Part shown: positions 1 to 64,000 of the stretch, piece after piece | Layout of the letters: the number at the start of each line of letters is the position of its first letter | Position numbering within the stretch: the first letter of the stretch is position 1 | NCBI GenBank assembly: GCA_900555015.1 | Contig: USJL01000002.1 | Location: 62,001-126,000 of the forward strand | Source: an uncultured Oscillospiraceae bacterium | GTDB lineage: Bacteria; Bacillota; Clostridia; Oscillospirales; Acutalibacteraceae | DNA length: 64,000 nt | Direction of reading: 5' to 3' | Notes under the pieces: model-generated | The model's input: only the letters and a program-made list of their open reading frames with translations | What the model was told of the DNA's origin: nothing | The model's database searches: none | Position numbers and translations under genes: made by a program

Positions 1-519
1 TTCGCAAACAATGCCAAAGCAGTCGTTATCTTTTTCAACAATGTCAATCATTGTGGTTTTTGTAACAAATGTTATGTTTTCTTTTTCTTTTGCTATTGAA
101 AGCAAAGTGGCTGTAATTTCCTTACCCGTTTCGTCTTTATGGTGCAAAATCCTGTTTCTTCTGTGGGCACCTTCACGGGTGTAATCAAAATCACCGTCTG
201 TATCAGTGTCAAATTTAACACCTAAGTCAACAAGTGTTCCGATAACGTCCGGTGATGATTCAATCATAACCCTAACGCTTTCAGGGTTGTTTTCGTAATG
301 ACCTGCTTTCATCGTGTCTTCAAAATAGCAGTCAAAATCATTTATGTCTTTTAAAACACAAACACCGCCTTGGGCAAGGTAAGAATCACACTCGTCCAGG
401 TCTTCTTTTGTAATAACAAGCACATCTTTTTCTTTCGGCAGGCAAAGTGCGGCAAATACGCCTGCAACACCGCTGCCTACAATAACAACATCTGTTTTAA
501 TACAATTTTTATTTTCCAT
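1..519 (-). CDS. nadB: L-aspartate oxidase, N-terminal part (runs off the window)
   Basis: NadB oxidises L-aspartate to iminoaspartate, the first step of quinolinate/NAD synthesis, using FAD. The 173 codons in the window begin MENKNCIKTDVVIVGSG, with an FAD-binding glycine motif (VGSGVAG) at about residues 11-17. A stretch resembling the NadB active-site region (EGAHRRNRILHHKDETG) follows near residue 120. The ATG is at 517-519, and the gene continues past the left edge. nadA/nadC would be expected there, which cannot be seen. A fumarate reductase-type flavoprotein is the alternative, but the GAHRRNRILH block favours NadB. Confidence 0.85.
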   Translation of the reverse strand, partial: MENKNCIKTDVVIVGSGVAGVFAALCLPKEKDVLVITKEDLDECDSYLAQGGVCVLKDINDFDCYFEDTMKAGHYENNPESVRVMIESSPDVIGTLVDLGVKFDTDTDGDFDYTREGAHRRNRILHHKDETGKEITATLLSIAKEKENITFVTKTTMIDIVEKDNDCFGIVCE

Positions 520-704
520 AATATTCAGCCGATTTTCATCCTGTATTTTTATTTGAAACCGCCTGCTTGCAAAAAGCTTTATTCGGCGTGTTCCTTTTTG
601 TTTTTAGTATTTGGATATACTTATTTTAATATATAATTATTTTTACTCTCTGTCAAGGAATTTTAAATTTATTGTTTGGATATTTAGATAATATTTTATT
701 TTTG

Positions 705-733
705 TTGACTTATTATGTTAACATTGATATTAT
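705..733 (+). promoter_or_regulatory. Sigma-A type promoter for the HAD/symporter genes
   Basis: TTGACT at 705-710 and TATTAT at 728-733 are separated by exactly 17 bases, a near-consensus vegetative promoter. It lies about 95 bases upstream of the HAD gene at 827 in the AT-rich gap after nadB. Confidence 0.65.
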
Positions 734-826
734 AAAATTAGGTTAAATTTTACTATTTTAATTAATTTTGACATTAAGTTTATATGTTTTTGTTTTTACG
801 GTATTAAAGTATAACGGGTTTTTGAA

Positions 827-1399
827 ATGAATGTAAATGTTTATGATTTTGACAATACGATTTATGACGGCGAAACATTGGTGGATTTTATTTTGTATTA
901 TGTTCGCCGAGACCCTAAAATTTGGAAATATATTCCAAAGCTTATTGTTATTGCAATAAAAGACGGGTTGCACCTTTTTACTGTTGAGGAGGCAATTAAT
1001 GCATATGCCTCTTTTTTGGAAGGTTATTATGTAAATTTGGGTGATGTCAGCACAAATGTGGTTGATTTTTGGAATAAAAATCAAAAGAAAATAAAGCCTT
1101 GGTATAAGCAGGTGCAAAAGGAAAGCGATATAATTGTTTCCGGGTCAACCGATTTTATATTGGATGAAATAATGCACCGTATGGGTATTAAAAATTATGT
1201 AGGTTCAAGCATAGATAAGAAAACGGGCAAGTTTAAACGCCTTTGTTTTCTTGAAAATAAGGTTAAAATTTTTAACGAGCTTTATCCAAACGCTCATATT
1301 GAAAATTTTTATACCGATTCTATGAATGATAAAGCTATGATGGATATTGCCGATAACGTTTACTTTGTTAAGAAAAACAAAATAACAAAAATCAAATAG
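827..1399 (+). CDS. HAD-superfamily (subfamily IB-like) phosphatase
   Basis: A 190-residue protein with the classic HAD motifs. Motif I is DFDNTIYDGE near residue 8 (nucleophile Asp and acid/base Asp), motif II is SGSTDF near residue 105, and motif IV is YTDSMNDKAMMD near residue 163. It resembles the phosphoserine phosphatase-like IB group, which often acts on lipid or sugar phosphates; the substrate cannot be read from the sequence. The ribosome site before the ATG is weak. It ends 30 bases before the symporter gene, so co-transcription from the promoter at 705 is likely. Confidence 0.8.
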   Translation: MNVNVYDFDNTIYDGETLVDFILYYVRRDPKIWKYIPKLIVIAIKDGLHLFTVEEAINAYASFLEGYYVNLGDVSTNVVDFWNKNQKKIKPWYKQVQKESDIIVSGSTDFILDEIMHRMGIKNYVGSSIDKKTGKFKRLCFLENKVKIFNELYPNAHIENFYTDSMNDKAMMDIADNVYFVKKNKITKIK

Positions 1400-1429
1400 C
1401 CGAAAGGTATTAAGGAAAGAGGATTTTAA

Positions 1430-2944
1430 ATGGGGAAAGTCAAAAATTTTTTAGACAGTAAAATCGTTAAAACAGATGTTGGCGAGGAAACGTATTTAAC
1501 TTGGCGTGAAACATTGTCTTATGCTTTGGGCAGAGGCGCTCAAGGTATGAATACTTCAATGACAAGTTCAAAGTATGTAAATTACTTTTTAACAAACGTT
1601 TTGTTTAAAAAGTTAAAAAATCCTATGGGTACGGCCTCAACAATCAGGCTGTTTTGCGGTATTTTTGATGCCATAAACGACCCTATTATGGGCATTATTG
1701 TTGACAGAACAAGAACAAAGGACGGTCAAATGCGCCCCTATATTAAATGGGCTCCGATTTTTGTTTCAATAGTAATGATTTTGTTCTTCGTGGGCAGTGC
1801 AGACGCCTCGCCTGTGTTTAACATTATATATACAACGTTACTGTTTGTAGGTCTTGACGTTACATATACCGCTTTTGATATTCCAATGGGTGCTTTGGCG
1901 TTTTCCATTACGCCAAACGGAATAGAAAGAACAAAACTTTTCGGCGTAAGTTCAATTATCCGTTCTGTTGCGGGTGCTCTTCCTCAGGTGTTTGTTGCAG
2001 GCGCCGCTTGGCTTCCTTACTTTAAAAATCATACTCCTCAGGCTTATTTAACATCGGCAATAATTTCAGCCATCGGCATTTTCTTTTTAACACGTTTAAC
2101 TTATAAAAACACACGTGAACGTGCTTATCACAGTTCCGACACTCCGTCTGTTAAAGAGTGCTTTGCTCTTTTATTTAAAAACAGACCGCTTCTTATGCTT
2201 TTCCTTTGCAACATCTTTTTTGTGTTGTGCAAGGTTGCAGAGCAGGTGTCGTTCTATTTCGTAGCCGATTTAATGTTTAATTTAAAATATAATGCAGTAA
2301 TAGATGTTGTTAAATTCCCCGGATTTTTACTTGCAGGTATTTTTGTTCCTAAAATTGTTGAAAAATTAGGAAAAAAAGCAGATTCAAGGCGCTTTTATCA
2401 AATTTGCTGCATCAGTGCCATTGCCCTTCATATTATGTTTGCAGTGTTCTGTTTTAAAGGTTTGCTTCAAAAGCCGGAGGGAACATCAGTAACACTTTTA
2501 ACAGGTGTTGTTGTAAGCGTGTTTACATGTTTAACAACTGTTCCTCTTGAATTTAAAAATCTTATTCAAAAAGAAATGGAAGCAGAAACGGTTGACTATA
2601 TTGAATGGAAAACAGGTACTCGTGTTGAAGGTATAATGCTTTCTATTATGAGTTTTACCGGCAAAATCGAAAATACGTTTTCTTCTTCTTTGGGCCTTGC
2701 TCTTCTTGGTATTGTAGGTTATCAAAACCATGTGGAAGGCTCTGTTGTTCAATCGGCGGCAACTAATAACACATTATTCTTTTTAACTACACTTTTACCT
2801 GCCATAGGCTATTTGTTAATGCTTATTCCAATGCATTTTTATAACATAACTGGCGACGGTCATCGTCAAATGATGAAAGAGATTAAAGAACGCAAGGAAA
2901 AGATACAGGAAGAAACACAGCAGGAAACTGTTGTAAATGAATAA
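1430..2944 (+). CDS. GPH-family (MFS) sugar:cation symporter
   Basis: A 504-residue, about 12-helix membrane protein of the glycoside-pentoside-hexuronide symporter family. Family traits are the N-terminal RETLSYALGRGAQGM block, the loop DAINDPIMGIIVDRTRTK after helix 2, and a late conserved VDYIEWKTGTRVEG segment. It should import a glycoside or hexuronide with Na+ or H+. A good Shine-Dalgarno (GAAAGAGG) precedes the ATG. The C-terminus is a charged Lys/Glu tail. No hydrolase lies next to it, so the substrate is unknown; a second GPH member is at 53135. Confidence 0.85.
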   Translation: MGKVKNFLDSKIVKTDVGEETYLTWRETLSYALGRGAQGMNTSMTSSKYVNYFLTNVLFKKLKNPMGTASTIRLFCGIFDAINDPIMGIIVDRTRTKDGQMRPYIKWAPIFVSIVMILFFVGSADASPVFNIIYTTLLFVGLDVTYTAFDIPMGALAFSITPNGIERTKLFGVSSIIRSVAGALPQVFVAGAAWLPYFKNHTPQAYLTSAIISAIGIFFLTRLTYKNTRERAYHSSDTPSVKECFALLFKNRPLLMLFLCNIFFVLCKVAEQVSFYFVADLMFNLKYNAVIDVVKFPGFLLAGIFVPKIVEKLGKKADSRRFYQICCISAIALHIMFAVFCFKGLLQKPEGTSVTLLTGVVVSVFTCLTTVPLEFKNLIQKEMEAETVDYIEWKTGTRVEGIMLSIMSFTGKIENTFSSSLGLALLGIVGYQNHVEGSVVQSAATNNTLFFLTTLLPAIGYLLMLIPMHFYNITGDGHRQMMKEIKERKEKIQEETQQETVVNE

Positions 2945-3037
2945 AGAATTTTTTGCGGCACGGCGGGGCATTTTGTACCGCTCTGCCGTTTTTGTTTTAT
3001 AACATTTTTTATTTTAATGAAAGATAGGTTTGCATTT

Positions 3038-4408
3038 ATGAAATTAACTTTTATTGCCGACACTCATTATTATTCAAAAAAATTAGGCTGTTCCGGCAAA
3101 GCTTATGAACTTCGCTCCGGTTCAGACCAAAAATGTTTGGCAGAAACAGGCGATATAATTGATAGTGCATTTGCCTGCATTGCCGAAAGCGACACAGACG
3201 CGGTGTTTATTTTGGGCGATGTTTCAAACGACGGCGAAATGATTTCTCACACGGAATTTCGAGAAAAACTTTATGAATTAAAAAAATTTAAGCCGGTATA
3301 TCTTATTACAGCTACTCATGATTGGTGCTGTGATGAAAACCCACGTCGCTTTGAAGGTGAAAATGTTTTTAATGATGTTGAGGTTATGAAAAGCAGTGAT
3401 TTGCCGAAGTTTTATAAAGAATTCGGACCTGATGATTCGATAGATAGTTTTATTACTAAAATCGGCACTGTGTGTTATACCGTTCAACTTGAAAATAATG
3501 TTCGTGTTTTGGCGCTTAATGATGATAAAAACGATAACGACCATGCAGGCTATACAGAGGAATGTTGGCAGTGGATTGAAAATCAAATTGCAAATGCAAA
3601 GCGTGATAATCAGCTTCTTATAGGTATTCAGCATCATTTGCTTATACCTCATATTTCACCGCTTATTACAGGCGGTTCAACCTGTGTTGAAAATCGTGAA
3701 TATGTGGCGTCTCGCTTGGCAGACGCAGGGCTGAAATATATTTTTGTGGGTCATAGCCATATTCAGGCCACAGATGAATTTGTAAGTCAGAAGGGTAATA
3801 AAATTACAGAAGTTAATGTTGGCTCTCTTTGCGGATACCCTGCGCCTATTGCCAATGTAATTGTTAACGATGATAAAACCGTTACGTATAATATTGAGCA
3901 TTTAAAAGAGTTTAAATTTAACGGAAAAACTGTTGACGCACAGACTTTTTTGGCAAAACATGCCACAGATGTAATTTTTCGTGTTTTGGAATGTAAAAGC
4001 AGGCAGGAATTTGAAGAAAGGCTTACGGCTCTTCAGTTAAACGGAGAAAAACTGGGCAAACTGTGGTTTGCGGCTAAGCCGATTTTAAATAAAGTTAATA
4101 CTGCTTTAACCAAGGACGTTTACAGGTGGCTTAGATTATTGGGCATGGCAAAGAATATTTCAAAAAACGATGTTGAAAAATATGCTTATAAGCCGATAAA
4201 AGAGTTTATAGGCGAAATTTGGCTTTCGGCGCTTGACGGTTCACTGAATTCTTACAGCAAGGATGACAGCTATTATAAAATTGTTATGGCTGTTGTAAGT
4301 ATTCCGTCAAAATTAATGAAAAATAACAGTGATATGCAAGAACTTATTTCTGCTGCCGATTATATTTTAACAGGCGGAAATATAAATAATCAAAGTGCAA
4401 CAATATAA
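3038..4408 (+). CDS. Calcineurin-like metallophosphoesterase
   Basis: About 456 residues with the ordered metal-binding motifs of the family: IADTHYYSK (DxH), FILGDVSNDGEM (GD...ND), TATHDW in the GNHD position, GIQHHLL, and VGHSHIQ. These ligand a two-metal centre that hydrolyses phosphoesters. The C-terminal 150 residues are a helical extension found in larger Firmicute members. The ATG at 3038 is preferred over 3017 because a purine-rich site (GATAGG) precedes it and the product begins MKLTFIADTHYYS, which puts the first metal motif at the N-terminus. The substrate is unknown. Confidence 0.8.
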   Translation: MKLTFIADTHYYSKKLGCSGKAYELRSGSDQKCLAETGDIIDSAFACIAESDTDAVFILGDVSNDGEMISHTEFREKLYELKKFKPVYLITATHDWCCDENPRRFEGENVFNDVEVMKSSDLPKFYKEFGPDDSIDSFITKIGTVCYTVQLENNVRVLALNDDKNDNDHAGYTEECWQWIENQIANAKRDNQLLIGIQHHLLIPHISPLITGGSTCVENREYVASRLADAGLKYIFVGHSHIQATDEFVSQKGNKITEVNVGSLCGYPAPIANVIVNDDKTVTYNIEHLKEFKFNGKTVDAQTFLAKHATDVIFRVLECKSRQEFEERLTALQLNGEKLGKLWFAAKPILNKVNTALTKDVYRWLRLLGMAKNISKNDVEKYAYKPIKEFIGEIWLSALDGSLNSYSKDDSYYKIVMAVVSIPSKLMKNNSDMQELISAADYILTGGNINNQSATI

Positions 4409-4433
4409 TAATTTACAAATTTTTAATAATCGC

Positions 4434-4462
4434 TTGATTTATTTAATAATTACTGCTACAAT
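4434..4462 (+). promoter_or_regulatory. Promoter of the Ktr operon
   Basis: TTGATT (4434-4439), a 17-base spacer and TACAAT (4457-4462) lie about 65 bases upstream of ktrB. I see no recognisable c-di-AMP riboswitch in the short leader. Confidence 0.6.
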
Positions 4463-4526
4463 CGTCTTGTTTTTATATTAAAGTATTTTAAAATAAATTA
4501 TTTATTTTACAGAAAGTGCGTTTTGT

Positions 4527-5885
4527 ATGAAATTTAATGGAAAAATAAAGCGAAAAAAACATCTTTCTGCTTCGCAGTCAATAATTTTAGGATTCGCTTT
4601 ATTAATTTTGGCAGGCACTTTTATTCTTATGTTGCCTGTTTCTTCGGCATCTCACAGCTTTACACCGTTTTATGATGCACTGTTTACTGCTACATCGGCG
4701 GCTTGTGTTACAGGACTTGTTGTGCACGATACTGCAACTTATTGGTCTGTTTTCGGTCAGGCGGTTATTCTTGTTTTAATTCAAATCGGTGGTATGGGTG
4801 TTATAACGTTTGCGGTGTTTTTAATGCGGATTTCAGGCAAAAAAATCGGCATTTTGCAACGTGCCACCATGCAAGAGGCAATCACCGCCCCTCAAATAGG
4901 CGGAATGGTTGAACTTACGGGATTTATTATTAAAACTTCACTTGTTATTGAAACTGCCGGTGCGGCGCTGTTAATGCCTGTTTTTATAAAAAATTTCGGC
5001 GTGGGAAAAGGCATTTGGTATTCTGTTTTTCATTCCGTTTCGGCATTTTGTAATGCCGGGTTTGATTTAATGGGCATAAGGCAGCAGTTTTCTTCGCTTA
5101 CTTCGTTTTGCAACAATTATTATGTAAGCGCAGTTATTGCATTGCTTATAATAATCGGCGGAATCGGATTTTTAACTTGGGATGATATTCGTAAAAATGG
5201 CTTGCATGTTAAAAGATATAAAATGCAAAGCAAAGTTGTTTTTGCCGTTACGGCTGTTTTGCTTGTTTTGCCTTTTATTTATTTTTTGTTTGTGGAATTT
5301 TCAAAAGGCACATTTGCCGATATGAGCGTTTTAGAAAAAATTAACGCCGCAGCATTTCAGGCTGTAACTCCCAGAACTGCCGGGTTTAATTCGGTTGATT
5401 TAAATATGTTTACGGAATCAGGCAAGTTTTTAATGATAATTTTAATGCTTATCGGCGGCAGTTCAGGTTCTACGGCAGGCGGTATGAAGGTAACAACCGT
5501 TGGCGTTTTGTATGCGGCAACCGCTTCTGTTTTTAAAAAGAAAACAAATTTGCAGCTTTTTAAAAGAAGAATAGGCAATGAAACCGTAAAAGTTGCTTTG
5601 TCTATACTTGTTATGTATATTTCGTTGTTTACATTTGGCGGCGTATTTATCAGCTTGGTTGAAAATTTGCCGCTTGTTACATGTTTGTTTGAGTCTGCGT
5701 CCGCCGTGGGAACTGTTGGGCTTACGTTGGGAATAACAACGTCGCTGTCAAAAATATCCGGCGCAATTTTAATTTGCCTTATGTTTTTGGGCAGGGTCGG
5801 CGGATTAACGCTTATATATGCGGCATTGCTTAAGAAAAATACAAGCGACGCCGTGTATCCCGTTGAAAAAATTATGATAGGATAG
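4527..5885 (+). CDS. ktrB: Potassium uptake channel subunit, TrkH/KtrB family
   Basis: A 452-residue integral membrane protein with the fourfold M1-P-M2 architecture of TrkH/KtrB/HKT channels. Filter-like pore-loop glycines occur in SAACVTGLVV, SAFCNAGFD, RTAGFNSVD and SAVGTVGLT, one per repeat. It would conduct K+ (in some members Na+-coupled) under control of the cytosolic KtrA ring. The short basic N-terminus (KRKKHLSASQS) is typical of KtrB. Its stop overlaps the start region of ktrA, so the two form an operon. Confidence 0.9.
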   Translation: MKFNGKIKRKKHLSASQSIILGFALLILAGTFILMLPVSSASHSFTPFYDALFTATSAACVTGLVVHDTATYWSVFGQAVILVLIQIGGMGVITFAVFLMRISGKKIGILQRATMQEAITAPQIGGMVELTGFIIKTSLVIETAGAALLMPVFIKNFGVGKGIWYSVFHSVSAFCNAGFDLMGIRQQFSSLTSFCNNYYVSAVIALLIIIGGIGFLTWDDIRKNGLHVKRYKMQSKVVFAVTAVLLVLPFIYFLFVEFSKGTFADMSVLEKINAAAFQAVTPRTAGFNSVDLNMFTESGKFLMIILMLIGGSSGSTAGGMKVTTVGVLYAATASVFKKKTNLQLFKRRIGNETVKVALSILVMYISLFTFGGVFISLVENLPLVTCLFESASAVGTVGLTLGITTSLSKISGAILICLMFLGRVGGLTLIYAALLKKNTSDAVYPVEKIMIG

Positions 5886-5893
5886 TGAGTAAA

Positions 5894-6541
5894 ATGAAAA
5901 CTGTTTTATTAATAGGTTTGGGCAGATTCGGAAGGCACGTTGCCAAAAAATTAAATGAATTAAATCATCAGGTTATGGCTGTGGATATTAATGAATCAAG
6001 GGTAAACAAAGTTTTGCCGTATGTAACAGCCGCACAAATCGGCAACAGCACAAACGAGGATTTTTTAAAGACCTTGGGTGTTAACGATTATGATGTTTGC
6101 ATTGTTGCAATAGGTGATAATTTTCAGGATTCTTTGGAAACAACATCATTGTTAAAAGAAATGGGTGCAAAATATGTTGTTTCACGTGCCGCAAGGGATG
6201 TGCATGCAAAGTTTCTTTTAAGAAACGGTGCAGATGAAATTGTTTATCCCGAAAAGCAGCTTGCGGCGTGGACGGCAATTAAGTGCACAAGCAATCAAGT
6301 TTTTGATTATTTTGAACTTGACGATGATTATGCCATTATGGAAGTTTCTGTTCCGAAACAATGGATTGGCAGGTCGGTGGGTGAAATTGATATAAGAAAA
6401 AAATACGGCATAAATATTGTTGCCGTTAAAAAACCAGATGGGCTGGAGCTTACCGTGTTGCCGGAAACGGTTCTTAACGAAAATGATATGTTGCTTGTTA
6501 TAGGCACAAGCAAAAGTGTTCAAAAGTGTTTTCTTATATAA
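5894..6541 (+). CDS. ktrA: Potassium uptake regulatory subunit, RCK/TrkA_N
   Basis: About 215 residues: an N-terminal Rossmann fold with GLGRFGRHVAKKL, which binds ATP/ADP or NAD(H) and gates KtrB, then a C-terminal TrkA_C domain (about residues 135-215). The ATG at 5894 gives MKTVLLIGLGRFG, the usual KtrA start. An in-frame GTG at 5885 overlapping the ktrB stop is the alternative. Intact, unlike the TrkA paralogue that follows. Confidence 0.88.
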   Translation: MKTVLLIGLGRFGRHVAKKLNELNHQVMAVDINESRVNKVLPYVTAAQIGNSTNEDFLKTLGVNDYDVCIVAIGDNFQDSLETTSLLKEMGAKYVVSRAARDVHAKFLLRNGADEIVYPEKQLAAWTAIKCTSNQVFDYFELDDDYAIMEVSVPKQWIGRSVGEIDIRKKYGINIVAVKKPDGLELTVLPETVLNENDMLLVIGTSKSVQKCFLI

Positions 6542-6584
6542 TATTATTGTTTTATTTTTGGTGAAATGAGGCTTTGATTTAACT

Positions 6585-7943
6585 ATGAATATTGTTATTT
6601 CCGGCTGCGGAAAAATCGGCAGAACTATTCTTGAAGATTTGGTTTCAGAGGGACATGATGTTATTGCCATTGATACAGATCCTGAAATTATTTAAGAAGT
6701 AAATAATGTTTATGACATTATGGCGGTGTGCGGCAACGGTGCCGACTATGCCACTCTTGAAGAGGCAGAAATTGACAAGGCGGAACTTTTTATAAGTTGT
6801 ACGGGTTCGGATGAACTTAATATGTTAAGCTGCCTTTTTGCACGCAAAATGGGTGCAAATCACACAGTTGCAAGAATAAGAAATCCCGAATACAACGATA
6901 ACAGTTTGGGCTTTATGCGCCACGAACTTCATCTTTCAATGGCAATAAATCCCGAGCAACTTACTGCACAAGAGCTTTTCGGAATGTTAAATTTGCCTTC
7001 TGCTACAAAAATAGAGCGTTTTTCCGCTCGAAATTTTGCAATGATAGAACAGCGTATAAAGTCTGGTTCTGCTCTTGACGGAATTACGTTAAGCGAAATC
7101 CGTGCTCTTTATAAATCAAATGTGCTTATATGTGCGGTGCAAAGAAATAACGAAACTTTTGTTCCCGACGGAAATGTAACTCTTCGTGCAGGCGATAAAA
7201 TCAGCATTGCCGCAAATTTCAGCGAAATTCAAAAATTAATGCGTTCCGTTGGCTCTTATCACAAAAAAGCAAGAAATATTATGATTTTAGGCGGCAGTAA
7301 AACAACGTTTTATCTTGCTAAAATGCTTTTGGCGGCAGGAAATGCCGTTAAAATTATTGAAAAAGACCTTAATAAATGCCAGCGTCTTTGCGAAATGTTA
7401 CCAAAGGCTGTTATTATTCACGGCGACGGTTCAGACCAAGAACTTTTGCAGGAGGAAGGCATCGATTCCCTTGACGCTTTTATTGCATTAACGGGTATGG
7501 ATGAGGAAAATATTCTTATTTCCATGGTTGCTTCTATGCATAAAGTTCCTCAGGTTATAGCAAAGGTTAACAGTGATGAACTTGGCATTATGGCTGAAAA
7601 ACTTGGTCTTGATTATCTTGTTTCACCTAAAGCGTCCGCTTCAAACGTAGTTGTTCGTTATGCCCGTGCTCTTAAAAATTCGGCAGGCAGTAATATGGAA
7701 ACTCTTTACAGAGTTATGGACGGCACTGCAGAGGCTCTTGAATTTAATGTTACCGAAGAATCAAAGGTTACAAACAGACCGCTTAAAGAAATTTCATTTA
7801 AATCCAATGTGTTAATTGCGGCAATATTCAGAAAAGGTAAAACAATTATTCCTACCGGTGATGATTATATTTTAACCGGCGACAGAGTTATTGTTCTTGC
7901 TACAAAAAGTCATTTAAATAATTTAACGGATATTCTTAAATAG
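6585..7943 (+). pseudogene. trkA: Second TrkA-type K+ uptake regulator, interrupted by one in-frame TAA
   Basis: From ATG 6585 the frame reads 36 codons of a TrkA_N Rossmann start (MNIVISGCGKIGRTILED), meets TAA at 6693-6695, then resumes in the same frame as EVNNVYDIMAVCGNG, standard TrkA sequence. The 407-codon remainder (from ATG 6720) keeps two RCK halves; the second Rossmann motif is ILGGSKTTFYLAKML. One substitution (for example CAA or GAA to TAA) explains the stop. Full length would be about 452 residues, the normal size for a tandem TrkA. Internal initiation at 6720 would lack the first nucleotide-binding strand, so full function is unlikely. The TrkH downstream is also broken. Confidence 0.85.
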
Positions 7944-7957
7944 GCGAGGCTTTAATT

Positions 7958-9399
7958 ATGAACAAAAAAATGGTTTTCCATATAGTGGGCAGAATCATTC
8001 AGGTTGAAGCGTTGTTGCTTGTTTTACCTTTGCTTGTTTCTGTTTATTATGGCGAAAAATGTTATCTTTCTTTTATAATTTCTATTGCAATAGCAGCCGT
8101 TACAGGCACTCTTTTAACTTTGGGTTCAAGAGTTAAAAGTAAAATAATTTATGCAAAAGAAGGCTTTGTAACTGTTTCTCTGGCGTGGGTTGTAATGTCG
8201 GCAATAGGTGCGCTTCCTTTTGTTATAAGCGGTGAAATTCCGTCGTATGTTGACGCTTTTTTGAAACTGTTTCCGGTTTTACCACAACGGGTGCTTCAAT
8301 TCTTACCGATGTAGAGGCATTGATTAAGGGAATTTTGTTTTGGCGCAGTTTTACTCATTGGATAGGCGGTATGGGCGTTCTTGTTTTTGTTATGGCAATT
8401 ATTCCGTCAATTACAGACCGCTCTATTCATATTATCCGTGCGGAAATGCCCGGACCTATTGTTGGCAAAATTGTTCCTAAAGTAAAAAACACGGCAATTA
8501 TTCTTTACATTATTTATATTGCTTTAACCTTGGCTGAAATTCTGCTTTTAATTGCAGGTAAAATGCCTGTTTATGAAAGCGTGGTTCATGCATTCGGTAC
8601 GGCAGGTACCGGCGGCTTTGGCATAAAGGCAGACAGTATAGGCGGCTACAGCCCTTATTTGCAGTGGGTTATTACCGTGTTTATGTTCCTTTTCGGAATT
8701 AATTTTAATTTGTATTATCTTATAATTTTAGGCAAAATCAAATCGGTTTTAAAAAGTGAGGAATTATGGGCTTATATCGGAATTGCCACTGCTTCTGCGG
8801 CAATTATTGCGGTTAATATTCATTCAATGTATTAAAGTATTTCAGAAACTGTAAGGCATTCCGCTTTTCAGGTTTCATCAATAATAACAACAAAAGGTTT
8901 TGCTACAACGGATTTTGACAAATGGCCCACACTTTCAAAAACAATTTTATTGCTTCTTATGATTGTCGGTGCCTGTGCCGGTTCAACCGGCGGCGGCTTA
9001 AAAGTTTCACGAGTTGTTCTTCTTTTTAAAACAATAAAAAAAGAACTTCGCCACATGCTTCATCCACGCTCGGTTAATGTTGTTAAGTTTGAAGAAAAAA
9101 CGGTAAGTAAAAGCGTAATAACAAATGTTTCCGTTTATTTTGCCGTTTATGTTTTTCTTATTATTTTAACTTTCTTTTTAATTTCTTTTGATAATTTTGG
9201 AATTGAAACAAATTTAACGGCGGCTGTTTCTTGTTTTAACAATATCGGCCCCGGTTTGGCAGAGGTTGGTCCTACTGCAAGCTACGCAGGTTATAATTGG
9301 TTTTCAAAACTTGTGCTTTCGGCTGCAATGTTATTTGGCAGACTTGAAATTTTCCCAATGCTGTTTTTGTTTTCAAAACCAAGCTGGTCTAAAAATTAA
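7958..9399 (+). pseudogene. trkH: Second TrkH/KtrB channel subunit, broken by a frameshift and a TAA
   Basis: Three collinear pieces make one TrkH. Residues 1 to about 100 are MNKKMVFHIVGRIIQ to YVDAF. One T is missing in the run at 8257-8262; restoring it gives VDAFFETVSGFTTTGAS, a family pore-loop sequence, continuing into ILFWRSFTHWIGGMG. A TAA at 8833-8835 (probably from CAA) then splits the last third, which resumes SISETVRHSAFQVSSI and keeps CAGSTGGGLKVSR. Two lesions here plus one in the preceding trkA indicate decay, unless the homopolymer deletion is a sequencing error. The terminator at 9418 closes the unit. Confidence 0.88.
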
Positions 9400-9417
9400 A
9401 TTATTTGAATAAAATTA

Positions 9418-9463
9418 AAGCCGTCGGTTATGTTAAAAACATTATCCGGTGGCTTTTTTTGAA
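9418..9463 (+). terminator. Rho-independent terminator after the trkAH remnant
   Basis: AAAGCCGTCGG pairs with CCGGTGGCTTT around an AT-rich loop and is followed by a T run. Confidence 0.75.
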
Positions 9464-9802
9464 AGTAATATTATTGTTTGCGTTTCAAATAATATTATTG
9501 CAAGGGATTTTATTTAAAACGAATGTTTGAAACAATTTGTTTTTGTTTTGTAATTTTTTAAAATTACGCTGATTAAAAAATTTTTTTAAAATTTCTAAAA
9601 ATCCTTTATTTTGCCCGTTTTTCGTCATTATTACCATATATCTTGTTGTTTTTTGGCGAAAATATATATTACAAAACTGTATCGAATTATTAAAATGACT
9701 TTATTTTTTTATAATTGTTTGTTATAATATGCAGGATAATTTGAATAGATGTTATTTTTGATTTTTAGTTATACTTAATTTATATATTAAGAGGTAAATA
9801 TT
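9464..9802 (+). promoter_or_regulatory. AT-rich intergenic region upstream of murA
   Basis: About 340 bases without a gene. A TATAAT-like -10 (in GTTATAATATGC, about 9720-9731) lies 70 bases before murA and AAGAGGTA before the TTG start is the ribosome site. I see nothing else definable. Confidence 0.4.
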
Positions 9803-11089
9803 TTGGAAAATTTTGTTATTGAAGGCGGAAACGAACTTTTCGGTGAAGTTAATATCAGCGGCGCCAAAAATGCTGCCGTTGCAATTATTCCTGCTGCAAT
9901 TCTTGCAGATGATGTTGTAAGAATTGAAAACATACCCAATATTTCCGATGTTTCACTCATTATTAAAATATTGGACAATATGGGAGCCGGTATTAAATTA
10001 ATTAATAAAGATACTATTGAAATAGATTCCAGAACAATCAGCTACCAAAGCGTGCCTTATGAGCTTACTTCTCATTTTAGGGCAAGTTACTATCTTATAG
10101 GCGCAATGCTTGGCAGATTTAAGCAAACAGAGGTTGCAATGCCGGGCGGCTGTAACTTTGGCGTTCGTCCTATAGACCAGCATATTAAGGGCTTTGAAAT
10201 GCTTGGTGCAGATGTGGATGTTGTAAACGGAATGGTTTGCGCAAAGGCAGATAAGCTTGTAGGCTCGTCAATTTATATGGATGTTGTTTCAGTCGGCGCA
10301 ACAATTAACGTTATGCTTGCCGCTGTTTTGGCAAGGGGACTTACTGTTATTGAAAATGCCGCAAAAGAGCCTCATATTGTTGATTTGGCAAACTTCCTTA
10401 ATTCAATGGGTGCCGACGTCAGAGGGGCAGGTACGGACGTTATTAAAATTCGCGGCGTTGAAAAAATGCACGGTTGTTCTTATTCTATTATACCCGACCA
10501 AATTGAAGCAGGCACATATATGGTTGCGGCGGCAGCTTGCGGCGGCGATGTGCTTGTTAAAAATGTAATTCCAAAGCACCTTGAATCTATAAGCGCAAAA
10601 CTTGAAGAGGCAGGTGCCGAAATTATTGAGTATGATGACGCTGTTCGTGTAACACGTTTTAAACCGTTAACAAAGTGTAATGTTAAAACAATGCCACATC
10701 CCGGTTTTCCAACGGATATGCAGCCCCAAATGGCAGTTTTGCTCTCTGTTGCAAAAGGAACGTCAATTCTTTCCGAATCTGTTTGGGATAATCGTTTTCA
10801 ATATGTAGGTCAGTTAACACGTATGGGTGCCAATATTCAGGTAGACGGTAAAATTGCCGTAATCGAAGGCGTTAATCAGCTTACAGGCGTTAAAGTAAAG
10901 GCAACAGACCTTCGTGCCGGTGCGGCAATGATTATTGCAGGCATGGTAGCACGTGGCGAAACGGTTGTTGAAGATATTCAGTATATTGACCGTGGATATG
11001 AAGATGTGGTTGCTAAGTTTACCGCTTTGGGTGCTAATATTAAGCGTGTTGAAACAGAAGAAAAAGAAGAAGTAATAAATGCCGGTTAA
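9803..11089 (+). CDS. murA: UDP-N-acetylglucosamine 1-carboxyvinyltransferase
   Basis: MurA transfers enolpyruvate from PEP to UDP-GlcNAc, the first committed step of peptidoglycan synthesis, in the cytosol. The 428-residue length is normal. Lys22-Asn23 (SGAKNAA) and Cys117 in PGGCNFGVRP match the catalytic residues; Cys rather than Asp at 117 predicts fosfomycin sensitivity. The gene starts with TTG at 9803, giving MENFVIEGGNELFGEV, with AAGAGGTA placed correctly upstream. It is followed 48 bases later by the WalJ-like gene. Confidence 0.95.
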   Translation: MENFVIEGGNELFGEVNISGAKNAAVAIIPAAILADDVVRIENIPNISDVSLIIKILDNMGAGIKLINKDTIEIDSRTISYQSVPYELTSHFRASYYLIGAMLGRFKQTEVAMPGGCNFGVRPIDQHIKGFEMLGADVDVVNGMVCAKADKLVGSSIYMDVVSVGATINVMLAAVLARGLTVIENAAKEPHIVDLANFLNSMGADVRGAGTDVIKIRGVEKMHGCSYSIIPDQIEAGTYMVAAAACGGDVLVKNVIPKHLESISAKLEEAGAEIIEYDDAVRVTRFKPLTKCNVKTMPHPGFPTDMQPQMAVLLSVAKGTSILSESVWDNRFQYVGQLTRMGANIQVDGKIAVIEGVNQLTGVKVKATDLRAGAAMIIAGMVARGETVVEDIQYIDRGYEDVVAKFTALGANIKRVETEEKEEVINAG

Positions 11090-11137
11090 TCGGTTTTTGC
11101 AGGGTGGCTTTTGCTGCCCTGTTTTTAGGTGAAGTGT

Positions 11138-11929
11138 ATGGCTAAAGCTTGTCAGCTGTTTTCAGGAAGCAGCGGAAATTCAATTTATATAGGTGATAAA
11201 AACGGCGGAGTTCTTGTTGATATAGGCGTTTCTGCCAAAAGGTGCGAAGCGGCTCTTAAGGCTGTCGGTGTTGAGCCGAAAAATATTAAAGGCGTTTTTG
11301 TAACTCACGAGCATAAGGACCATGTGGGCGGTGTTCGTGTGTTTGCGTCAAGATATAATATTCCTGTTTTTGCACCGCCTGAATGTTTGGAGGAGTTGCG
11401 TTTTACAGGTGTGCTTAATAACACGGTTAGCTCTTTTGAAATGAATGGTGTGCTTGATTTTAATTCCATGATTGTTGAAAGTTTTTACAATTCTCATGAT
11501 TCCGTTGCTTGCGTGGGTTATAAATTCACAACGGCAGACGGCAGAAGAATTGCCGTTTGCACAGATACGGGTTACATAACGGAAAACGCCGAAAAAGCAC
11601 TTGTGGGTTCGTCGGATATGGTTTTTTTGGAATCAAATCACGAAATATCAATGCTTGAAAACGGCTGTTACCCATATTCGTTAAAAAAGCGTGTTTTATC
11701 CGCTAAAGGTCATTTGTCAAATTATGCCGCAGGCGAATTTGCAAAAAAACTTGTAAACGGCGGCACAACCCGTTTGGTTTTAAGCCATTTGAGTAAAGAA
11801 AACAATATGCCTGAAATTGCCCGCCAAACAACAGTTTGCGCACTTAATGAAATAGGTGCAAAGGATAATAAAGATTACAGGTTGTATGTTTCAAAGCCTG
11901 TAAATGACGGAGGGTTGATTGTTTTATGA
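11138..11929 (+). CDS. walJ: MBL-fold hydrolase, WalJ/YycJ type
   Basis: About 263 residues of the metallo-beta-lactamase fold. SGSSGNS at the N-terminus and THEHKDH at residues 56-62 (HxHxDH metal ligands) are typical of the YycJ/WalJ group, a nuclease-like family linked to cell-wall and DNA metabolism. ATG at 11138 is chosen because AGGTGAAG precedes it and the product starts MAKACQLFSGSSGNS; the in-frame GTG at 11129 is less likely. Its end overlaps rlmH by ATGA, a pairing common in Firmicutes. Confidence 0.82.
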   Translation: MAKACQLFSGSSGNSIYIGDKNGGVLVDIGVSAKRCEAALKAVGVEPKNIKGVFVTHEHKDHVGGVRVFASRYNIPVFAPPECLEELRFTGVLNNTVSSFEMNGVLDFNSMIVESFYNSHDSVACVGYKFTTADGRRIAVCTDTGYITENAEKALVGSSDMVFLESNHEISMLENGCYPYSLKKRVLSAKGHLSNYAAGEFAKKLVNGGTTRLVLSHLSKENNMPEIARQTTVCALNEIGAKDNKDYRLYVSKPVNDGGLIVL

Positions 11930-12405
11930 TTGGCGTTACCGTTGTTTGTGTGGGAAAATTAAAAGAAAAATATTTAAAAGACGGATGCAATGAATATATA
12001 AAGCGCCTTTCTGCCTTTTCAAAGGTTAATGTTGTGGAGGTTGCAGAGGAAAAAGCAAGCGATAATCCGTCCGCTTCAGAGATTGAAAATATTATTGAAA
12101 AAGAGGGCGGCAGAATTATTGCCAAAATTCCAAAAGGCAGTTGCGTAATTCCCATGTGCATTGAGGGCAGTGAATTTTCATCTCCGGATTTTTCAAAACT
12201 CCTTGAAAAAATCAGTTTTGATTATTCAAATGTAACTTTTGTTATCGGCGGCTCGTTCGGCTTGTCTTCGGCAGTAAAAAATATGGGCAAGGTAAAACTT
12301 TCTTTCGGCAAACTTACACTTCCTCATCAGCTTGCCAGAATGGTTTTGCTTGAACAGGTTTACAGGGCGTTTTCAATTTCAAATAATTCAAAATATCATA
12401 AATAA
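11926..12405 (+). CDS. rlmH: 23S rRNA (pseudouridine1915-N3)-methyltransferase
   Basis: A 159-residue SPOUT methyltransferase, the standard RlmH size, which methylates pseudouridine 1915 in helix 69 of 23S rRNA using SAM. Diagnostic stretches are VVCVGKLKEKYLKDGCNEY at the N-terminus and FVIGGSFGLS near residue 105 (the SAM-binding trefoil knot). The C-terminus ends YRAFSISNNSKYHK, close to the usual YRA...YHK ending. It overlaps walJ by four bases. Confidence 0.95.
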   Translation: MIGVTVVCVGKLKEKYLKDGCNEYIKRLSAFSKVNVVEVAEEKASDNPSASEIENIIEKEGGRIIAKIPKGSCVIPMCIEGSEFSSPDFSKLLEKISFDYSNVTFVIGGSFGLSSAVKNMGKVKLSFGKLTLPHQLARMVLLEQVYRAFSISNNSKYHK

Positions 12406-12435
12406 GGAGCGTTAAAAAACGCTCCTTATTTTTTT
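12401..12435. terminator. Bidirectional terminator between rlmH and asnB
   Basis: AATAAGGAGCGTT and AACGCTCCTTATT form a 13-bp perfect stem, with a T run on the + side and an A-rich start on the other. It serves both convergent genes. Confidence 0.85.
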
Positions 12436-14257
12436 AAATTTCAAATTCTACATTGTTGTCTTTTATCCAGTAATAAATTTGCACAATGTATGCCAAAACC
12501 TGGGGGCCACGCATTAACTGACCGTACCACGGTGCGTTAAGTGCATTGGGATTTTGGGTTAATTCAATAATTTTATCTTTATTTATCATATCATAAAGAG
12601 GGCAGCTTGTATCTTCCAAAACGGTTTTAACCATGTTGCAAACACATTCAAAATATATGGGGTTGTGTGTTTTTGGGTATGGGCTTTTTTTGCGCCAAAC
12701 AATCTCATTCGGCAGTTGATTTTCAAAGGCTTTTCGCAAAATTCCTTTTTCTCTGCCGTCAAGAGATTTGTATTTCCAAGGCATATTATATGCATATTCC
12801 ACAAGTCTGTAATCGCAAAACGGCACACGAACTTCCAGGGAGCTTTCCATACTCATAACATCTTTTCTTACAAGTAATGTTTGCATAAACCAATCCATAT
12901 TTAAAACAAACATTTCACGCATTCGCTTTTCTTCTTTGTTATCGCTTTCCAAAAAAGATGCTTTTGAAACGGTTTTAAGGTATTTTTCGTGAGCATAGTC
13001 TTCTCCGTTTTCCAAAAAACCGGGTTTTAATATGCTTTTGCGAACGTCTGTGGAACGGCTCCAGGGAAAAGTTTCTTCAAATAAAATATCTTTGTTATGG
13101 TACCATGGGTATCCGCCGAAAATTTCGTCTGCACATTCACCTGACAGGGCAACCGTGTGGCGCTTTTTTATTTCTTTGCAAAAAAGCAGTAAAGAAGAAT
13201 CCACATCTGTAAATCCCGGCAAAGTGCGTGCATATGTGCTTTCAATTAAAGCGGCGGCAACATCACGGTTATCAAGTATAACATTGTGGTGCGCACTGCC
13301 GATGTAATTTGAAATAAGGTTGATATAATCACTGTCTTTGTTCGGCTGGAAAAGACTTGGCGTAAAATATTTGTCGTTATCTATATAATCAACGGAATAT
13401 GTTTCAAGGGTTTTGCCGGCACTTTTGTATTCGTCTGCGGCTATTTTACTTATAATTGACGAATCTAATCCGCCGCTTAAAAATGTGCAAAGGGGTACAT
13501 CGCACACAAGCTGTCGTTTTATAGAATCTGTTACTAAATATTTTGTGTGCTCAATAGTTTCAGATAGGTTTTCACTGTGTTCTGCGGCTTCCAATTTCCA
13601 ATATTCTTTTATTGTGCTTTTGCCGTTTTTAAAGTGCATATATGTTGCCGGCGGCAGTTCTTTTATGTCTTTAAACACTGCGTTTCCTATTGTTTTTGCC
13701 GGGCCCAGCATAAATATTTCATTTAGTCCGTTTTCGTCTACTACAGGTTTTATTTGCGGAATAAGGAGCAAGCTTTTAATTCTGCTTGCAAAGGCAAATA
13801 AATGGTTTAGTTGGCTGTAATAAAGGGGCTTAACACCTATTCTGTCTCTGCATAAAAACAGTTCTTTGTTTTTGCTGTCCCAAATTGCGTAGGCAAAAAT
13901 ACCGTTTAATAATTCAAATGATTTTTCTTTCCATTTGTGAAAAGCTTTTAAAACCACTTCAGTGTCGCAGTGCGTATCAAAAGAATAGCCGTAATTTATA
14001 AGGCTTTGGCGTATTTCTTCTGTGTTGTAAATTTCACCGTTGTAGCATATTGTGTAGTTGCCGAAGGTCATTGGCTGACTGCCGTTTTCAACGTCAATAA
14101 CTGCAAGGCGGCGGTGAATTAACACGGCGTTTGGCTCTGTGTATTTTCCTTCTGCGTCAGGACCTCTCATTTTTAAACTTTCGCCAATGCTTTCAATTAA
14201 CGGCCTGTTTTTTTCGTTCCCTATGTCCTTAGATAATATTCCTGCTATACCGCACAT
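12434..14257 (-). CDS. asnB: Asparagine synthase (glutamine-hydrolysing)
   Basis: AsnB converts aspartate to asparagine using glutamine and ATP. The 607-residue protein starts MCGIAGILS, so Cys2 is the glutaminase nucleophile after Met removal; this fixes ATG 14257 over an upstream GTG. The N-terminal Ntn domain (RRLAVIDVENGSQPM, YNGEIYN) spans about 1-200. The synthetase domain carries the ATP PP-loop SGGLDSS at about residue 263. GAGGTGA precedes the start. It is monocistronic, reading towards rlmH. Confidence 0.95.
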   Translation of the reverse strand: MCGIAGILSKDIGNEKNRPLIESIGESLKMRGPDAEGKYTEPNAVLIHRRLAVIDVENGSQPMTFGNYTICYNGEIYNTEEIRQSLINYGYSFDTHCDTEVVLKAFHKWKEKSFELLNGIFAYAIWDSKNKELFLCRDRIGVKPLYYSQLNHLFAFASRIKSLLLIPQIKPVVDENGLNEIFMLGPAKTIGNAVFKDIKELPPATYMHFKNGKSTIKEYWKLEAAEHSENLSETIEHTKYLVTDSIKRQLVCDVPLCTFLSGGLDSSIISKIAADEYKSAGKTLETYSVDYIDNDKYFTPSLFQPNKDSDYINLISNYIGSAHHNVILDNRDVAAALIESTYARTLPGFTDVDSSLLLFCKEIKKRHTVALSGECADEIFGGYPWYHNKDILFEETFPWSRSTDVRKSILKPGFLENGEDYAHEKYLKTVSKASFLESDNKEEKRMREMFVLNMDWFMQTLLVRKDVMSMESSLEVRVPFCDYRLVEYAYNMPWKYKSLDGREKGILRKAFENQLPNEIVWRKKSPYPKTHNPIYFECVCNMVKTVLEDTSCPLYDMINKDKIIELTQNPNALNAPWYGQLMRGPQVLAYIVQIYYWIKDNNVEFEI

Positions 14258-14320
14258 TAAAATCACCTCTAATTATTATATGCAAATAAAAAATTTAGTT
14301 AATAAATTTGTAAAAAGTAC

Positions 14321-14349
14321 TTGACTAACTGTGTGGGTTATGCTATATT
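14321..14349 (+). promoter_or_regulatory. Promoter of the tRNA operon
   Basis: TTGACT (14321-14326), 17-base spacer and TATATT (14344-14349) precede the first tRNA by 18 bases. Confidence 0.75.
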
Positions 14350-14367
14350 ATTAGGGCGTTGAGAAAC

Positions 14368-14443
14368 GCTGGTGTAGCTCAGTTGGTAGAGCAGCTGATT
14401 TGTAATCAGCAGGTCAGGGGTTCGAGTCCGTTCACCAGCTCCA
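14368..14443 (+). tRNA. tRNA-Thr (anticodon TGT)
   Basis: A 76-nt cloverleaf with acceptor GCTGGTG/CACCAGC, anticodon stem GCTGA/TCAGC with loop TTTGTAA (anticodon TGT), T-loop TTCGAGT, discriminator T and encoded CCA. Confidence 0.95.
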
Positions 14444-14477
14444 AAGGGCAATGGCTTCGGTCATTGCCCAATGTTAT

Positions 14478-14563
14478 GGAAGAGTTCCCGAGCGGCCAAA
14501 GGGAACAGACTGTAAATCTGTCGCTATTCAGCTTCGGTGGTTCGAATCCACCCTCTTCCACCA
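14478..14563 (+). tRNA. tRNA-Tyr (anticodon GTA)
   Basis: An 86-nt type II tRNA with a long variable arm, acceptor GGAAGAG/CTCTTCC, anticodon loop CTGTAAA (GTA), T-arm GGTGGTTCGAATCCACC, discriminator A and encoded CCA. Its 3' end is duplicated about 130 bases downstream. Confidence 0.95.
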
Positions 14564-14564
14564 A

Positions 14565-14606
14565 ATAAAAACCAATCACTTTGTGGTTGGTTTTTATTTT
14601 TTTATA
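14565..14606 (+). terminator. Terminator after tRNA-Tyr
   Basis: AAAAACCAATCAC pairs with GTGGTTGGTTTTT (one wobble) and runs into a T-rich tail. Confidence 0.8.
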
Positions 14607-14693
14607 AGTGGATTCGAACCACACAATACAAATGCGATGGCTTGCGAAGCAAGCGAACTCTCGAGCGGAGCTCGAGTCCACCCTCTTCCACCA
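14607..14693 (+). repeat. tRNA-Tyr-derived repeat with duplicated 3' end
   Basis: 14672-14693 repeats the last 20-plus bases of tRNA-Tyr (T-arm 3' half, acceptor strand and CCA) with one mismatch, but no 5' half precedes it. The stretch GTGGATTCGAACCAC at about 14608, seen again in part near 14742, is the same T-arm in inverted orientation. Such 3'-end copies are typical scars of tRNA-targeting integrative elements or of tRNA gene decay. No integrase is present here. Confidence 0.7.
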
Positions 14694-14695
14694 GT

Positions 14696-14726
14696 TAAAA
14701 GAGTAACCGTTTGGTTACTTTTTGTA
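14696..14726 (+). terminator. Terminator after the tRNA-Tyr remnant
   Basis: GAGTAACC, loop GTTT, then GGTTACTTTTT. Confidence 0.65.
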
Positions 14727-14783
14727 TAAAACAAAGTTCGATGTGGATTCGAACCATATAATACAAATGTTATAAAATATATC

Positions 14784-14822
14784 AAATCCGAACTCGTTTT
14801 GTGGGTTCGGATTTTTTGCTTT
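14784..14822 (+). terminator. Third tandem terminator downstream of the tRNA cluster
   Basis: AAATCCGAAC pairs with GTTCGGATTT and is followed by TTTT. It isolates the mgl operon from the tRNA unit. Confidence 0.7.
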
Positions 14823-14926
14823 TTAATATTGAAAAAATTTTTAATAACAAAATAATTTTTTATCATACTAAAATAAGAGCGTGTAAATTGTAGGTTGCTG
14901 CAATTAATAAATATGGAGGCAATTTT

Positions 14927-16033
14927 ATGAAAACATTGAAAAAATTATTGGCAATTATGCTTGTTGCGGTTATTGGGGCAGGTTTTTGTGCCTGCGGTTC
15001 AGGCAAAAACGGTAATGATTCAAATACATCGGCGGCAAAAGGTGAGGTTTCGGTATTTTATTATACTTTCAGCGACGCTTATATTTCAAGCGTGCGCTCC
15101 GCAATGGGCAAAATTTTAAAAGACGGCGGTTATAAATATAACGACTATGATGCAAACGGAAATCAAACAACACAAACAGAACAGGTTCAAACGGCTCTTG
15201 CAAAAGGTTCGTCAATGTTGATTGTAAATGTTGTTGATACAGGTTCAAATGATGCGGCACAAAATATTATTAATCTTGCAAAAGCAAAAAATGTGCCGGT
15301 TATTTTCTTTAACCGTTCTGTAGAGCAATCGGTTATTGAAAGCTATGAAAAATGTGTGTTTGTAGGTACGGACTATGAACAGGCAGGTCATATGCAGGGA
15401 AAAATGATTGGCGAATATCTTGTAAATAATTACGATAAAACAGATTTAAACGGCGACGGCAAAATAAGCTATGTGTTGTTTAAGGGCCAAGAGGGAAATA
15501 TGGAAGCCATTGCACGCACTCAATATGCTGTTGAGGACGCAAATGCTGTTTTAAAGGAAGCGGGAAAGCCTGAACTTGCTTTTTATGACTCGGCAAATAA
15601 AAATAAATACCTTGTTGACCAAGACGGGCTTTGGTCTTCGGCAGCGGCTACTAATTATATGGGCACGGCACTTGCACAATACACTGTTGCAAGGGGAAAT
15701 ATGATTGAACTTGTTATTGCAAATAATGATGAAATGGCGCTTGGCGCAGTTTCTGCTTTACAGTCTGCCGGATTTAATAAAGACGGCGCAACTGTTATTC
15801 CGGTGTTTGGTGTTGATGCCACAGATGCGGCAAAATCTGCAATTAAATCCGGCACAATGTTTGGCACAATTAAACAGGATGCAGACGGAATGGCAACCAC
15901 CATTACACAAATTATGAAAAATTATTTTTCAAACAGTGCAAATGTTTTTGACGGAATAAATAATGAAAACATTGTGGGCAATTGGCGTGTTAATATTCCT
16001 TATTCCGTTTATACGGCAGAAAACGCACAGTAA
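14927..16033 (+). CDS. mglB: Galactose/methyl-galactoside ABC transporter substrate-binding lipoprotein
   Basis: A 368-residue periplasmic-binding-protein-fold lipoprotein. It has a basic, hydrophobic signal (MKTLKKLLAIMLVAV) and a cysteine pair at 21/23, one of which is the lipidation site. The DLNGDGKISYV loop near residue 175 matches the Ca2+-binding loop of MglB. It captures galactose, glucose or methyl-galactoside outside the membrane for MglAC. GGAGGC precedes the ATG. It heads a three-gene operon. Confidence 0.88.
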   Translation: MKTLKKLLAIMLVAVIGAGFCACGSGKNGNDSNTSAAKGEVSVFYYTFSDAYISSVRSAMGKILKDGGYKYNDYDANGNQTTQTEQVQTALAKGSSMLIVNVVDTGSNDAAQNIINLAKAKNVPVIFFNRSVEQSVIESYEKCVFVGTDYEQAGHMQGKMIGEYLVNNYDKTDLNGDGKISYVLFKGQEGNMEAIARTQYAVEDANAVLKEAGKPELAFYDSANKNKYLVDQDGLWSSAAATNYMGTALAQYTVARGNMIELVIANNDEMALGAVSALQSAGFNKDGATVIPVFGVDATDAAKSAIKSGTMFGTIKQDADGMATTITQIMKNYFSNSANVFDGINNENIVGNWRVNIPYSVYTAENAQ

Positions 16034-16092
16034 TTTTATTGCACAGACAAGGCGATTTTTGGAAGTGCCTATTATTAAAAGGAGAGATATGT

Positions 16093-17628
16093 GTGCAAAA
16101 CAGTGTGGCAAAATCTTATGGGGATTTTGATGATAATATATTGCTTGAAATGATTGATATTGAAAAAAACTTTCCCGGCGTTAAGGCTCTTGATAAAGCA
16201 AAGTTGACTGTAAAAAAAGGCACGGTTCACGCGCTTATGGGTGAAAATGGGGCAGGTAAGTCCACGCTGATGAAGTGCCTTTTCGGGGTTTACGGAAAAG
16301 ACGGCGGCAGTATTTATGTTGAGGGTAAAGAAGTTAATTATAAAAACTCCAAGGAAGCCCTTGAAAACGGTGTTGCCATGGTTCATCAGGAGTTAAATCA
16401 GGCGCTGAAACGCAATGTTATGGATAATATGTGGCTTGGCAAATTTCCTACGGTTGCAAAATTTTTGCCGTTTACAAGCGAAACTAAAATGTACAATGAA
16501 ACAATGAAAATTTTTAATGATTTGGAAATTAACGTTAACCCAAAAACCGTTATGAGTGCCATGCCTGTTTCACAACGCCAAATGGTTGAAATTGCAAAGG
16601 CGGTTTCATATAATTCAAAAATAATCGTTTTTGACGAACCTACATCGTCCCTTACCGAGGCAGAAGTAGAGCATTTGTTTAAAATAATTAATATGCTTAA
16701 AAGCAGGGGATGCGGAATAATTTATATTTCCCATAAAATGGAAGAAATTTTGCGTATTTCCGATGAGGTAACAATTATGCGGGACGGCAAGTGGATTGCA
16801 ACAAAGCCTGCAAGCGAACTTACAATGGATGAAATTATTAAGCTTATGGTTGGCAGAACGCTTACAAACCGTTATCCTGAAAAGGATAATAAAGTAGGCG
16901 ATGTTCTTTTGAAGGTGGAAAATTTAAGCAGTGAGTACACAGGTTTAAAGAACGTTTCATTTTGTGCCAATCGTGGCGAAATACTGGGTGTGGCAGGGCT
17001 TGACGGCTCAGGCAGAACAGAACTTTTGGAACAGCTTTTCGGTATTACAACTCAAAAAAGCGGAAAAATAACGCTGAACGGTAAAGAGATTAAAAATAAA
17101 TCTCCAAGGGACGCAATTAAAAACGGATTTGCTCTTTTAACGGAAGAGCGGCGTGCAACGGGTATTTTCGGCATTTTAAATATTAGGGAAAACACTGTAA
17201 TTTCAAGCTTAAAAAAATATCAAACAGGGCCGTTTTTAAGTAAAAGGAAAATGCAGGCAGCAACTGAAAAATATATTAAATCTTTAAGAGTAAAAACTCC
17301 CAATCAAGAGGCGAAAATCGGCTTTCTTTCAGGGGGAAATCAGCAAAAGGTTATTCTTGCCCGTTGGCTTTTAACAGACCCCACGGTGCTTCTTCTTGAT
17401 GAGCCTACAAGGGGCATTGACGTTGGGGCAAAATATGAAATTTATCAGTTAATAATCGAGCTTGCAAAAAAAGGAAAAACCGTTATTATGGTTTCTTCCG
17501 AAATGCCGGAACTTTTGGGGGTTTGCGATAAAATTCTTGTAATGTCCGGCGGCAGGCTGTCAGGCGAGGTAGACGCAAAAACCGCTGACCAGGAACAAAT
17601 TATGGCTCTTGCGGCAAAATATGTTTAA
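16093..17628 (+). CDS. mglA: Galactoside ABC transporter ATP-binding protein (double NBD)
   Basis: About 511 residues holding two ABC ATPase domains that drive the importer. First domain: Walker A GENGAGKST and Walker B IIVFDEPTSSL. Second domain: degenerate Walker A GLDGSGRTE, signature LSGGNQQKV and Walker B LLLDEPTRGID. This asymmetric pair is typical of MglA/RbsA. The start is set at GTG 16093, six bases after AAAAGGAGAG; longer in-frame starts back to 16039 lie upstream of that site and are unlikely. Confidence 0.9.
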   Translation: MQNSVAKSYGDFDDNILLEMIDIEKNFPGVKALDKAKLTVKKGTVHALMGENGAGKSTLMKCLFGVYGKDGGSIYVEGKEVNYKNSKEALENGVAMVHQELNQALKRNVMDNMWLGKFPTVAKFLPFTSETKMYNETMKIFNDLEINVNPKTVMSAMPVSQRQMVEIAKAVSYNSKIIVFDEPTSSLTEAEVEHLFKIINMLKSRGCGIIYISHKMEEILRISDEVTIMRDGKWIATKPASELTMDEIIKLMVGRTLTNRYPEKDNKVGDVLLKVENLSSEYTGLKNVSFCANRGEILGVAGLDGSGRTELLEQLFGITTQKSGKITLNGKEIKNKSPRDAIKNGFALLTEERRATGIFGILNIRENTVISSLKKYQTGPFLSKRKMQAATEKYIKSLRVKTPNQEAKIGFLSGGNQQKVILARWLLTDPTVLLLDEPTRGIDVGAKYEIYQLIIELAKKGKTVIMVSSEMPELLGVCDKILVMSGGRLSGEVDAKTADQEQIMALAAKYV

Positions 17629-17640
17629 GGGGGTAATTTT

Positions 17641-18714
17641 ATGGCAAACAGTGAAAAACATCTTTCCGCATGGTCAAATAATTTTAAAAGCGGCACACGT
17701 GATGACAGAAAAAGATTAGTTTCCGATTTGTTGCTTAATAACGCCATGTATATAATTATTGCCGTGGCTGTTGTGTTTATAGCAATAAAGGTTCCTGCGT
17801 TTTTAAGCACTTCTTCAATAGTTAATATTATTTCTTTAACGGCGGCAAAATTGCCTATTGCTCTTGGAATTGCAGGATGTATTGTGTTAACGGGAACAGA
17901 TATTTCGGCAGGCCGCTGTGTTGGTTTAACAGCTTGCGTTGCCGCATCTCTTTTGCAAATGACAGGCTATGCAAACAAAATGTTTCCAAATTTACAAACG
18001 GTGCCGCTGTTTCTTGCTTTTTTGGCAGTAATTGCAATAGGTGCCGCAGTTGGTTTTGTAAATGGCTTTTTTGTTGCAAAATTTAAACTTCACCCATTTA
18101 TTGTTACGCTTTCAACCCAGCTTATTGTTTTCGGCACGGTGCTTATGTATTTAATGATAGGCGGAAATAACGGTCAAACTCTTTCGGGTCTTGATTCATC
18201 ATACACAAGTTTTATTTCAGGCACATTGTTTACCGTAAACGGTGTTGCCGTGCCTAAATATGTTCTTTATTCGGTTGTTTTAACTGTGCTTATGTGGATT
18301 GTGTGGAATAAAACTAAATTCGGCAAAAATATGTTTGCCGTAGGTTCTAATGAGGAAGCTGCCCGTGTTTCAGGTGTAAATGTGTTTTTAACGGTTTTGG
18401 CTGTGTTTGTTTTGGCAGGTGTAATGTATGGCATAACCGGCTTTATTGAAGGGGCAAGAATTGCGTCTTGCTCGGCTAATACAGGGCTTAATTATGAGGG
18501 TGATGCTATTGCCGCCTGTGTAATCGGCGGTGTGTCTTTCGTTGGCGGCACAGGTAAAATAAGCGGCATTGTAATCGGTGTTTTGCTTTTGCAAATTATT
18601 TTTGCAGGGCTTAATTTTCTTTCTGTTTCAGCCAACATGCTTTATATTATTAAGGGATTAATAATTCTTGTTGCTTGCTCTGTTGATATGCGTAAATATT
18701 TGGCACGCAAATAA
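17641..18714 (+). CDS. mglC: Galactoside ABC transporter permease
   Basis: A 357-residue BPD_transp_2 family membrane protein with 8-10 hydrophobic segments. ALGIAGCIVLTGTDISAGR near residue 80 and the EAARVSGVNV coupling-helix region near residue 240 mark the MglC/RbsC group. It forms the pore for MglA. It begins 12 bases after mglA. Confidence 0.9.
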   Translation: MANSEKHLSAWSNNFKSGTRDDRKRLVSDLLLNNAMYIIIAVAVVFIAIKVPAFLSTSSIVNIISLTAAKLPIALGIAGCIVLTGTDISAGRCVGLTACVAASLLQMTGYANKMFPNLQTVPLFLAFLAVIAIGAAVGFVNGFFVAKFKLHPFIVTLSTQLIVFGTVLMYLMIGGNNGQTLSGLDSSYTSFISGTLFTVNGVAVPKYVLYSVVLTVLMWIVWNKTKFGKNMFAVGSNEEAARVSGVNVFLTVLAVFVLAGVMYGITGFIEGARIASCSANTGLNYEGDAIAACVIGGVSFVGGTGKISGIVIGVLLLQIIFAGLNFLSVSANMLYIIKGLIILVACSVDMRKYLARK

Positions 18715-18746
18715 CTTTTGTAAGTAAAGATTGCTAAGGTGAATAT

Positions 18747-18899
18747 ATGAAAAAATCGAATGATTCAAATAATTTAAATAGTAGGTCCGGCGGACTTTAT
18801 AAAAATGTAAATATGTCTTTAAAATCGGCAAACAGGCTTGTTTTGGCAGGCATTGCCGCCCTTGCCCTCTGCCTTGCGTTTGCCGTTGGCAATGCTTAG
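18747..18899 (+). CDS. Small single-pass membrane protein after mglC
   Basis: Fifty codons from ATG 18747, preceded by AAGGTGAA. The first 30 residues are Ser/Asn/Lys rich (MKKSNDSNNLNSRSGG) and the last 20 form one hydrophobic helix (LVLAGIAALALCLAFAVG). It lies 32 bases after mglC, before the operon terminator, so it should be co-transcribed. I do not recognise the family. It may be a small transporter-associated membrane peptide. Confidence 0.55.
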   Translation: MKKSNDSNNLNSRSGGLYKNVNMSLKSANRLVLAGIAALALCLAFAVGNA

Positions 18900-18923
18900 T
18901 TTTGTGGCAAAAACAGTCTAAAT

Positions 18924-18969
18924 AAAAAAGTTGAATTTTTTTCAAAAACGAAAAAATTCAACTTTTTGT
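18924..18969. terminator. Strong terminator after the mgl operon
   Basis: AAAAAGTTGAATTTTTT and AAAAAATTCAACTTTTT form a long perfect stem around CAAAAACG. It also serves the convergent minus-strand operon. Confidence 0.85.
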
Positions 18970-18975
18970 TTTCCT

Positions 18976-19674
18976 CTATTTCGATAATTTACATTTTTTA
19001 TTTCTGTCATTTACAAGAATAATCAATTCATTGCCAAGGGTTTTGGCGAGAGGGTTATTATCCTCCATCACTGCATTTGAAAACTCGTTGAATTTAACCG
19101 TAATTTGAGATTCGACAGATGAGAGTGTCTCGTTTGACATAGGGTCGCTGTAACGGATTGCCTCATAAACCTTTTTGGCTATTGCTTTTGTTTCGTCAGA
19201 TTTGGCACGAGATAAAAGAGTTTCTGCATCAACTGTAAGCGATTTAATAAAAAATGTTTGCGTTTTAACTTTTTTATCAATATTTTCTATTGTATCTGCC
19301 GCCGCTTTTGATGAAATAATTGCGATTGCATAAAAAGCGACTATCAAAATATCAAGAATAATGCCCACCCAATAAGGCACAAACGGTACAGCCATTGCAA
19401 CAGCACCGACAATGATTGATATAAGAAGTGCCGTATAGCTCAAGTTGATAACAGGAATATTAAGAAATCTTTTTTCTTTAGTGTCTTGCTTAAAAAATAA
19501 AATACTGCAAGCAAGCTGAGCGATAAACATAATCGTTATAAATGCGTAGCCTATCCAAAACGATGGTGTGAATTTATTAACATTAACCGTAATTGGTACT
19601 GCGAATGTGATTACATTAAATACTGCAAGTTCGATTGCCCAACAGGGAGCATAAAATTTAATACCTTTTTTCAT
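18976..19674 (-). CDS. Conserved membrane protein of the TIR-SPFH module
   Basis: A 232-residue protein with four hydrophobic helices in the first 130 residues (FYAPCWAIELAVFNVITF onward), then a soluble charged half with long helices (about 135-232). I do not recognise a named family. It lies 10 bases after the SPFH gene, so it probably shares that transcript. The membrane half and helical tail suggest a partner of the SPFH scaffold (inference). Confidence 0.65.
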   Translation of the reverse strand: MKKGIKFYAPCWAIELAVFNVITFAVPITVNVNKFTPSFWIGYAFITIMFIAQLACSILFFKQDTKEKRFLNIPVINLSYTALLISIIVGAVAMAVPFVPYWVGIILDILIVAFYAIAIISSKAAADTIENIDKKVKTQTFFIKSLTVDAETLLSRAKSDETKAIAKKVYEAIRYSDPMSNETLSSVESQITVKFNEFSNAVMEDNNPLAKTLGNELIILVNDRNKKCKLSK

Positions 19675-19684
19675 TTTTCTCCTC

Positions 19685-20818
19685 CTACATAATAGATGAC
19701 AGAAGTTGTTGCTTCATATTTGCAAATTCTTTATCTGTTAATATTCCCGAATCTTTCATCATTTGAAGCTTTTGGATTTTTGCTTGGAACTGTGCCATAT
19801 CATCTTGAGGTTGCGCCGTCTGTTGCGGTTGATTTGCACTGTCAAGAGCGTTACTTACGGCATTACTGACTACTCCGCCGACTGCGCCGCCTACACCTGC
19901 CATAGTGCCGAAACCTACGCCCATATTGGTAAACTGACCGACTGCCTCGTTTTTCGCCACATCCTGTGCAACATCAAAGCCACGCTCCTGCTGATAGGTA
20001 TAGCCTTCTTGCTGACGCTTGGTTGCCATAGCCTGCGACTCAATAACGGTACGCTGTGCCTGTGTTTCGGCGTCAATAACCGCCGTTTGCTGACGAATTT
20101 TAGCTTCGGCAATATCGGCGTACTGCCTGAAATGAAGCGATTTGAATTTTTCGTAAGTTGATTCACCGTCAGGCTTAACAATGGTAGTTACAAAAAATCT
20201 TTCAAGCGAAATGCCGTAGTCCTCAAAATCGGGCTTTAACATTTTCAAAAGAGCGGCGGACATATCGTTAATGTGCTCATCAATTTCAAAAATGCTGATT
20301 TTTTGCTCACGGATAACCTGTGCAATGTATGACTTAACCCTTGTCATAAGAAATGCACGGAAATACCTGACGAGATTATCCTGACCCAAAAAGTTTTTTG
20401 TGCCCACAAGTTTAATGAGCAATTTTCTTGAATCTTCTGCACGCAAGCTCATTTCACCGCTTGCACCGATAGAAATAGGAAAATTATATGTAGGCTCCAT
20501 AAACTGAACCTTGCTGTCCGTGCCCCATTTGATTGCCATTTGCTCGGTTTTGTTGATGAAATATACCTTGCAGTGGAACGGCGTTTTGTCGCCCGTAGTC
20601 TTGTTTATGTACTTTGAAATGAGCGGAATATTCTGCGTTTCAAGTGTGTATCTGCCCGGACCGAACAAATCAAGAGCTTGTCCGTTCATCATAAATATTG
20701 CTTCCTGCGACTCATGAACAATGAGTTGAGTTAATGAATTGAAATCTTCAAGCGGGTGCTTCCAAATGAATGTGCTGTTGTCACCCTCGTGTTTAATTAC
20801 TTCTGCTATTTTTGACAT
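19685..20818 (-). CDS. SPFH-domain protein with C-terminal SHOCT-like tail
   Basis: A 377-residue protein of the bacterial SPFH group sometimes named virion core protein-like. The SPFH/band-7 region covers about 30-270 (HESQEAIFMMNGQALDLFGPG, DSRKLLIKLVG). An Ala/Gln-rich helix (EAKIRQQTAVIDAETQAQR) follows, then a Gly/Val/Ala-rich linker and a SHOCT-like end (MMKDSGILTDKEFANMKQQL). SPFH proteins form membrane-associated oligomeric scaffolds. It starts 30 bases after the frame-extended stop of the TIR gene. Confidence 0.85.
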   Translation of the reverse strand: MSKIAEVIKHEGDNSTFIWKHPLEDFNSLTQLIVHESQEAIFMMNGQALDLFGPGRYTLETQNIPLISKYINKTTGDKTPFHCKVYFINKTEQMAIKWGTDSKVQFMEPTYNFPISIGASGEMSLRAEDSRKLLIKLVGTKNFLGQDNLVRYFRAFLMTRVKSYIAQVIREQKISIFEIDEHINDMSAALLKMLKPDFEDYGISLERFFVTTIVKPDGESTYEKFKSLHFRQYADIAEAKIRQQTAVIDAETQAQRTVIESQAMATKRQQEGYTYQQERGFDVAQDVAKNEAVGQFTNMGVGFGTMAGVGGAVGGVVSNAVSNALDSANQPQQTAQPQDDMAQFQAKIQKLQMMKDSGILTDKEFANMKQQLLSSIM

Positions 20819-20847
20819 TATGCTATCCCCTTTTTTATTTATTCATA

Positions 20848-21025
20848 TTAGTTACTGATATTATTTTTACTGCCGTTTTCTTTATTATCATTGTCTATAC
20901 CTAAAATATTTCTTATATTCATACTGATTTTTTTAGCATACATTGATAAAAAAATAAGGCGGCAATAATTATTAATAAAATCAGCGAAATACAGCAGATT
21001 GATAATATCTTCTTTCTTTTTTTTT
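20848..21025 (-). other. Frameshifted C-terminal membrane anchor of the TIR protein
   Basis: Reading past the A9 run (21017-21025 on the + strand) with one extra A gives KKILSICCISLILLIIIAAL, a transmembrane helix after a basic stop-transfer patch. A polar tail follows, ending at TAA 20848. A lysine-flanked C-terminal anchor fits this architecture better than the abrupt frame 0 ending (ERRYYQSAVFR). Either the run has lost one A, by mutation or sequence error, or polymerase slippage at A9 makes both forms. Confidence 0.6.
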
Positions 21026-22582
21026 CAAATATGCTGCTTCTTGTTGTATTTCTAATTCTTTTAACTTTTCTTCAGATAATCGAATTTTATCATTAGCATC
21101 TTTATAGTCGACTATTTTATTAAATTCTTCAACAGATTTTTTAATTTCAGTAACAGAATCACTATTATATAATTTAATTGCATTGAGATAGATTGATTCT
21201 TTTCTTGCTTTTTCTGCTTTATCTCTGCACTCAACTGCTAATTTTTTTGAATCTTTAAAATTTTCCAATAATTCAAAACTTTCTGCAAGATTAATAAAAT
21301 CTTCTTCTGTCTTAGCTGCTGCCATTAAATCCATAGATATTTTATACATTTCTTCATCAGCGTTATAGAGAATTATATTTAAATATGAATTTAATTTGCC
21401 GCAAAGTTTTTCATCTGCATAACGGATTGCTTTTTTATAATTATCATTTTCGTCAAATGGCGTTTCTAATTTTGCTAAATCATCCTGTTTGTTAACTTTA
21501 AGTTGAGCCATTAATTTACCGAGATATGCTTGTGCATTTTCAGGGTCAATGTCAAGCACTCTTTCACAATATTCATCAGCGTCTTTCCAATTACCGTCTT
21601 CAAGGAAAATGAAAGCTCGTTTCAAAAGCGGTGCAATATCTGTATTATTTGATTCTACGACTACTGTATTAGTAGGCTGTTCCTTTGCCGGTGCGATGAG
21701 TTTTTTAATGCCTCTGACAATATCGTTAATGAAACCGATTTTGCTCATATCCTGTGCTTGAAGGTGTGAAAACTCATCGGGCAAATCATAAGCGTCCATA
21801 TCACGGAAGCACGGAATAAGAGTTTTTGAACGGTCATTACTCATAAGCTTCAAGTATCTTGACCATTCATTTTTAACCCAAACAGCATTAAAGTTTTCAG
21901 GTTTTGTACCGACAACAAGCATAACCTTTGCGGAATTTAAAGCAGCAAAAATATACGGCTCATATTCCTGACCGAGTTTGTTTTCAAGCGTAATTGCGGC
22001 ATAAAACACCTTTAAGCCCTCTTGCGTAAGCTGATAATAAATATCATTGGCAAGCACGCTGTCAACTGTTCTTTTTCCGTTTTCATCTGTTTCTTTATAG
22101 CAAATAAACACATCAAACGGCTTTTCATTATGAACGATTGAAAGAATATCCTTTTGCAGTTTGTCGATTTCCTTAGCCTCTTGCTCATAAATCAACTTTT
22201 GGTTAGAATCTGCATTCTCCATGGCTGAAAGATAATCAACATCTGTCAAAACAGATTCAAGTTGAGTACGGTGACAGGTAGGCACTCTTTTATATGTATC
22301 AGGGTCTTCGACATATTCTATACCGTATTTACAAAGAACAATGCCCCAATAAGCCTCCGCTTCATTAGGATTTTTTGCAACGATTTTTTCGTAAATTTCC
22401 TGCGCCTTATCAAACTCGCATTTAATGCGAAGATTATTGGCACGGTTATACAGATTGGTTATAACTTCATCATCGGTTGCGGAAACTGTTTGCTTTGTTC
22501 CGCAGTATTCACATTCGCAAATTGTTTGACTTTTTTCTACCTCAAGGTTTCCGCCGCACATTTTACATTTAAAAATTGACAT
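20981..22582 (-). CDS. Zinc-ribbon / TPR-like / TIR-domain protein (frame 0 product)
   Basis: A 533-residue protein. Residues 1-35 form a zinc ribbon (CKMCGG...CEYCG), 45-75 a TPR-like helical pair, about 154-290 a TIR domain (FDVFICYKETDENG, GLKVFYAA, WVKNEWSRYL) with Glu residues near 207-209 as candidate NADase site, and 320-520 helical repeats. TIR proteins act as NAD+ hydrolases or signalling scaffolds, often in defence. The frame ends right after an A9 run; +1 frame adds a membrane anchor (20848-21025). It heads a minus-strand operon with SPFH and membrane genes. Confidence 0.8.
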   Translation of the reverse strand: MSIFKCKMCGGNLEVEKSQTICECEYCGTKQTVSATDDEVITNLYNRANNLRIKCEFDKAQEIYEKIVAKNPNEAEAYWGIVLCKYGIEYVEDPDTYKRVPTCHRTQLESVLTDVDYLSAMENADSNQKLIYEQEAKEIDKLQKDILSIVHNEKPFDVFICYKETDENGKRTVDSVLANDIYYQLTQEGLKVFYAAITLENKLGQEYEPYIFAALNSAKVMLVVGTKPENFNAVWVKNEWSRYLKLMSNDRSKTLIPCFRDMDAYDLPDEFSHLQAQDMSKIGFINDIVRGIKKLIAPAKEQPTNTVVVESNNTDIAPLLKRAFIFLEDGNWKDADEYCERVLDIDPENAQAYLGKLMAQLKVNKQDDLAKLETPFDENDNYKKAIRYADEKLCGKLNSYLNIILYNADEEMYKISMDLMAAAKTEEDFINLAESFELLENFKDSKKLAVECRDKAEKARKESIYLNAIKLYNSDSVTEIKKSVEEFNKIVDYKDANDKIRLSEEKLKELEIQQEAAYLKKKERRYYQSAVFR

Positions 22583-22628
22583 AAATCTTTTCTCCGTTTT
22601 TCAATAAATAAGTATAATAATTTGTTTT

Positions 22629-22705
22629 ATTGCACTACTAATAACGGTATAAATCAAGAATAATTACTAATTTAATCGTTATTATACCGCTGAAATTAGT
22701 GTAAT
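22629..22705. promoter_or_regulatory. Imperfect inverted repeat between divergent TIR and XRE genes
   Basis: 22629-22651 and 22683-22705 are inverted copies (17 of 23 positions by eye), each including CGGTATA/TATACCG and TTRCACTA-like ends. They sit in the shared promoter region, so they are a candidate operator for the XRE protein at 22727. Confidence 0.55.
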
Positions 22706-22726
22706 ATTTAGAAAAGGAGGGATATT

Positions 22727-23041
22727 ATGAATGAAGATTTTATAAGAAAAAGAATTACTCAATTACGTATTCAAAAAAATGTTTCCGAATATAAAATGAG
22801 CTTCGATTTGGGTCACAGTAAAAGTTACATTCAAAGTATATCCTCCGGCAGAGCATTGCCTTCATTACCTGAATTGCTGTATATTTGTGATTATTTTGGC
22901 ATAACTCCGGCAGAATTTTTTAAAGAAGACGAAGAAAATGTTTTGGCAGTAAAAAAGTTAAATGAAACTGTTAAAAATTTAAATAAAGAAGACATTGAGT
23001 TATTAACAAAGTTTGCAGAAAGACTGTCTGTTGATGATTAA
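22727..23041 (+). CDS. XRE-family transcriptional regulator
   Basis: A 104-residue protein with an HTH_XRE domain (about 8-65: IRKRITQLRIQKNVSEYKMS, then SKSYIQSISSGRALPSLPEL) and a short helical C-terminus with acidic clusters (EEDEE type, LNKEDIELLTKFAERL). AAAAGGAGGG precedes the ATG. Divergent from the TIR operon with an inverted repeat between them, it likely controls that operon and itself. Confidence 0.85.
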   Translation: MNEDFIRKRITQLRIQKNVSEYKMSFDLGHSKSYIQSISSGRALPSLPELLYICDYFGITPAEFFKEDEENVLAVKKLNETVKNLNKEDIELLTKFAERLSVDD

Positions 23042-23162
23042 TTTGTGTTATTTATGTAATATTTTAAATTGTATATTGTAAAAAATAATTTGTTATGTTA
23101 TGATGAAATAGCAAGAATATGCTGATTTTTGCGAAAAATTTTTACTCGGCGGGGTGTGGCAA

Positions 23163-24068
23163 ATGTTTAAATCCGGCTTAATAAAGGCAAATTTAGCCTT
23201 TTTATGCTTTGTGATTTTTCTTGCCGCACCCCTTAATGTTTTTGCTTATGACAGCAATTATTTAAACAGTCTTGAATATTGGCAGTCTAACGAAAACGCA
23301 GCCGTTTATCAGATTGAAGATGAGCGTGCCGGCGGATTTTTTCAAACATTTACCGATTACGATAACAGCGTTGTTTATGTTCATTTATCTCACAGCGCAC
23401 CTGTGGATGAAGGCGTTTTTGTTTGCTTTATTTTAAATGACGACGGCAGCAGAATTGATTTTTCCGAAGGTGAAACAAAAATCGGTAATATAACCGTTAA
23501 CGCTCAATATTTTAACGCAGGCAGTGAAATTTGCTTTTGTGTTGATTTAAAAAAGGCGGCTAAAACTTTTGAAAATGACACTTTTGGGCTGTATATTTCA
23601 TCCGGTGATGACTTATACACCGTTTCTTCAGAGGTTGAAACGGGAATATTGAAAAACCGTGCAGAAAACACTAAAACTACTACGCAAAAATCATCAAAAA
23701 CCACAAAAAGTTCAAAATCTTCAACTAAAAAGGCAACAACTAAAAAGCAAACTACAAAAAGCCAAACCGGCAAAACAACAAAATATAAGTATAACGCCGG
23801 CGAAAAAACAACTTCCGTCAAAGAAACAACCACGCTTGCAGAGGGCGAAAACACAAAAAATACGGTGCTTTTAACGGAAAATAGCAGCGAAGATTCCTCA
23901 ACTTATCCTTTTGTTTCAAAGGTGCTTATTATGGCGGCATTTGTTTTGTTTGCCTGTGGTATGTTGTTAATAACCATTTATTTGCTTAAAAAGCAAAATG
24001 CAGCTAATCAGGCAGAAAAAGAAAATGAAAATACACCGTCTTCAGATAATTTTAACGATGAAGAGTAA
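23163..24068 (+). CDS. Secreted, C-terminally membrane-anchored protein with Thr/Lys linker
   Basis: About 301 residues from ATG 23163 (GTG 23154 is an alternative). A signal peptide (ANLAFLCFVIFLAAPLNVFA) is followed by a beta-rich extracellular domain (about 30-165) that I do not recognise. Next comes a low-complexity Thr/Ser/Lys region (about 170-240, repeated TTKKS/TTKKQTTK), then one transmembrane helix (VLIMAAFVLFACGMLLI) and a short charged tail. The architecture is that of a surface-displayed protein on a stalk. Its terminator at 24103 abuts the SASP tail. Confidence 0.65.
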   Translation: MFKSGLIKANLAFLCFVIFLAAPLNVFAYDSNYLNSLEYWQSNENAAVYQIEDERAGGFFQTFTDYDNSVVYVHLSHSAPVDEGVFVCFILNDDGSRIDFSEGETKIGNITVNAQYFNAGSEICFCVDLKKAAKTFENDTFGLYISSGDDLYTVSSEVETGILKNRAENTKTTTQKSSKTTKSSKSSTKKATTKKQTTKSQTGKTTKYKYNAGEKTTSVKETTTLAEGENTKNTVLLTENSSEDSSTYPFVSKVLIMAAFVLFACGMLLITIYLLKKQNAANQAEKENENTPSSDNFNDEE

Positions 24069-24102
24069 ATAAAAAAGCCGATGTTTTGCATCGACCGAAA
24101 TT

Positions 24103-24138
24103 AAAGCAACCCAGTGCGAATTGGGTTGCTTTTTTTGT
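24103..24138 (+). terminator. Terminator of the secreted-protein gene
   Basis: AAAGCAACCCA, loop, TTGGGTTGCTTTTTTT. Confidence 0.85.
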
Positions 24139-24140
24139 AT

Positions 24141-24165
24141 GTAAAAGCACGGCAAGCCGTGCCTT
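24141..24165 (-). terminator. Original terminator of the split SASP gene
   Basis: On the minus strand, AAGGCACGGC, TT, GCCGTGCTTTT forms a GC-rich hairpin with a T tail, 3 bases after the SASP stop codon. Its presence here shows that the SASP transcription unit originally ended at this point, about 36 kb from its start codon. Confidence 0.8.
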
Positions 24166-24168
24166 GGA

Positions 24169-24186
24169 TTACTTTTTAGCAATCAT
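24169..24186 (-). pseudogene. 3' end of the split SASP gene (codons 52-56 and stop)
   Basis: Minus strand: ATG ATT GCT AAA AAG TAA, that is M-I-A-K-K-stop. The ATG (24184-24186) is the triplet shared with 47142-47144, where the middle SASP piece ends in GTA-ATG. Joining at this triplet gives GGQMVNVMIAKK, a proper SASP C-terminus, in frame. The piece is too short to recognise alone; the call rests on the exact frame match, the adjoining terminator, and the recombinase gene ending 3 bases away. Confidence 0.8.
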
Positions 24187-24189
24187 AGC

Positions 24190-25863
24190 TTATTTCATAG
24201 ATTCTTCATAAGCCTTAATCATTTTCTTACTATTGCTACCTGCACGGCTCGTAAGATTTTGGAGGGTTTTAGTGACTGTTGTTCCGGCTTTTAGATGTAT
24301 CTCAAAGCGTGTTATTTCCTCGTCGGGATATACCGTAATATCGCTTATATATCGGTCAATAAATGCTCTGTCTATTTCCTCACCGTCAATGTGCTTTTCC
24401 GCCGCTTTCAGTATGGCTTTGATTTCGGCAAGCTCTTTTTTCATCTCTCGTTCGGTTTTTGATGTTTTGTTCAGGGCGTTTATTTTTTTCTCAATGTCCT
24501 TGATTTCGTTATCGCAGTCGGCAGTCATTCGTATGAATTCGCTGTCGTCCATTCTTCCGTCAGCGTTGTATTGTAATAACTTCGCTTTCATTTTTTGCCG
24601 TGTGATAAGTTCTTGATTCAGCCTGTTAAGCTCATCCTTGTTTTCGTTTGTGTCAAGGACTTCTGACACAAGCTTCAGCACACACGCCGAGAGTTCCTCA
24701 ATATGCTGTTGCCCCGATTTGAAAATATCTTCGATAATCGGCTTGATTTCACTTTCGTAAATCGCTCGGCTCGGACAGCTTGACGCACCGTGTTTTATCT
24801 TGCCCGAGCATACCCACTTTGAGATTTTCTCTCCGCCCTTGCTTACTGCGTCCTTGCGATAGTAGGGCATACCGCAGTGCGCACATATCAGTTTGCCTGT
24901 CAGCAGGTTTTGATGCACCGTCTTGTGCTGTGCCGTGATTACATCCTGGCTTCGCATATACAACACTTCGTTTGCCTTGTCCCACAATTCCTCGCTGACG
25001 ATTGCAGGTACTGTTTCACCCGTTTCATCTTTATACATAACCCATTCTTCCTCAGGCAAAAACTTTTGTTTTTTGGTGAACAGGTCAGTAATTCGCACCT
25101 TGTTTCCTGCATAGTAGCCTTTGTATTTCGGGTTGCGTATGATGTTGCTCATCGTTGAGTGAGAGAGCATTTTACCCTTAGAATTTCGTATTCCTTTTTG
25201 GTGAAAATGTTTTTCCATTTGCTTCATACTGAATTTTCCCGTGGCGTACATTTCAAACAGTTCTCGCACAAAGTCGGCTTGCGTTTCGTCAATCATCAGC
25301 TTGCCGTCTTTTTTGATGTAGCCGTACATATTGTTCGTGCCGAGTACAGTACCTTTTTTGATAGCCTGTTGATGACCGAACCGCACACGATTAGAGATTT
25401 TTCTCGACTCGTCTTGCGCCATAGATGACATAATCGTCAGCCTTAATTCGCTGTCCTCGTCAAGGGTGTTTATGTTGTCATTTTGAAAATACACAGCCAC
25501 TCCGCTTGATAAAAGTTCACGGGTAAAGCGAATACTGTCCAGCGTGTTACGGGCAAATCTTGACACCTCTTTGGTTACAATCAGGTCAAACATTCCTGCC
25601 TTTGCGTCCTCAATCATCTCGTTGAATCGCTCACGCTTTGCAGTCGATACGCCCGATATGCCCTCGTCAACATAGCCGTCAACATATTCCCAATTCGGAT
25701 TTTTCCTGATGAAATCGGTGTAATATGTTATTTGGTTATCAAGTGAATTTAACTGAACATTAAAATCCGTGCTGACACGAGCGTAAAATGTCACTCGCAA
25801 AGGCAGGTTCATAAAGTTAATATTTTCTTTTCTTATTCTCTCACGAGTTGAATATATATCCAT
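24190..25863 (-). CDS. Large serine recombinase of element A
   Basis: About 557 residues. The resolvase domain (about 24-170) has the nucleophile Ser31 in FYARVSTD and EVSRFARNT. A recombinase domain follows, then a zinc ribbon (CAHCGMPYYRKDAV...CSGKIKHGASSCPSR, about 325-370) and a C-terminal coiled-coil (about 400-500). The start at ATG 25863 (MDIYSTRERIRK) follows GGAAAGGAG; the in-frame TTG at 25881 lies within that site. The stop codon lies next to the element's left junction with the SASP tail. It catalyses integration, and excision with a directionality factor. Confidence 0.93.
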   Translation of the reverse strand: MDIYSTRERIRKENINFMNLPLRVTFYARVSTDFNVQLNSLDNQITYYTDFIRKNPNWEYVDGYVDEGISGVSTAKRERFNEMIEDAKAGMFDLIVTKEVSRFARNTLDSIRFTRELLSSGVAVYFQNDNINTLDEDSELRLTIMSSMAQDESRKISNRVRFGHQQAIKKGTVLGTNNMYGYIKKDGKLMIDETQADFVRELFEMYATGKFSMKQMEKHFHQKGIRNSKGKMLSHSTMSNIIRNPKYKGYYAGNKVRITDLFTKKQKFLPEEEWVMYKDETGETVPAIVSEELWDKANEVLYMRSQDVITAQHKTVHQNLLTGKLICAHCGMPYYRKDAVSKGGEKISKWVCSGKIKHGASSCPSRAIYESEIKPIIEDIFKSGQQHIEELSACVLKLVSEVLDTNENKDELNRLNQELITRQKMKAKLLQYNADGRMDDSEFIRMTADCDNEIKDIEKKINALNKTSKTEREMKKELAEIKAILKAAEKHIDGEEIDRAFIDRYISDITVYPDEEITRFEIHLKAGTTVTKTLQNLTSRAGSNSKKMIKAYEESMK

Positions 25864-25990
25864 ATTTTTACTCCTTTCCAAGCAGACAATATCACAAATA
25901 ATTTCTATTATCCAGCTTTATTTTACAGTATTTCACCCCTGCGTTCATTAGGGGATTGATACCTGTTTTGGTAATGTTTTACAGAGCTTT

Positions 25991-26230
25991 TCAGTTTATT
26001 TTTCCGTATCTGCGATTGACTTCCACGCTGATTTTTCCCATCAATTTGCGATAGGTTTTGTCGTCAATCGCATTTTGATTCAGCAGCGTATTTGCAAAAT
26101 GCTGCATCCAAAGCTCCGTGCTGATTCTCTCATCGGCAATGTTTTGTGTATTGATTTTCGGATCACTCCCGCTTGATTTTTCAATACTATTATTGCCTGA
26201 TGCTTTAGAATTTATTTCCTTTGCTGCCAT
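25991..26230 (-). CDS. Small element-backbone protein upstream of LSR A
   Basis: 79 residues. The N-terminus is polar and low in complexity (Asn/Ser). The C-terminal half (ISTELWMQHFANTLLNQNAIDDKTYRKLMGKI) looks like a SHOCT-like two-helix unit. The start sits in a hairpin, GTTGCC-TTAT-GGCAGC, which recurs before the corresponding small gene of element B (49222). It lies between the HTH genes and the recombinase, so it may influence recombination or its expression (inference). Confidence 0.6.
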   Translation of the reverse strand: MAAKEINSKASGNNSIEKSSGSDPKINTQNIADERISTELWMQHFANTLLNQNAIDDKTYRKLMGKISVEVNRRYGKIN

Positions 26231-26335
26231 AAGGCAACACGCTAACTATGATTTTATATCTGCCTCCTTTAATTAGATTTGCCTTTCGTTGTAAATTTGT
26301 ATTTCATATTAACCTCCTATTTTGCTCACAGGCTT

Positions 26336-26443
26336 TCATAAATCGCCTATCATAAATTCGTATGGCGAAAAGTTTTCATCAAAGATTTTGTTTGGCATAT
26401 AGTAAACCTTGCCGTCGGTTTTGTAGTTTTTGTTTGCGTGCAT
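26336..26443 (-). pseudogene. N-terminal fragment of an HTH_36-type protein
   Basis: 35 codons (MHANKNYKTDGKVYYMPNKI...SPYEFMIGDL) match the first residues of the intact HTH protein of element B (FFLSPNKIFDEGLKPREFIVYSYLL, 49814-50110) and end abruptly in TGA. It is either a truncated remnant or a short ORF left by a deletion. Confidence 0.65.
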
Positions 26444-26448
26444 AATTT

Positions 26449-26652
26449 TTATCCTTTCTTAATTTGTTTTTGAATCCACAACTTGAATTCATCTTTCGGT
26501 ACAACAATTCTTGTGCCGATTTTTATTTTTGGAAAACCTTTTTCATTGACATGCTCGTATGACCTTGTGCGAGATATTCCAAGCACCTTTGCAACCTGCG
26601 ACACCGATAACATCATCGGTAGCTCATCAAAACTTTTGTAGCTTTCTTTCAT
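26449..26652 (-). CDS. Excisionase-like helix-turn-helix protein (AlpA/MerR-like)
   Basis: 67 residues with a single winged helix-turn-helix (MLSVSQVAKVLGISRTRSYEHV, then GFPKIKIGTRIVVPKDEFKLWIQ), the fold of excisionases and AlpA regulators. ATG 26652 is chosen because CGAAAGGAGGCGG directly precedes it. Its position at the head of the recombinase operon makes it the best candidate directionality factor (RDF) for element A (inference). A regulator of the operon is the alternative. Confidence 0.75.
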   Translation of the reverse strand: MKESYKSFDELPMMLSVSQVAKVLGISRTRSYEHVNEKGFPKIKIGTRIVVPKDEFKLWIQKQIKKG

Positions 26653-26746
26653 TGTGCCGCCTCCTTTCGTATTATTCGAGAGATACTTTTTCAAAAAGAA
26701 AAAAGTATAAGTAAATTTGAAAACAAAAATTCACTTATAAAAAAGT

Positions 26747-26867
26747 CCCTCTACTATACGGAGAAAAATTGCGATTTTGTTCGGGTGTTTTTCATAATTC
26801 TTTACACCTTGTTTACATTTGATTTCACCATAGCAAAAAATACCCCTCTATAATACGGAGAAAAATT
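26747..26867. repeat. Pair of 24-bp direct repeats upstream of the element A HTH operon
   Basis: CCCTCTACTATACGGAGAAA (from 26747) and CCCTCTATAATACGGAGAAA (from 26844) differ at two positions over 24 bases and are 97 bases apart; similarity continues for about 20 bases. Each contains a TATA(A)TAC core. They may be tandem operators or promoters, or iteron-like sites. They lie in the 320-base gene-free gap between the HTH gene and the helicase fragment. Confidence 0.55.
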
Positions 26868-26976
26868 TAAGTTTTGTTGATGTGTTTTGAGAAAAAATTT
26901 TGACTTAGTACTAAAATTTACTTGCTTGTCAATTGCGATGTTGTTTGCAAAATAGAATTATGATATAATGATTATA

Positions 26977-27141
26977 TTAAGAGTTTTACTAACTCGTGCA
27001 AGGTCGGGTATGGTGATTTGCGTGCCGTATGGTAATGGCAATAAAACATCTACCGGCTTTGGGGAGGACAGCACACGGCTGCCGAAGTATTACAATGGAA
27101 CTTATGAATATTTGAAAAGTTTGGGAATTGAAGAAATTTGA
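26977..27141 (+). pseudogene. C-terminal fragment of a DUF2075/schlafen-type helicase
   Basis: One open frame reads LRVLLTRARSGMVICVPYG, then GFGEDSTRLPKYYNGTYEYL and ends IEEI-TGA. LLTRARSGMVIFVP-like sequence is the conserved C-terminal helicase motif VI of DUF2075 proteins. There is no upstream coding sequence, so it is a deletion remnant at a recombination joint within element A. Confidence 0.75.
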
Positions 27142-27177
27142 CGGTTGCTTAAAATTCCGAATTTGCAGAGGTGGATT

Positions 27178-27864
27178 ATGAAAATAACATACATTAACCA
27201 CAGTGGATTTTTGGTTGAAACCGAGGAATGCTATTATGTTTTTGATTATTACAAAGGCGAGATGCCGAGCCTTGATAAAAGCAAGGAAGTTGTCGTCTTT
27301 TGCAGCCATTTTCATCAAGATCATTTCAACCCGAAAATCTTTGAAATTCTTGATGATATGGGTATGAATTATCAGGCTGTTTTGGCGAAAGACATCAGCA
27401 AAAAGAAGTATCCTGCCGGTGTGAAAGTTACGACGGCTTATCACGATCAAACCTATATTCTTGACAACGGCACACAGGTTACTACGCTTCTTTCAACCGA
27501 CAGCGGTGTCGCTTTTATTGTCGAGACAAGCGAGGGCAAGATTTATCACGCGGGTGATTTGAATGATTGGCATTGGGAGGGGGAGACGGAAGCCGATAAC
27601 CGCCATATGGCCTCCATGTACCGTGCCGAGATTGATAAAATCAAGGACGCTCATTTTGATGCCGCATTCGTTCCCCTTGATCCAAGGCAGGAGGAACATT
27701 ATGCCGACGGTATGCTTTATTTTTTGAAATACGTCGATTGCAACGCCGTTTTTCCTATGCATTATTGGAACGAGCCAAGCGTGATTGATAGGTTTATCAC
27801 CGAATATCCGCAGTATAAATCACGAATAAAAAACACAGAATCAGCAAAAGGAGAAGAAATATGA
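27178..27864 (+). CDS. MBL-fold metal-dependent hydrolase
   Basis: About 228 residues. MKITYINHSGFLVETE opens the fold, CSHFHQDHFNP (about 40-50) supplies the HxHxDH ligands, and HAGDLNDWHW and FPMHYW the later ones. The ATG at 27178 is chosen because GAGGTGGAT precedes it. It overlaps the VOC gene by ATGA, so the two are translationally coupled. The family includes UlaG/YtkL-like hydrolases; the substrate is unknown. Confidence 0.8.
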   Translation: MKITYINHSGFLVETEECYYVFDYYKGEMPSLDKSKEVVVFCSHFHQDHFNPKIFEILDDMGMNYQAVLAKDISKKKYPAGVKVTTAYHDQTYILDNGTQVTTLLSTDSGVAFIVETSEGKIYHAGDLNDWHWEGETEADNRHMASMYRAEIDKIKDAHFDAAFVPLDPRQEEHYADGMLYFLKYVDCNAVFPMHYWNEPSVIDRFITEYPQYKSRIKNTESAKGEEI

Positions 27865-28217
27865 GCTTTAGAATGATTCACGAAAACTATAATGTTTCCG
27901 ATTTGGATAGGTCGATTAAATTTTATGGCGATGCGCTTGATTTGCACGAGGTCAGACGAAAAACGACCGACGATTTTATTATTGTTTATTTGAGCAATGA
28001 TTCAAGCGATTTTGAGCTTGAACTTACTTGGCTTAAAGAACATCCGCAGCCGTACGATTTGGGTGAATGTGAATTTCATTTAGCATTTAAGGCAGATGAT
28101 TTTGACTTGGCGCATAAAAAGCACGAAGAAATGGGCTGTATCTGTTTTGAAAATCCTGAAATGGGTATCTATTTCATCGAGGACCCGGACGGCTATTGGC
28201 TCGAAATTTTACCGTGA
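27861..28217 (+). CDS. VOC-family (glyoxalase-like) protein
   Basis: 118 residues: two beta-alpha-beta-beta-beta modules (HENYNVSDLDRSIKFYGDAL, EFHLAFKADDFDLAHKKHEE) ending YFIEDPDGYWLEILP, the typical metal-site C-terminus of lactoylglutathione lyase-like proteins. It overlaps the MBL gene by four bases; an MBL plus glyoxalase pairing suggests aldehyde detoxification (inference). A near-copy of its last 19 codons lies at 54742-54799 in element B. Confidence 0.8.
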   Translation: MSFRMIHENYNVSDLDRSIKFYGDALDLHEVRRKTTDDFIIVYLSNDSSDFELELTWLKEHPQPYDLGECEFHLAFKADDFDLAHKKHEEMGCICFENPEMGIYFIEDPDGYWLEILP

Positions 28218-28235
28218 TTAAGTTACACTATAATA

Positions 28236-28272
28236 AAAAGAGTTGAGAAACACAATTTCTCAACTCTTTTAT
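28236..28272 (+). terminator. Terminator after the MBL-VOC pair
   Basis: AAAGAGTTGAGAAA, loop, TTTCTCAACTCTTTT. Confidence 0.85.
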
Positions 28273-28274
28273 GT

Positions 28275-28405
28275 TTATGCAAGCAGTTCATTTAATTTTG
28301 AAACTATTTTTTCTTTTTTATCACTTCCTGTTGTGAACAACCTCATTAGTGGTAAGTCATACTTTGCGAAAATGCCGTCTTTTAAAATATCCCTTTGATA
28401 AGATT
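28275..28405 (-). pseudogene. C-terminal fragment of a DUF2726-type nuclease domain
   Basis: On the minus strand the frame reads SYQRDILKDGIFAKYDLPLM, RLFTTGSDKKEKIVSKLNEL, LA-stop. The R-x-x-TTGS-x-x-EKI pattern is the C-terminus of DUF2726-like proteins. No upstream part remains. The SF1 helicase of element B ends in a related domain. Confidence 0.6.
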
Positions 28406-28658
28406 ATACCAAGGTTTTAGGAATCATAATAAGAAACTTTGGAGTTTGAAGAGTGGCTTGAGAGTAGTTTTCCGAATAGAATCAAGAAAAACAAATATTT
28501 ATAATTAATCTTACGGAGCCGTTCGAGTAACAGCTCCGTTTTGTTTTGATTTTTTCTTGCTTTTCCCTTATAAATCCGCAATAATCATTGCTTTTAAGCG
28601 TTCTGCGTGATATAATAAACTTGTATAATTGTAACTATCTGAAAGCGAGGAAAATCTA
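28406..28658. other. Junction region before the defence cluster: ORF tail, terminator, promoter
   Basis: 28439-28506 holds an orphan frame tail (LEFEEWLESSFPNRIKKNKYL-stop) of unknown family. 28512-28546 is a terminator (ACGGAGC...AGCTCCGTTTTG). A TATAAT at about 28623 and GCGAGGAAAA before 28659 look like the promoter and ribosome site for the HTH gene. Otherwise nothing. Confidence 0.5.
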
Positions 28659-28847
28659 ATGGATTCTAACATCGAGCGCTGGTACTCAATGAAAGAAATA
28701 TGCGAATATCTTGGCGTCAGCCGTGATACCGTACTTGATTGGATAGAAAGAAGAAATATGCCCGCAGCAAAAATCGGACGCCTTTGGAAATTCAAAGTCA
28801 GCGAAATTGACGCTTGGATGAAATCCGGTATTGCAGCGGATAAATAA
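28659..28847 (+). CDS. Excisionase-family (HTH_17) DNA-binding protein heading the defence cluster
   Basis: 62 residues: YSMKEICEYLGVSRDTVLDW and KIGRLWKFKVSEIDAWM form one winged HTH of the excisionase/HTH_17 type. It is the first gene of a co-directional run through hamB at 40255, with short gaps throughout, so it is likely the island's regulator (inference). An element-A recombination factor is the alternative. Confidence 0.8.
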   Translation: MDSNIERWYSMKEICEYLGVSRDTVLDWIERRNMPAAKIGRLWKFKVSEIDAWMKSGIAADK

Positions 28848-28862
28848 TTTTAGGGGGCATAT

Positions 28863-29348
28863 ATGAGTTTTATTGAATCTTACAAGCATCTTGATAAAAT
28901 ATGCGGAGAAATGTTTGAAACTAAATATTGAGTATCCGCCTATATAGAGGAAATGCTAAACAATCCCCATGGTTCTTTTCTTGTCAGAGGATGGGAAAAT
29001 GATTTAAAACAACTAAAGCACTATCGTTGGATTAGAAATCAAATAGTACACGAACCCGATTGCTACGAAGAAACTATGTGCGAAGCCGGAGACGATGAAT
29101 GGCTTGATGATTTTTATGAAAGAATAATAAATCAAACTGATCCGCTTGCAATGTATTTTCAAGCAACAAAACCACATCCTGTTGCAAAATCCGCACAAAA
29201 TCATGAACCGGCTCAACTGCAATATACATATTCTAAACAGCCTAGCCAACCAAAACATAAATCAAAAAAGGTCGTAAGATGGATTGTGTTTTCAATTATC
29301 GTGGCTATTGTTCTACTGTACTTAGTACTTAAATACTTTATCAATTGA
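28863..29348 (+). pseudogene. Conserved tail-anchored protein interrupted by one in-frame TGA
   Basis: From ATG 28863 (after GGGGGC) the frame runs 22 codons (MSFIESYKHLDKICGEMFET, KY), meets TGA at 28929, and continues in frame as VSAYIEEMLNNPHGSFLVRG, with no shift. A purine-to-T or C-to-T change at one base would explain it. The body (about 35-75) contains a helical HEPN/DUF-like segment (WIRNQIVHEPDCYEE), and the last 22 residues form a transmembrane helix. Family not named. The TGA may be a true mutation or error; reinitiation at ATG 28953 is possible. Confidence 0.6.
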
Positions 29349-29364
29349 TTTTGGAGGTGCAAAT

Positions 29365-30447
29365 ATGCCGGATAAGAATTGGCAATTTGAACTTGAAGAA
29401 TATATAAAGCAAGGCGAACCCGACAAGGCTGAAAAAAGCGAAGCGTGGCAAACTGCCATCGGTTTGCAGGCTGTTGACGGGCTGAATACTTCTGACTATT
29501 TGTTAGACACCGCCAAAGAGCATATTGAAGGTAAAATCACCATTGACGAAGCTCAAAAGCGTATTCACAGTTACTATGAGCAGCGTACTGTACGCACCGA
29601 AACGGAAAATGAAACCAAAGAAGCGGACATTGTTTCGGCAAGAATTGCAAAGTTGTTGGGAGAAAAGGCGTTTCAATTTTCCCCTGCCGAGTGGCTTTCG
29701 ATTCATCGCAGATTGTTCGAGGGCGTGTTCGGTCACGCAGGACAAATCAGGCAGTATAATATCACAAAGAAAGAGTGGGTTCTGAACGGCGATACCGTTA
29801 CCTATGCGGATTGGAACAGTATTAAGGAAACTTTGGATTATGATTTTTCCACCGAAAAACAGTTTTCTTATGAGGGTTTGTCCGTAGATGAAGCTGTAAA
29901 GCATTTGGCAAAATTTGCTTCCGATATTTGGCAAATTCACCCGTTCAGCGAGGGAAACACCCGTGCTACTGCCGTATTTATGATAAAATATATGAAAACA
30001 TTCGGCTTTAGCGTAAATAACGATGCATTCGAGAAAAATTCTTGGTATTTTCGCAATGCGTTGGTTCGTGCTAATTATAATAACCTGCAAAAAGGCGTCC
30101 ATTCCACAACTAAGTTTTTGGAAATGTTCTTTTCAAATCTTTTGTTAGATACGCATTATGAACTGAAAAACAGATATATGCACATTGATTATGTGGACGA
30201 AAGCAATTTCCAAAGTATCAGCCAAAAAGTTTCAAAGTATCAATTTGATACTTTAGACTGCACTTTAGAGGAACTTGCAGTTTTAGAATTAGTGGCAAAG
30301 AACCCGACAATGAAACAGCAAGAACTTGTAGAAGCAACCGGAAAATCGATTGCAACCATAAAGCGAATTATGAAATCCCTGCAGGATAAAAACTATATCC
30401 GCCGAGGAAACGGAAAAAGATACGGTAAGTGGGAAGTTTTGGTTTGA
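29365..30447 (+). CDS. Fic-family AMP-transferase-like protein with C-terminal winged helix
   Basis: 360 residues. The Fic core holds HPFSEGNTR at 192-200, a full HxFx(D/E)GNxR motif, so AMP transfer to a protein hydroxyl is expected. Residues 46-70 (LLDTAKEHIEGKITIDEAQK) look like a VbhA-type inhibitory helix region, though I do not see a clean (S/T)xxxE(G/N) motif. Residues 290-360 are a winged helix (LVAKNPTMKQQELVEATGKS). Fic genes often occur inside R-M loci. GGAGGTGC precedes the ATG. Confidence 0.88.
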   Translation: MPDKNWQFELEEYIKQGEPDKAEKSEAWQTAIGLQAVDGLNTSDYLLDTAKEHIEGKITIDEAQKRIHSYYEQRTVRTETENETKEADIVSARIAKLLGEKAFQFSPAEWLSIHRRLFEGVFGHAGQIRQYNITKKEWVLNGDTVTYADWNSIKETLDYDFSTEKQFSYEGLSVDEAVKHLAKFASDIWQIHPFSEGNTRATAVFMIKYMKTFGFSVNNDAFEKNSWYFRNALVRANYNNLQKGVHSTTKFLEMFFSNLLLDTHYELKNRYMHIDYVDESNFQSISQKVSKYQFDTLDCTLEELAVLELVAKNPTMKQQELVEATGKSIATIKRIMKSLQDKNYIRRGNGKRYGKWEVLV

Positions 30448-30471
30448 AATATAAGAATTGAGGTATTAATT

Positions 30472-31377
30472 ATGAACTTAAAGACACTATCTTCGGAAGG
30501 TAAAATAGCATATTTAATTAAGCCGATATTAAAAGTGTTACAAGAAGCCGGCGGTCAATTAGAGCGCTCCGAAATAAAGGAACGCATTTCCGACTTGGAT
30601 GACCAGATTGCAGAATATGCCGAGACAGAAAAGAAATCGAAGAAAACGGGTAATGTATATAAAGAATTTAATTTCAAATTCAATTTTGCTATAAAAGATT
30701 TGTATTTTGCTGAATTATTAACATTTACAAACTCTTCTCCGATTACCTTGACCGAAAAAGGATTATATCTTGATATTGACAGCTTGAATGTTGAAAAAGA
30801 TATTATCGAAGTTTCGGCAAAATATTGGAACGAATTAAGCGAAAAGAACAGAAAAAACAAAGAATCCGATTCAACAGAAAACGAGGAAGAACCGGAAGCG
30901 GAAGAAAAAATAAAGGACGATTTTAAGGAAAAACTTCTTGTCGCCATTTCTAAAATGTCACCTAAAAAATTCGAGGCTTTTTCAAGAGCTTTGCTTAATC
31001 GTATGGGTGTTGAATTTACCGAAAAAGGTGTTCAAATCAGCAACGACGGCGGAATAGACGGTTACGGCTACCATACAGATGCAAACGATTTCAGAACAAC
31101 CAGAGTTGTCATTCAATGCAAGAGATATAATGTTGCTCCGGTAAGAGAGCCCGAAATTAATCAATTTTTAGGTGCAATGAATAAGTATCAAGCCGATTAC
31201 GGAGTGTTTATCACAAACGGAAGATTTACAAATTCCGCAAGACAGGCGGCACGCGAAGGCTCACCCATTACATTGATTGATGGCAATGAATTAGTAAGAT
31301 TAGTTATTAGATATGAACTGTACATTACACCTGTTAAAACATATGTGTTGGATGAGTTTTACAATACGGAGGAATAG
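30472..31377 (+). CDS. Mrr-type restriction endonuclease
   Basis: 301 residues. The N-terminal Mrr_N winged helix (about 1-95: AYLIKPILKVLQEAGGQLER) is followed by an acidic linker and an Mrr_cat PD-(D/E)xK domain from about 150. DGGIDGYGY and VVIQCKRY provide the D...QxK active site. Mrr enzymes cut DNA carrying foreign methylation. It is followed directly by the Abi_C gene. Confidence 0.88.
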   Translation: MNLKTLSSEGKIAYLIKPILKVLQEAGGQLERSEIKERISDLDDQIAEYAETEKKSKKTGNVYKEFNFKFNFAIKDLYFAELLTFTNSSPITLTEKGLYLDIDSLNVEKDIIEVSAKYWNELSEKNRKNKESDSTENEEEPEAEEKIKDDFKEKLLVAISKMSPKKFEAFSRALLNRMGVEFTEKGVQISNDGGIDGYGYHTDANDFRTTRVVIQCKRYNVAPVREPEINQFLGAMNKYQADYGVFITNGRFTNSARQAAREGSPITLIDGNELVRLVIRYELYITPVKTYVLDEFYNTEE

Positions 31378-31379
31378 TT

Positions 31380-32240
31380 TTGAGTGTACTTTCATTTATC
31401 GAAAAGCAAACGATTTGCCGATTGTTTGGAATAAGTGATGGGTTTATATTTAAATACTGGAGCGACAAGGGAGCCCACAACAAAAGCACAACTAAAGAGT
31501 TGATTTATGACTCTTGTGGGATAAACATTTTTGAAGATGCGGGTTACAAGGGCTTATCACAACAAAAATGTATACAGAAGATTTGGGATGAGTGTAGTCC
31601 GCAAATCATTGCAAAACTCTTAAAAACGTTATCAGATTATTTCTGCTTTAAGATGGGAACAGATTGGTGGTCTGATGAGGATAATTATGATTATCAACAA
31701 ATTCAACATATTATAGAGCGATTGCAAACTCTCCAAACAGTTGAACTTCCAAAAGAAGAGAACATTAAAAATCTCAAACTTCTTTTAGAAGATATTGAAG
31801 AAAATATTAAAAACGACAAGCCAGAATTGGCTGTTGACCGACTTCATACATTTGCATCAGAATATTTGCGCAATTTGTGCCATACTCACTCAATTGAAAC
31901 AACCGACTCTAAAGGTAACGAGTATCCGCTTCATTCACTCGCCGGAATGCTCAAAAAATGGTATGTTGATAATGCTTATTTTGATTCCGAATTTGCAGTT
32001 GTAGCTATTCAAAATTCCATTAACTTGTTTGATAAATTTAATGGTATACGAAATGACAATAGTGCTGCACATCCTAATGATTTGCTTTCAAAAGCAGAGG
32101 CAGAATATGCTGTTAGAATCATTGCGAATACATTAACTTTTATTGATAAATGTGAAAAAAGTAAAATTAAAAAAGTTCAAACGCTTCCTTGGGGTGGCGG
32201 CATATTATACATAGTGCCCGACGAAGAATTACCTTTCTAA
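31380..32240 (+). CDS. Abortive infection (Abi_C) family protein
   Basis: 286 residues from a TTG start at 31380, with GGAGGA seven bases upstream. The C-terminal third (about 165-265) matches Abi_C: HTFASEYLRNLCHTH, LHSLAGMLKKWY, GIRNDNSAAHPND, EAEYAVRIIANT. The RNDNSAAH stretch gives an R-x(4)-x-H HEPN-like motif. The N-terminal half is helical and unassigned. Expected role: killing or dormancy of infected cells; the target is unknown. Confidence 0.82.
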   Translation: MSVLSFIEKQTICRLFGISDGFIFKYWSDKGAHNKSTTKELIYDSCGINIFEDAGYKGLSQQKCIQKIWDECSPQIIAKLLKTLSDYFCFKMGTDWWSDEDNYDYQQIQHIIERLQTLQTVELPKEENIKNLKLLLEDIEENIKNDKPELAVDRLHTFASEYLRNLCHTHSIETTDSKGNEYPLHSLAGMLKKWYVDNAYFDSEFAVVAIQNSINLFDKFNGIRNDNSAAHPNDLLSKAEAEYAVRIIANTLTFIDKCEKSKIKKVQTLPWGGGILYIVPDEELPF

Positions 32241-32260
32241 TTGTGCTGGAGGATAAAGAA

Positions 32261-32485
32261 TATGGCAGGAAGCACAAGTTTAGGAGCTGATAGAGTTGTA
32301 AAGGAAGATGGGCTATATACTCAGCTTACAGATGAGGTCTAATAAATTATATAGACCAAAATTATTACTATGAGGGATTTGCAACTTTTAATATGGAGAA
32401 TTTGTAAAATTCCAAAGTGTCATTATAGAGTTTCAAAGTGCCAATTTGGCACTTTGGATAAGCAAAAACAAAAGAAAAGTTGATA
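32261..32485 (+). pseudogene. Small R-M-associated ORF broken by two frameshifts
   Basis: Three frames join into one small protein: MAGSTSLGADRVVKEDGLYT to LTDEV, then INYIDQNYYYEGFATFNMEN, then KFQSVIIEFQSANLALWISK and KNKRKVDN. An apparent 2-base excess near 32339 and one missing G near 32399 cause the breaks. The protein would have been about 75 residues. It lies before the DUF6680 and mod genes. Family unnamed. Confidence 0.65.
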
Positions 32486-32498
32486 ACAGGAGGATAAA

Positions 32499-32996
32499 AT
32501 GGAAACGAAGGATGTATTAAATTTATTAGCTATTATAATAATTCCAATAGCTGCTGTGATAATTGGACAGTATTTACAAGATAGAGCAGAAATAAGAAAA
32601 GACAAAATGCATATCTTCAAGGTGCTTATGACTTCACGAATATATGGCTGGACAGTTGATAGCGTTCACGCTCTTAATCTTATTGATGTCGTTTTCGCAA
32701 AAGATAAAGCTGTACGTGCTGCCTGGAAAGAACTTTATGAAGCATATTCTTCAACAGAGCAATCAGATTTAATGGCAAATAAAAGAAAAAATCTGATGTA
32801 TAAACTTTTGGAAGAAATTGCTAATAATATCGGGTATAAAAAAGAAATCACCTGGGAAACAATACAAAATCCATATATTCCCCAGGGTATGGTCGAAAAA
32901 TGGCAAGAGCAAGCAGCATCTCAGCAGGCATATAATACTTTGTTAAATTCAATGGCTAATATTATACCAAAAGAGCAGAAAAATACGGAGAAATAA
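32499..32996 (+). CDS. DUF6680-like membrane-anchored protein
   Basis: 165 residues: an N-terminal transmembrane helix (VLNLLAIIIIPIAAVIIG), then a cytosolic helical domain with MTSRIYGWTVDSVHALNLID and VFAKDKAVRAAWKELYEAY, which I associate with DUF6680. GGAGGATAAA precedes the ATG. It ends one base before mod, so it is tightly coupled to the type III methyltransferase. Role unknown; a membrane sensor or effector of the R-M locus is possible (inference). Confidence 0.6.
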   Translation: METKDVLNLLAIIIIPIAAVIIGQYLQDRAEIRKDKMHIFKVLMTSRIYGWTVDSVHALNLIDVVFAKDKAVRAAWKELYEAYSSTEQSDLMANKRKNLMYKLLEEIANNIGYKKEITWETIQNPYIPQGMVEKWQEQAASQQAYNTLLNSMANIIPKEQKNTEK

Positions 32997-32997
32997 A

Positions 32998-34686
32998 ATG
33001 AGCACTAACATATCAAAGCAAAAGCGTGAGGATTTACTTGCTAAAATCAAGGAAATTCGCACTTTTATATCCAATGCGCCGCAGGACGAAAACACAGGCA
33101 ATCTGCTTTCATATCTTTCCGACCTTGAAAAAGATGTCAACGGTAAAAAATACGGACTTGTTTTTGAGGAACACCGTGAGGAAATTGACGAGGTGCTTGA
33201 TACGCATACGCCTGTTTTGACGGAAGACAGGGACTTGTTCATTGATAACGGCGGACAGATGAATTTTCTCATTGAGGGCGACAACCTTGCTTCGCTCAAA
33301 TTGCTTGAAAAGACTCACAAAGGCAAAATTGACCTTATCTACATAGATCCGCCGTATAATACAGGAAATAAGGATTTTATATATGATGATTGCTATGTGG
33401 ATAAAGTTGATTCATTCAAGCACAGTAAGTGGTTGTCATTTATGAGAAAACGATTGTATATCGCGAAATCGTTATTGTCTGAGAATGGAGCAATTTTTAT
33501 CAATATTGACGATAAGGAGCATTCTCAACTAAAGTTATTATGCGATGACATATTTGGAGAATCTAACTTTATGACAAGTATTCCTTGGCATAATCGCACC
33601 TCTATGCAAAATGATACAGATATTAGCGTTAATCACGAATATATATTGGTTTATGCAAAATACAAACGTCAAGATAATAGAAGATTGAAAGACAGTAATA
33701 AGGAAATTTGGAATAATTTAAAAGGATTTACATTTATCCCGAAAGAGACAGATAAAAGTAAATTTTCAAATCCAGATAATGATCCTCGTGGATTATGGAA
33801 AGCAGATCCTTTTGATGCTCCAAATATCCGTCCTAATTTAACATACCCAATTACTAATCCAGTGACAGGTGAACAATACCTTCCTCCAAGAGGAAGACAC
33901 TGGCGAATTTCAAAAGAAAAATTTGCCGATGCCTATGCGAACAACCGTATAGTTTTCGGTAAAAACGGAACAGGTAGACCTCAAATGAAAATCTTTTACA
34001 ATGAGGTCAATTACAAAGGGAGTGTACCTGACACTTGGTTCGATGCACACATCTTCAGTACATCAACACAAGGGAAAAAAGAGTTGTTAAAAATACTACC
34101 AAATACAAAGCAAATTTTCAGTACACCAAAGCCCATCGGTTTGTATGTTGAATTGCTAAAATTGACTGCAAAATCAAATGCTACTATATTGGACTTCTTC
34201 GCAGGCTCCGGTACAACAGGTCACGCTGTTATGAAGTTGAATGCAGAGGACGGCGGCAACCGCAAATTTATTCTTTGCACCAATAACGAAAACAATATTT
34301 GTCATGATGTTACCTATGAACGCATTAAGCGTGTGATTGATAAGGAAAATTATTCAGCAAGTCTGAAATACTACAAGGTGGACTATATTCCGATTTCAGA
34401 CCGTATGTATTACGAATACGCCGATGAACTACTTTTACATATTCGTGAACTTGTTGAGCTTGAAAATGGTGTAAACTTTACGGATAACGCTGAAATTGGC
34501 ATTGTTCTGACCGAAGAAGAATTGGATGAATTTATTGAAAATACCGACTCTTTTGTAAAATGCCGCAAGCTGTATATGGGGCACGATGTTTTACCAACAG
34601 AAGAGCAAGAGAAAAAGTTGCAAGCACACAATATTGAAATCAGCATTATCCCCGATTATTATTATCGTGACTTACAGGAGGATTAA
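32998..34686 (+). CDS. mod: Type III restriction-modification DNA methyltransferase (Mod)
   Basis: 562 residues of the beta-class N6-adenine methyltransferases. DPPYNTG at 117-123 is motif IV. A variable target-recognition region (about 190-380) follows, then motif I DFFAGSGTTGHAV at about 398. The N-terminal helical region (MSTNISKQKREDLLAKIKEI) is typical of Mod. Mod recognises the site for both modification and cutting by Res (35066). Motif order IV-then-I fits the type III/beta class. Confidence 0.92.
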   Translation: MSTNISKQKREDLLAKIKEIRTFISNAPQDENTGNLLSYLSDLEKDVNGKKYGLVFEEHREEIDEVLDTHTPVLTEDRDLFIDNGGQMNFLIEGDNLASLKLLEKTHKGKIDLIYIDPPYNTGNKDFIYDDCYVDKVDSFKHSKWLSFMRKRLYIAKSLLSENGAIFINIDDKEHSQLKLLCDDIFGESNFMTSIPWHNRTSMQNDTDISVNHEYILVYAKYKRQDNRRLKDSNKEIWNNLKGFTFIPKETDKSKFSNPDNDPRGLWKADPFDAPNIRPNLTYPITNPVTGEQYLPPRGRHWRISKEKFADAYANNRIVFGKNGTGRPQMKIFYNEVNYKGSVPDTWFDAHIFSTSTQGKKELLKILPNTKQIFSTPKPIGLYVELLKLTAKSNATILDFFAGSGTTGHAVMKLNAEDGGNRKFILCTNNENNICHDVTYERIKRVIDKENYSASLKYYKVDYIPISDRMYYEYADELLLHIRELVELENGVNFTDNAEIGIVLTEEELDEFIENTDSFVKCRKLYMGHDVLPTEEQEKKLQAHNIEISIIPDYYYRDLQED

Positions 34687-34688
34687 AT

Positions 34689-35066
34689 ATGGATTTTATA
34701 AAAACATTGTTAATTTCATGTATCCCGGCAATTATTACCGGAGCAGTTACATATTTAGTAGCCTATAAAAACGCAACTGCTCAAATTAAGGTTGTTGAGG
34801 AACAAAATAAACACGATTTAGATAAACTAATGGAGCAACATAAGATAGATATTGATTCATTAAACAAGAAACATCAGCAAGAACTTGAAAAAATGGAAGT
34901 TGAACATAAACATAAATTAGAATTAGTTGAAAAAGAAAATGAGAACAATTTCAATCAAAATTTCTTTAACGGAATGATGAGCGAAATAATTAAAATGCCA
35001 GAAATAAAAACGGAAATTGCAAAAGGCATAAAACAGTCTTCTAACAAAAAAGGAGGCAAACGATAA
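34689..35066 (+). CDS. Small membrane-anchored coiled-coil protein between mod and res
   Basis: 125 residues: an N-terminal transmembrane helix (TLLISCIPAIITGAVTYLVA), then a continuous charged coiled-coil (about 30-90, repeated KxxHxxDLxK/E patterns), then a short basic tail. It is coupled to both neighbours: 2 bases after mod, and its TAA overlaps the ATG of res. Not a known type III subunit; with the DUF6680-like protein it is the second membrane protein inside this R-M operon. Confidence 0.6.
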   Translation: MDFIKTLLISCIPAIITGAVTYLVAYKNATAQIKVVEEQNKHDLDKLMEQHKIDIDSLNKKHQQELEKMEVEHKHKLELVEKENENNFNQNFFNGMMSEIIKMPEIKTEIAKGIKQSSNKKGGKR

Positions 35067-37249
35067 TGGAATTAAAAGAGTTCCAGTTAAATGCGGTAAA
35101 ATCGCTGTTTGAAGCAATGGAAACTCCTGCCCGTGATATTATCCTCAAAAGTCCTACTGGTAGCGGTAAAACCATCATTCTGACCTATTTTATGCACCAA
35201 TACATACAGTCTTTTCCAAAAACCGTCTTTGTATGGCTTACGCCCGGTAAAGGCAACCTTGAAGAACAGAGCAAGGAAAAAATGGATAAGTACATCCACG
35301 CTTCGCAGACGAAACTCCTATCCGATGTGATGACGGCAGGTTTTGAGGAAAACGACAGTTGTTTTATAAATTGGGAGAAACTGACAAAAAAAGGCAATAA
35401 CGCCCTTAAAGACAGTGAACGCACCAACTTTTTAGAGCATATTCAGCACGCTCTCAATGACGGTATTCGTTTTGTGATAATTGTGGACGAGAGCCACCAA
35501 AATAATACAGTAAAAGCGGATGAGATAATTCAGTATTTTCACACGGATAAAATTATTCGTTGTTCTGCAACTCCGAAGGGTATCGCAAAAGCAGAAATAA
35601 TAGAAATTCCCGAAGAAGAAGTTATCGCTGCCGGACTTATCAAGAAAACGCTTGTTATCAATCAAGATTTTCCTCAAACCGTAGAAACAGAAAATCAAAC
35701 TTCTTATCTTCTTGAAAAAGCACTGTTAAAGCAGCGTGAAATTCGTGCTGCATTTTTACAGAAAGATGCGAATATCAATCCTTTAATTGTTGTTCAGATA
35801 CCTAATAAATCCGAAACGATGCAAGATAGTGTCGAACAATATCTTGAAACACAAGGAATAACCTGTGAAAACGGTCAACTTGCAGTATGGCTTTCTGATA
35901 GGCACGAAAATTTAGATGGAATAGAAGAATCTGATGCAACATCTTCAGTTGTTATTATCAAACAGGCCGTTGCAACAGGTTGGGATTGTCCTAGAGCACA
36001 GATCCTTGTCAAACTTCGTGATAACATGGATGAAACTTTTGAGATACAAACCATAGGTCGTATTCGCCGTATGCCTGAAGCAAAGCACTATGATGACGAT
36101 CTGCTTGACAGTTGCTATCTTTACACTTTTGATGAAAAGTTTACTGCAGGTGTTAAAATGGCACTTGATAAAGGTGCATTAAATGCTTGTACATTGTTTT
36201 TGAAAAACGAGTATAAGACTATTGCTCTTACATCTCAGCAACGAACAATGGTCACATCAACTCGTAATCCTCAAAAAGCTTTACAGGCGATTGCAATGTA
36301 CGCAGAAAAAGAATACAGCGTCGGTGGAAACAAGACCATAAACAAGACACGTTTACAGGCAGAAGGATATATATTTAGCGAAGATATTATTAGACACACC
36401 GTTTCCGGAGAGACATCCACACTCGAATTTAATTCTTCGGATATGAATTCAATTTCCGTTAATGAAAAATTTAATACGAAAAAGCACGGACGAGATTATC
36501 ATCAGAAGATAGGTAAAATCGGATTAGAAATTGGCATGACTTATTCCTTTATGAATACTATTATCCGTAAACTATTTGATAAAAACTTCAATTACAGCCG
36601 CAAAATCCTTGCGTTGGAACCGAGAGAAGTCTATGCTTTTGTACTTAATAACGCTGATCGCTTGAAACACTTTATTCGTGAAGCCATGGCATATGAACTT
36701 GCACAATTCAAATTAGATGTTAAATCCATATCCGAAAACGAATTTCGAATTCCACAGTCTTGTCTGTTTACTTATAATGGTGATCTGAAAACACAGATTG
36801 AATACAAAAAGAATGTTTATCAAGGATATTTATCATCTGCCGCACCTCGATCAACTCCGGAACTTAAATTTGAAAAATTCTGTGAACGTTCCGAAAAGGT
36901 CGAATGGTGGTATAAAAACGGTGATAAAGGTAACGAGTATCTTTCTATTGTTTATGTCGATAACTCCGAAAAGCAAAAATTGTTTTATCCTGACTATATT
37001 ATTTGTGTAGGTGGAAAAATATGGATAATCGAAACTAAAGGCGGATTTGATCGTAGCGGCAATAGCCAAGATATCGATAAATATACTGCAAAGAAATTCA
37101 CCGTACTTAAATCATACCTCGAGAAGTATGGCTTAAAGGGCGGAATCGTTCGTAACGATGACAGTACAGATGAGCTTTGTATTTGCATGGAAAATTATTC
37201 TGACAATATACAAAGTGATGATTGGAATATCTTATCAAATGTAATATAA
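35066..37249 (+). CDS. res: Type III restriction enzyme helicase-nuclease subunit (Res)
   Basis: 727 residues. SF2 helicase: Walker A SPTGSGKT at 29-36, DESH at about 140, CSATPKG, GWDCPRAQ, and motif VI QTIGRIRRMP. The C-terminal PD-(D/E)xK nuclease reads FYPDYIICVGGKIWIIETKG (about 635-655). Somewhat shorter than classical Res (about 900-1000). It cuts DNA after long-range communication between Mod sites. AAAGGAGGC precedes its ATG, which overlaps the previous stop. Confidence 0.92.
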   Translation: MELKEFQLNAVKSLFEAMETPARDIILKSPTGSGKTIILTYFMHQYIQSFPKTVFVWLTPGKGNLEEQSKEKMDKYIHASQTKLLSDVMTAGFEENDSCFINWEKLTKKGNNALKDSERTNFLEHIQHALNDGIRFVIIVDESHQNNTVKADEIIQYFHTDKIIRCSATPKGIAKAEIIEIPEEEVIAAGLIKKTLVINQDFPQTVETENQTSYLLEKALLKQREIRAAFLQKDANINPLIVVQIPNKSETMQDSVEQYLETQGITCENGQLAVWLSDRHENLDGIEESDATSSVVIIKQAVATGWDCPRAQILVKLRDNMDETFEIQTIGRIRRMPEAKHYDDDLLDSCYLYTFDEKFTAGVKMALDKGALNACTLFLKNEYKTIALTSQQRTMVTSTRNPQKALQAIAMYAEKEYSVGGNKTINKTRLQAEGYIFSEDIIRHTVSGETSTLEFNSSDMNSISVNEKFNTKKHGRDYHQKIGKIGLEIGMTYSFMNTIIRKLFDKNFNYSRKILALEPREVYAFVLNNADRLKHFIREAMAYELAQFKLDVKSISENEFRIPQSCLFTYNGDLKTQIEYKKNVYQGYLSSAAPRSTPELKFEKFCERSEKVEWWYKNGDKGNEYLSIVYVDNSEKQKLFYPDYIICVGGKIWIIETKGGFDRSGNSQDIDKYTAKKFTVLKSYLEKYGLKGGIVRNDDSTDELCICMENYSDNIQSDDWNILSNVI

Positions 37250-37266
37250 GCGGGTGAGTTGAAAAA

Positions 37267-38202
37267 ATGGGAGTGAAAAAACAAACTTTTAATGATTTCG
37301 AGGTGTATTCTTCTGATGAATATACCAGTTTTGTTCATATCAATATAACAAACTCAAAATTATTTTATTCACAAATGTTCGAATATTTTTTTGATGAAAA
37401 TAGACTTTTAAGATACATAGAGAACAAGGCTTCCATCTCTTTTGAGCCTACCCCTGCTAACTATGCAGCTTTATATAAAAAGCTTAAAATATTTATTGAT
37501 AAAGAAAACCATGTTGAATTACCAAAAAGTATTGAAAAAGATTTGTTAAGCATCATTTCTGCAGAACATACTCTTATAGAACAAAACGGTATAAAGAAAA
37601 TAAGACTTGACAAAATAGGGAAAATAGGTGAATACATATTTAGTAATATTTTATCGGAGTACTTTGGATATCAGTGTATCATACCAAAACTTAATATATT
37701 GACTGATTATAATATGAGTATTTTTGGTATTGATACACTTTTCTATTCTCATGAAGACAAGTTGCTTTTGTTAGGAGAATCAAAAGTTAGCAAAAGTATC
37801 GAAAACGGTATTGCTTTAATTAATAAATCGCTATCTTCTTATCAATCCCAAGTGGATGATGAGTTTGAATTAATACTGAGTCAAAGATGGCTCAAAGATA
37901 AAATGGGATATTTTGTAGATGATTTTGGAGATAAAATTGAGGTCTCTATTGGTATGTCAGACTTTATAAAAAAAGCATCAGTTGAAAAAATAGGGATACC
38001 TATTTTTATAGCTCATGGCGGAAATGAAACAACTGAAGAAATATTCAAAAAACTAAGAAAAATCAAAAAAGTTACGCTATATGATCTTAAGACAGAATAT
38101 ATTGTTATTTCACTTCCTCTCATTGATAAAGATGAGTTTGTAAAAGCATTTACTTTAGCAATTGCTGAAAGGAGAGCTATGTATGAGTCAAATGTACAGT
38201 AA
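37267..38202 (+). CDS. hamA: Hachiman defence nuclease subunit HamA (DUF1837)
   Basis: 311 residues of the DUF1837/HamA type. The PD-(D/E)xK-like active site is visible as GKIGEYIF (Glu122), FGIDTLFY (Asp156) and LGESKVS (E171-x-K173). In Hachiman, HamA is held by HamB and released to degrade DNA when damaged or phage DNA is sensed. The start ATG at 37267 follows GGGTGAG. The gene overlaps hamB by 20 bases, typical of an obligate pair. Confidence 0.85.
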   Translation: MGVKKQTFNDFEVYSSDEYTSFVHINITNSKLFYSQMFEYFFDENRLLRYIENKASISFEPTPANYAALYKKLKIFIDKENHVELPKSIEKDLLSIISAEHTLIEQNGIKKIRLDKIGKIGEYIFSNILSEYFGYQCIIPKLNILTDYNMSIFGIDTLFYSHEDKLLLLGESKVSKSIENGIALINKSLSSYQSQVDDEFELILSQRWLKDKMGYFVDDFGDKIEVSIGMSDFIKKASVEKIGIPIFIAHGGNETTEEIFKKLRKIKKVTLYDLKTEYIVISLPLIDKDEFVKAFTLAIAERRAMYESNVQ

Positions 38203-40255
38203 TCCTGATCCACAAAAGATTAGAGATCAATGTATTGATTATTTGGCAAAAGCTGACGATTCTACAGAAGCTGCCAAAACGATTGCGGATAAGTTGTTTG
38301 CTTTAGATCTTACAGTTTATTCAAACGATTATACTCTTGATTCTCTTTTGTATAATGCATTTGCACAGTCGGAACTAGACGATAGCATAGCCATGCATCC
38401 CGAACAAATCCAAATATTAAACGAGATTAAGTCACACGATGCAATAATCGTTAGTGCTCCTACAAGTTTTGGTAAAACTTTTTGCGTTTTTGAGTATATT
38501 GCAAGAACACAACCTCAAAATATTGTACTAATTGTGCCAACGTTGGCGTTGGTCGATGAATATATAAAAAAGATTATTAAAAAATACACCTTGTGTTTTA
38601 ATTCTTACAAAGTACATACACAATTGGATGCTAATGGAGAGTATGATTTTTCCTCAAAGAATATATTTATTTTAACACATGATAGAGTAGTACAGGATGA
38701 ATTATATACATTGATAAAAAATATAGACTTGTTGGTAATAGACGAGGTCTATAAATTAGAGACTGATGCGACAGATGATCGTGTTCTTGTATTGAACATG
38801 GCATATTACCACCTATCTCGTGTAGCAAGAAAATACATTTTGCTTGCTCCTTTCATAAAGGCAATAGCTGATATTGAGTTATTAGACAAGAAACCATATT
38901 TTTATAATACCGAATATTCTCCAGTAGTAAACAATGTTATTACGGAAGAATTATTAAATGCAAATGACAGATATCCTCAGTGTCAAAAGTTATTAAACAG
39001 AATAGATAATAAAGAGCAAACTTTAGTATATTTCCCTACGGTAACTGGCATGTATCGATATGTTAGCAATTTTATTTCTAAAGAACCTGTTTTAAACGAA
39101 ATTGATGAAAATATAAAATCATTCATTAATTGGGCAAAAGACGAAATACATGAAGAATGGAGTGTCGTTAAAGCTTTAGAACGTGGATATGCAATTCATA
39201 ATGGTCAAATGCCATTGGGTATTCGTCTTTATCAATTAAATTTGTATGAAAATCATCCACAATATAATAGGTTGCTATGTACTTCCACACTATTGGAAGG
39301 TGTGAATACAAGTGCCAAAAATATTGTAATTACAAAGCCTTCCAGGAGAAGCGAAAAAAACATATCTGATGATAATTTCTCAGCATTTGATTTTTTTAAT
39401 CTTGTTGGTAGAACTGGACGATTAAATCAACACTATATAGGGGATGCCTATTATTTAAAAGCTCCATCTGATCCTCCATACAAAAAAATTGATGCCATTA
39501 GAACCATAAAATTTGAATTAACAGATAACAGTAAGGATATTGATATTCAAAGAGGCAAAATTGAAGAACACGATGATTATTTAGCATTTTTGAAGCACCT
39601 TGGTATTACACATGAAGAATACATAAAAAACATAGGCAGCCATTTTAGATTTGACACAATAAAGAATTTGTATTTGAATTATTGTAATCGTAGATCTGAA
39701 ATTATTACCGAATTACAAAAGTTATCTGACGAGGAGCTCTATGGTCGAGGTCAATTAGTAAGAATTCTTTATGCTGTTTGTGAAGGTAGAGAAGATAGTT
39801 TTAAAGCAAACATGCTTAATAGGCTTATAAACCGAAATCGCCCGAAGATAAGAACGGTTGTCAACGACGCAATGCGTTACTATTCTTCAAGAGGTATTGA
39901 CACTGTTATATCAACGGCAATCAAGCTTAAATCCAGCTATATTGAACATCAGTTTTACGCCAAGATAATAATCATAAAGTATTTTATGAATTTAGAGAAG
40001 GTTTCACAAACATATTTGGAAACTCTCGATAGCAGAATTGTTGGCGCTATAGAGCAATTATACTTTTCTTCTTCAAAGCAAAAGAAAATGCTTTTAGATA
40101 TTGGTATCTATGAAAGGGATGTTGATATTATCATATCGATTATCGGTAATGATTTTGATGATGCCTTTGAACTAAAAAAAAGATTAATATCAAAATCAAC
40201 TCTATTATCAGGTAAAGTAAGTTATATTTCAAATTTTATAATAAAAAATCTATAG
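38183..40255 (+). CDS. hamB: Hachiman defence helicase subunit HamB
   Basis: About 690 residues of a Ski2-like SF2 helicase. Walker A is APTSFGKT at 92-99, Walker B LLVIDEVYKLE (DEVY rather than DEVH), motifs IV-V LLCTSTLLEGVNTSAKNIVI, and motif VI FNLVGRTGRLNQHYIGDA. ATG 38183 (MSQMYSNPDP) is chosen because AAAGGAGAG precedes it, inside the hamA end. HamB is the DNA/RNA-dependent ATPase sensor. It is the last gene of the forward defence operon. Confidence 0.87.
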   Translation: MSQMYSNPDPQKIRDQCIDYLAKADDSTEAAKTIADKLFALDLTVYSNDYTLDSLLYNAFAQSELDDSIAMHPEQIQILNEIKSHDAIIVSAPTSFGKTFCVFEYIARTQPQNIVLIVPTLALVDEYIKKIIKKYTLCFNSYKVHTQLDANGEYDFSSKNIFILTHDRVVQDELYTLIKNIDLLVIDEVYKLETDATDDRVLVLNMAYYHLSRVARKYILLAPFIKAIADIELLDKKPYFYNTEYSPVVNNVITEELLNANDRYPQCQKLLNRIDNKEQTLVYFPTVTGMYRYVSNFISKEPVLNEIDENIKSFINWAKDEIHEEWSVVKALERGYAIHNGQMPLGIRLYQLNLYENHPQYNRLLCTSTLLEGVNTSAKNIVITKPSRRSEKNISDDNFSAFDFFNLVGRTGRLNQHYIGDAYYLKAPSDPPYKKIDAIRTIKFELTDNSKDIDIQRGKIEEHDDYLAFLKHLGITHEEYIKNIGSHFRFDTIKNLYLNYCNRRSEIITELQKLSDEELYGRGQLVRILYAVCEGREDSFKANMLNRLINRNRPKIRTVVNDAMRYYSSRGIDTVISTAIKLKSSYIEHQFYAKIIIIKYFMNLEKVSQTYLETLDSRIVGAIEQLYFSSSKQKKMLLDIGIYERDVDIIISIIGNDFDDAFELKKRLISKSTLLSGKVSYISNFIIKNL

Positions 40256-40259
40256 TGTT

Positions 40260-40650
40260 ATAGTGAAATATCAAATGCAGAGCACAATTCCCATCACATT
40301 TGAATGTGGCACAGTTTATGGAATATCTCAATGAAAAAAGCAATTTGATGATATTTGAACAACACGCAAATTTAAAGTATAAGTATGTCGAACTAAAGTT
40401 TTGGTGTCGAGGATACTATGTTGATACAGTCGCTCGAAACAAAAAGGGTGATCGCAGAATATACAAAAAATCAATTAGAAGAAGATTTTGCGAACAATCA
40501 AAGAATATGTAGACCCGTTTACAGTTGCCAAGAATAAGCAAGCAAAAATAAACAGTCCCTACAAAAGGGACTGTTTTAAAAAGTAATGCAATACCAAACT
40601 TTAAGTTTCAACTTCGTGTCGGAGAGTCAGTCGACAAACTTTTGGAAACT
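40260..40650 (+). mobile_element. Degenerate IS200/IS605-type copy
   Basis: 40318-40512 encodes MEYLNEKSNLMIFEQHANLK, then KFWCRGYYVDTVARNKK, homologous to residues 80-125 of the intact TnpA at 42488, then loses frame; a C-terminal echo (DPFTVAKNKQA-like) is at 40511-40545. The segment 40536-40640 (AAGCAAAAATAAACAG with a stem around 40550-40575) repeats the 3' non-coding end also present at 41876-41965. It has no 5' half. Confidence 0.75.
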
Positions 40651-40676
40651 GTGTAAACTACCAGTTCGACCTTTGG

Positions 40677-41687
40677 CTATGATTGCCATATATTTAGGGC
40701 ATTTTTTTCTTGCACAATTTCTTTTAAATAAGTGATCTGCTCGGTTTTGATTTCGTCAAATGTTTTTGATGGCTCAATTTTTATGGATTGCTCAATAACT
40801 AAAATGTATTTCTTAGTTGCGCTTCTTACGAGTCCTCGCAGTTCATCAACTGATGCGTGCGAGATTTGCATTATACTACCCTCGTGAATCGCCTCACTTC
40901 GATCACGATAGTGGGATTTTACATTATCATATATAGACTTCATTTCGCAATCGGAACAACCAAGAAATACCGCCATACGCTTTGCGAGCATTTCTTTTTT
41001 GTCACCATAGTCATTTTTCAAAAACATGACTTCAAGTGGTGTTATCATGTTTTTGTAGTTAGTCGCATCATCTAAAGTGTGGTACGTATATTCCAATTCA
41101 TCAATTACAATTGGTTTCAAAATTTGATACGCCCTTTCATGATTATAAAGCAGATCGTTTAATAAAGGTACTTCTGTAGGTTCAATTATCAATGGATATT
41201 GGATGAGTGTGATAATATCCTCTATATAACTGTCTATTGTGCGATTTTCAATACAAATTCCTGTTTGTGTACTATACAAGTAAAAAGAGTGCTTTCGAGC
41301 AATTTCCCCTTCTTTAAATAAATGGAGTAAAGAAAAGAAACGAAATACAGTCGTTTCAATTTCATCATGAATTGGTTCAATTAATTTATCAAAGTCTGAA
41401 CCATTGAAAAAAGATGCAGTATTTGCAGGCTTATCATGCTTTACGGTCTGGATATCTGTCATTTCCATGCATATTACATATGGCTTTTCGTCTAAGTGAA
41501 TAGCACTACGATATTCAGGCATTACCTCTCCACGACTATCAGTAATTCTATTTCTATATATGTACTCGTCTATGGGAATTTTTTTAAACACAAATCCTGC
41601 TGGTGGTTGTGCCAACATAATAGACGAATCACCAATAATTGGAATTGACACAGAAATGTTAATTGAAATATCAAAAAAAGCATCCAT
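40677..41687 (-). CDS. HEPN-domain protein (Apea-like) of unknown role
   Basis: About 336 residues. The C-terminal part (about 215-300) contains EVMFLKNDYGDKKEMLAKRM and YRDRSEAIHEGS, with R-x(4)-H at about 263-268, the catalytic motif of HEPN RNases in Apea-like families. The N-terminal half is beta-rich and unassigned. ATG 41687 follows GAGGTT. It is transcribed opposite to the Hachiman operon, between two IS200 remnants, at the edge of the defence island. An RNA-cleaving abortive-infection effector is likely (inference). Confidence 0.6.
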   Translation of the reverse strand: MDAFFDISINISVSIPIIGDSSIMLAQPPAGFVFKKIPIDEYIYRNRITDSRGEVMPEYRSAIHLDEKPYVICMEMTDIQTVKHDKPANTASFFNGSDFDKLIEPIHDEIETTVFRFFSLLHLFKEGEIARKHSFYLYSTQTGICIENRTIDSYIEDIITLIQYPLIIEPTEVPLLNDLLYNHERAYQILKPIVIDELEYTYHTLDDATNYKNMITPLEVMFLKNDYGDKKEMLAKRMAVFLGCSDCEMKSIYDNVKSHYRDRSEAIHEGSIMQISHASVDELRGLVRSATKKYILVIEQSIKIEPSKTFDEIKTEQITYLKEIVQEKNALNIWQS

Positions 41688-41760
41688 AAACAAACCTCGT
41701 AAAATTTTATCTCACCAATTACAATGTGAATTATAACATATTTGAACCGGGTTGTACAGC

Positions 41761-41975
41761 TTTTAGGTGAACACAAAAGCGAGGAGAGAGTTGGCAAAAA
41801 ATAAAAACCTTGTCACATTCAACCTACAGATGTCAGTACCATATAGTGTTTGCACCGAAGTATTGAAGAAAAGCAAAAATAAACAGCCCCACGAGAGGAG
41901 CTGCTTTAAAAAGTAATGCGATGTCAAACTTTTCAGTGTCGACTTGTAGTCAGCGAGCCAGTAGGCGACCCTTTT
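41761..41975 (+). mobile_element. Internally deleted IS200-type copy
   Basis: GCGAGGAGAGA at about 41780 and the tnpA N-terminal codons (CAGTACCATATAGTGTTTGC at 41834, reading QYHIVFAP-like) match the full IS at 42345. The sequence then jumps to the 3' non-coding part (AAGCAAAAATAAACAGCCCC...). It is a MITE-like deletion derivative. It abuts, and probably truncated, the TnpV fragment that follows. Confidence 0.7.
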
Positions 41976-42062
41976 AGTATATGTACCGCCGAATTGTTCA
42001 AATAATGTGTTATTCATAGTAAAACCTCCTTTGATACTCAAATTGTACCAAAGGAGGTTTTC
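41976..42062 (-). pseudogene. tnpV: TnpV N-terminal fragment with upstream hairpin
   Basis: On the minus strand from ATG 42017: MNNTLFEQFGGTYTK, the conserved N-terminus of transposon protein TnpV, cut after about 14 residues by the IS200 derivative. AAAACCTCCTTTG and CAAAGGAGGTTTT (42021-42061) form a long hairpin that includes its ribosome site, which could hide the start. Confidence 0.65.
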
Positions 42063-42344
42063 TTTTGCGAATGTGCGATTTATAAATTTACAAGTTTAGT
42101 TCGTGCCAAAAATTACAACGAACTTTTGCAATCTGTGCCACTTTTAACGGCGAATAATGTGTATTCCAAATTTATTTGTTATGTTCGTTATATTCGTTAT
42201 ATTTACTTTTTCATTTACCACTAATTTCGTTTAAATATGAAATAGATTTGTCGGGATTGAGTTTTACCGAAAATAATAATTGATGCAAATTATGATATGC
42301 AATTAAAAAAGCGTTGGAGATTTGATTTCTCCAACGCTTTCGTT
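42063..42344. other. Gene-free stretch with a repeated hairpin
   Basis: I see no coding sequence. 42280-42335 (TGATGCAAATTATGATATGC, then the hairpin GCGTTGGAGA...TCTCCAACGC) is a near-copy of 44463-44520 and works as a terminator-like structure. The rest is AT-rich. Confidence 0.5.
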
Positions 42345-43097
42345 TTGTTTGTAACAAAGACAACCACCTGCTATGCAGGTGGGAAAGGAAAAGCTTTAGC
42401 GAGGAGAGAAGTGACAAAATAAAAACACCTTGATATATTAGAAGTAGGTTTGCCGACCAAAACTAAAATATCAAGGAGGTCTTAATCGTGAAAGAGAAAG
42501 ACATAAACAGTTTAGACCATACGAGGTGGAGATGTCAATACCATGTGGTGTTTGCACCAAAGTACAGAAGAATGGCAATTTACGGAGAAATCAAGATAGA
42601 TATAGGGAAAATATTGAGACAATTATGCAAGCAGAAAGGAATAGAGATAATAGAAGCAGAGTTGTGTCAAGACCATGTACATATGCTGATAAGCATACCA
42701 CCAAAATATAGTGTGTCACAAATAATGGGATACCTAAAAGGAAAAAGTAGTCTTATGATTTTCGACCGACATGCAAATTTAAAGTATAAGTACGGAAATC
42801 GACATTTTTGGGCAAGAGGATATTTCGTAGATACAGTGGGACGAAACAAAAAGCAAATACAAGAGTACATACGAAATCAATTGACAGAAGATAAAATAGC
42901 AGACCAAATAGAATTGAAAGAGTTTGTGGACCCGTTTACGGGTAGCGTGAACAAGTAGGCAAAAAAATAACCCCCTTTAGGGGAAGCCTGAAAAAGCAAT
43001 GCGGTCGACAAACTTTTCAGTGCCCCTTTAGGGGTTACGTCCGTAAAAAGCCCTTCTAGGGCTTACTCAAGCCTCCGGCTTAGCCGGAGGTCTTGAC
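42345..43097 (+). mobile_element. IS200/IS605-family insertion sequence, apparently complete
   Basis: A left subterminal hairpin CCACCTGC-TATG-CAGGTGG (about 42363-42382), tnpA at 42488-42958, and a right-end hairpin GCCTCCGGC-TTA-GCCGGAGGT (about 43071-43091) give the layout of a single-gene IS200 element, which moves as single-stranded circles without inverted repeats. The exact ends are approximate. Confidence 0.8.
42488..42958 (+). CDS. tnpA: IS200/IS605-family transposase TnpA
   Basis: 156 residues, a Y1 HUH transposase. HUH motif: ELCQDHVHMLISIP (about 57-70). The catalytic tyrosine is likely in QEYIRNQL near residue 130. YHVVFAPKYRR at about 18-28 and KYKYGNRHFWARGYFVDTVG at about 98-117 are family hallmarks. 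GGAGGTC precedes the start. It appears intact and may act on the degenerate copies nearby. Confidence 0.92.
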   Translation: MKEKDINSLDHTRWRCQYHVVFAPKYRRMAIYGEIKIDIGKILRQLCKQKGIEIIEAELCQDHVHMLISIPPKYSVSQIMGYLKGKSSLMIFDRHANLKYKYGNRHFWARGYFVDTVGRNKKQIQEYIRNQLTEDKIADQIELKEFVDPFTGSVNK

Positions 43098-43190
43098 TAT
43101 ATTTTCTTCATAAAAATATTATCGATATACTCACAACCTTTCGGCTCTGTTTTAGGCTTGCTCGAACGATATTTAATATAAAAATTTGTA

Positions 43191-44231
43191 TTAATTCGAT
43201 TCTTTCTTTGCAGTTTTTTCTATTTGCTTAATAGTCTGCAAATACGCTTCTTCTACGGGCGAAAGATTTTGATTCACATATTTTTTGTATTCCTCGTTTG
43301 CTTTTTCAAGTGCTTGCTTGTGGCTGATTTTTCCTGCATTCTCAAGCACTTTTCCGCCTGTTACTTGAATTAAATTATCAAGTTGGTCAACGTAATCACT
43401 CATGTATACGGGATTGTGTCGCATAGCTTGAATTTCCGCAAAATCGAAATAACCTGAAACAATGTTATTGAGCACTTTTAATTCATCTTCATTAAGATAA
43501 TTTTTAGCAACACAAATGTCTTTGGCAGTTGGAAAATCGCCGTCAAAAGCATTCATTCCCATAAACGGTTTATTTGCATCTGCACGCTCGTAAATAACTT
43601 CGGCGGCAGTATGACCGTGTGCCGCATAATGCAATTTGTTTTGAACCATTTTGAAAAAAGCAACAGTTTCGCTGCTTTTTGGATTATAGTCAACACTTGT
43701 CGCATAAAGGTCAAGGACCTGACGATACATAACTTTTTCGGAAGAACGAATATCTCTGATTCTGTCTAAGAGTTCTTTCCAATAATTTCCACCACCGAGA
43801 TTTTTAAGCCTTTCATCATCCATGGTGAAACCTTTTATCATATATTCCTTTAAGCGTTCGGTTGCCCAACGACGAAATTGAGTAGCAGTGATTGATTTGA
43901 TTCGGTAACCAAGCGAAATAATCATATCAAGATTGTAATGTAATTGCTCTCTTGTGACAATTCTCTCGCCTTCATTTTGAACTGTTCGGAATTTCCGAAC
44001 AGTTGAATTTTCTTCAAGCTCGCCCTCTTCAAAAATATTTTTAATATGCTCACTTACATTTGATTTGCTCGTTTGGTAAAGTTCACATAATTGTGCTTGC
44101 GTCAACCATACCGTTTCATCAACAAATCGAACATCAATTTTTGTATCACCATCATCAGTTTTATAAATAACTATTTCGCCTTGATTATTATCTTTATTCA
44201 TTTCTTTAAGATCGGTTTTTTGTTCTTTCAT
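43191..44231 (-). CDS. rhuM: RhuM-family virulence-associated protein
   Basis: 346 residues. GEIVIYKTDDGDTKIDVRFV and TVWLTQAQLCELYQTSKSNV form the N-terminal Bro-like/HTH part. GYRIKSITATQFRRWATERL is the diagnostic RhuM block. A C-terminal Fic-like segment with YAAHGHTAAEVIYERADANK is seen at about 195-220. The first 15 residues (MKEQKTDLKEMNKDN) and the whole upstream region are shared with the gene at 44558-45526. RhuM proteins are common passengers of mobile islands; molecular role unclear. Confidence 0.88.
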   Translation of the reverse strand: MKEQKTDLKEMNKDNNQGEIVIYKTDDGDTKIDVRFVDETVWLTQAQLCELYQTSKSNVSEHIKNIFEEGELEENSTVRKFRTVQNEGERIVTREQLHYNLDMIISLGYRIKSITATQFRRWATERLKEYMIKGFTMDDERLKNLGGGNYWKELLDRIRDIRSSEKVMYRQVLDLYATSVDYNPKSSETVAFFKMVQNKLHYAAHGHTAAEVIYERADANKPFMGMNAFDGDFPTAKDICVAKNYLNEDELKVLNNIVSGYFDFAEIQAMRHNPVYMSDYVDQLDNLIQVTGGKVLENAGKISHKQALEKANEEYKKYVNQNLSPVEEAYLQTIKQIEKTAKKESN

Positions 44232-44290
44232 AGCAATTTATCCTCCTTTTATCATAGTACCATAATTGGCTTTTATATACAACATTTTCT
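44190..44290 (-). repeat. Duplicated promoter/5' coding segment, copy 1
   Basis: About 100 bases around the rhuM start (start codons for MKEQK..., GGAGGATAAATTGCT leader, ATAATTGGCTTTTATATACA) are almost identical to 45489-45588 at the next gene. Confidence 0.85.
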
Positions 44291-44464
44291 TGTCTGCACA
44301 ATTTGGAGCTGTTCAGGTACCTCATGGCTCGTTTTTGTGAATTTCGTTATAATATTTTTGACAAGTGCTTATATAATGATTTTTCATATCAAGTCATAAG
44401 TGCAAATAATAATGCAAAATAACTCCTTGTAGGTGTAAATATCTCTTGAAATTTCTTGATGATT

Positions 44465-44526
44465 GATACAAATTATGATGCACAATTAAAAAAGCGTTGG
44501 AGATTGATTTCTCCAACGCCTTTTTT
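44465..44526 (-). terminator. Terminator-like hairpin, second copy of a 55-bp repeat
   Basis: GCGTTGGAGATTGATTTCTCCAACGC followed by CTTTTTTT lies between rhuM and the EF-hand gene. With ACAAATTATGATGCACAATT before it, it repeats 42280-42340. On the minus strand it terminates the gene ending at 44558. Confidence 0.7.
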
Positions 44527-44557
44527 GTGATAATTAAATTGTGGCGCTTAATGTTGA

Positions 44558-45526
44558 TTAAAAATCAATTTCATATTCTAAATAACGCCTTGCTTCGTTT
44601 TTTGCTTCGCTTTGTACAGTGGTATTCCCTGCAAAGCGCATTCCTTTTAAAATTGCATCAATTTTTATTGCGTCATTTTCTTTTAAACCTGAAGAATTGC
44701 TCAATTTAATCATAAGCTTTTGATGAGTTAATGCGGAATCTTCATTTAATCTCATAGTGATTAAATTTTGTATACTTGGATCTCTAAGCAAATATTTTAA
44801 TGTTGGTTTTATCGGCGCTTTGCCCGGAAAATCATTCTCTGCAGCTATTTCTATTTTAGAATACTTTTCATTTTCTTTATTACTTGTAATATCTAAAGAA
44901 TCTGCGCTTGTAATTTTTCCGTGAGCATTAATTTTTCTGTCAGAGTATGATGACTTTTCTTCGACAAAAGTCACTTTGAAATGCTTTGCTCCGAGGTCCT
45001 GAGCTATTCTTTGTAATTCGCTGATTCTTTCTGCTTTAAGATAATTAAAATAATCATCAAGTGCTATATATCTGTCCCTATCACTCGGGTCAACATAATA
45101 GAACTCGCTTCTGCTGTCGGGATAAAACGACAATCCAAAAAAATCTATGCTGTCTCTAAAAATATTTAACAAGCGAATTCCTTTTGTGGATGTAAAATAT
45201 CCTATTGAACCTTTGCAGACTTCACTTTCAGAACGCTTTTTATCTCGGTCAGCAACCCTTATAAACTTTTGAATTAAGAAATCACCATCATCTATATCGG
45301 CAGGGAAGATAGGCTGTAATTTCTTTTTTTCTATTTCTTTGGCTTTTTCGTCAATGTTTGTTTTTATGGTATTTGTGACTTTAATTATATCTTCTTTATC
45401 AAATTTTCCGTCATCATTTTGATCGGCGATTTTGGTTAATGATTTTTTTGTTTTATTTATAATATTTATTGCTTTTTGCTTATTCTCTTTATTTATTTCT
45501 TTAAGATCAATTTTTTGTTCTTTCAT
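44558..45526 (-). CDS. Unknown protein with an EF-hand-like loop
   Basis: 322 residues, no named family. Residues about 35-46 (DQNDDGKFDKED) form a textbook EF-hand/dockerin calcium loop, between Lys-rich helices. Residues 80-240 look globular mixed alpha/beta (FRDSIDFFGLSFYPDSRSEF, LGAKHFKVTFVEEKSSYSD). It starts with the same MKEQK-DLKE-NKENKQ leader as RhuM. AAAAGGAGGATAAATC precedes the ATG. Possibly a membrane-acting or calcium-triggered effector (speculative). Confidence 0.5.
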   Translation of the reverse strand: MKEQKIDLKEINKENKQKAINIINKTKKSLTKIADQNDDGKFDKEDIIKVTNTIKTNIDEKAKEIEKKKLQPIFPADIDDGDFLIQKFIRVADRDKKRSESEVCKGSIGYFTSTKGIRLLNIFRDSIDFFGLSFYPDSRSEFYYVDPSDRDRYIALDDYFNYLKAERISELQRIAQDLGAKHFKVTFVEEKSSYSDRKINAHGKITSADSLDITSNKENEKYSKIEIAAENDFPGKAPIKPTLKYLLRDPSIQNLITMRLNEDSALTHQKLMIKLSNSSGLKENDAIKIDAILKGMRFAGNTTVQSEAKNEARRYLEYEIDF

Positions 45527-45588
45527 AGCGATTTATCCTCCTTTTATCATAGTACCATAATTGGCTTTTATATACAACATTTTCTTTT
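45489..45588 (-). repeat. Duplicated promoter/5' coding segment, copy 2
   Basis: Near-identical to 44190-44290, including the first 10-15 codons, ribosome site and upstream ATAATTGGCTTTTATATACA. Confidence 0.85.
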
Positions 45589-45604
45589 CAGCCGATATTA
45601 TAAC

Positions 45605-45640
45605 AAACAACCCTCTGCTCTATTTTAAAGCAGAGGGCAT
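45605..45640 (-). terminator. Hairpin after the zinc-ribbon gene
   Basis: CCCTCTGCT and AGCAGAGGG form a 9-bp stem with an AT loop; the T run on the minus side is short. Confidence 0.55.
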
Positions 45641-45643
45641 AAA

Positions 45644-46483
45644 TTATTTTTTGTAGATATTATCGTATTTGGATTTTATATCTTCTTTTCCGTCGTATAA
45701 TTCTTCCAAAACATCTTGATAAAAATCATATAAATCGGAATACGCATCTTCGTAAGTGTCATACATATTTGAATATGCGTCTTCGTAGGCATCATACATA
45801 TCACTGTACGCCGAGGAAACTTCATCGTAGCTTGCTTCATCGTAAGCTTTTGTAATTATATCGTCAAGCTCTTTAAATGTTGATTCATATATTCGACTCC
45901 AGGCTTTGTAGTAATCTTCGGTTTCTCGTTGCCATATTTTGTAGCCGTCTTCCATACTTCTTGTCCAAGTGGTATAGTCGCTTTTGTTATCGGCTACATT
46001 TTTGTAGTATGAATAGCAGTACTGTGATACCGTAACATAATAGTTTTTTGCTTCGCTTTCGCAGAAAGAATACCATTCATTAACTTTTTCGGCATTCTTT
46101 TTGTAGCCTTTGTATGTACCACCTATGTCGTTTGACAATTCTGTGTACTTATCCTGCATGTTTTTAATTGATTTTTCCAATTCGGATTTTAATTTTTCTT
46201 GAAATTCGGAATTGTCATTTAATGAAACGCTATTGTTTTCAGTCGTTTCCTGAACAGTGGATGAAATTGTCGATTGCGTATCATTTTTTTTGCTTTCTTT
46301 TTTGCCGGTCAAAGCAACCGCAGTAACAATTAACGCAATTATTACAACAATGCTTATAATAATCACGGGGATTATCCACTTCTTGCTGTCTGATTTGTTT
46401 TTTAGCTTGTATCCGCAATGCGGACAGATTTTTGTTGAATCGGAAATTTCTTTGCCACATTCCGGGCAGTTAATTAATGCCAT
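45644..46483 (-). CDS. Zinc-ribbon, single-pass membrane protein with Tyr/Asp repeats
   Basis: 279 residues. N-terminal zinc ribbon (CPECGKEISDSTKICPHCGY, 6-25), transmembrane helix (WIIPVIIISIVVIIALIVTA, about 36-58), Ser/Thr linker, then a helical extracellular part with many Tyr/Trp. Residues about 225-265 hold tandem 11-residue units (AYSDMYDAYED, AYSNMYDTYED, AYSDLYDFYQD). The domain order (ribbon, helix, outside repeats) is common in Clostridia but the function is unknown. Confidence 0.7.
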   Translation of the reverse strand: MALINCPECGKEISDSTKICPHCGYKLKNKSDSKKWIIPVIIISIVVIIALIVTAVALTGKKESKKNDTQSTISSTVQETTENNSVSLNDNSEFQEKLKSELEKSIKNMQDKYTELSNDIGGTYKGYKKNAEKVNEWYSFCESEAKNYYVTVSQYCYSYYKNVADNKSDYTTWTRSMEDGYKIWQRETEDYYKAWSRIYESTFKELDDIITKAYDEASYDEVSSAYSDMYDAYEDAYSNMYDTYEDAYSDLYDFYQDVLEELYDGKEDIKSKYDNIYKK

Positions 46484-46540
46484 AGTATTTTACTCCTCTT
46501 TTAGTTTTTTGTTTGCTTTATGGAAATATAAAGTTTAATT

Positions 46541-46834
46541 TCACCCCGCTTTGTCTTTGTGCTCTTTAATCATTTTTCTGATCCATTTTTCACTGTAGCC
46601 GTATTTTGTGGCAAGTTGACGAATGTTTTTACCGTCATATTCTGCTACAATTCTTGATGCGATAAATTCTGTTGTGAAAAAGTTTACCGGAAAAGTGATT
46701 TGCTGACCTCGGTATGTAGAATATATCGTTATTGCCGCCTCTATGCCAAGCGTGTTGGCAATTTCGTTATACACACCGTTTAAGTATTCGCTTTCAATTT
46801 CATTTGGGTTCATATTTATATAAACCTCTTTCAT
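46541..46834 (-). CDS. Mor-family transcriptional activator
   Basis: 97 residues with the Mor/C-protein pattern: a helical dimerisation part (YNEIANTLGIEAAITIYSTY, RGQQITFPVNFF) and a C-terminal HTH (IRQLATKYGYSEKWIRKMIK). ATAGGAGGCAGTAAAG precedes the ATG. Mor proteins activate middle genes in Mu-like phages and occur in mobile elements. It is the last gene before the right end of element A. Confidence 0.82.
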   Translation of the reverse strand: MKEVYINMNPNEIESEYLNGVYNEIANTLGIEAAITIYSTYRGQQITFPVNFFTTEFIASRIVAEYDGKNIRQLATKYGYSEKWIRKMIKEHKDKAG

Positions 46835-47141
46835 CTTTACTGCCTCCTATTATGTTATATCTGTGTGAATTTGTATAGAGCGACAGTTCATAGGAACATT
46901 TCCTTGTAAAGTTCCTTAAACTTAATTTTCACTCATAATAGGACTTGTAAATTTTGCGAGGCAAAATAAAAACACCACCTGACATCAGTTGGTGTTCATT
47001 GTATTTATTATTTGTAGCTTTTGTATGCTTTTATTGTGAACGGAGTTTTTATACCGCTATGCAAAATTCGTATGTAATCGGCTGAAGTTGGTTATTTTTA
47101 GTCCAATTTGTACGCTGAAATTGCACAGTTCGTACAGGACA
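46835..47141. other. Right-end non-coding part of element A
   Basis: No gene seen. 46970-46998 contains a hairpin (AACACCACCTGA...TTGGTGTT). The final 30 bases (GTACGCTGAAATTGCACAGT, TCGTACAGGACA) include GTAC/CGTAC half-sites that may belong to the recombinase attachment arm. The right end follows at 47141. Confidence 0.4.
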
Positions 47142-47219
47142 CATTACATTAACCATTTGACCACCGACTGAACCGGCCTGCTTAGAAGTAAGGTCGCCGT
47201 TGTAGCCTTGTTTAAGGTT
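47142..47219 (-). pseudogene. Middle piece of the split SASP gene (codons 27-52)
   Basis: Minus strand from 47219: NLKQGYNGDLTSKQAGSVGG, QMVNVM. GYNGDLTS-Q-G-VGG-MV is the signature of clostridial alpha/beta-type SASPs. Exactly 26 codons lie between the two junctions; it joins in frame to 60307 (before) and 24183 (after). Reading on into element A gives unrelated residues (CPVRTVQFQRTNW) to a stop at 47049. Confidence 0.88.
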
Positions 47220-47232
47220 AACACCAACCTCT
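47220..47232 (+). repeat. Element B attachment core, left copy
   Basis: AACACCAACCTCT, identical to 60307-60319; the two copies bound element B as direct repeats. Confidence 0.85.
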
Positions 47233-47283
47233 CAGTGCGTTTTTTTACATATTAAAATGCACTGATTTTTGCAAGATATTCAA

Positions 47284-48945
47284 CTAACTTGCCATATCCT
47301 GTCTATTAACGACATTTTCCTGAATATTACCGATAAATCGATAATATATGGTGATTTTTTGCGTGTAGGGTACATTTTTGCCTGCGATTTGCTTGTTCTC
47401 GGGCAGTACCTTTTCCTCGATTTCAATTCTTTCTATGAAGGTGCGAACGATTTCTTCCGTCAGCTCATCAATATGCTCATACTGTTTTACGAGTGCAAAG
47501 AATTTTTCATAATTGTTTGTTATCTCGTTTCCGTTTGACTGCTTGCGTTCAATTTCGGATAATTGCTTTTTCAGCCTCGCAACCTCATCTGACATTTTTG
47601 AAGCAGTGCCGTTTAGCACATCCTCGGAAATTGTTCCGGCGGCATAGTCGTTGTAGAGCTTCATAATGATTTTATCAATCGTTTCAATTCTACTCTCAAT
47701 AGCAGCTTTATTGTCCTCGGGGTTTTCATAAATATTAACTTGTCCCGACCTTTTTAGCGCTTGATTTGTTATCTCCTTTATATCCTTATCGGACAGAGAT
47801 ATCAGCTGATTTATGTCGGCTTTGATAATTTCAAGCAGGTCAGCGTATTTTATTCTTGCTCCGTGGTCACAATGCTTGGCAGAACGATTTGGGATATTGT
47901 TACACGATAGATACCAATATTTTAACCGTTCGCCCTTATACACCGTTCCCGATGAGCACATCGCTCCGCCGCAGTGAGCACAGAATGTAATTCCATTAAA
48001 GATGCTTGAGCGACATTTTTCATAGTTATGCCAGTTCTTTGTGTTCATACCCATGAATTTTTCTGCCTGTTCAAATTGCTCCTTCGTTACCAAAGGCTCG
48101 TGGGTATTTTCTGTGATGAACCAATCCTCCTCGGGAACTGCAAGCTTTTTCTTTGATTTAAGGCTTGCCTTTTTTGTCTTACCGAGTATTGTGTGCCCAA
48201 GGTAAACGGGATTTTTCAGTATTCGCTTTACCGTTGTGTAATTCCATTCATCAACAGCTCTTGCTGCTCCTCGCTCGCCGAAGTTGTCACGATACAGCAC
48301 ACGATATTTCAGCGGTGTTATGTCGCCGTTTTCGGTTAGTGCGATTGCAATAGCACGGGCAGATTTTCCTGCGTGCGCCATTGCAAATATTTTTTGTACT
48401 ATCGGAGCAGTCATTGGGTCAGGCACGAGTGCCGTTCCGTCCTTGTTTTTCATATATCCGAACGGAGGACAGGCACAGTATTCGCCCTTTGTTCTTTTTT
48501 GGTTTATAACCTGCTTGATTTTCCTTGAGGTGTCCCGAAGGTAAACATCGTTCATTGCAAATTGGAACGGAGCCATAATGTTGACCTCGTTGGAGTCAAA
48601 GTTATCACTGATTGCAATGTAATGAATTTGGTTTTCGGGGAAATATGTTTCAGCGTAGTAGCTGGATTCGGTCATATCTCTGCCGAGTCTTGACAGGTCC
48701 TTTGTAATAACCATATTTGCACGACCTTGATTAAGGTGAGCAATCATTTGGTTGAAGCCGGGTCTGTCAAAGTTCGAGCCTGAGAAACCGTCGTCAACAA
48801 ATTCATTTACGATTGTGATACCGTTGTCCTCACAATATTGTCTGACAATACTCCTTTGGTTTGTAATACTCGATGATTCACCCTCATTGGCTTCCTCAAC
48901 GGATAATCTGTAATATGCATCGGCTAATTTCAAGTTTGTTTTCAT
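47284..48945 (-). CDS. Large serine recombinase of element B
   Basis: 553 residues, TndX/TnpX-like. The resolvase domain has the nucleophile Ser15 in YYRLSVEEANEGESSSI, DGFSGSNFDRPGF and KDLSRLGRDM. A recombinase domain (WNYTTVKRILKNPVYLGHTI) and a zinc ribbon (CAHCGGAMCSSGTVYKG...CNNIP, about 340-375) follow, then a C-terminal coiled-coil. CAAGGAGGTTTCACC precedes the ATG. It differs strongly from LSR A, so the two elements integrate independently. Integrates and, with a partner, excises element B. Confidence 0.94.
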   Translation of the reverse strand: MKTNLKLADAYYRLSVEEANEGESSSITNQRSIVRQYCEDNGITIVNEFVDDGFSGSNFDRPGFNQMIAHLNQGRANMVITKDLSRLGRDMTESSYYAETYFPENQIHYIAISDNFDSNEVNIMAPFQFAMNDVYLRDTSRKIKQVINQKRTKGEYCACPPFGYMKNKDGTALVPDPMTAPIVQKIFAMAHAGKSARAIAIALTENGDITPLKYRVLYRDNFGERGAARAVDEWNYTTVKRILKNPVYLGHTILGKTKKASLKSKKKLAVPEEDWFITENTHEPLVTKEQFEQAEKFMGMNTKNWHNYEKCRSSIFNGITFCAHCGGAMCSSGTVYKGERLKYWYLSCNNIPNRSAKHCDHGARIKYADLLEIIKADINQLISLSDKDIKEITNQALKRSGQVNIYENPEDNKAAIESRIETIDKIIMKLYNDYAAGTISEDVLNGTASKMSDEVARLKKQLSEIERKQSNGNEITNNYEKFFALVKQYEHIDELTEEIVRTFIERIEIEEKVLPENKQIAGKNVPYTQKITIYYRFIGNIQENVVNRQDMAS

Positions 48946-49012
48946 TGGTGAAACCTCCTTGAAAATTGCGACTCATATCCAACACGGAGTATATCACAAG
49001 AAGGATTTAATA

Positions 49013-49222
49013 TCAATTAAAAACCTCCTTATTCTTAGTAGAAATATTTTCCTCTATCAAGGATTTAACATCTCTGCTTTTGTCAAATACTCGAACCACC
49101 TCATAATGACTGTTGTTGATGTCGTATGATGTTGTCTGCATCATTTTAGAATTATCTTCCATTGACGCACCTCCAACAGTATTATTGCCGATATTCAGTT
49201 GTTTATTTTTGTTTGTTGCCAT
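49013..49222 (-). CDS. Small TnpW-like element protein
   Basis: 69 residues from ATG 49222, whose start lies in a hairpin GTTGCC-CGAT-GGCAAC like that of the element A counterpart (26230). A second in-frame ATG (49162) has a strong GGAGGTG in front and would give 49 residues. The C-terminal half (SHYEVVRVFDKSRDVKSLIE) resembles the TnpW group of transposon accessory proteins. It is upstream of LSR B and may tune recombination. Confidence 0.5.
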   Translation of the reverse strand: MATNKNKQLNIGNNTVGGASMEDNSKMMQTTSYDINNSHYEVVRVFDKSRDVKSLIEENISTKNKEVFN

Positions 49223-49810
49223 CGGGCAACACCCTAACTAATATTTTTCCAAGCAACACTCCCTTCTTAAGCCTCAGCCAACGCCGAAGCCTTTACTGAA
49301 ATATTTTTTGTTGTCATAATTAAATTTCCTTTCTGCCCGGTCGGTATCTCAACCAACCGGGACTTTTTGTTATCCTTTTTGTATTCTTACTGCACTGTCA
49401 AACTCCGAATTCTTTTTTTCTACTCATAATAGTCTCCTTTTTTGGTCGTCAGTGTGATCGACAGTAAAACATCCCTAAAATTCGGTAAATAATGGATGCA
49501 CTGTCGTAAACACTAACAGTTTTCGAAATAACTGACGGTCATTGAAAAGCCGACAGGCACTGCCAGACGGCGTTTTTTGGGATGTCGAGGGCTCTGCACT
49601 GACAGTCCTTTATCCTGCATCTTTTTCCACCCTGTATTTTGAGGCAGAAATGCCTGTGTATTTCCGTTATTCAGTTGTCTTTTAACCCCTCATATCAGGC
49701 TTACAAATTGCCTACAATCGAGTTTTATACTTTCGCCGATTACTTTGCTTATTCTCAATATTCAATTTTCAAGGTGCTTTTATATTCTTTTTGTCAGGTA
49801 TCCTGACGAG
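49223..49810. other. 590-base gene-free region of element B
   Basis: No convincing gene on either strand. A hairpin CCCGGT...ACCGGG followed by ACTTTTTG (49338-49369) is terminator-like on +. 49440-49600 is rich in short repeats of GACAGT/ACTGTC and CTGAC (TGACGGTCATTG, CCGACAGGCACTGCCAGACG), as found in origins or regulator-binding arrays. An oriT or replication site is possible but unsupported without a relaxase. Confidence 0.4.
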
Positions 49811-49813
49811 CCC

Positions 49814-50110
49814 TTACCAAGTTTTTTCGACTGTGTACAGGTGCGATAGGTGATTACCGTTTGATGGATCGTTTCTGTGGGTGATAGAAATGAATCCACT
49901 CGCCTCAAGATTTTTAAGTGCAATGTCAACCGTGGGAATTGATATTGAACATTTTTTAGCAATGTCTTTTCGTGAAGGAAACGATTGCCTTTTTGCATCT
50001 CCACATCGTAACAGATAACTGTACACAATAAACTCTCTTGGCTTTAATCCTTCATCGAATATTTTATTCGGTGACAGAAAGAAACAGCCTTTGCGATATT
50101 CAGTTTTCAT
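49814..50110 (-). CDS. HTH_36-type DNA-binding protein
   Basis: 98 residues: FFLSPNKIFDEGLKPREFIV, then a winged helix (SFPSRKDIAKKCSISIPTVD, ALKNLEASGFISITHRND). The family resembles replication-initiator N-domains and regulators of integrative elements. CGAAAGGAGTAAAAA precedes the ATG. A truncated relative is in element A (26336-26443), marking a shared backbone. Confidence 0.75.
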   Translation of the reverse strand: MKTEYRKGCFFLSPNKIFDEGLKPREFIVYSYLLRCGDAKRQSFPSRKDIAKKCSISIPTVDIALKNLEASGFISITHRNDPSNGNHLSHLYTVEKTW

Positions 50111-50389
50111 TTTTTACTCCTTTCGTAATATTGAAAGAGAAATCTCTTTCTGTTATGATAGTAATACAGTAAATAACAAATCACTATGCTTTAGTGAAAA
50201 ACGATTTTTTTAAGAAAGATTGATTATGGACAAAGATAGGTCTTTTTTCAGAAAAACATAAGTATTTGAGAGAATATATTTGGAACAATTCGTAAAGGAG
50301 CATACAGAACATAGTTTTAAGTCCTGTTTTGTGTACTGTGAAGACGGGTAATATTTACAATCAAATAAATTTGTGATACGATAAAACCA
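50111..50389. other. Leader region before the riboswitch
   Basis: Gene-free apart from a broken frame at 50226-50347 (MDKDRSFFRKT-stop, then VFERIYLEQFVKEHTEHSFK) that may be a decayed small gene. The promoter for the riboswitch transcript must lie here; I cannot fix it. Confidence 0.35.
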
Positions 50390-50491
50390 CCATAAAGAGT
50401 GCGTGAGGGACAAGCCCGGTGACCGCACAGCAACCTGCTTTTGTAAGGTGCTAATGCTTGAACGATGGTGTAACTCATATCACTCTTATGG
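50390..50491 (+). promoter_or_regulatory. SAM-I (S-box) type riboswitch aptamer
   Basis: P1: CCATAAAGAGTG pairs with CACTCTTATGG at the 3' end. P2 GTGCG/CGCAC encloses the conserved GAGGGAC...GCCCGGTGA, followed by AGCAACC, a short hairpin, and GGTGCTAA, the hallmark order of SAM-I aptamers (GAGGGA, GCCC, UGA, GCAACC, GGUGCUAA). It ends 24 bases before the start of the next gene, so sequestering of the ribosome site (AAAGGAG at 50501) is a plausible mode. Ligand and mode are inferred. Confidence 0.75.
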
Positions 50492-50514
50492 AATAACTCT
50501 AAAGGAGATTGATT

Positions 50515-50853
50515 ATGAGAACAATCACAAATTTGTACAACGAGGGCGATACGGTATTTATTCGCTTTGAGAACGAAGCTATCGGCAAAAGGTTTTTGCA
50601 GGATGCCGAAAACGAAGGCTTTTTGATATACGGTAAAAAGCCACCTACAAAGGGCAGTCCCAACGAGATTTATATGCTCGACGAGAATTTTGGTATTCAT
50701 CCGATTTCAGGTTTCGCAATGTATATGTTTTATTACAGTGGAATTAAGATGAATGACGGAAAGAGCGTTGTGCGAATCAACTATGGCAAGTATATAAACG
50801 GTACTGATGATTATATCATCAAGGGTAAACCAAAACCGAGAGTTAAAGATTGA
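50515..50853 (+). CDS. Riboswitch-controlled small protein of unknown family
   Basis: About 112 residues from ATG 50515 (AAAGGAG upstream). Beta-rich and charged: TNLYNEGDTVFIRFENEAIG, then KMNDGKSVVRINYGKYINGT. No membrane segment or catalytic motif seen. It lies directly behind the SAM-I-like aptamer and 15 bases before the next gene. I do not recognise it; because it is riboswitch-controlled it may act in methionine/SAM-linked physiology or in element control (open). Confidence 0.65.
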   Translation: MRTITNLYNEGDTVFIRFENEAIGKRFLQDAENEGFLIYGKKPPTKGSPNEIYMLDENFGIHPISGFAMYMFYYSGIKMNDGKSVVRINYGKYINGTDDYIIKGKPKPRVKD

Positions 50854-50867
50854 ACGGAGGTTATGTT

Positions 50868-51368
50868 ATGAAAAATGATAGCTTTTTTCATCCGTTTTCA
50901 ACACCGATAGACAGTTGCTTTGACAGTAATAACGACGGCGAATTAACAGGCTGCGAAACTGCTTTTCGTGATGCTACGTTATTTGAAATGTATGACAAGG
51001 CAACAACTGACAGTAGCCCAAGCAACAGTTATTCGTCACATCAAAAGAGCTACAAGGCTTATACGCCAAGCAATACGCCAACCGATAGCGAACAGTACGA
51101 TGCTCCGAGTGACAGCATGGTTTTATGGTCGAGTATCGGAGTAATAGCTATTATCATCGGTGCATTCGCAATCATTCTCAGGCAGGAAACGCGTGACGAT
51201 TTATTAAATGCTATTGTAATGTTCTTTTCCGTTGCATTAAGCGTTGGCTTGCTGAAAATCACAGGCGTTATGTCATCAAAGAAAAAGGCAAACAAGCAGG
51301 ATGATACATCCTATTATGACGCAGTGAATAATTGCTTTAATTATGAGAGTGATGATAGGAATGAGTAG
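50868..51368 (+). CDS. Membrane protein with EF-hand-like loop, same operon
   Basis: About 166 residues from ATG 50868 (ACGGAGGTT upstream). The N-terminal part holds CFDSNNDGELTGCETAFRDA, an EF-hand/dockerin-like loop (D-x-N-x-D-G-x-L-x-x-x-E) flanked by two Cys. A Ser/Thr/Tyr-rich linker and two transmembrane helices (LWSSIGVIAIIIGAFAIIL, LLNAIVMFFSVALSVGLLKI) follow, then an acidic tail. Function unknown; under the same riboswitch. Confidence 0.6.
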   Translation: MKNDSFFHPFSTPIDSCFDSNNDGELTGCETAFRDATLFEMYDKATTDSSPSNSYSSHQKSYKAYTPSNTPTDSEQYDAPSDSMVLWSSIGVIAIIIGAFAIILRQETRDDLLNAIVMFFSVALSVGLLKITGVMSSKKKANKQDDTSYYDAVNNCFNYESDDRNE

Positions 51369-51373
51369 ATAAA

Positions 51374-51413
51374 AATTCAAGCCGAGAGGGGCGTCCTCTC
51401 GGCTTGAGTTTTT
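51374..51413 (+). terminator. Terminator of the riboswitch operon
   Basis: CAAGCCGAGAGG, loop, CCTCTCGGCTTG and TTTTTT. Almost the same hairpin recurs at 60144. Confidence 0.9.
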
Positions 51414-51454
51414 TGTGTAACTGAATTTATTAACTGCATACAAGTTAATTATTG

Positions 51455-53116
51455 TTATTCAAAGTAATACACTCTTGTTTCATACGGGCGGAGCATAAAG
51501 CCGTTGCCCTGAACAGTGGGATTATCGTAATTACAAAGCATAGGTGTTCCCTTTTTCAAATCAAAGCCTTTAGGTGCTTCAAATGGTACCCGTTCATCAC
51601 TAAAGGAATTAATTACAAGCAATCGCTTGCCCTTATAATTTCTTTCATAAACATATAGCTTTGAGGAGTTTTTGTAATGCTCCTTGTAATCGCCGTAAAT
51701 TGCCACCTCATTTTCACGCTTAAATCTAATTAGCTTCTTATAGTGATTTAAGATTGAGTTTGGATTTTTCTCTTCGTTTTCGGCGTTAATTTCGGTATAA
51801 TTTTTGTTTACGGGAAACCAGGGCTTGCCTGTTGTAAAGCCTGCGTTTTCCTCGGAATTCCACTGAACAGGTGTTCTTGAGTTATCTCTTGTTGACTTAA
51901 CTGCCCACTGCCAGCATTTTTCCTCGTTAAGATGCACCTTGTTTCGTGCGACATTGTAATTATTCTTTACGAAGCAATCCTCGTATTCGTCGAGAGAATC
52001 AAGCTCGGTATTGAGCATGCCTATTTCCTGCCCCTGATAAACAAAGGCTGTTCCTTGCTGAAGCATATACATATTGGCAAGCATTTTGCCTGACTCTGTT
52101 CTGTATTTTTCACTGCCGTAGCGCGATATAATGCGCGGGTGGTCATGATTTTCGATATAAAGGGTATTCCACGCTCTGCCGTTGATTTTTCTTTGCCAAT
52201 CGGAAAAGGCTCTTTTCATTTTTCGCAAATCGAACTTCGTTTGAATATAATCAACCATAAAGCAATCTGCCTCGATATGCTGAAAATGAAACATTAAGTC
52301 AAGCTCCTTATGGCGTTCGTCAATATAATTGAGCGCCTTTGCAGGAGTCATCATAGGAGCTTCACCAACGGTAAAGCAGTCGTACATATCAGTTACCTTG
52401 CGGTATTCCTGAAGATACTGATGAATATTAGGCCCATCCATATAGTGCTCAATTCCGCAGGCGGCAGGAATAGGAAAGCCGTTTGGCAGACCCGGTCGCT
52501 TTGATATAAAGGTTATAACATCCTCACGGAAGCCGTCAACACCCATATCAAGCCAAAAGCGCATAATATCCTTAACCTCCTCCCTTACCTTTGGGTTATC
52601 GTGGTTAAGGTCCGGCTGCTTCTTGGCAAACACATGAAGATAGTATTCGCCCGATTTTTCGTCCTGCTCCCATGCTCCGCCCTCAAAGCAAGAAAGCCAG
52701 TTATTCGGCGGACGCTTGCCGTTTTTCTTTCCCTTGCGCCAAATATAATAATCGTGATACGGAGATTTTGGATCCTTTGAATTAATAAACCACTGATGCT
52801 CGTCGGAGGTATGATTAACAACAAGGTCCATAATAACCTTAATTCCTCTCTTGTGAGCTTCGTCTAAAACTCTTTTGAAAAGGTCGAGGTCGCCGTATTC
52901 GGGATTTATATTTTTATAGTCGGCAATATCGTAGCCGTAGTCGGCATTGGGCGAGGGATAAAGAGGAGAAAACCATATACAGTTACAGCCTAAATCCTTT
53001 ATGTAGTCAAGCTTTGAGAGAACGCCCTGCAAATCGCCTATGCCGTCGCCGTTTCCGTCGCAGAAGGAGCGAGGCCAAATTTGATAAACAACTAATTCCT
53101 TGTACCAATCTTTCAT
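51455..53116 (-). CDS. Alpha-glucosidase, GH13 (oligo-1,6-glucosidase type)
   Basis: 553 residues, normal for GH13_31. Nucleophile Asp199 in GFREDVITF, acid/base Glu252 in FTVGEAPM, third acid Asp325 in IENHDHPR, plus DLVVNHTSDEH at 97-107. It hydrolyses terminal alpha-1,6 or alpha-1,4 glucosyl units of short oligosaccharides in the cytosol. Val in DLVVNHTS (98-104) leans to alpha-1,6 preference, not decisive. It is 18 bases after the GPH transporter gene, so import and cleavage are coupled. Carried inside element B. Confidence 0.9.
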   Translation of the reverse strand: MKDWYKELVVYQIWPRSFCDGNGDGIGDLQGVLSKLDYIKDLGCNCIWFSPLYPSPNADYGYDIADYKNINPEYGDLDLFKRVLDEAHKRGIKVIMDLVVNHTSDEHQWFINSKDPKSPYHDYYIWRKGKKNGKRPPNNWLSCFEGGAWEQDEKSGEYYLHVFAKKQPDLNHDNPKVREEVKDIMRFWLDMGVDGFREDVITFISKRPGLPNGFPIPAACGIEHYMDGPNIHQYLQEYRKVTDMYDCFTVGEAPMMTPAKALNYIDERHKELDLMFHFQHIEADCFMVDYIQTKFDLRKMKRAFSDWQRKINGRAWNTLYIENHDHPRIISRYGSEKYRTESGKMLANMYMLQQGTAFVYQGQEIGMLNTELDSLDEYEDCFVKNNYNVARNKVHLNEEKCWQWAVKSTRDNSRTPVQWNSEENAGFTTGKPWFPVNKNYTEINAENEEKNPNSILNHYKKLIRFKRENEVAIYGDYKEHYKNSSKLYVYERNYKGKRLLVINSFSDERVPFEAPKGFDLKKGTPMLCNYDNPTVQGNGFMLRPYETRVYYFE

Positions 53117-53134
53117 AATAAATTATATATCCTT

Positions 53135-54631
53135 TCAGTCTTTTTGTCTGTTTTCAGCATAGGGTGATTCCCCTGACTCTGCCAAGCCGTTTCTGCGAGC
53201 GTTAAGGTCACTTTCCACAAGTGCTCTTTTTTCCTTTGTATAGTTAACAAACAGAAGCGGAATTATAAACAAAACGCTTGCAACGGCAGGTGTAAGAACT
53301 ACAAGAGGCCAAATCCAGCTATCAAAGGCGTCTGTTTGAGTGCCTAAATAATTTGCCGCATTATCAATAGCCTTATAGCCGAGAAGATGAAGTGCAAGGG
53401 TTGCAAGTCCCGATGTTATGCCGCTTGAAATCTTTGTAAAGGAGGTTTGCATAGAAAAGGTAATGCCCTCTGTTCTCTTGCCTGTTTTCCACTCCATATA
53501 GTCAATACTGTCGCAAAAGATTGATGTTTGCGCTATTGACGACGCACCCGACGGAATACTGCCTATGCCGATTATTATCATTGAAATCCACAGCCTTTTT
53601 CCCTCAAAGCCAACGAAAAATGCAATTGCTCTTGCAACGATATTAAACACCTGAATAAGTATAAGAACATTAACATATCCGCCAAGTCTTTTTTTCATCC
53701 AATCGGCAAACAACATTCCGATAAAGCTCGGCAAGCCGGTAATGATAAAGTAAATAGTTGTAAGTCCCAGCGCGCCGATAATTCCGTTTCCGAGAAAATC
53801 CGACGGAATTTCATACTTAAAGAAATATGTAACAAGCGAAATGCCAAATCCAAGCGAGCCGAAAAGATTTGAAAGCGTTACAAGCAAAAGCATTTTGTTT
53901 TTGAACAAAAGCAGAAAGCTTTCACGCAGAGTTTCCTGCTGCTCGTCCTTGTTGACGGCAATTCTTTCCCGGGCATATGAGCAACGGTAGCTGAGCATTG
54001 AGCCGCCTAAGCCGAATATAATCGCAAACACCAAGGTAACAAGCGACATACTCATTCCCTTTGCATTGGCAATCATTTCAAGTGCCATAGGAATAACGGT
54101 ACTGAAGGCACCGTAAACCATACTGCCGATAGTTCTTGACCACTGAACAAATCTGTCTCTCTCGGAGGAATTAGGCGATACTGCGGCGGTAATTCCCCAC
54201 ACGGAAACATCCTGAACGGTATATGCCAAATCCCAACAGATATACATTATGATGAAATACGATACCCGAAGCCAAAGCAAATTCTCGTTTGTGCTGAACA
54301 CAAGAAACAGCAAAACGGTAAACACACCGACGGGAAGCGGTGTGTATTTCAAAAACGGTCGCAGCTTTTCACCGTTTTTAAAGGTATGGCGGTCAATAAA
54401 TGAGCCTACAATAGGGTCGTTAATACCGTCCCACACCTTCATAACAATAAGCAAAACAGAAACAGTAAGTGCAGGGAAAAGAGCAATATCCGTCATAAAA
54501 TATGTAAAAAACGATCCGCCAATCAGCGAATAAACAAGATTTTGCCCCGAAAGACCTGCAAGAAAATTTACAAGCTCTTTTTTAGAAACATACTTTTTTT
54601 CGGCATTTTTTTCAGATATACAATCTGCCAT
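53135..54631 (-). CDS. GPH-family symporter paired with alpha-glucosidase
   Basis: 498 residues, about 12 helices. WDGINDPIVGSFIDRHTFKN after helix 2 and DSIDYMEWKTGKRTEGI late in the protein are GPH hallmarks. It probably imports an oligosaccharide such as isomaltose for the adjacent GH13 enzyme (inference from gene order). GAGGTTTTAGCT precedes its ATG. A different subgroup from the GPH protein at 1430. Confidence 0.87.
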   Translation of the reverse strand: MADCISEKNAEKKYVSKKELVNFLAGLSGQNLVYSLIGGSFFTYFMTDIALFPALTVSVLLIVMKVWDGINDPIVGSFIDRHTFKNGEKLRPFLKYTPLPVGVFTVLLFLVFSTNENLLWLRVSYFIIMYICWDLAYTVQDVSVWGITAAVSPNSSERDRFVQWSRTIGSMVYGAFSTVIPMALEMIANAKGMSMSLVTLVFAIIFGLGGSMLSYRCSYARERIAVNKDEQQETLRESFLLLFKNKMLLLVTLSNLFGSLGFGISLVTYFFKYEIPSDFLGNGIIGALGLTTIYFIITGLPSFIGMLFADWMKKRLGGYVNVLILIQVFNIVARAIAFFVGFEGKRLWISMIIIGIGSIPSGASSIAQTSIFCDSIDYMEWKTGKRTEGITFSMQTSFTKISSGITSGLATLALHLLGYKAIDNAANYLGTQTDAFDSWIWPLVVLTPAVASVLFIIPLLFVNYTKEKRALVESDLNARRNGLAESGESPYAENRQKD

Positions 54632-54741
54632 AGCTAAAACCTCCGTACAATCTTTATTACTATTATACTATAATCATCTTTAAAAATAAAGTTTTTTTAG
54701 ATATTTTTCACAAATAATAAAACCGATGTGAAAATCACGAA

Positions 54742-54799
54742 ATGGGAATTTATTTCATCGAAGATCCCGACGGCTATTGGCTCGAAATTTTATCGTAAT
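54742..54799 (+). pseudogene. C-terminal VOC fragment
   Basis: MGIYFIEDPDGYWLEILS-stop, nearly identical in DNA to the end of the VOC gene at 27861-28217 in element A. No upstream part. It marks past recombination between related element segments. Confidence 0.8.
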
Positions 54800-54827
54800 T
54801 CTTGATATATATTCTCAAATAATTAAC

Positions 54828-54867
54828 TCCCTTGTAGCACAAAAATACACTACAAAGGAGTTTTAAT
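54828..54867. terminator. Hairpin after the VOC fragment
   Basis: AACTCCCTTGTAG and CTACAAAGGAGTTTT form a long stem with an AT loop and T run. Confidence 0.7.
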
Positions 54868-54945
54868 ATCCGGACTAAATATTTATTTTAATGTTAAGGT
54901 TGGCAGATAACTAAAATATCGTGACAACTTTCAAAGCTATAATAG

Positions 54946-55347
54946 TCAGTATTTCTTACTAACAATCAAATAGCAAATGTAATACAAAACAAGCATTACA
55001 CAAATTATGCCGGCTGCTATTTGCATATAGGTCACTTTTGACATAATTAGGCAAATAATTGTAATCGCCGCACAAATCATTATAAATGAATACGCAGCCC
55101 ATGACCACGCCTTCATAGATATGAAACGATTTCTTTCATCGTTTGTCTTGGTATCAACCATTTCCTTGTACTCGCTATTAGTTTTGTATTTTATAGCTCT
55201 TATTAATTGAACCACACCAACACCTAACAAGCCACCACCAAAGCCAGCAAACAAGCTATTCACTTCGTTCATAAACACTAAAACAATTAAAACTATTCCA
55301 AGTATTATATATAGTGTATTGATAATTATATTTTTATATTCTTTCAT
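54946..55347 (-). CDS. Four-helix membrane protein partner of XRE regulator
   Basis: 133 residues: hydrophobic helices at about 8-27, 30-50, 82-102 and 107-128, and a conserved-looking loop (KEMVDTKTNDERNRFISMKA) between helices 2 and 3. This layout resembles the DUF2178/DUF6442-like proteins that follow XRE genes in Firmicutes. Its start overlaps the XRE stop. Confidence 0.7.
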   Translation of the reverse strand: MKEYKNIIINTLYIILGIVLIVLVFMNEVNSLFAGFGGGLLGVGVVQLIRAIKYKTNSEYKEMVDTKTNDERNRFISMKAWSWAAYSFIMICAAITIICLIMSKVTYMQIAAGIICVMLVLYYICYLIVSKKY

Positions 55348-55547
55348 TATAATTCCTCCTCAAAGCAGAACAAATCTTCAATTGATAAATGAAAATATTT
55401 TGCAATTTTATACGCAAGCAAAATTGATGGATTATATTTTCCATTTTCTAATGAAATAATAGTTTGTCTTGAAACGCCCATAGCACTTGCAAGTTCTTCT
55501 TGGCTTATGCTATTAGCACTTCGTAATTCTTTGATTTTGTTTTTCAA
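55347..55547 (-). CDS. XRE-family regulator (short)
   Basis: 66 residues, one HTH_XRE (KIKELRSANSISQEELASAM, GVSRQTIISLENGKYNPSIL). The TTG start at 55547 is chosen because AGGAG lies nine bases before it; the GTG at 55556 overlaps that site. Such short XRE proteins repress themselves and the following membrane gene. Confidence 0.82.
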   Translation of the reverse strand: MKNKIKELRSANSISQEELASAMGVSRQTIISLENGKYNPSILLAYKIAKYFHLSIEDLFCFEEEL

Positions 55548-55756
55548 AAAAATCACTCCTAATTATTATTTATTCTTCGAAGAAAATGTAAAGCGTCCTT
55601 TACAATCACAATATAGCATATAAATCCACAAATGTCAAGCATACTTTACATTTTTTGTTTACAAATGTTGTCGTGATACCAAAATTATCTGCCAACTTTG
55701 TTTGCTAATGTTATATAAAAATGCATTTGAAATATTAATCGTGAATTGATAAACAA

Positions 55757-55796
55757 TAAAACCGAGAGCGACTGAATCACTCTCGGTTATTTTTTG
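55757..55796 (-). terminator. Terminator after the ferredoxin gene
   Basis: AACCGAGAGTGA...CGCTCTCGGTT on the minus strand followed by TTATTG; the + side also has TTTTTT. Confidence 0.75.
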
Positions 55797-55809
55797 ATTG
55801 TCCCTTAAT

Positions 55810-56499
55810 CTACGATAATATTTTTCCGTCGGTTGAGATTGTTACAACCTGCCACGGAATGAATTTTCCACTGTTTTGAAGTGCTGTTTTAACTGCGTGT
55901 TCAATACCTCCGCAGCAAGGCACCTCCATTCTTACAACTGTTACGTTTTTGATATTATTATTTGCAATAATTGCAGTTAATTTGTCTGCATAATCAACAT
56001 CATCAAGCTTTGGGCAACCTATTAAGGTAATCTTGTTTTTGATGAAATCGTTGTGGAAATTGCCGTAGGCATAAGCGGAGCAATCAGCAGCAACGAGGAG
56101 GTTTGCACCGTCAAAATACGGAGCATTTACAGGCACAAGCTTAATCTGCACAGGCCATTGTGAAAGCTGACTTGATACCGAAATATCGGCATTATCCACT
56201 TTCTTTTCGTGATTTATACTCATTGAGCGTGAACCCGGACAGCCTGAATGTGCGTGTTGCTTTGCTTTTTGACTTGCTTTAACCGCCGCCTCGTCATAAG
56301 CCGGAGCCTCTCGCATTTCAAAGGAAATTGCATCAACAGGACAGGCGGGCAGGCAATCTCCCAAGCCATCGCAATAGTCCTCTCTTGTGAGAACGGCTTT
56401 GCCATCTATCATACCTATTGCACCCTCGTGGCAGGCAGATACACATGCACCGCAGCCATTACATTTTTCTTTATCTATCTTAATGATTTTTCTAATCAT
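55810..56499 (-). CDS. 4Fe-4S ferredoxin-domain protein
   Basis: About 229 residues from ATG 56499 (GGAAG upstream). Two 4Fe-4S motifs: CNGCGACVSACHEGA (about 13-27) and a second CDGLGDCLPACPVDA (about 43-57), the second with a CxxxxCxxxC variant. The C-terminal 130 residues end with EVPCCGGIEHAVKTAL, a Cys-Cys-Gly motif, and contain a conserved ADCSAYAYGNFH segment. Family seen in anaerobes as an iron-sulphur oxidoreductase-like protein; partner unknown. Confidence 0.82.
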   Translation of the reverse strand: MIRKIIKIDKEKCNGCGACVSACHEGAIGMIDGKAVLTREDYCDGLGDCLPACPVDAISFEMREAPAYDEAAVKASQKAKQHAHSGCPGSRSMSINHEKKVDNADISVSSQLSQWPVQIKLVPVNAPYFDGANLLVAADCSAYAYGNFHNDFIKNKITLIGCPKLDDVDYADKLTAIIANNNIKNVTVVRMEVPCCGGIEHAVKTALQNSGKFIPWQVVTISTDGKILS

Positions 56500-56665
56500 A
56501 GGTATCTTCCTTTCATAATTTAGTGACCTCATTATACTATAAATCGTACTAAAATTCCACAGTTTTTCTATAAAAAACACGAGGTATGTTATGGAAAGAA
56601 AGCAACATAAAATAAGTATTTTGAAGCTAATAAATGCTTACAAAAAAGTAAAATTAATGAATAAA

Positions 56666-56788
56666 TCACTCAATTATTTCGCTTGCAGTTGCGTAAAATC
56701 TAATGCCGTTACTATACGCCTCAACAGTTATATATAAGTTATCATTTTTAATTTTCAGTATATCATTTTCCTGCTTAATATTGTTCAT
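56666..56788 (-). CDS. Small 40-residue ORF
   Basis: MNNIKQENDILKIKNDNLYI then TVEAYSNGIRFYATASEIIE. GAGGTAG precedes the ATG. Divergent from the SF1 helicase gene, with the palindromic operators between. Family unknown; could be an antitoxin-like or regulatory peptide. Confidence 0.4.
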   Translation of the reverse strand: MNNIKQENDILKIKNDNLYITVEAYSNGIRFYATASEIIE

Positions 56789-56814
56789 TTTACTACCTCG
56801 ATGCTCATTTCATT

Positions 56815-56957
56815 AGTGTAAACTTTCAATCTTTACACTATTGTATATTACATATAATTGCTTGTCAATTTATAATATAAGATTTGGTATTTAATTATTC
56901 AAACGATGTAATCTTATATTGAAAAGTGTAATATTACACATTGTAATCTAATATAGA
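56815..56957. promoter_or_regulatory. Palindromic operator cluster upstream of the helicase-nuclease
   Basis: AGTGTAAA (56815) pairs with TTTACACT (56832-56839). GTGTAATATTACAC at 56926-56939 is a perfect palindrome. It is flanked by two direct 16-mers, TGTAATCTTATATTGA (56907) and TGTAATCTAATATAGA (56942). All share a TGTAA/TTACA core, so one regulator likely binds repeatedly. Confidence 0.65.
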
Positions 56958-57042
56958 GTTAGATACTTGATTTATTATTATATTTAATGTAAACTTTAAT
57001 TGGAATAATATGTAAAAAATCTATTTTGGTGGTGAGAGAGTT

Positions 57043-60000
57043 ATGAACAAAGTTTCAAGAGATATTTTTAAAGCCATTCATGAAGGCAAATGGATTGCAA
57101 TAGAATACAGAAATCAGCAAGGAAATACCACCAATTACTGGATAGGGATTAAAAATATTGAACCCTACTACAAGAAACTAATTGTCGATGGACTTAATGT
57201 TGCAACATCACAAATGGCAGAACTTAATTTGTTTTTTGACTCTATAGTTAACACAAATCTAATAGACGGATCGTATTATCCTATAAACAAAAAGTTACTT
57301 GCCGATATAGAAGAACATTCATCAAGATATACTTTTATCTTTCATAATGTTACAAATCTAAAATTACTTGATTATTACAGCGAATGCAATAAGCTTGACA
57401 GTACTCCGTACAGGAAAGAATACAAACTAATTGAAGAGCTTGATATTGATGTTATAGGAGACGGTGATTATCACTTAAACGAAAAACAGTTTGAAAAAAT
57501 TGTAAAAACCTATAACATGAATGCCAAGAATTCAGGCAAAAATAAGATACCACGAGTAGTATCTTTGTGTATGAATTTATGCAGTATTCATACCAAAAAG
57601 GGACTTTATGTTCTTGCATATAAAAAGTTACTTTTCGATGTAAAAAATCATACTTTAACACAAGACGATGAAGTTACTATTTGCAGAGAATTTACAGTTG
57701 ATGGAGTTAAAATCAGTGCTCATTATTTCCTTGATGCTGATGAAATCCAATTACTTGACAATTACGAGGAAAATGCAGAGCTGATAAAGGATTTGATTAC
57801 AAAAAACAATCCTGAATACCGTGGCGTAGATGATATGCCGTATGTTATGGCACTTTCCAGAGACTTTACAATTAATCTTGATACGGAATATGAGGCTATT
57901 TTGGATATGTATGAAAATAACGAAGTTACATATCCCATCAAAGCATTTTTCGGAGATTTAACGGCAAAGCCGAGAAGAATTAAGGATTATCCGCTTGCAC
58001 TGTATAATGACAAGGTAAATCTCGATCAATTACTTGCAATTCACAATGGCTTGAAATATCCTGTACTTTATGTTCAAGGGCCTCCTGGAAGCGGTAAAAC
58101 AAATACAATATTGAATACCGTTGTAACTGCATTTTTTAATAATAAGAGTGTTCTTATATCATCATATAATAATCACCCGATTGATGAAATATATGATAAG
58201 CTTTCTAACTTAAAATACAATGGTAAAACCATTCCGTTTCCTATAATACGACTTGGAAACGGCGACAAGGTAAAAGAAGCAATAAAGCAAATTAGAAAAT
58301 TATATGAGCAAACTCATAATATGAAGGTGTTTGATGCATCGCTTTCAAAAAAGAAAAATGATGAGGAACACAGAACAAAGGCTCTTAGCAATTTACTTCA
58401 TCGATATGAAGAAAAGCTTGATATGAGTGAGCGAAGAGAGATGATTAAAACAATGCTTTCTTCTTCAAACAACTTGACTTTTCTTACGAATTTGCAGGGT
58501 GAACAGCTTAATAAAGTTAATAATGAACTTAAAGAAATCGGCAATATTACAGATGACGATGTTAAGCCATTAATCTCACAGGATAGATACGAACTTCTTA
58601 AATACCTTAATTTTACATCTGCAAAGTTCATTAAGCATATATCAGAGCCGAAATATGAAGAACTGGCAGACATTATTTTTAACAAAAATATTGATGAAGC
58701 CGCAAAGGATTTTAATGAATACATTTCTAATGATGAAAATTTCCAGAAGTTTATTAGAATTTTTCCTGTTGTTGCCACAACAAATATATCGGCACACAAA
58801 TTGGGAGAGCCAAAACAGTATTTTGATATGGTAATAATGGACGAGGCAAGTCAATGTAATACTGCTGTTGCACTTGTACCTATTTTGCGTGGTAAACAGT
58901 TAATGCTCGTGGGCGATCCACAACAGCTAAAGCCGGTCATTTTGTTAGATGAAAAAAATAATTGTATTCTAAAAAAACGATATAATGTTACAGATGAATA
59001 TGATTATAGAAATAAATCTGTTTATCAAACCTTTCTTTCAGCGGATGCTGTCAGTGATGAGGTTTTGCTCAGTTTCCATTATCGCTGCCATCCTAAAATT
59101 ATCGAGTTTAATAATAAAAAATATTATAATAACAAACTTAATGTTAAGTCTTCTTCTAAAGAGGAACATCCCCTCGAATTCATTGATTGCAACAGTGACA
59201 ATGTAATGATAAAAAACACTAATGAAAGTGAAGCAAGGGAGATTGTTCATTATGTAAAAACGCATCCTGATAAAACGATTGCTGTAATTACACCTTTTGT
59301 TAATCAGCGAAATAAAATTCAAGAAGAGCTTAACCAAAACGGAATTACCAATGTTGAGTGTGGAACTGTTCATGCTTTTCAGGGAGACGAAAAACAGGAA
59401 ATTATTTTTTCTCTCGCATTATCAAGCAAAACAGGTGAAAAAACATATAACTGGCTTAAGAATAATAAAGAGCTTATAAATGTAGCAACCTCAAGAGCAC
59501 AAGAAAAGCTTGTTATAACAGGTGATAAAAATCAGCTTAATCGACTTCATAAACCGGGTGAAGATGATGATTTGTTTGAACTTTGTAACTATGTTCGTTC
59601 AAACGGAAGAACAACTGTAACACAACGCGAACCCGAATCTCGTGCACTTGGTATAAAACCTTACAGCACAGAAACAGAAACTGTATTTCTTGAAACGCTG
59701 AATCATGCAATAAATGCGACGATGATAACAAGGTCAAGATATGTTGTTAAAAAAGAGGTGCCTATCGCACAAGTGTTTTCTTCAACTGATGAAGTAAACG
59801 ATTTGTTCTATACAGGGCGATTTGACTACATAGTTTATGAACGAGAGGGAAATGCACTTTTGCCTGTGTTTGCTATTGAACTTGACGGTAATGAGCATAC
59901 TAATGACGGCAAAGTTATTGAGAGGGATAAGAAAAAACAGGAAATTTGCGATAAACACAATTTTCAACTTATTCGTGTGCCAAATAACTACGCTAGAAGA

Positions 60001-60054
60001 TATAATTATGTAAAAGACATTTTATCAACCTTCTTTGAAAATGCAAGAAAATAA
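57043..60054 (+). CDS. SF1 (Dna2/NAM7-like) helicase fused to DUF2726-type nuclease
   Basis: 1003 residues. N-terminal AIHEGKWIAIEYRNQQGNTT to PYYKKLIVDG resembles a WYL-like beta domain. Walker A GPPGSGKT at about 346-353, DEAS at about 600, GDPQQL at about 624, CGTVHAFQGDEKQE and NVATSRAQEKLVITGD (motifs V-VI). C-terminal DUF2726/VSR-like nuclease: FAIELDGNEHTNDG then IERDKKKQEICDKHNF. Such helicase-nuclease fusions are typical stand-alone defence proteins; no named system matched. Single gene behind its own operators. Confidence 0.82.
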   Translation: MNKVSRDIFKAIHEGKWIAIEYRNQQGNTTNYWIGIKNIEPYYKKLIVDGLNVATSQMAELNLFFDSIVNTNLIDGSYYPINKKLLADIEEHSSRYTFIFHNVTNLKLLDYYSECNKLDSTPYRKEYKLIEELDIDVIGDGDYHLNEKQFEKIVKTYNMNAKNSGKNKIPRVVSLCMNLCSIHTKKGLYVLAYKKLLFDVKNHTLTQDDEVTICREFTVDGVKISAHYFLDADEIQLLDNYEENAELIKDLITKNNPEYRGVDDMPYVMALSRDFTINLDTEYEAILDMYENNEVTYPIKAFFGDLTAKPRRIKDYPLALYNDKVNLDQLLAIHNGLKYPVLYVQGPPGSGKTNTILNTVVTAFFNNKSVLISSYNNHPIDEIYDKLSNLKYNGKTIPFPIIRLGNGDKVKEAIKQIRKLYEQTHNMKVFDASLSKKKNDEEHRTKALSNLLHRYEEKLDMSERREMIKTMLSSSNNLTFLTNLQGEQLNKVNNELKEIGNITDDDVKPLISQDRYELLKYLNFTSAKFIKHISEPKYEELADIIFNKNIDEAAKDFNEYISNDENFQKFIRIFPVVATTNISAHKLGEPKQYFDMVIMDEASQCNTAVALVPILRGKQLMLVGDPQQLKPVILLDEKNNCILKKRYNVTDEYDYRNKSVYQTFLSADAVSDEVLLSFHYRCHPKIIEFNNKKYYNNKLNVKSSSKEEHPLEFIDCNSDNVMIKNTNESEAREIVHYVKTHPDKTIAVITPFVNQRNKIQEELNQNGITNVECGTVHAFQGDEKQEIIFSLALSSKTGEKTYNWLKNNKELINVATSRAQEKLVITGDKNQLNRLHKPGEDDDLFELCNYVRSNGRTTVTQREPESRALGIKPYSTETETVFLETLNHAINATMITRSRYVVKKEVPIAQVFSSTDEVNDLFYTGRFDYIVYEREGNALLPVFAIELDGNEHTNDGKVIERDKKKQEICDKHNFQLIRVPNNYARRYNYVKDILSTFFENARK

Positions 60055-60143
60055 AAAGCTGTGGTTCAACTGATACTAATTGATATCAATATGTATCAGT
60101 TTATGATAAAATGAGTGTAGTAATTGCTTTTGAAAAAGTAAAA

Positions 60144-60183
60144 AATCGAGCCGAGAGGGGTGTCCTCTCGGCTCAAATTTTTG
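60144..60183 (+). terminator. Terminator of the helicase-nuclease gene
   Basis: GAGCCGAGAGG, loop, CCTCTCGGCTC, then AAATTTTTG; near-copy of 51374. Confidence 0.85.
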
Positions 60184-60306
60184 CGGATATGTAGTGCAAT
60201 TTTCGTTAATTTTATGTTTTTAATGTAAATAGGCGCCCACTATTCTGTTTTTTCGAGTCCCGAAAGTGGCTTAAATAGGGCGTTTTGAAATTTTTTAATG
60301 CAAAAA

Positions 60307-60319
60307 AACACCAACCTCT
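60307..60319 (+). repeat. Element B attachment core, right copy
   Basis: AACACCAACCTCT, identical to 47220-47232. Confidence 0.85.
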
Positions 60320-60384
60320 GCGGCAGCTTCCATCTTAAATCTGTTAAGAGCTTCTTTAGCTTCAGGTACTGTGTTTTTAGCCAT
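60307..60384 (-). pseudogene. 5' piece of the split SASP gene (codons 1-26)
   Basis: From ATG 60384 (AGAGGTGTATTTGTA upstream): MAKNTVPEAKEALNRFKMEA, AAEVGV, then element B sequence (FLH-stop at 60295). An alpha/beta-type SASP N-terminus with the EAA-EVGV block that precedes the GPR protease site region. Joined to 47219 and 24183 it gives a complete 56-residue SASP. SASPs coat and protect spore DNA. Confidence 0.88.
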
Positions 60385-60539
60385 TACAAATACACCTCTT
60401 TTTCTTAATTTACTGGCAAAATCAAAAATTAATTTGCCTTGCAAAACGCAATTTACAAAATAAATTTTGACCTTGCAAATATAGTTTATGAAGCGTATTC
60501 GTTTTTACAAATGAAAAATTTTTACAATTATTTAATAGT

Positions 60540-60821
60540 TCACTTAATATTAAAATTTAATATAAAAATTAAATAAACGATATGTCTTTTTAAACAGAAT
60601 TTACCCTTTGCCATATTTACCGTGCGGATTTCTCCGGCAAAGTCGTAAATATCCTCAAAGAGGTACTTATGAATTGCATGCAATGTTGCAAATTTACCTG
60701 TTGGAAGAGTATCGAGTAAGCCTGTTTCAAAAAGCTCAACAGCCCTTTTCTTGCTGATGCGTTCCTCTTCACGGGCAAGGTCGGCAGAGCTTGTCAAACC
60801 TAATTTATTTCCAAGTGCCAT
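60540..60821 (-). pseudogene. Truncated Fic-family protein (N-terminal part)
   Basis: The first about 76 residues (SADLAREEERISKKRAVELF, AIHKYLFEDIYDFAGEIRTV, NMAKGKF) match the N-terminal helix region of Fic proteins. The HPFxxGNGR motif is missing: the sequence switches to unrelated residues (CLKRHIVYLIFILNF) and stops. GGAGGTGC precedes the ATG. Deletion remnant on the chromosomal side of the SASP site. Confidence 0.75.
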
Positions 60822-60883
60822 ATTGCACCTCCATTATAATTGCCATTAGCATTTCACACCGGACTTTAACCATACAGAAATAG

Positions 60884-62063
60884 CTATGCTATTGTAGAAA
60901 TATAAAGATTTTCTTTATCTACTAATAGTTGAACCGGCTTATTACATAGCTCATTTACGGTGTCAATATTTTCGATAAACGGTCTTATAGAATTACTTTG
61001 ATGTTCAATTAAGGAACTCATCTGTTTTCTCAACTTACCGGCATTTAATTCGTCTAATTTGTCGCCTGCCGCAATCAATGCTTCATCAGCTTGACCTTTA
61101 CTGATAACCGGAATTTTCTCTACAAACTTGCCAACAGATGTACTTGCTTTAGCAATGCCTTTCAGCATTGATGACTGCACAGATGTTGATGAATAACTTT
61201 CTATTTCATCATAACACTTCGTATATAATTCTCTGTAATTTAGAGAATATTTTTCCAATTTATCCGAAATTCCTGTTAAATAATTTGCGTCAAAGTTTCC
61301 TAAGAGCATTACTTCTAAGAATGATGAGAAACCAAGTAAGTATAAAGAAAGCTGATAATCCTTGAATTGGTCTTGAACTGCCTGTAATTGCTTATTAACT
61401 GTTTGGTCGCTATGAATGAAAGATTTCTTGTTAACCTTTGCAATTATTTGCTCACGGTAAAAAGCAATTTTCTTTTCTGCTTCTTGCCTTATGTCAAGAA
61501 CCTTTATATGGTTACTGTTCTTATACATTTCATTGTTCCAGTTGTATTTGTAATTATTAAACACATCAAACAGGAAATTCAAATTACCTTTCAAGTCTGC
61601 TTTCTCTTTTTGAACAAGAAAGTCCATCATTTCTTTCTGCATATCTTGAATAGTGTCGAGTTTTTTATCAATGTTTGCTAATGCTGCAGCCATAAATATC
61701 ATTGTCGGGTCGCAAGCAAGAGGTGTCATTTGTGCCTGACCGCCACCAACCATACCGGCAGAAGTCTGCAATGAACCAATAAATTTATTAGTACCTTTCA
61801 TTTGGAACATTGTTTTTCCGGCAGTATTTACATAATATATTCCGCTTCCTCCGGCTCCGTTTACAGCTGTTTGAATGGCTGTTGCAAGTGGCTGAAATGC
61901 TGTGCCATATGCGGTAAGCCTTGAAAGCGGCAATGGTGTATAGTTTGATACAACAACCACATTATTGCAACATAGGATATATTGAAGTGTTGTTCATCAT
62001 TTGCAATATTTCAGTATCTTTATTTTCTTGCATTTTATTATTTAGAGTAATTATATCACCCAT
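60884..62063 (-). pseudogene. Unknown coiled-coil protein, frameshifted near its N-terminus
   Basis: Starting at ATG 62063 (AAAGGTGA upstream) the frame reads MGDIITLNNKMQENKDTEIL to YPMLQ-stop near 61965; the continuation CNNVVVVSNYTPLPLSRLTA is in another frame and runs 358 codons to 60884. One extra base (or two missing) near 61970 explains the break. The body has Gly-rich segments (MVGGGQAQMTP), then long helices (IDKKLDTIQDMQKEMMDFLV and 260-340). Alpha-helical, coiled-coil-like; no family recognised. Next to the DUF3990 operon, same strand. Confidence 0.55.
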
Positions 62064-62124
62064 AATAGTCACCTTTTATATAATCTAAAAATTTTAACGG
62101 TCGATTGAGTAAACCTATTGTAAA

Positions 62125-62541
62125 TTACTGTTTCTGATTATGGATTTCTTTCAAGTCCTCGATAGCGAGAACAGGATCCATTGTGTGAAAAATCATATAG
62201 TTGCGTTTCATAGTCAGGGCAGGGGCTTGCTTATAAATTTTTGCACTGTCCTCACCGTTATAATAATGCCAATAACGGTAGATATATCCTATCTAGTACA
62301 GCATATCGGCAGAGAATATTTCTCCATTGCTTGTAAGCATTTCGCCTGCACCGGCGGCGACCTCTTCAAGCAAATATTCTTCTCCTGCCCATTGCATACG
62401 GTTGTAAGTCGAATCAAGTTCCTTTGCAACATCAGACATCATAAATGCCTTGATAAAAGCGACGCTGTCATATTTTTTCTCGGCAGATAATTCAAATAAT
62501 CTCCCTTGAATATCACAGAGTTTTAACTGAATTTCGTTCAT
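62125..62541 (-). pseudogene. Partner of the DUF3990 gene, with an in-frame TAG
   Basis: ATG 62541 overlaps the DUF3990 stop (ATGA). The frame reads MNEIQLKLCDIQGRLFELSA to FSADMLY, meets TAG at 62293-62295, then continues in frame IGYIYRYWHYYNGEDSAKIY, KQAPALTMKRNYMIFHTMDP to TAA at 62125. TGG to TAG (Trp in the expected YWIGYIYRYW block) is the simplest cause. Full length would be about 138 residues; such partners normally follow DUF3990 genes. The truncated 82-residue form may be inactive. Confidence 0.7.
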
Positions 62542-63410
62542 CGTTTTCCTCCGCTCTTAGCCCCGTCGAGTATTTCATCAAAGTACATACCTTCACGGCG
62601 ATAATTCTTGCAAATATCGTTGGCAAGAGAAATGCCTCTCGCACGGTTTTCTTCGGCTATTTCTTTTATAAACTGTCTTTCAAGGTAAGAAAGTTCAACC
62701 TCCGCTTCAATGCGAACGGCGTCACAACCTTTTTGTGAAATAATCACATACTGCTTGCCGAGTTGAAGGGCAGAAAGACTGTTAACAAGAGCCATATCGG
62801 TAACATTGCCGACAAAAAAGTTGTCGATAACGAAAAACATACGGTCGTTGGCGATATTGCCGATAACAAGGTCCTTGCCTTGTGTCATATCACGGTACTT
62901 ATTGTAAAAAGACGTACCGTTTATTTTTTCCATTTTCCCTCTGTGATATGCGACAAGCATTGCCCAATCAATATTTGCCGGCACTTCAATTTGTGCAAGA
63001 TTATCCGTACTTACGGAAACAATGTAGAACTTAGATTTCTCATAGTCGCAAATCAAAGTAAGTGCCTGACCGGGGTCGGTTCCCATATAGAAACCTTTGC
63101 CGAAATCACATTGCTTTCGGCTCTTTGGCTCAATAATACCGTCAATGCCGGATTTAGAACCGTGATAAAGAAGAACTCGGTTTGAGTCAAGTTTAATTGC
63201 TTTTGATTCATCTGCAATTTTTTTCAAAATCATATCATAAACAGGTACTTGCTTTTCCATGCATAAATCAAACATCTTTGACTGTGCCAATTTGTTGGGC
63301 AGGGTACGACCGTTTTCCCAACGGTTCACGGTTTGAAAGGTAACATTAAGTTGTTCTGCAAATAAAGTTTTACGATATGCACATTGTCGTATTGACTGCT
63401 CAAAGCCCAA
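62538..63410 (-). CDS. XRE HTH fused to DUF3990 (ADP-ribosyltransferase-like)
   Basis: 290 residues from a TTG start at 63410. HTH at about 5-50 (AEQLNVTFQTVNRWENGRTL), then DUF3990 at about 78-260: LLYHGSKSGIDGIIEPKSRK, CDFGKGFYMGTDPGQAL and YDMTQGKDLVIG-like parts, a fold related to ADP-ribosyltransferases. The HTH-toxin fusion suggests self-regulation. It is in an operon with overlapping small genes on both sides. No strong ribosome site precedes the TTG; the N-terminus overlaps the 63-residue ORF. Confidence 0.7.
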   Translation of the reverse strand: MGFEQSIRQCAYRKTLFAEQLNVTFQTVNRWENGRTLPNKLAQSKMFDLCMEKQVPVYDMILKKIADESKAIKLDSNRVLLYHGSKSGIDGIIEPKSRKQCDFGKGFYMGTDPGQALTLICDYEKSKFYIVSVSTDNLAQIEVPANIDWAMLVAYHRGKMEKINGTSFYNKYRDMTQGKDLVIGNIANDRMFFVIDNFFVGNVTDMALVNSLSALQLGKQYVIISQKGCDAVRIEAEVELSYLERQFIKEIAEENRARGISLANDICKNYRREGMYFDEILDGAKSGGKR

Positions 63411-63517
63411 AAACTGTCAGGCACACGGTTTACGGTGCATAGGATATATTCGTTCTCGTAAAACGGTCTGTCTTTTATGGTAGCGTTTTCAATTTCTTTC
63501 CACAGTTTTTTTGTCAA
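63326..63517 (-). CDS. Small ORF upstream of the DUF3990 gene
   Basis: 63 residues from a TTG start (CTGGAGGTAGA upstream): LWKEIENATIKDRPFYENEY, ILCTVNRVPDSFWALSSQ. It overlaps both neighbours. The last 30 residues share DNA with the HTH start, so one of the two frames may be a result of a frameshift. Family unknown; probably a component of the toxin operon. Confidence 0.45.
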   Translation of the reverse strand: MTKKLWKEIENATIKDRPFYENEYILCTVNRVPDSFWALSSQYDNVHIVKLYLQNNLMLPFKP

Positions 63518-63690
63518 TCTACCTCCAGGAGTTGTATCGTAATAGGCATATAACGTTCGTTTTTCTCATAGGCAAAATCAAAGGTTATATTTTCGATTTT
63601 AACATTGTGATAACTTGAATCTTCGGCGTTAATATAGTCTGATGATAAAAAAATAAGATTTTCACTTGTGGTACACTTTTTCGTACGCAT
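63514..63690 (-). CDS. Small hypothetical protein, first gene of the DUF3990 operon
   Basis: About 58 residues if started at ATG 63690 (MRTKKCTTSENLIFLSSDYI); an upstream ATG at 63741 would give 75. No clear ribosome site for either. Mixed beta-rich composition with a VKIENITFDFAYEKNERYMP stretch. It overlaps the next ORF by four bases. Confidence 0.45.
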   Translation of the reverse strand: MRTKKCTTSENLIFLSSDYINAEDSSYHNVKIENITFDFAYEKNERYMPITIQLLEVD

Positions 63691-63848
63691 GTATTTCAAT
63701 CTGTTAATTAATTTGATTTTGACATATGATACCAAAATCAATGATTAAAGTTAATGATATTGTTTTGTCAAATAGATATGCTTAAATTAAGAAACTTCTT
63801 TTACGTCAATGATAAAGCAGTTTGAAATTGACGGGGACGGGTAAGATA

Positions 63849-63884
63849 AAAAGCGTTGAAGAATTTAAACTTCAACGCTTTTGT
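63849..63884. terminator. Terminator between the PTP gene and the DUF3990 operon
   Basis: AAAAAGCGTTGAAG, loop AATTTAAA, CTTCAACGCTTTTG. Similar in stem sequence to the hairpins at 42300 and 44490. Confidence 0.8.
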
Positions 63885-63896
63885 TATGTGCTTATA

Positions 63897-64000
63897 TTAA
63901 ATTAATGTTTTCAGAAGTGCTTCGCAGCCTTTGTAAATATCGTTGTAACACTTTTCAAAATTTCGTGTATACCAAGGGTCGGATACATCGGCGGTGCTGC
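63897..64000 (-). CDS. Low-molecular-weight protein tyrosine phosphatase, C-terminal end
   Basis: The last 34 codons read TADVSDPWYTRNFEKCYNDI, YKGCEALLKTLI-stop. DPWYTRNFE...Y..I..GC..LL is the C-terminal signature of LMW-PTPs, with the general-acid Asp in DPWY. The gene continues beyond the right edge. Such phosphatases regulate tyrosine phosphorylation, for example in capsule synthesis. Confidence 0.85.
   Translation of the reverse strand, partial: STADVSDPWYTRNFEKCYNDIYKGCEALLKTLI

Follow-up and report, generated by a model that had tools for sequence, protein, structure and literature searches.

Large serine recombinase (LSR) elements that split a sporulation gene, which is later rejoined precisely, are described for skin (sigK), SPbeta (spsM) and gin (gerE), the last being a non-phage element that carries restriction-modification genes (PMC5595907, PMC8270828, PMC5025042). 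Another arrangement is reported for mycobacteriophage BPs, where attP lies close to the 3' end of a phage ORF and integration removes 33 residues; this ORF encodes a repressor with a proven ssrA-like tag (PMC4557955). A catalogue of LSRs describes a multi-targeting clade that carries DUF4368 (PMC10083194).

The locus analysed here resembles the first three in that LSR elements split a sporulation gene and precise rejoining is possible, and its element A resembles gin in carrying restriction-modification genes. Unlike in those systems, the target is a SASP gene that holds two elements, the LSR gene of element A crosses the junction with its ending exchanged with that of the target, and excision in sporulation is only a candidate process. 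Paired element ends and relatives with native tails suggest that attP of element A would lie, as in BPs, within an element ORF near the 3' end; here, however, the ORF encodes a serine recombinase instead of a repressor, and unlike in BPs a host protein receives the tail in frame. In myxophage Mx8, attP lies within the gene of the integrase, a tyrosine recombinase, and integration alters the integrase C-terminus; we are not aware of any spore protein that is fused to it reciprocally and in frame. Searches of open-licence PMC papers turned up no title or abstract opening on LSR insertion into a SASP gene.

An alpha/beta SASP gene interrupted twice

The window (the whole 64,000-nucleotide stretch of DNA analysed), likely from a gut bacterium, contains an alpha/beta SASP gene that is interrupted twice, by LSR elements A and B (Table 1). 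Both recombinases combine Resolvase, Recombinase and Zn-ribbon domains in one protein, as LSRs do. The first 22 SASP codons lie across element B from the piece that bears the tail described below.

Table 1. Features of the interrupted SASP locus, with positions in the window
Feature	Position	Strand	Remarks
SASP 5' piece	60317..60384	-	codons 1-22 and GA of codon 23
SASP middle piece	47149..47231	-	codon 23 to AA of codon 50
SASP 3' piece	24190..24228	-	codons 50-61 and stop; doubles as last 12 codons and stop of LSR-A ORF
Element B	47232..60316	.	13,087 bp between GA cores
LSR-B	47284..48945	-	553 aa, with DUF4368
Element A	24229..47148	.	22,922 bp between AA cores
LSR-A ORF	24190..25881	-	563 aa from TTG
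33-codon tail and stop	47049..47150	-	in frame after SASP codon 49; inferred native C-terminus of LSR-A
Small ORF upstream of LSR-A	25991..26230	-	similar-looking ORFs, by eye, upstream of LSR in L024 and L145
Mor-family gene	46541..46834	-	beside SASP-tail end of element A
Defence-type cargo of element A	29365..40255	+	Fic protein, Mrr, type III methyltransferase, helicase/restriction subunit, HamA and HamB-like pair

An earlier note on this DNA had proposed a SASP gene in three pieces, of which the two LSR cuts in one gene hold and the position of the third piece does not. Its minus-strand SASP codons are present at 60384-60307 and 47219-47142, two different LSRs lie beside the junctions in the orientation of SASP, and the sizes it gave (23 kb for A, 13.1 kb for B) agree with the distances between cores. 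The third piece had been placed at 24183-24169, with the ending IAKK. In a comparison of 80 SASP loci taken from at least 451 relatives, the intact proteins end in GGQMVKKMI.xYExxMK or a close variant, which rules out IAKK as the SASP ending; in the window an ending of the GGQMVKKMI type lies at 24228-24190, the 3' end of the LSR-A ORF, and 24183-24169 lies beyond the SASP stop.

When joined at the cores, the flanks do rejoin in frame, yielding a SASP of 61 residues in place of the 56 foreseen, of which 59 are identical to those of an intact relative (L001) by sequence comparison. A sporulation gene is thus split with flanks that rejoin precisely, as in sporulation gene-intervening elements. 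Intact genes of this sequence type occur in relatives (L001 and others), as the note had anticipated for a joined gene of 171 bases, but not with the IAKK ending of that form. Both junctions had to be moved: that of A from after codon 52 to the AA of codon Lys50 (47150-47149 / 24228-24227), and that of B from 60307/47219 to the GA of codon Glu23 (60318-60317 / 47231-47230). The note did not include two points, namely the 3' end common to SASP and LSR-A and the LSR-like tail on the SASP fragment. Its double occupancy of one SASP gene was borne out, and another genome (G236) likewise holds both recombinase kinds, in the same order as the window, around one SASP fragment.

The core of element B is GA, a 2-bp core as used by LSRs, assigned mainly from G056 and G236. 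The GGTTGGTGTT on the 5' side of the B junction is probably element DNA, because G056 has GAGGTTGGTGTTTTTTTGC there like the window and GAAGTGGGC on the other, host side. All seven LSR-B relatives detected in a single-family sample of 250 genomes adjoin SASP at codon 23, one of them inverted; this branch therefore behaves as site-specific, and random insertion by a multi-targeting LSR-B was rejected on the same count. Although LSR-B shares DUF4368 with the multi-targeting clade (PMC10083194), its relatives did not show the many unrelated targets of such enzymes, and LSR-B looks dedicated to SASP. Because L068 has a ferredoxin-like gene that matches at 93%, element B might have been rearranged host DNA; this reading was rejected, as no further synteny of the flanks was found in L068 and both SASP pieces flank an LSR-B relative on one contig in G043 and G094. 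A scan of viral contigs found no LSR-B relatives.

C-termini of LSR-A and SASP

The last 12 codons of LSR-A are SASP codons 50-61, and the preceding part of SASP runs into an LSR-like tail; attP is therefore inferred to lie within the LSR gene. (LSR-A relatives, among the matches listed, mostly start 6 residues later and have 557 aa.) With attP inside the recombinase 3' end, integration would swap the C-termini of LSR and SASP in frame. On the sequence evidence we consider it very likely that element B interrupted SASP at codon 23 and element A at codon 50, that attP of A lies within the 3' end of its own LSR gene, and that on integration the two genes would trade their C-terminal codons in frame. 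The crossover would occur at AA within the LSR ORF, joining LSR codons to the SASP end and SASP to the LSR end, and excision would undo both fusions.

The AA core, again 2 bp as for LSRs, is the stretch common to 18 of 18 paired genomes, in some of which the two element ends sit on different contigs. All 18 keep the tail-plus-LSR arrangement, with a tail of 33 codons in 17. In three off-target insertions (P0003, P0007, P0113) the junction codon is of the AAN type, for Lys or Asn, and inverted arrangements were seen at L162, L202 and L207. Other LSR targets among relatives are sigK-like and LysR-type genes, plus unknown ones.

LSR relatives ending in a SASP C-terminus make up 115 of 120 among the matches listed, a list that is biased because the query itself ends in this way. 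In a less biased sample (22 genomes) the ending was of SASP type at 9 of 14 places, these being the nine closest; samples of the family (250 genomes) and the order (394 genomes) gave 14 of the 18 genomes with a match and 20 of the 30 places read. Conversely, the tail is in frame in 120/120 SASP-tail chimeras among the matches listed, which select intact frames. These carry 99 distinct tails, all of 33 aa; the same tail recurs on as many as 6 SASP parts, and the same SASP part is joined to as many as 13 tails. Tail distance correlates with that of the LSR body (r 0.45, p 0.001) and not with that of SASP (-0.06, p 0.65), and pN/pS of the tail is 0.61 vs 1.12 and 1.42 in the other frames.

Native tails are known from relatives at most 53% identical to LSR-A. 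One such LSR (L081, 53%) lies among phage-type genes on a viral contig of 100 kb; of 10 neighbours compared with PHROGs, 5 were assigned a function or category, one more matched an entry of unknown function and the others had no match. P0121-P0123 also bear a native tail. Native tails in relatives, divergence that tracks the LSR and frame-specific pN/pS together led us to reject a chance fusion of SASP and tail. For the window's own element, no LSR-A-type gene with a native tail was listed among relatives, where 90% clustering may hide some, and no excised circle was seen. Plasmid matches listed were at most 36% identical, and among the 25 phage records listed of 324 only MT837325.1 exceeded 36%; it is an integrated form, ending in SASP.

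The predicted structure of the tail is of low confidence. Tails end in [LI]A[VI] in 113 of 120 listed, but in AV or AI in just 7 of 18 deeper tails, and six host-type tmRNA tags end in AA; degradation through the tail, by analogy with BPs, would be a guess. It is likewise a guess that the small ORF upstream of LSR-A is a candidate directionality factor.

Alternative readings

It is possible, if doubtful, that both elements leave during sporulation as skin does, restoring SASP, with the swapped tails a by-product. The flanks do rejoin to an intact gene, and the nearest other LSR clade is inserted in sigK-like genes, the target described for skin elements (PMC5025042, PMC5595907). However, the forespore is the compartment in which SASP acts; as its chromosome is inherited, an element excised there would lose its place. 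The sspC gene is reported to be under SigG control (PMC8270828), and the sigK and spsM cases are described as acting in the mother cell (PMC8270828, PMC5595907).

We think it rather unlikely that the chimera is a working spore protein, its recombinase-derived ending being kept by hosts that tolerate the element for that reason. The frame is open and conserved throughout the chimeras listed, but that list favours intact frames. A single PF00269 match was found in 179 of 197 SASP-bearing genomes, and where the LSR is present this sole SASP is often the chimera with an LSR-type tail; one chimera (P0168) is named alpha/beta SASP by a database. Against this, the segment that the tail replaces corresponds in alignment to the end of SspC in 2z3x, which we take to be part of a DNA-binding helix, tail divergence follows the LSR and not SASP, and in the window element B parts the SASP start from the chimera.

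Ordinary insertion, with attP just outside the LSR gene and both fusions accidental read-through, is very improbable: chance alone would give a common matching frame at the two joints in 1/3 of cases and the LSR of sigK-type relatives appears by eye to run out of frame into its target, but the tail resembles the C-terminus of LSRs on phage-type contigs, keeps its length, is constrained in frame and diverges with the LSR.

Two proteins and one crossover

Under the in-frame exchange that we favour, the recombinase would end differently in its free and integrated forms; we propose that its activity or stability would thereby depend on the state of the element, and that the host's often single alpha/beta SASP would keep a foreign C-terminus until excision. 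More tentatively, the recombinase might sense its own integration state: the free form would bear a destabilising or reaction-tuning tail of 33 residues, which on integration would pass to the SASP while the recombinase gained the SASP ending. With the tail handed over and the SASP ending taken, one crossover would therefore reset two proteins, linking element stability to spore DNA protection. As part of the same tentative proposal, a second, independent recombinase family would have come by evolution to target this gene of 61 codons, at a site 27 codons away.

The double-cut SASP is not a one-off, given G236, and the same anatomy recurs in relatives more than by chance. Some database entries annotated as alpha/beta SASP or as recombinase thus carry a piece of the other protein at the C-terminus. 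Two questions become testable: whether an integrase C-terminus reports integration state, and whether a forespore-acting gene, on a chromosome that is inherited, can be a target of skin-like elements. Across many genomes of a gut-associated order, a single recombination would alter two proteins at once, reciprocally and with the frame kept, one of them being encoded by a gene, SASP, that is mostly present once per genome in that order.

The SASP gene and the elements within it

The codons of the first two minus-strand SASP pieces proposed in the earlier note are present where it had placed them (see table). The third piece was put in the wrong position, since its coordinates fall past the SASP stop; the actual ending of the gene is also the end of the open reading frame of LSR-A, the large serine recombinase (LSR) of element A. 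When the flanks are joined at the cores, the short stretches found at both ends of each element (AA at codon 50 for element A, GA at codon 23 for element B), the product has 61 residues instead of the proposed 56, and by our own comparison it differs at 2 residues from the intact relative L001. Intact SASP genes do exist in relatives, as had been anticipated, but their ending differs from the proposed third piece: in our reference set (80 loci kept out of at least 451 relatives) they end GGQMVKKMI.xYExxMK or a close variant.

Features of the SASP gene and of elements A and B in the window
Feature	Position	Strand	Remark
SASP, first piece	60384-60307	minus	
SASP, second piece	47219-47142	minus	
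SASP, third piece as earlier proposed	24183-24169	minus	
SASP ending	24228-24190	minus	KKMIKAYEESMK + stop; also last 12 codons of LSR-A ORF
Tail	47150-47049	minus	33 codons in frame past SASP codon 49
LSR-A	24190-25881	minus	element A
LSR-B	47284-48945	minus	element B; contains DUF4368
HamA-like + HamB-like pair	37267-40255		Hachiman-type; within defence-type cargo of element A
SAM riboswitch match	50387-50471	plus	within element B; no obvious methionine gene downstream
Helicase with DUF2726	57043-60054		end of element B; 1003 aa; weak to moderate defence-model matches (MkoA, MkoC)

The GA core of element B was placed with genome G056, where host and element bases can be told apart. Relatives of LSR-B (54-92% identity) occur in 7 of 250 genomes and adjoin SASP at codon 23 in all 7, in forward orientation in 6. 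The SASP pieces flank the LSR-B relative on the same contig ~23 kb apart in G043; they are ~9.5 kb apart on one contig in G094, with further SASP fragments close by, and G185 has an additional near-complete SASP match elsewhere. According to PMC10083194, DUF4368 LSRs are commonly multi-targeting; the LSR-B relatives behave otherwise, despite the DUF4368 of LSR-B. Extra fragments of SASP codons 1-26 at L145:1843-1926 and L146:465-542 end in the same Glu/Lys codon region and continue alike on the right (CAATC...), as would be expected if the codon-23 site were used by a third element type.

Double occupancy has a counterpart in G236, where one contig carries, in order, an LSR-B relative (54%), SASP from codon 23 plus tail, and an LSR-A relative (54%) whose ending is the SASP C-terminus; the SASP 5' part is on a separate contig from the LSR-B relative, so that contiguity is seen on one side of element B only. 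By eye, G056 (with element B) and MT837325.1 (with an LSR 98% identical to LSR-A) have nearly identical SASP 3' flanks, suggesting that one lineage carries either element. The database protein P0149 reads as window SASP plus the element A tail without element B, with an odd start that may reflect an assembly chimera.

Probable exchange of C-termini between SASP and LSR-A

In the window, element B separates the first 22 SASP codons from the chimera of SASP and tail. The same switch to a tail after GGQMV was found in 15 of the 80 reference loci, which include two cut by contig ends (L018 and L056). An LSR at L081, 53% identical to LSR-A, has a tail of this kind as its own C-terminus; it is encoded on a viral contig of 100 kb, next to genes matching the phage head protease, dUTPase and nucleotide kinase families. 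With the last 63 residues of this LSR as query, three proteins were obtained (P0121-P0123), all with the tail. Both arrangements occur in the complete small element of L024, with SASP plus tail at 9989-10249 and an LSR ending in the SASP C-terminus at 15390-17063.

Both ends were paired in 18 genomes including the window, some pairs having ends on different contigs. Tail length was 33 in 17 and 35 in one. Tail distance tracked that of the LSR body (r 0.45, p 0.001) and did not agree with SASP distance (-0.06, p 0.65); nor did LSR body and SASP distances agree (-0.24, p 0.95). For the 17 tails with 33 codons, pN/pS over codons 8-33 was 0.61 in the tail frame and 1.12 and 1.42 in the two others. 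Judged by these comparisons, the tail belongs to the LSR and not to SASP. The codon after GGQMV begins with AA on the SASP side in 18/18, as does the matching LSR-side codon, and AA is the stretch common to the entire set. By eye, the inferred attP halves bear near-inverted arms of the CGTACGGG and CCCGTACG type, which encode R-T-G-H and P-V-R.

Among the best 120 of at least 8000 candidate relatives of the L051 chimera there are 99 distinct tails, all of 33 residues; a given tail is joined to as many as 6 SASP parts and a given SASP part to as many as 13 tails, the pattern that many separate integrations would give. Asn directly follows GGQMV in 119 of these 120. On sequence grounds, recombinase and SASP have very probably exchanged C-termini. 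Neither LSR insertion in a SASP gene nor an attP inside an LSR gene was found in a narrow search of open-licence literature (titles and abstract starts, subscription journals mostly missing). In G014 an intact chimera coexists with another SASP copy (L154:1236-1384) that is frameshifted and has an LSR-type tail.

Distribution of the recombinases and of SASP

The SASP C-terminus ends 115 of the best 120 of at least 8000 candidate LSR-A relatives, a figure biased because the query itself has this ending; the exceptions are P0003, P0005 (a fragment), P0007, P0011 and P0113. In P0003 an LSR 95% identical to LSR-A is fused in frame to a LysR-type substrate-binding domain, a secondary target gene.

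Genome samples are less biased. In 22 genomes picked by SASP type, 14 LSR-A-like places lie in 11 genomes, the 9 closest with the SASP ending and the 5 distant ones without. A one-family sample gave matches in 18/250 genomes (ending present in 14, absent in 4), and a sample of the order gave matches in 44/394 genomes at 46 places. Thirty of these were read, three from genomes already sampled (G017, G169, G236): 20 have the SASP ending, 2 (L202, L207) adjoin an inverted SASP half, 6 are sigK-like and 2 other. At L202, L207 and L162, the last being the seventh LSR-B relative, the LSR adjoins the inverted SASP 5' half rather than the usual 3' half.

A related LSR clade lies in sigK-like genes, forward or inverted (L113-L115, L216, L217, L219-L222); this assignment was made by profile for L216, L219, L220 and L221 and by eye elsewhere. 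A midpoint-rooted tree with 41 rows unites the sigK rows in a single group (100/99); 4 changes are needed for the SASP rows, among which the two native-tail phage rows fall.

PF00269 was found in 197 of 250 genomes of unstated completeness, with a single match in 179 and more in 18; in 32/197 no match reached 1e-25, as for truncated copies (all counts by eye). SASP matched in 22 of 26 chosen genomes, and the listed copy of most LSR carriers stops near profile position 49-54.

Possible roles of the proposed exchange

The SASP part replaced by the tail aligns with the SspC end in 2z3x, and tail strands are predicted at pLDDT ~30-40. Among the best 120 of at least 8000 L051-chimera relatives, 113 tails end in [LI]A[VI], reminiscent of ssrA tags. 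In 8 relatives, six tmRNA tags were identified, all ending AA. That the tail acts as a degron is a guess, since an AV or AI ending occurs in only 7 of the 18 deeper tails. The nearest mechanism is that of mycobacteriophage BPs, in which, according to PMC4557955, attP lies within a phage ORF, integration removes 33 residues and an ssrA-like tag is involved. By exchanging its C-terminus the recombinase might conceivably be switched with its integration state, a reading we regard as tentative and rather unlikely.
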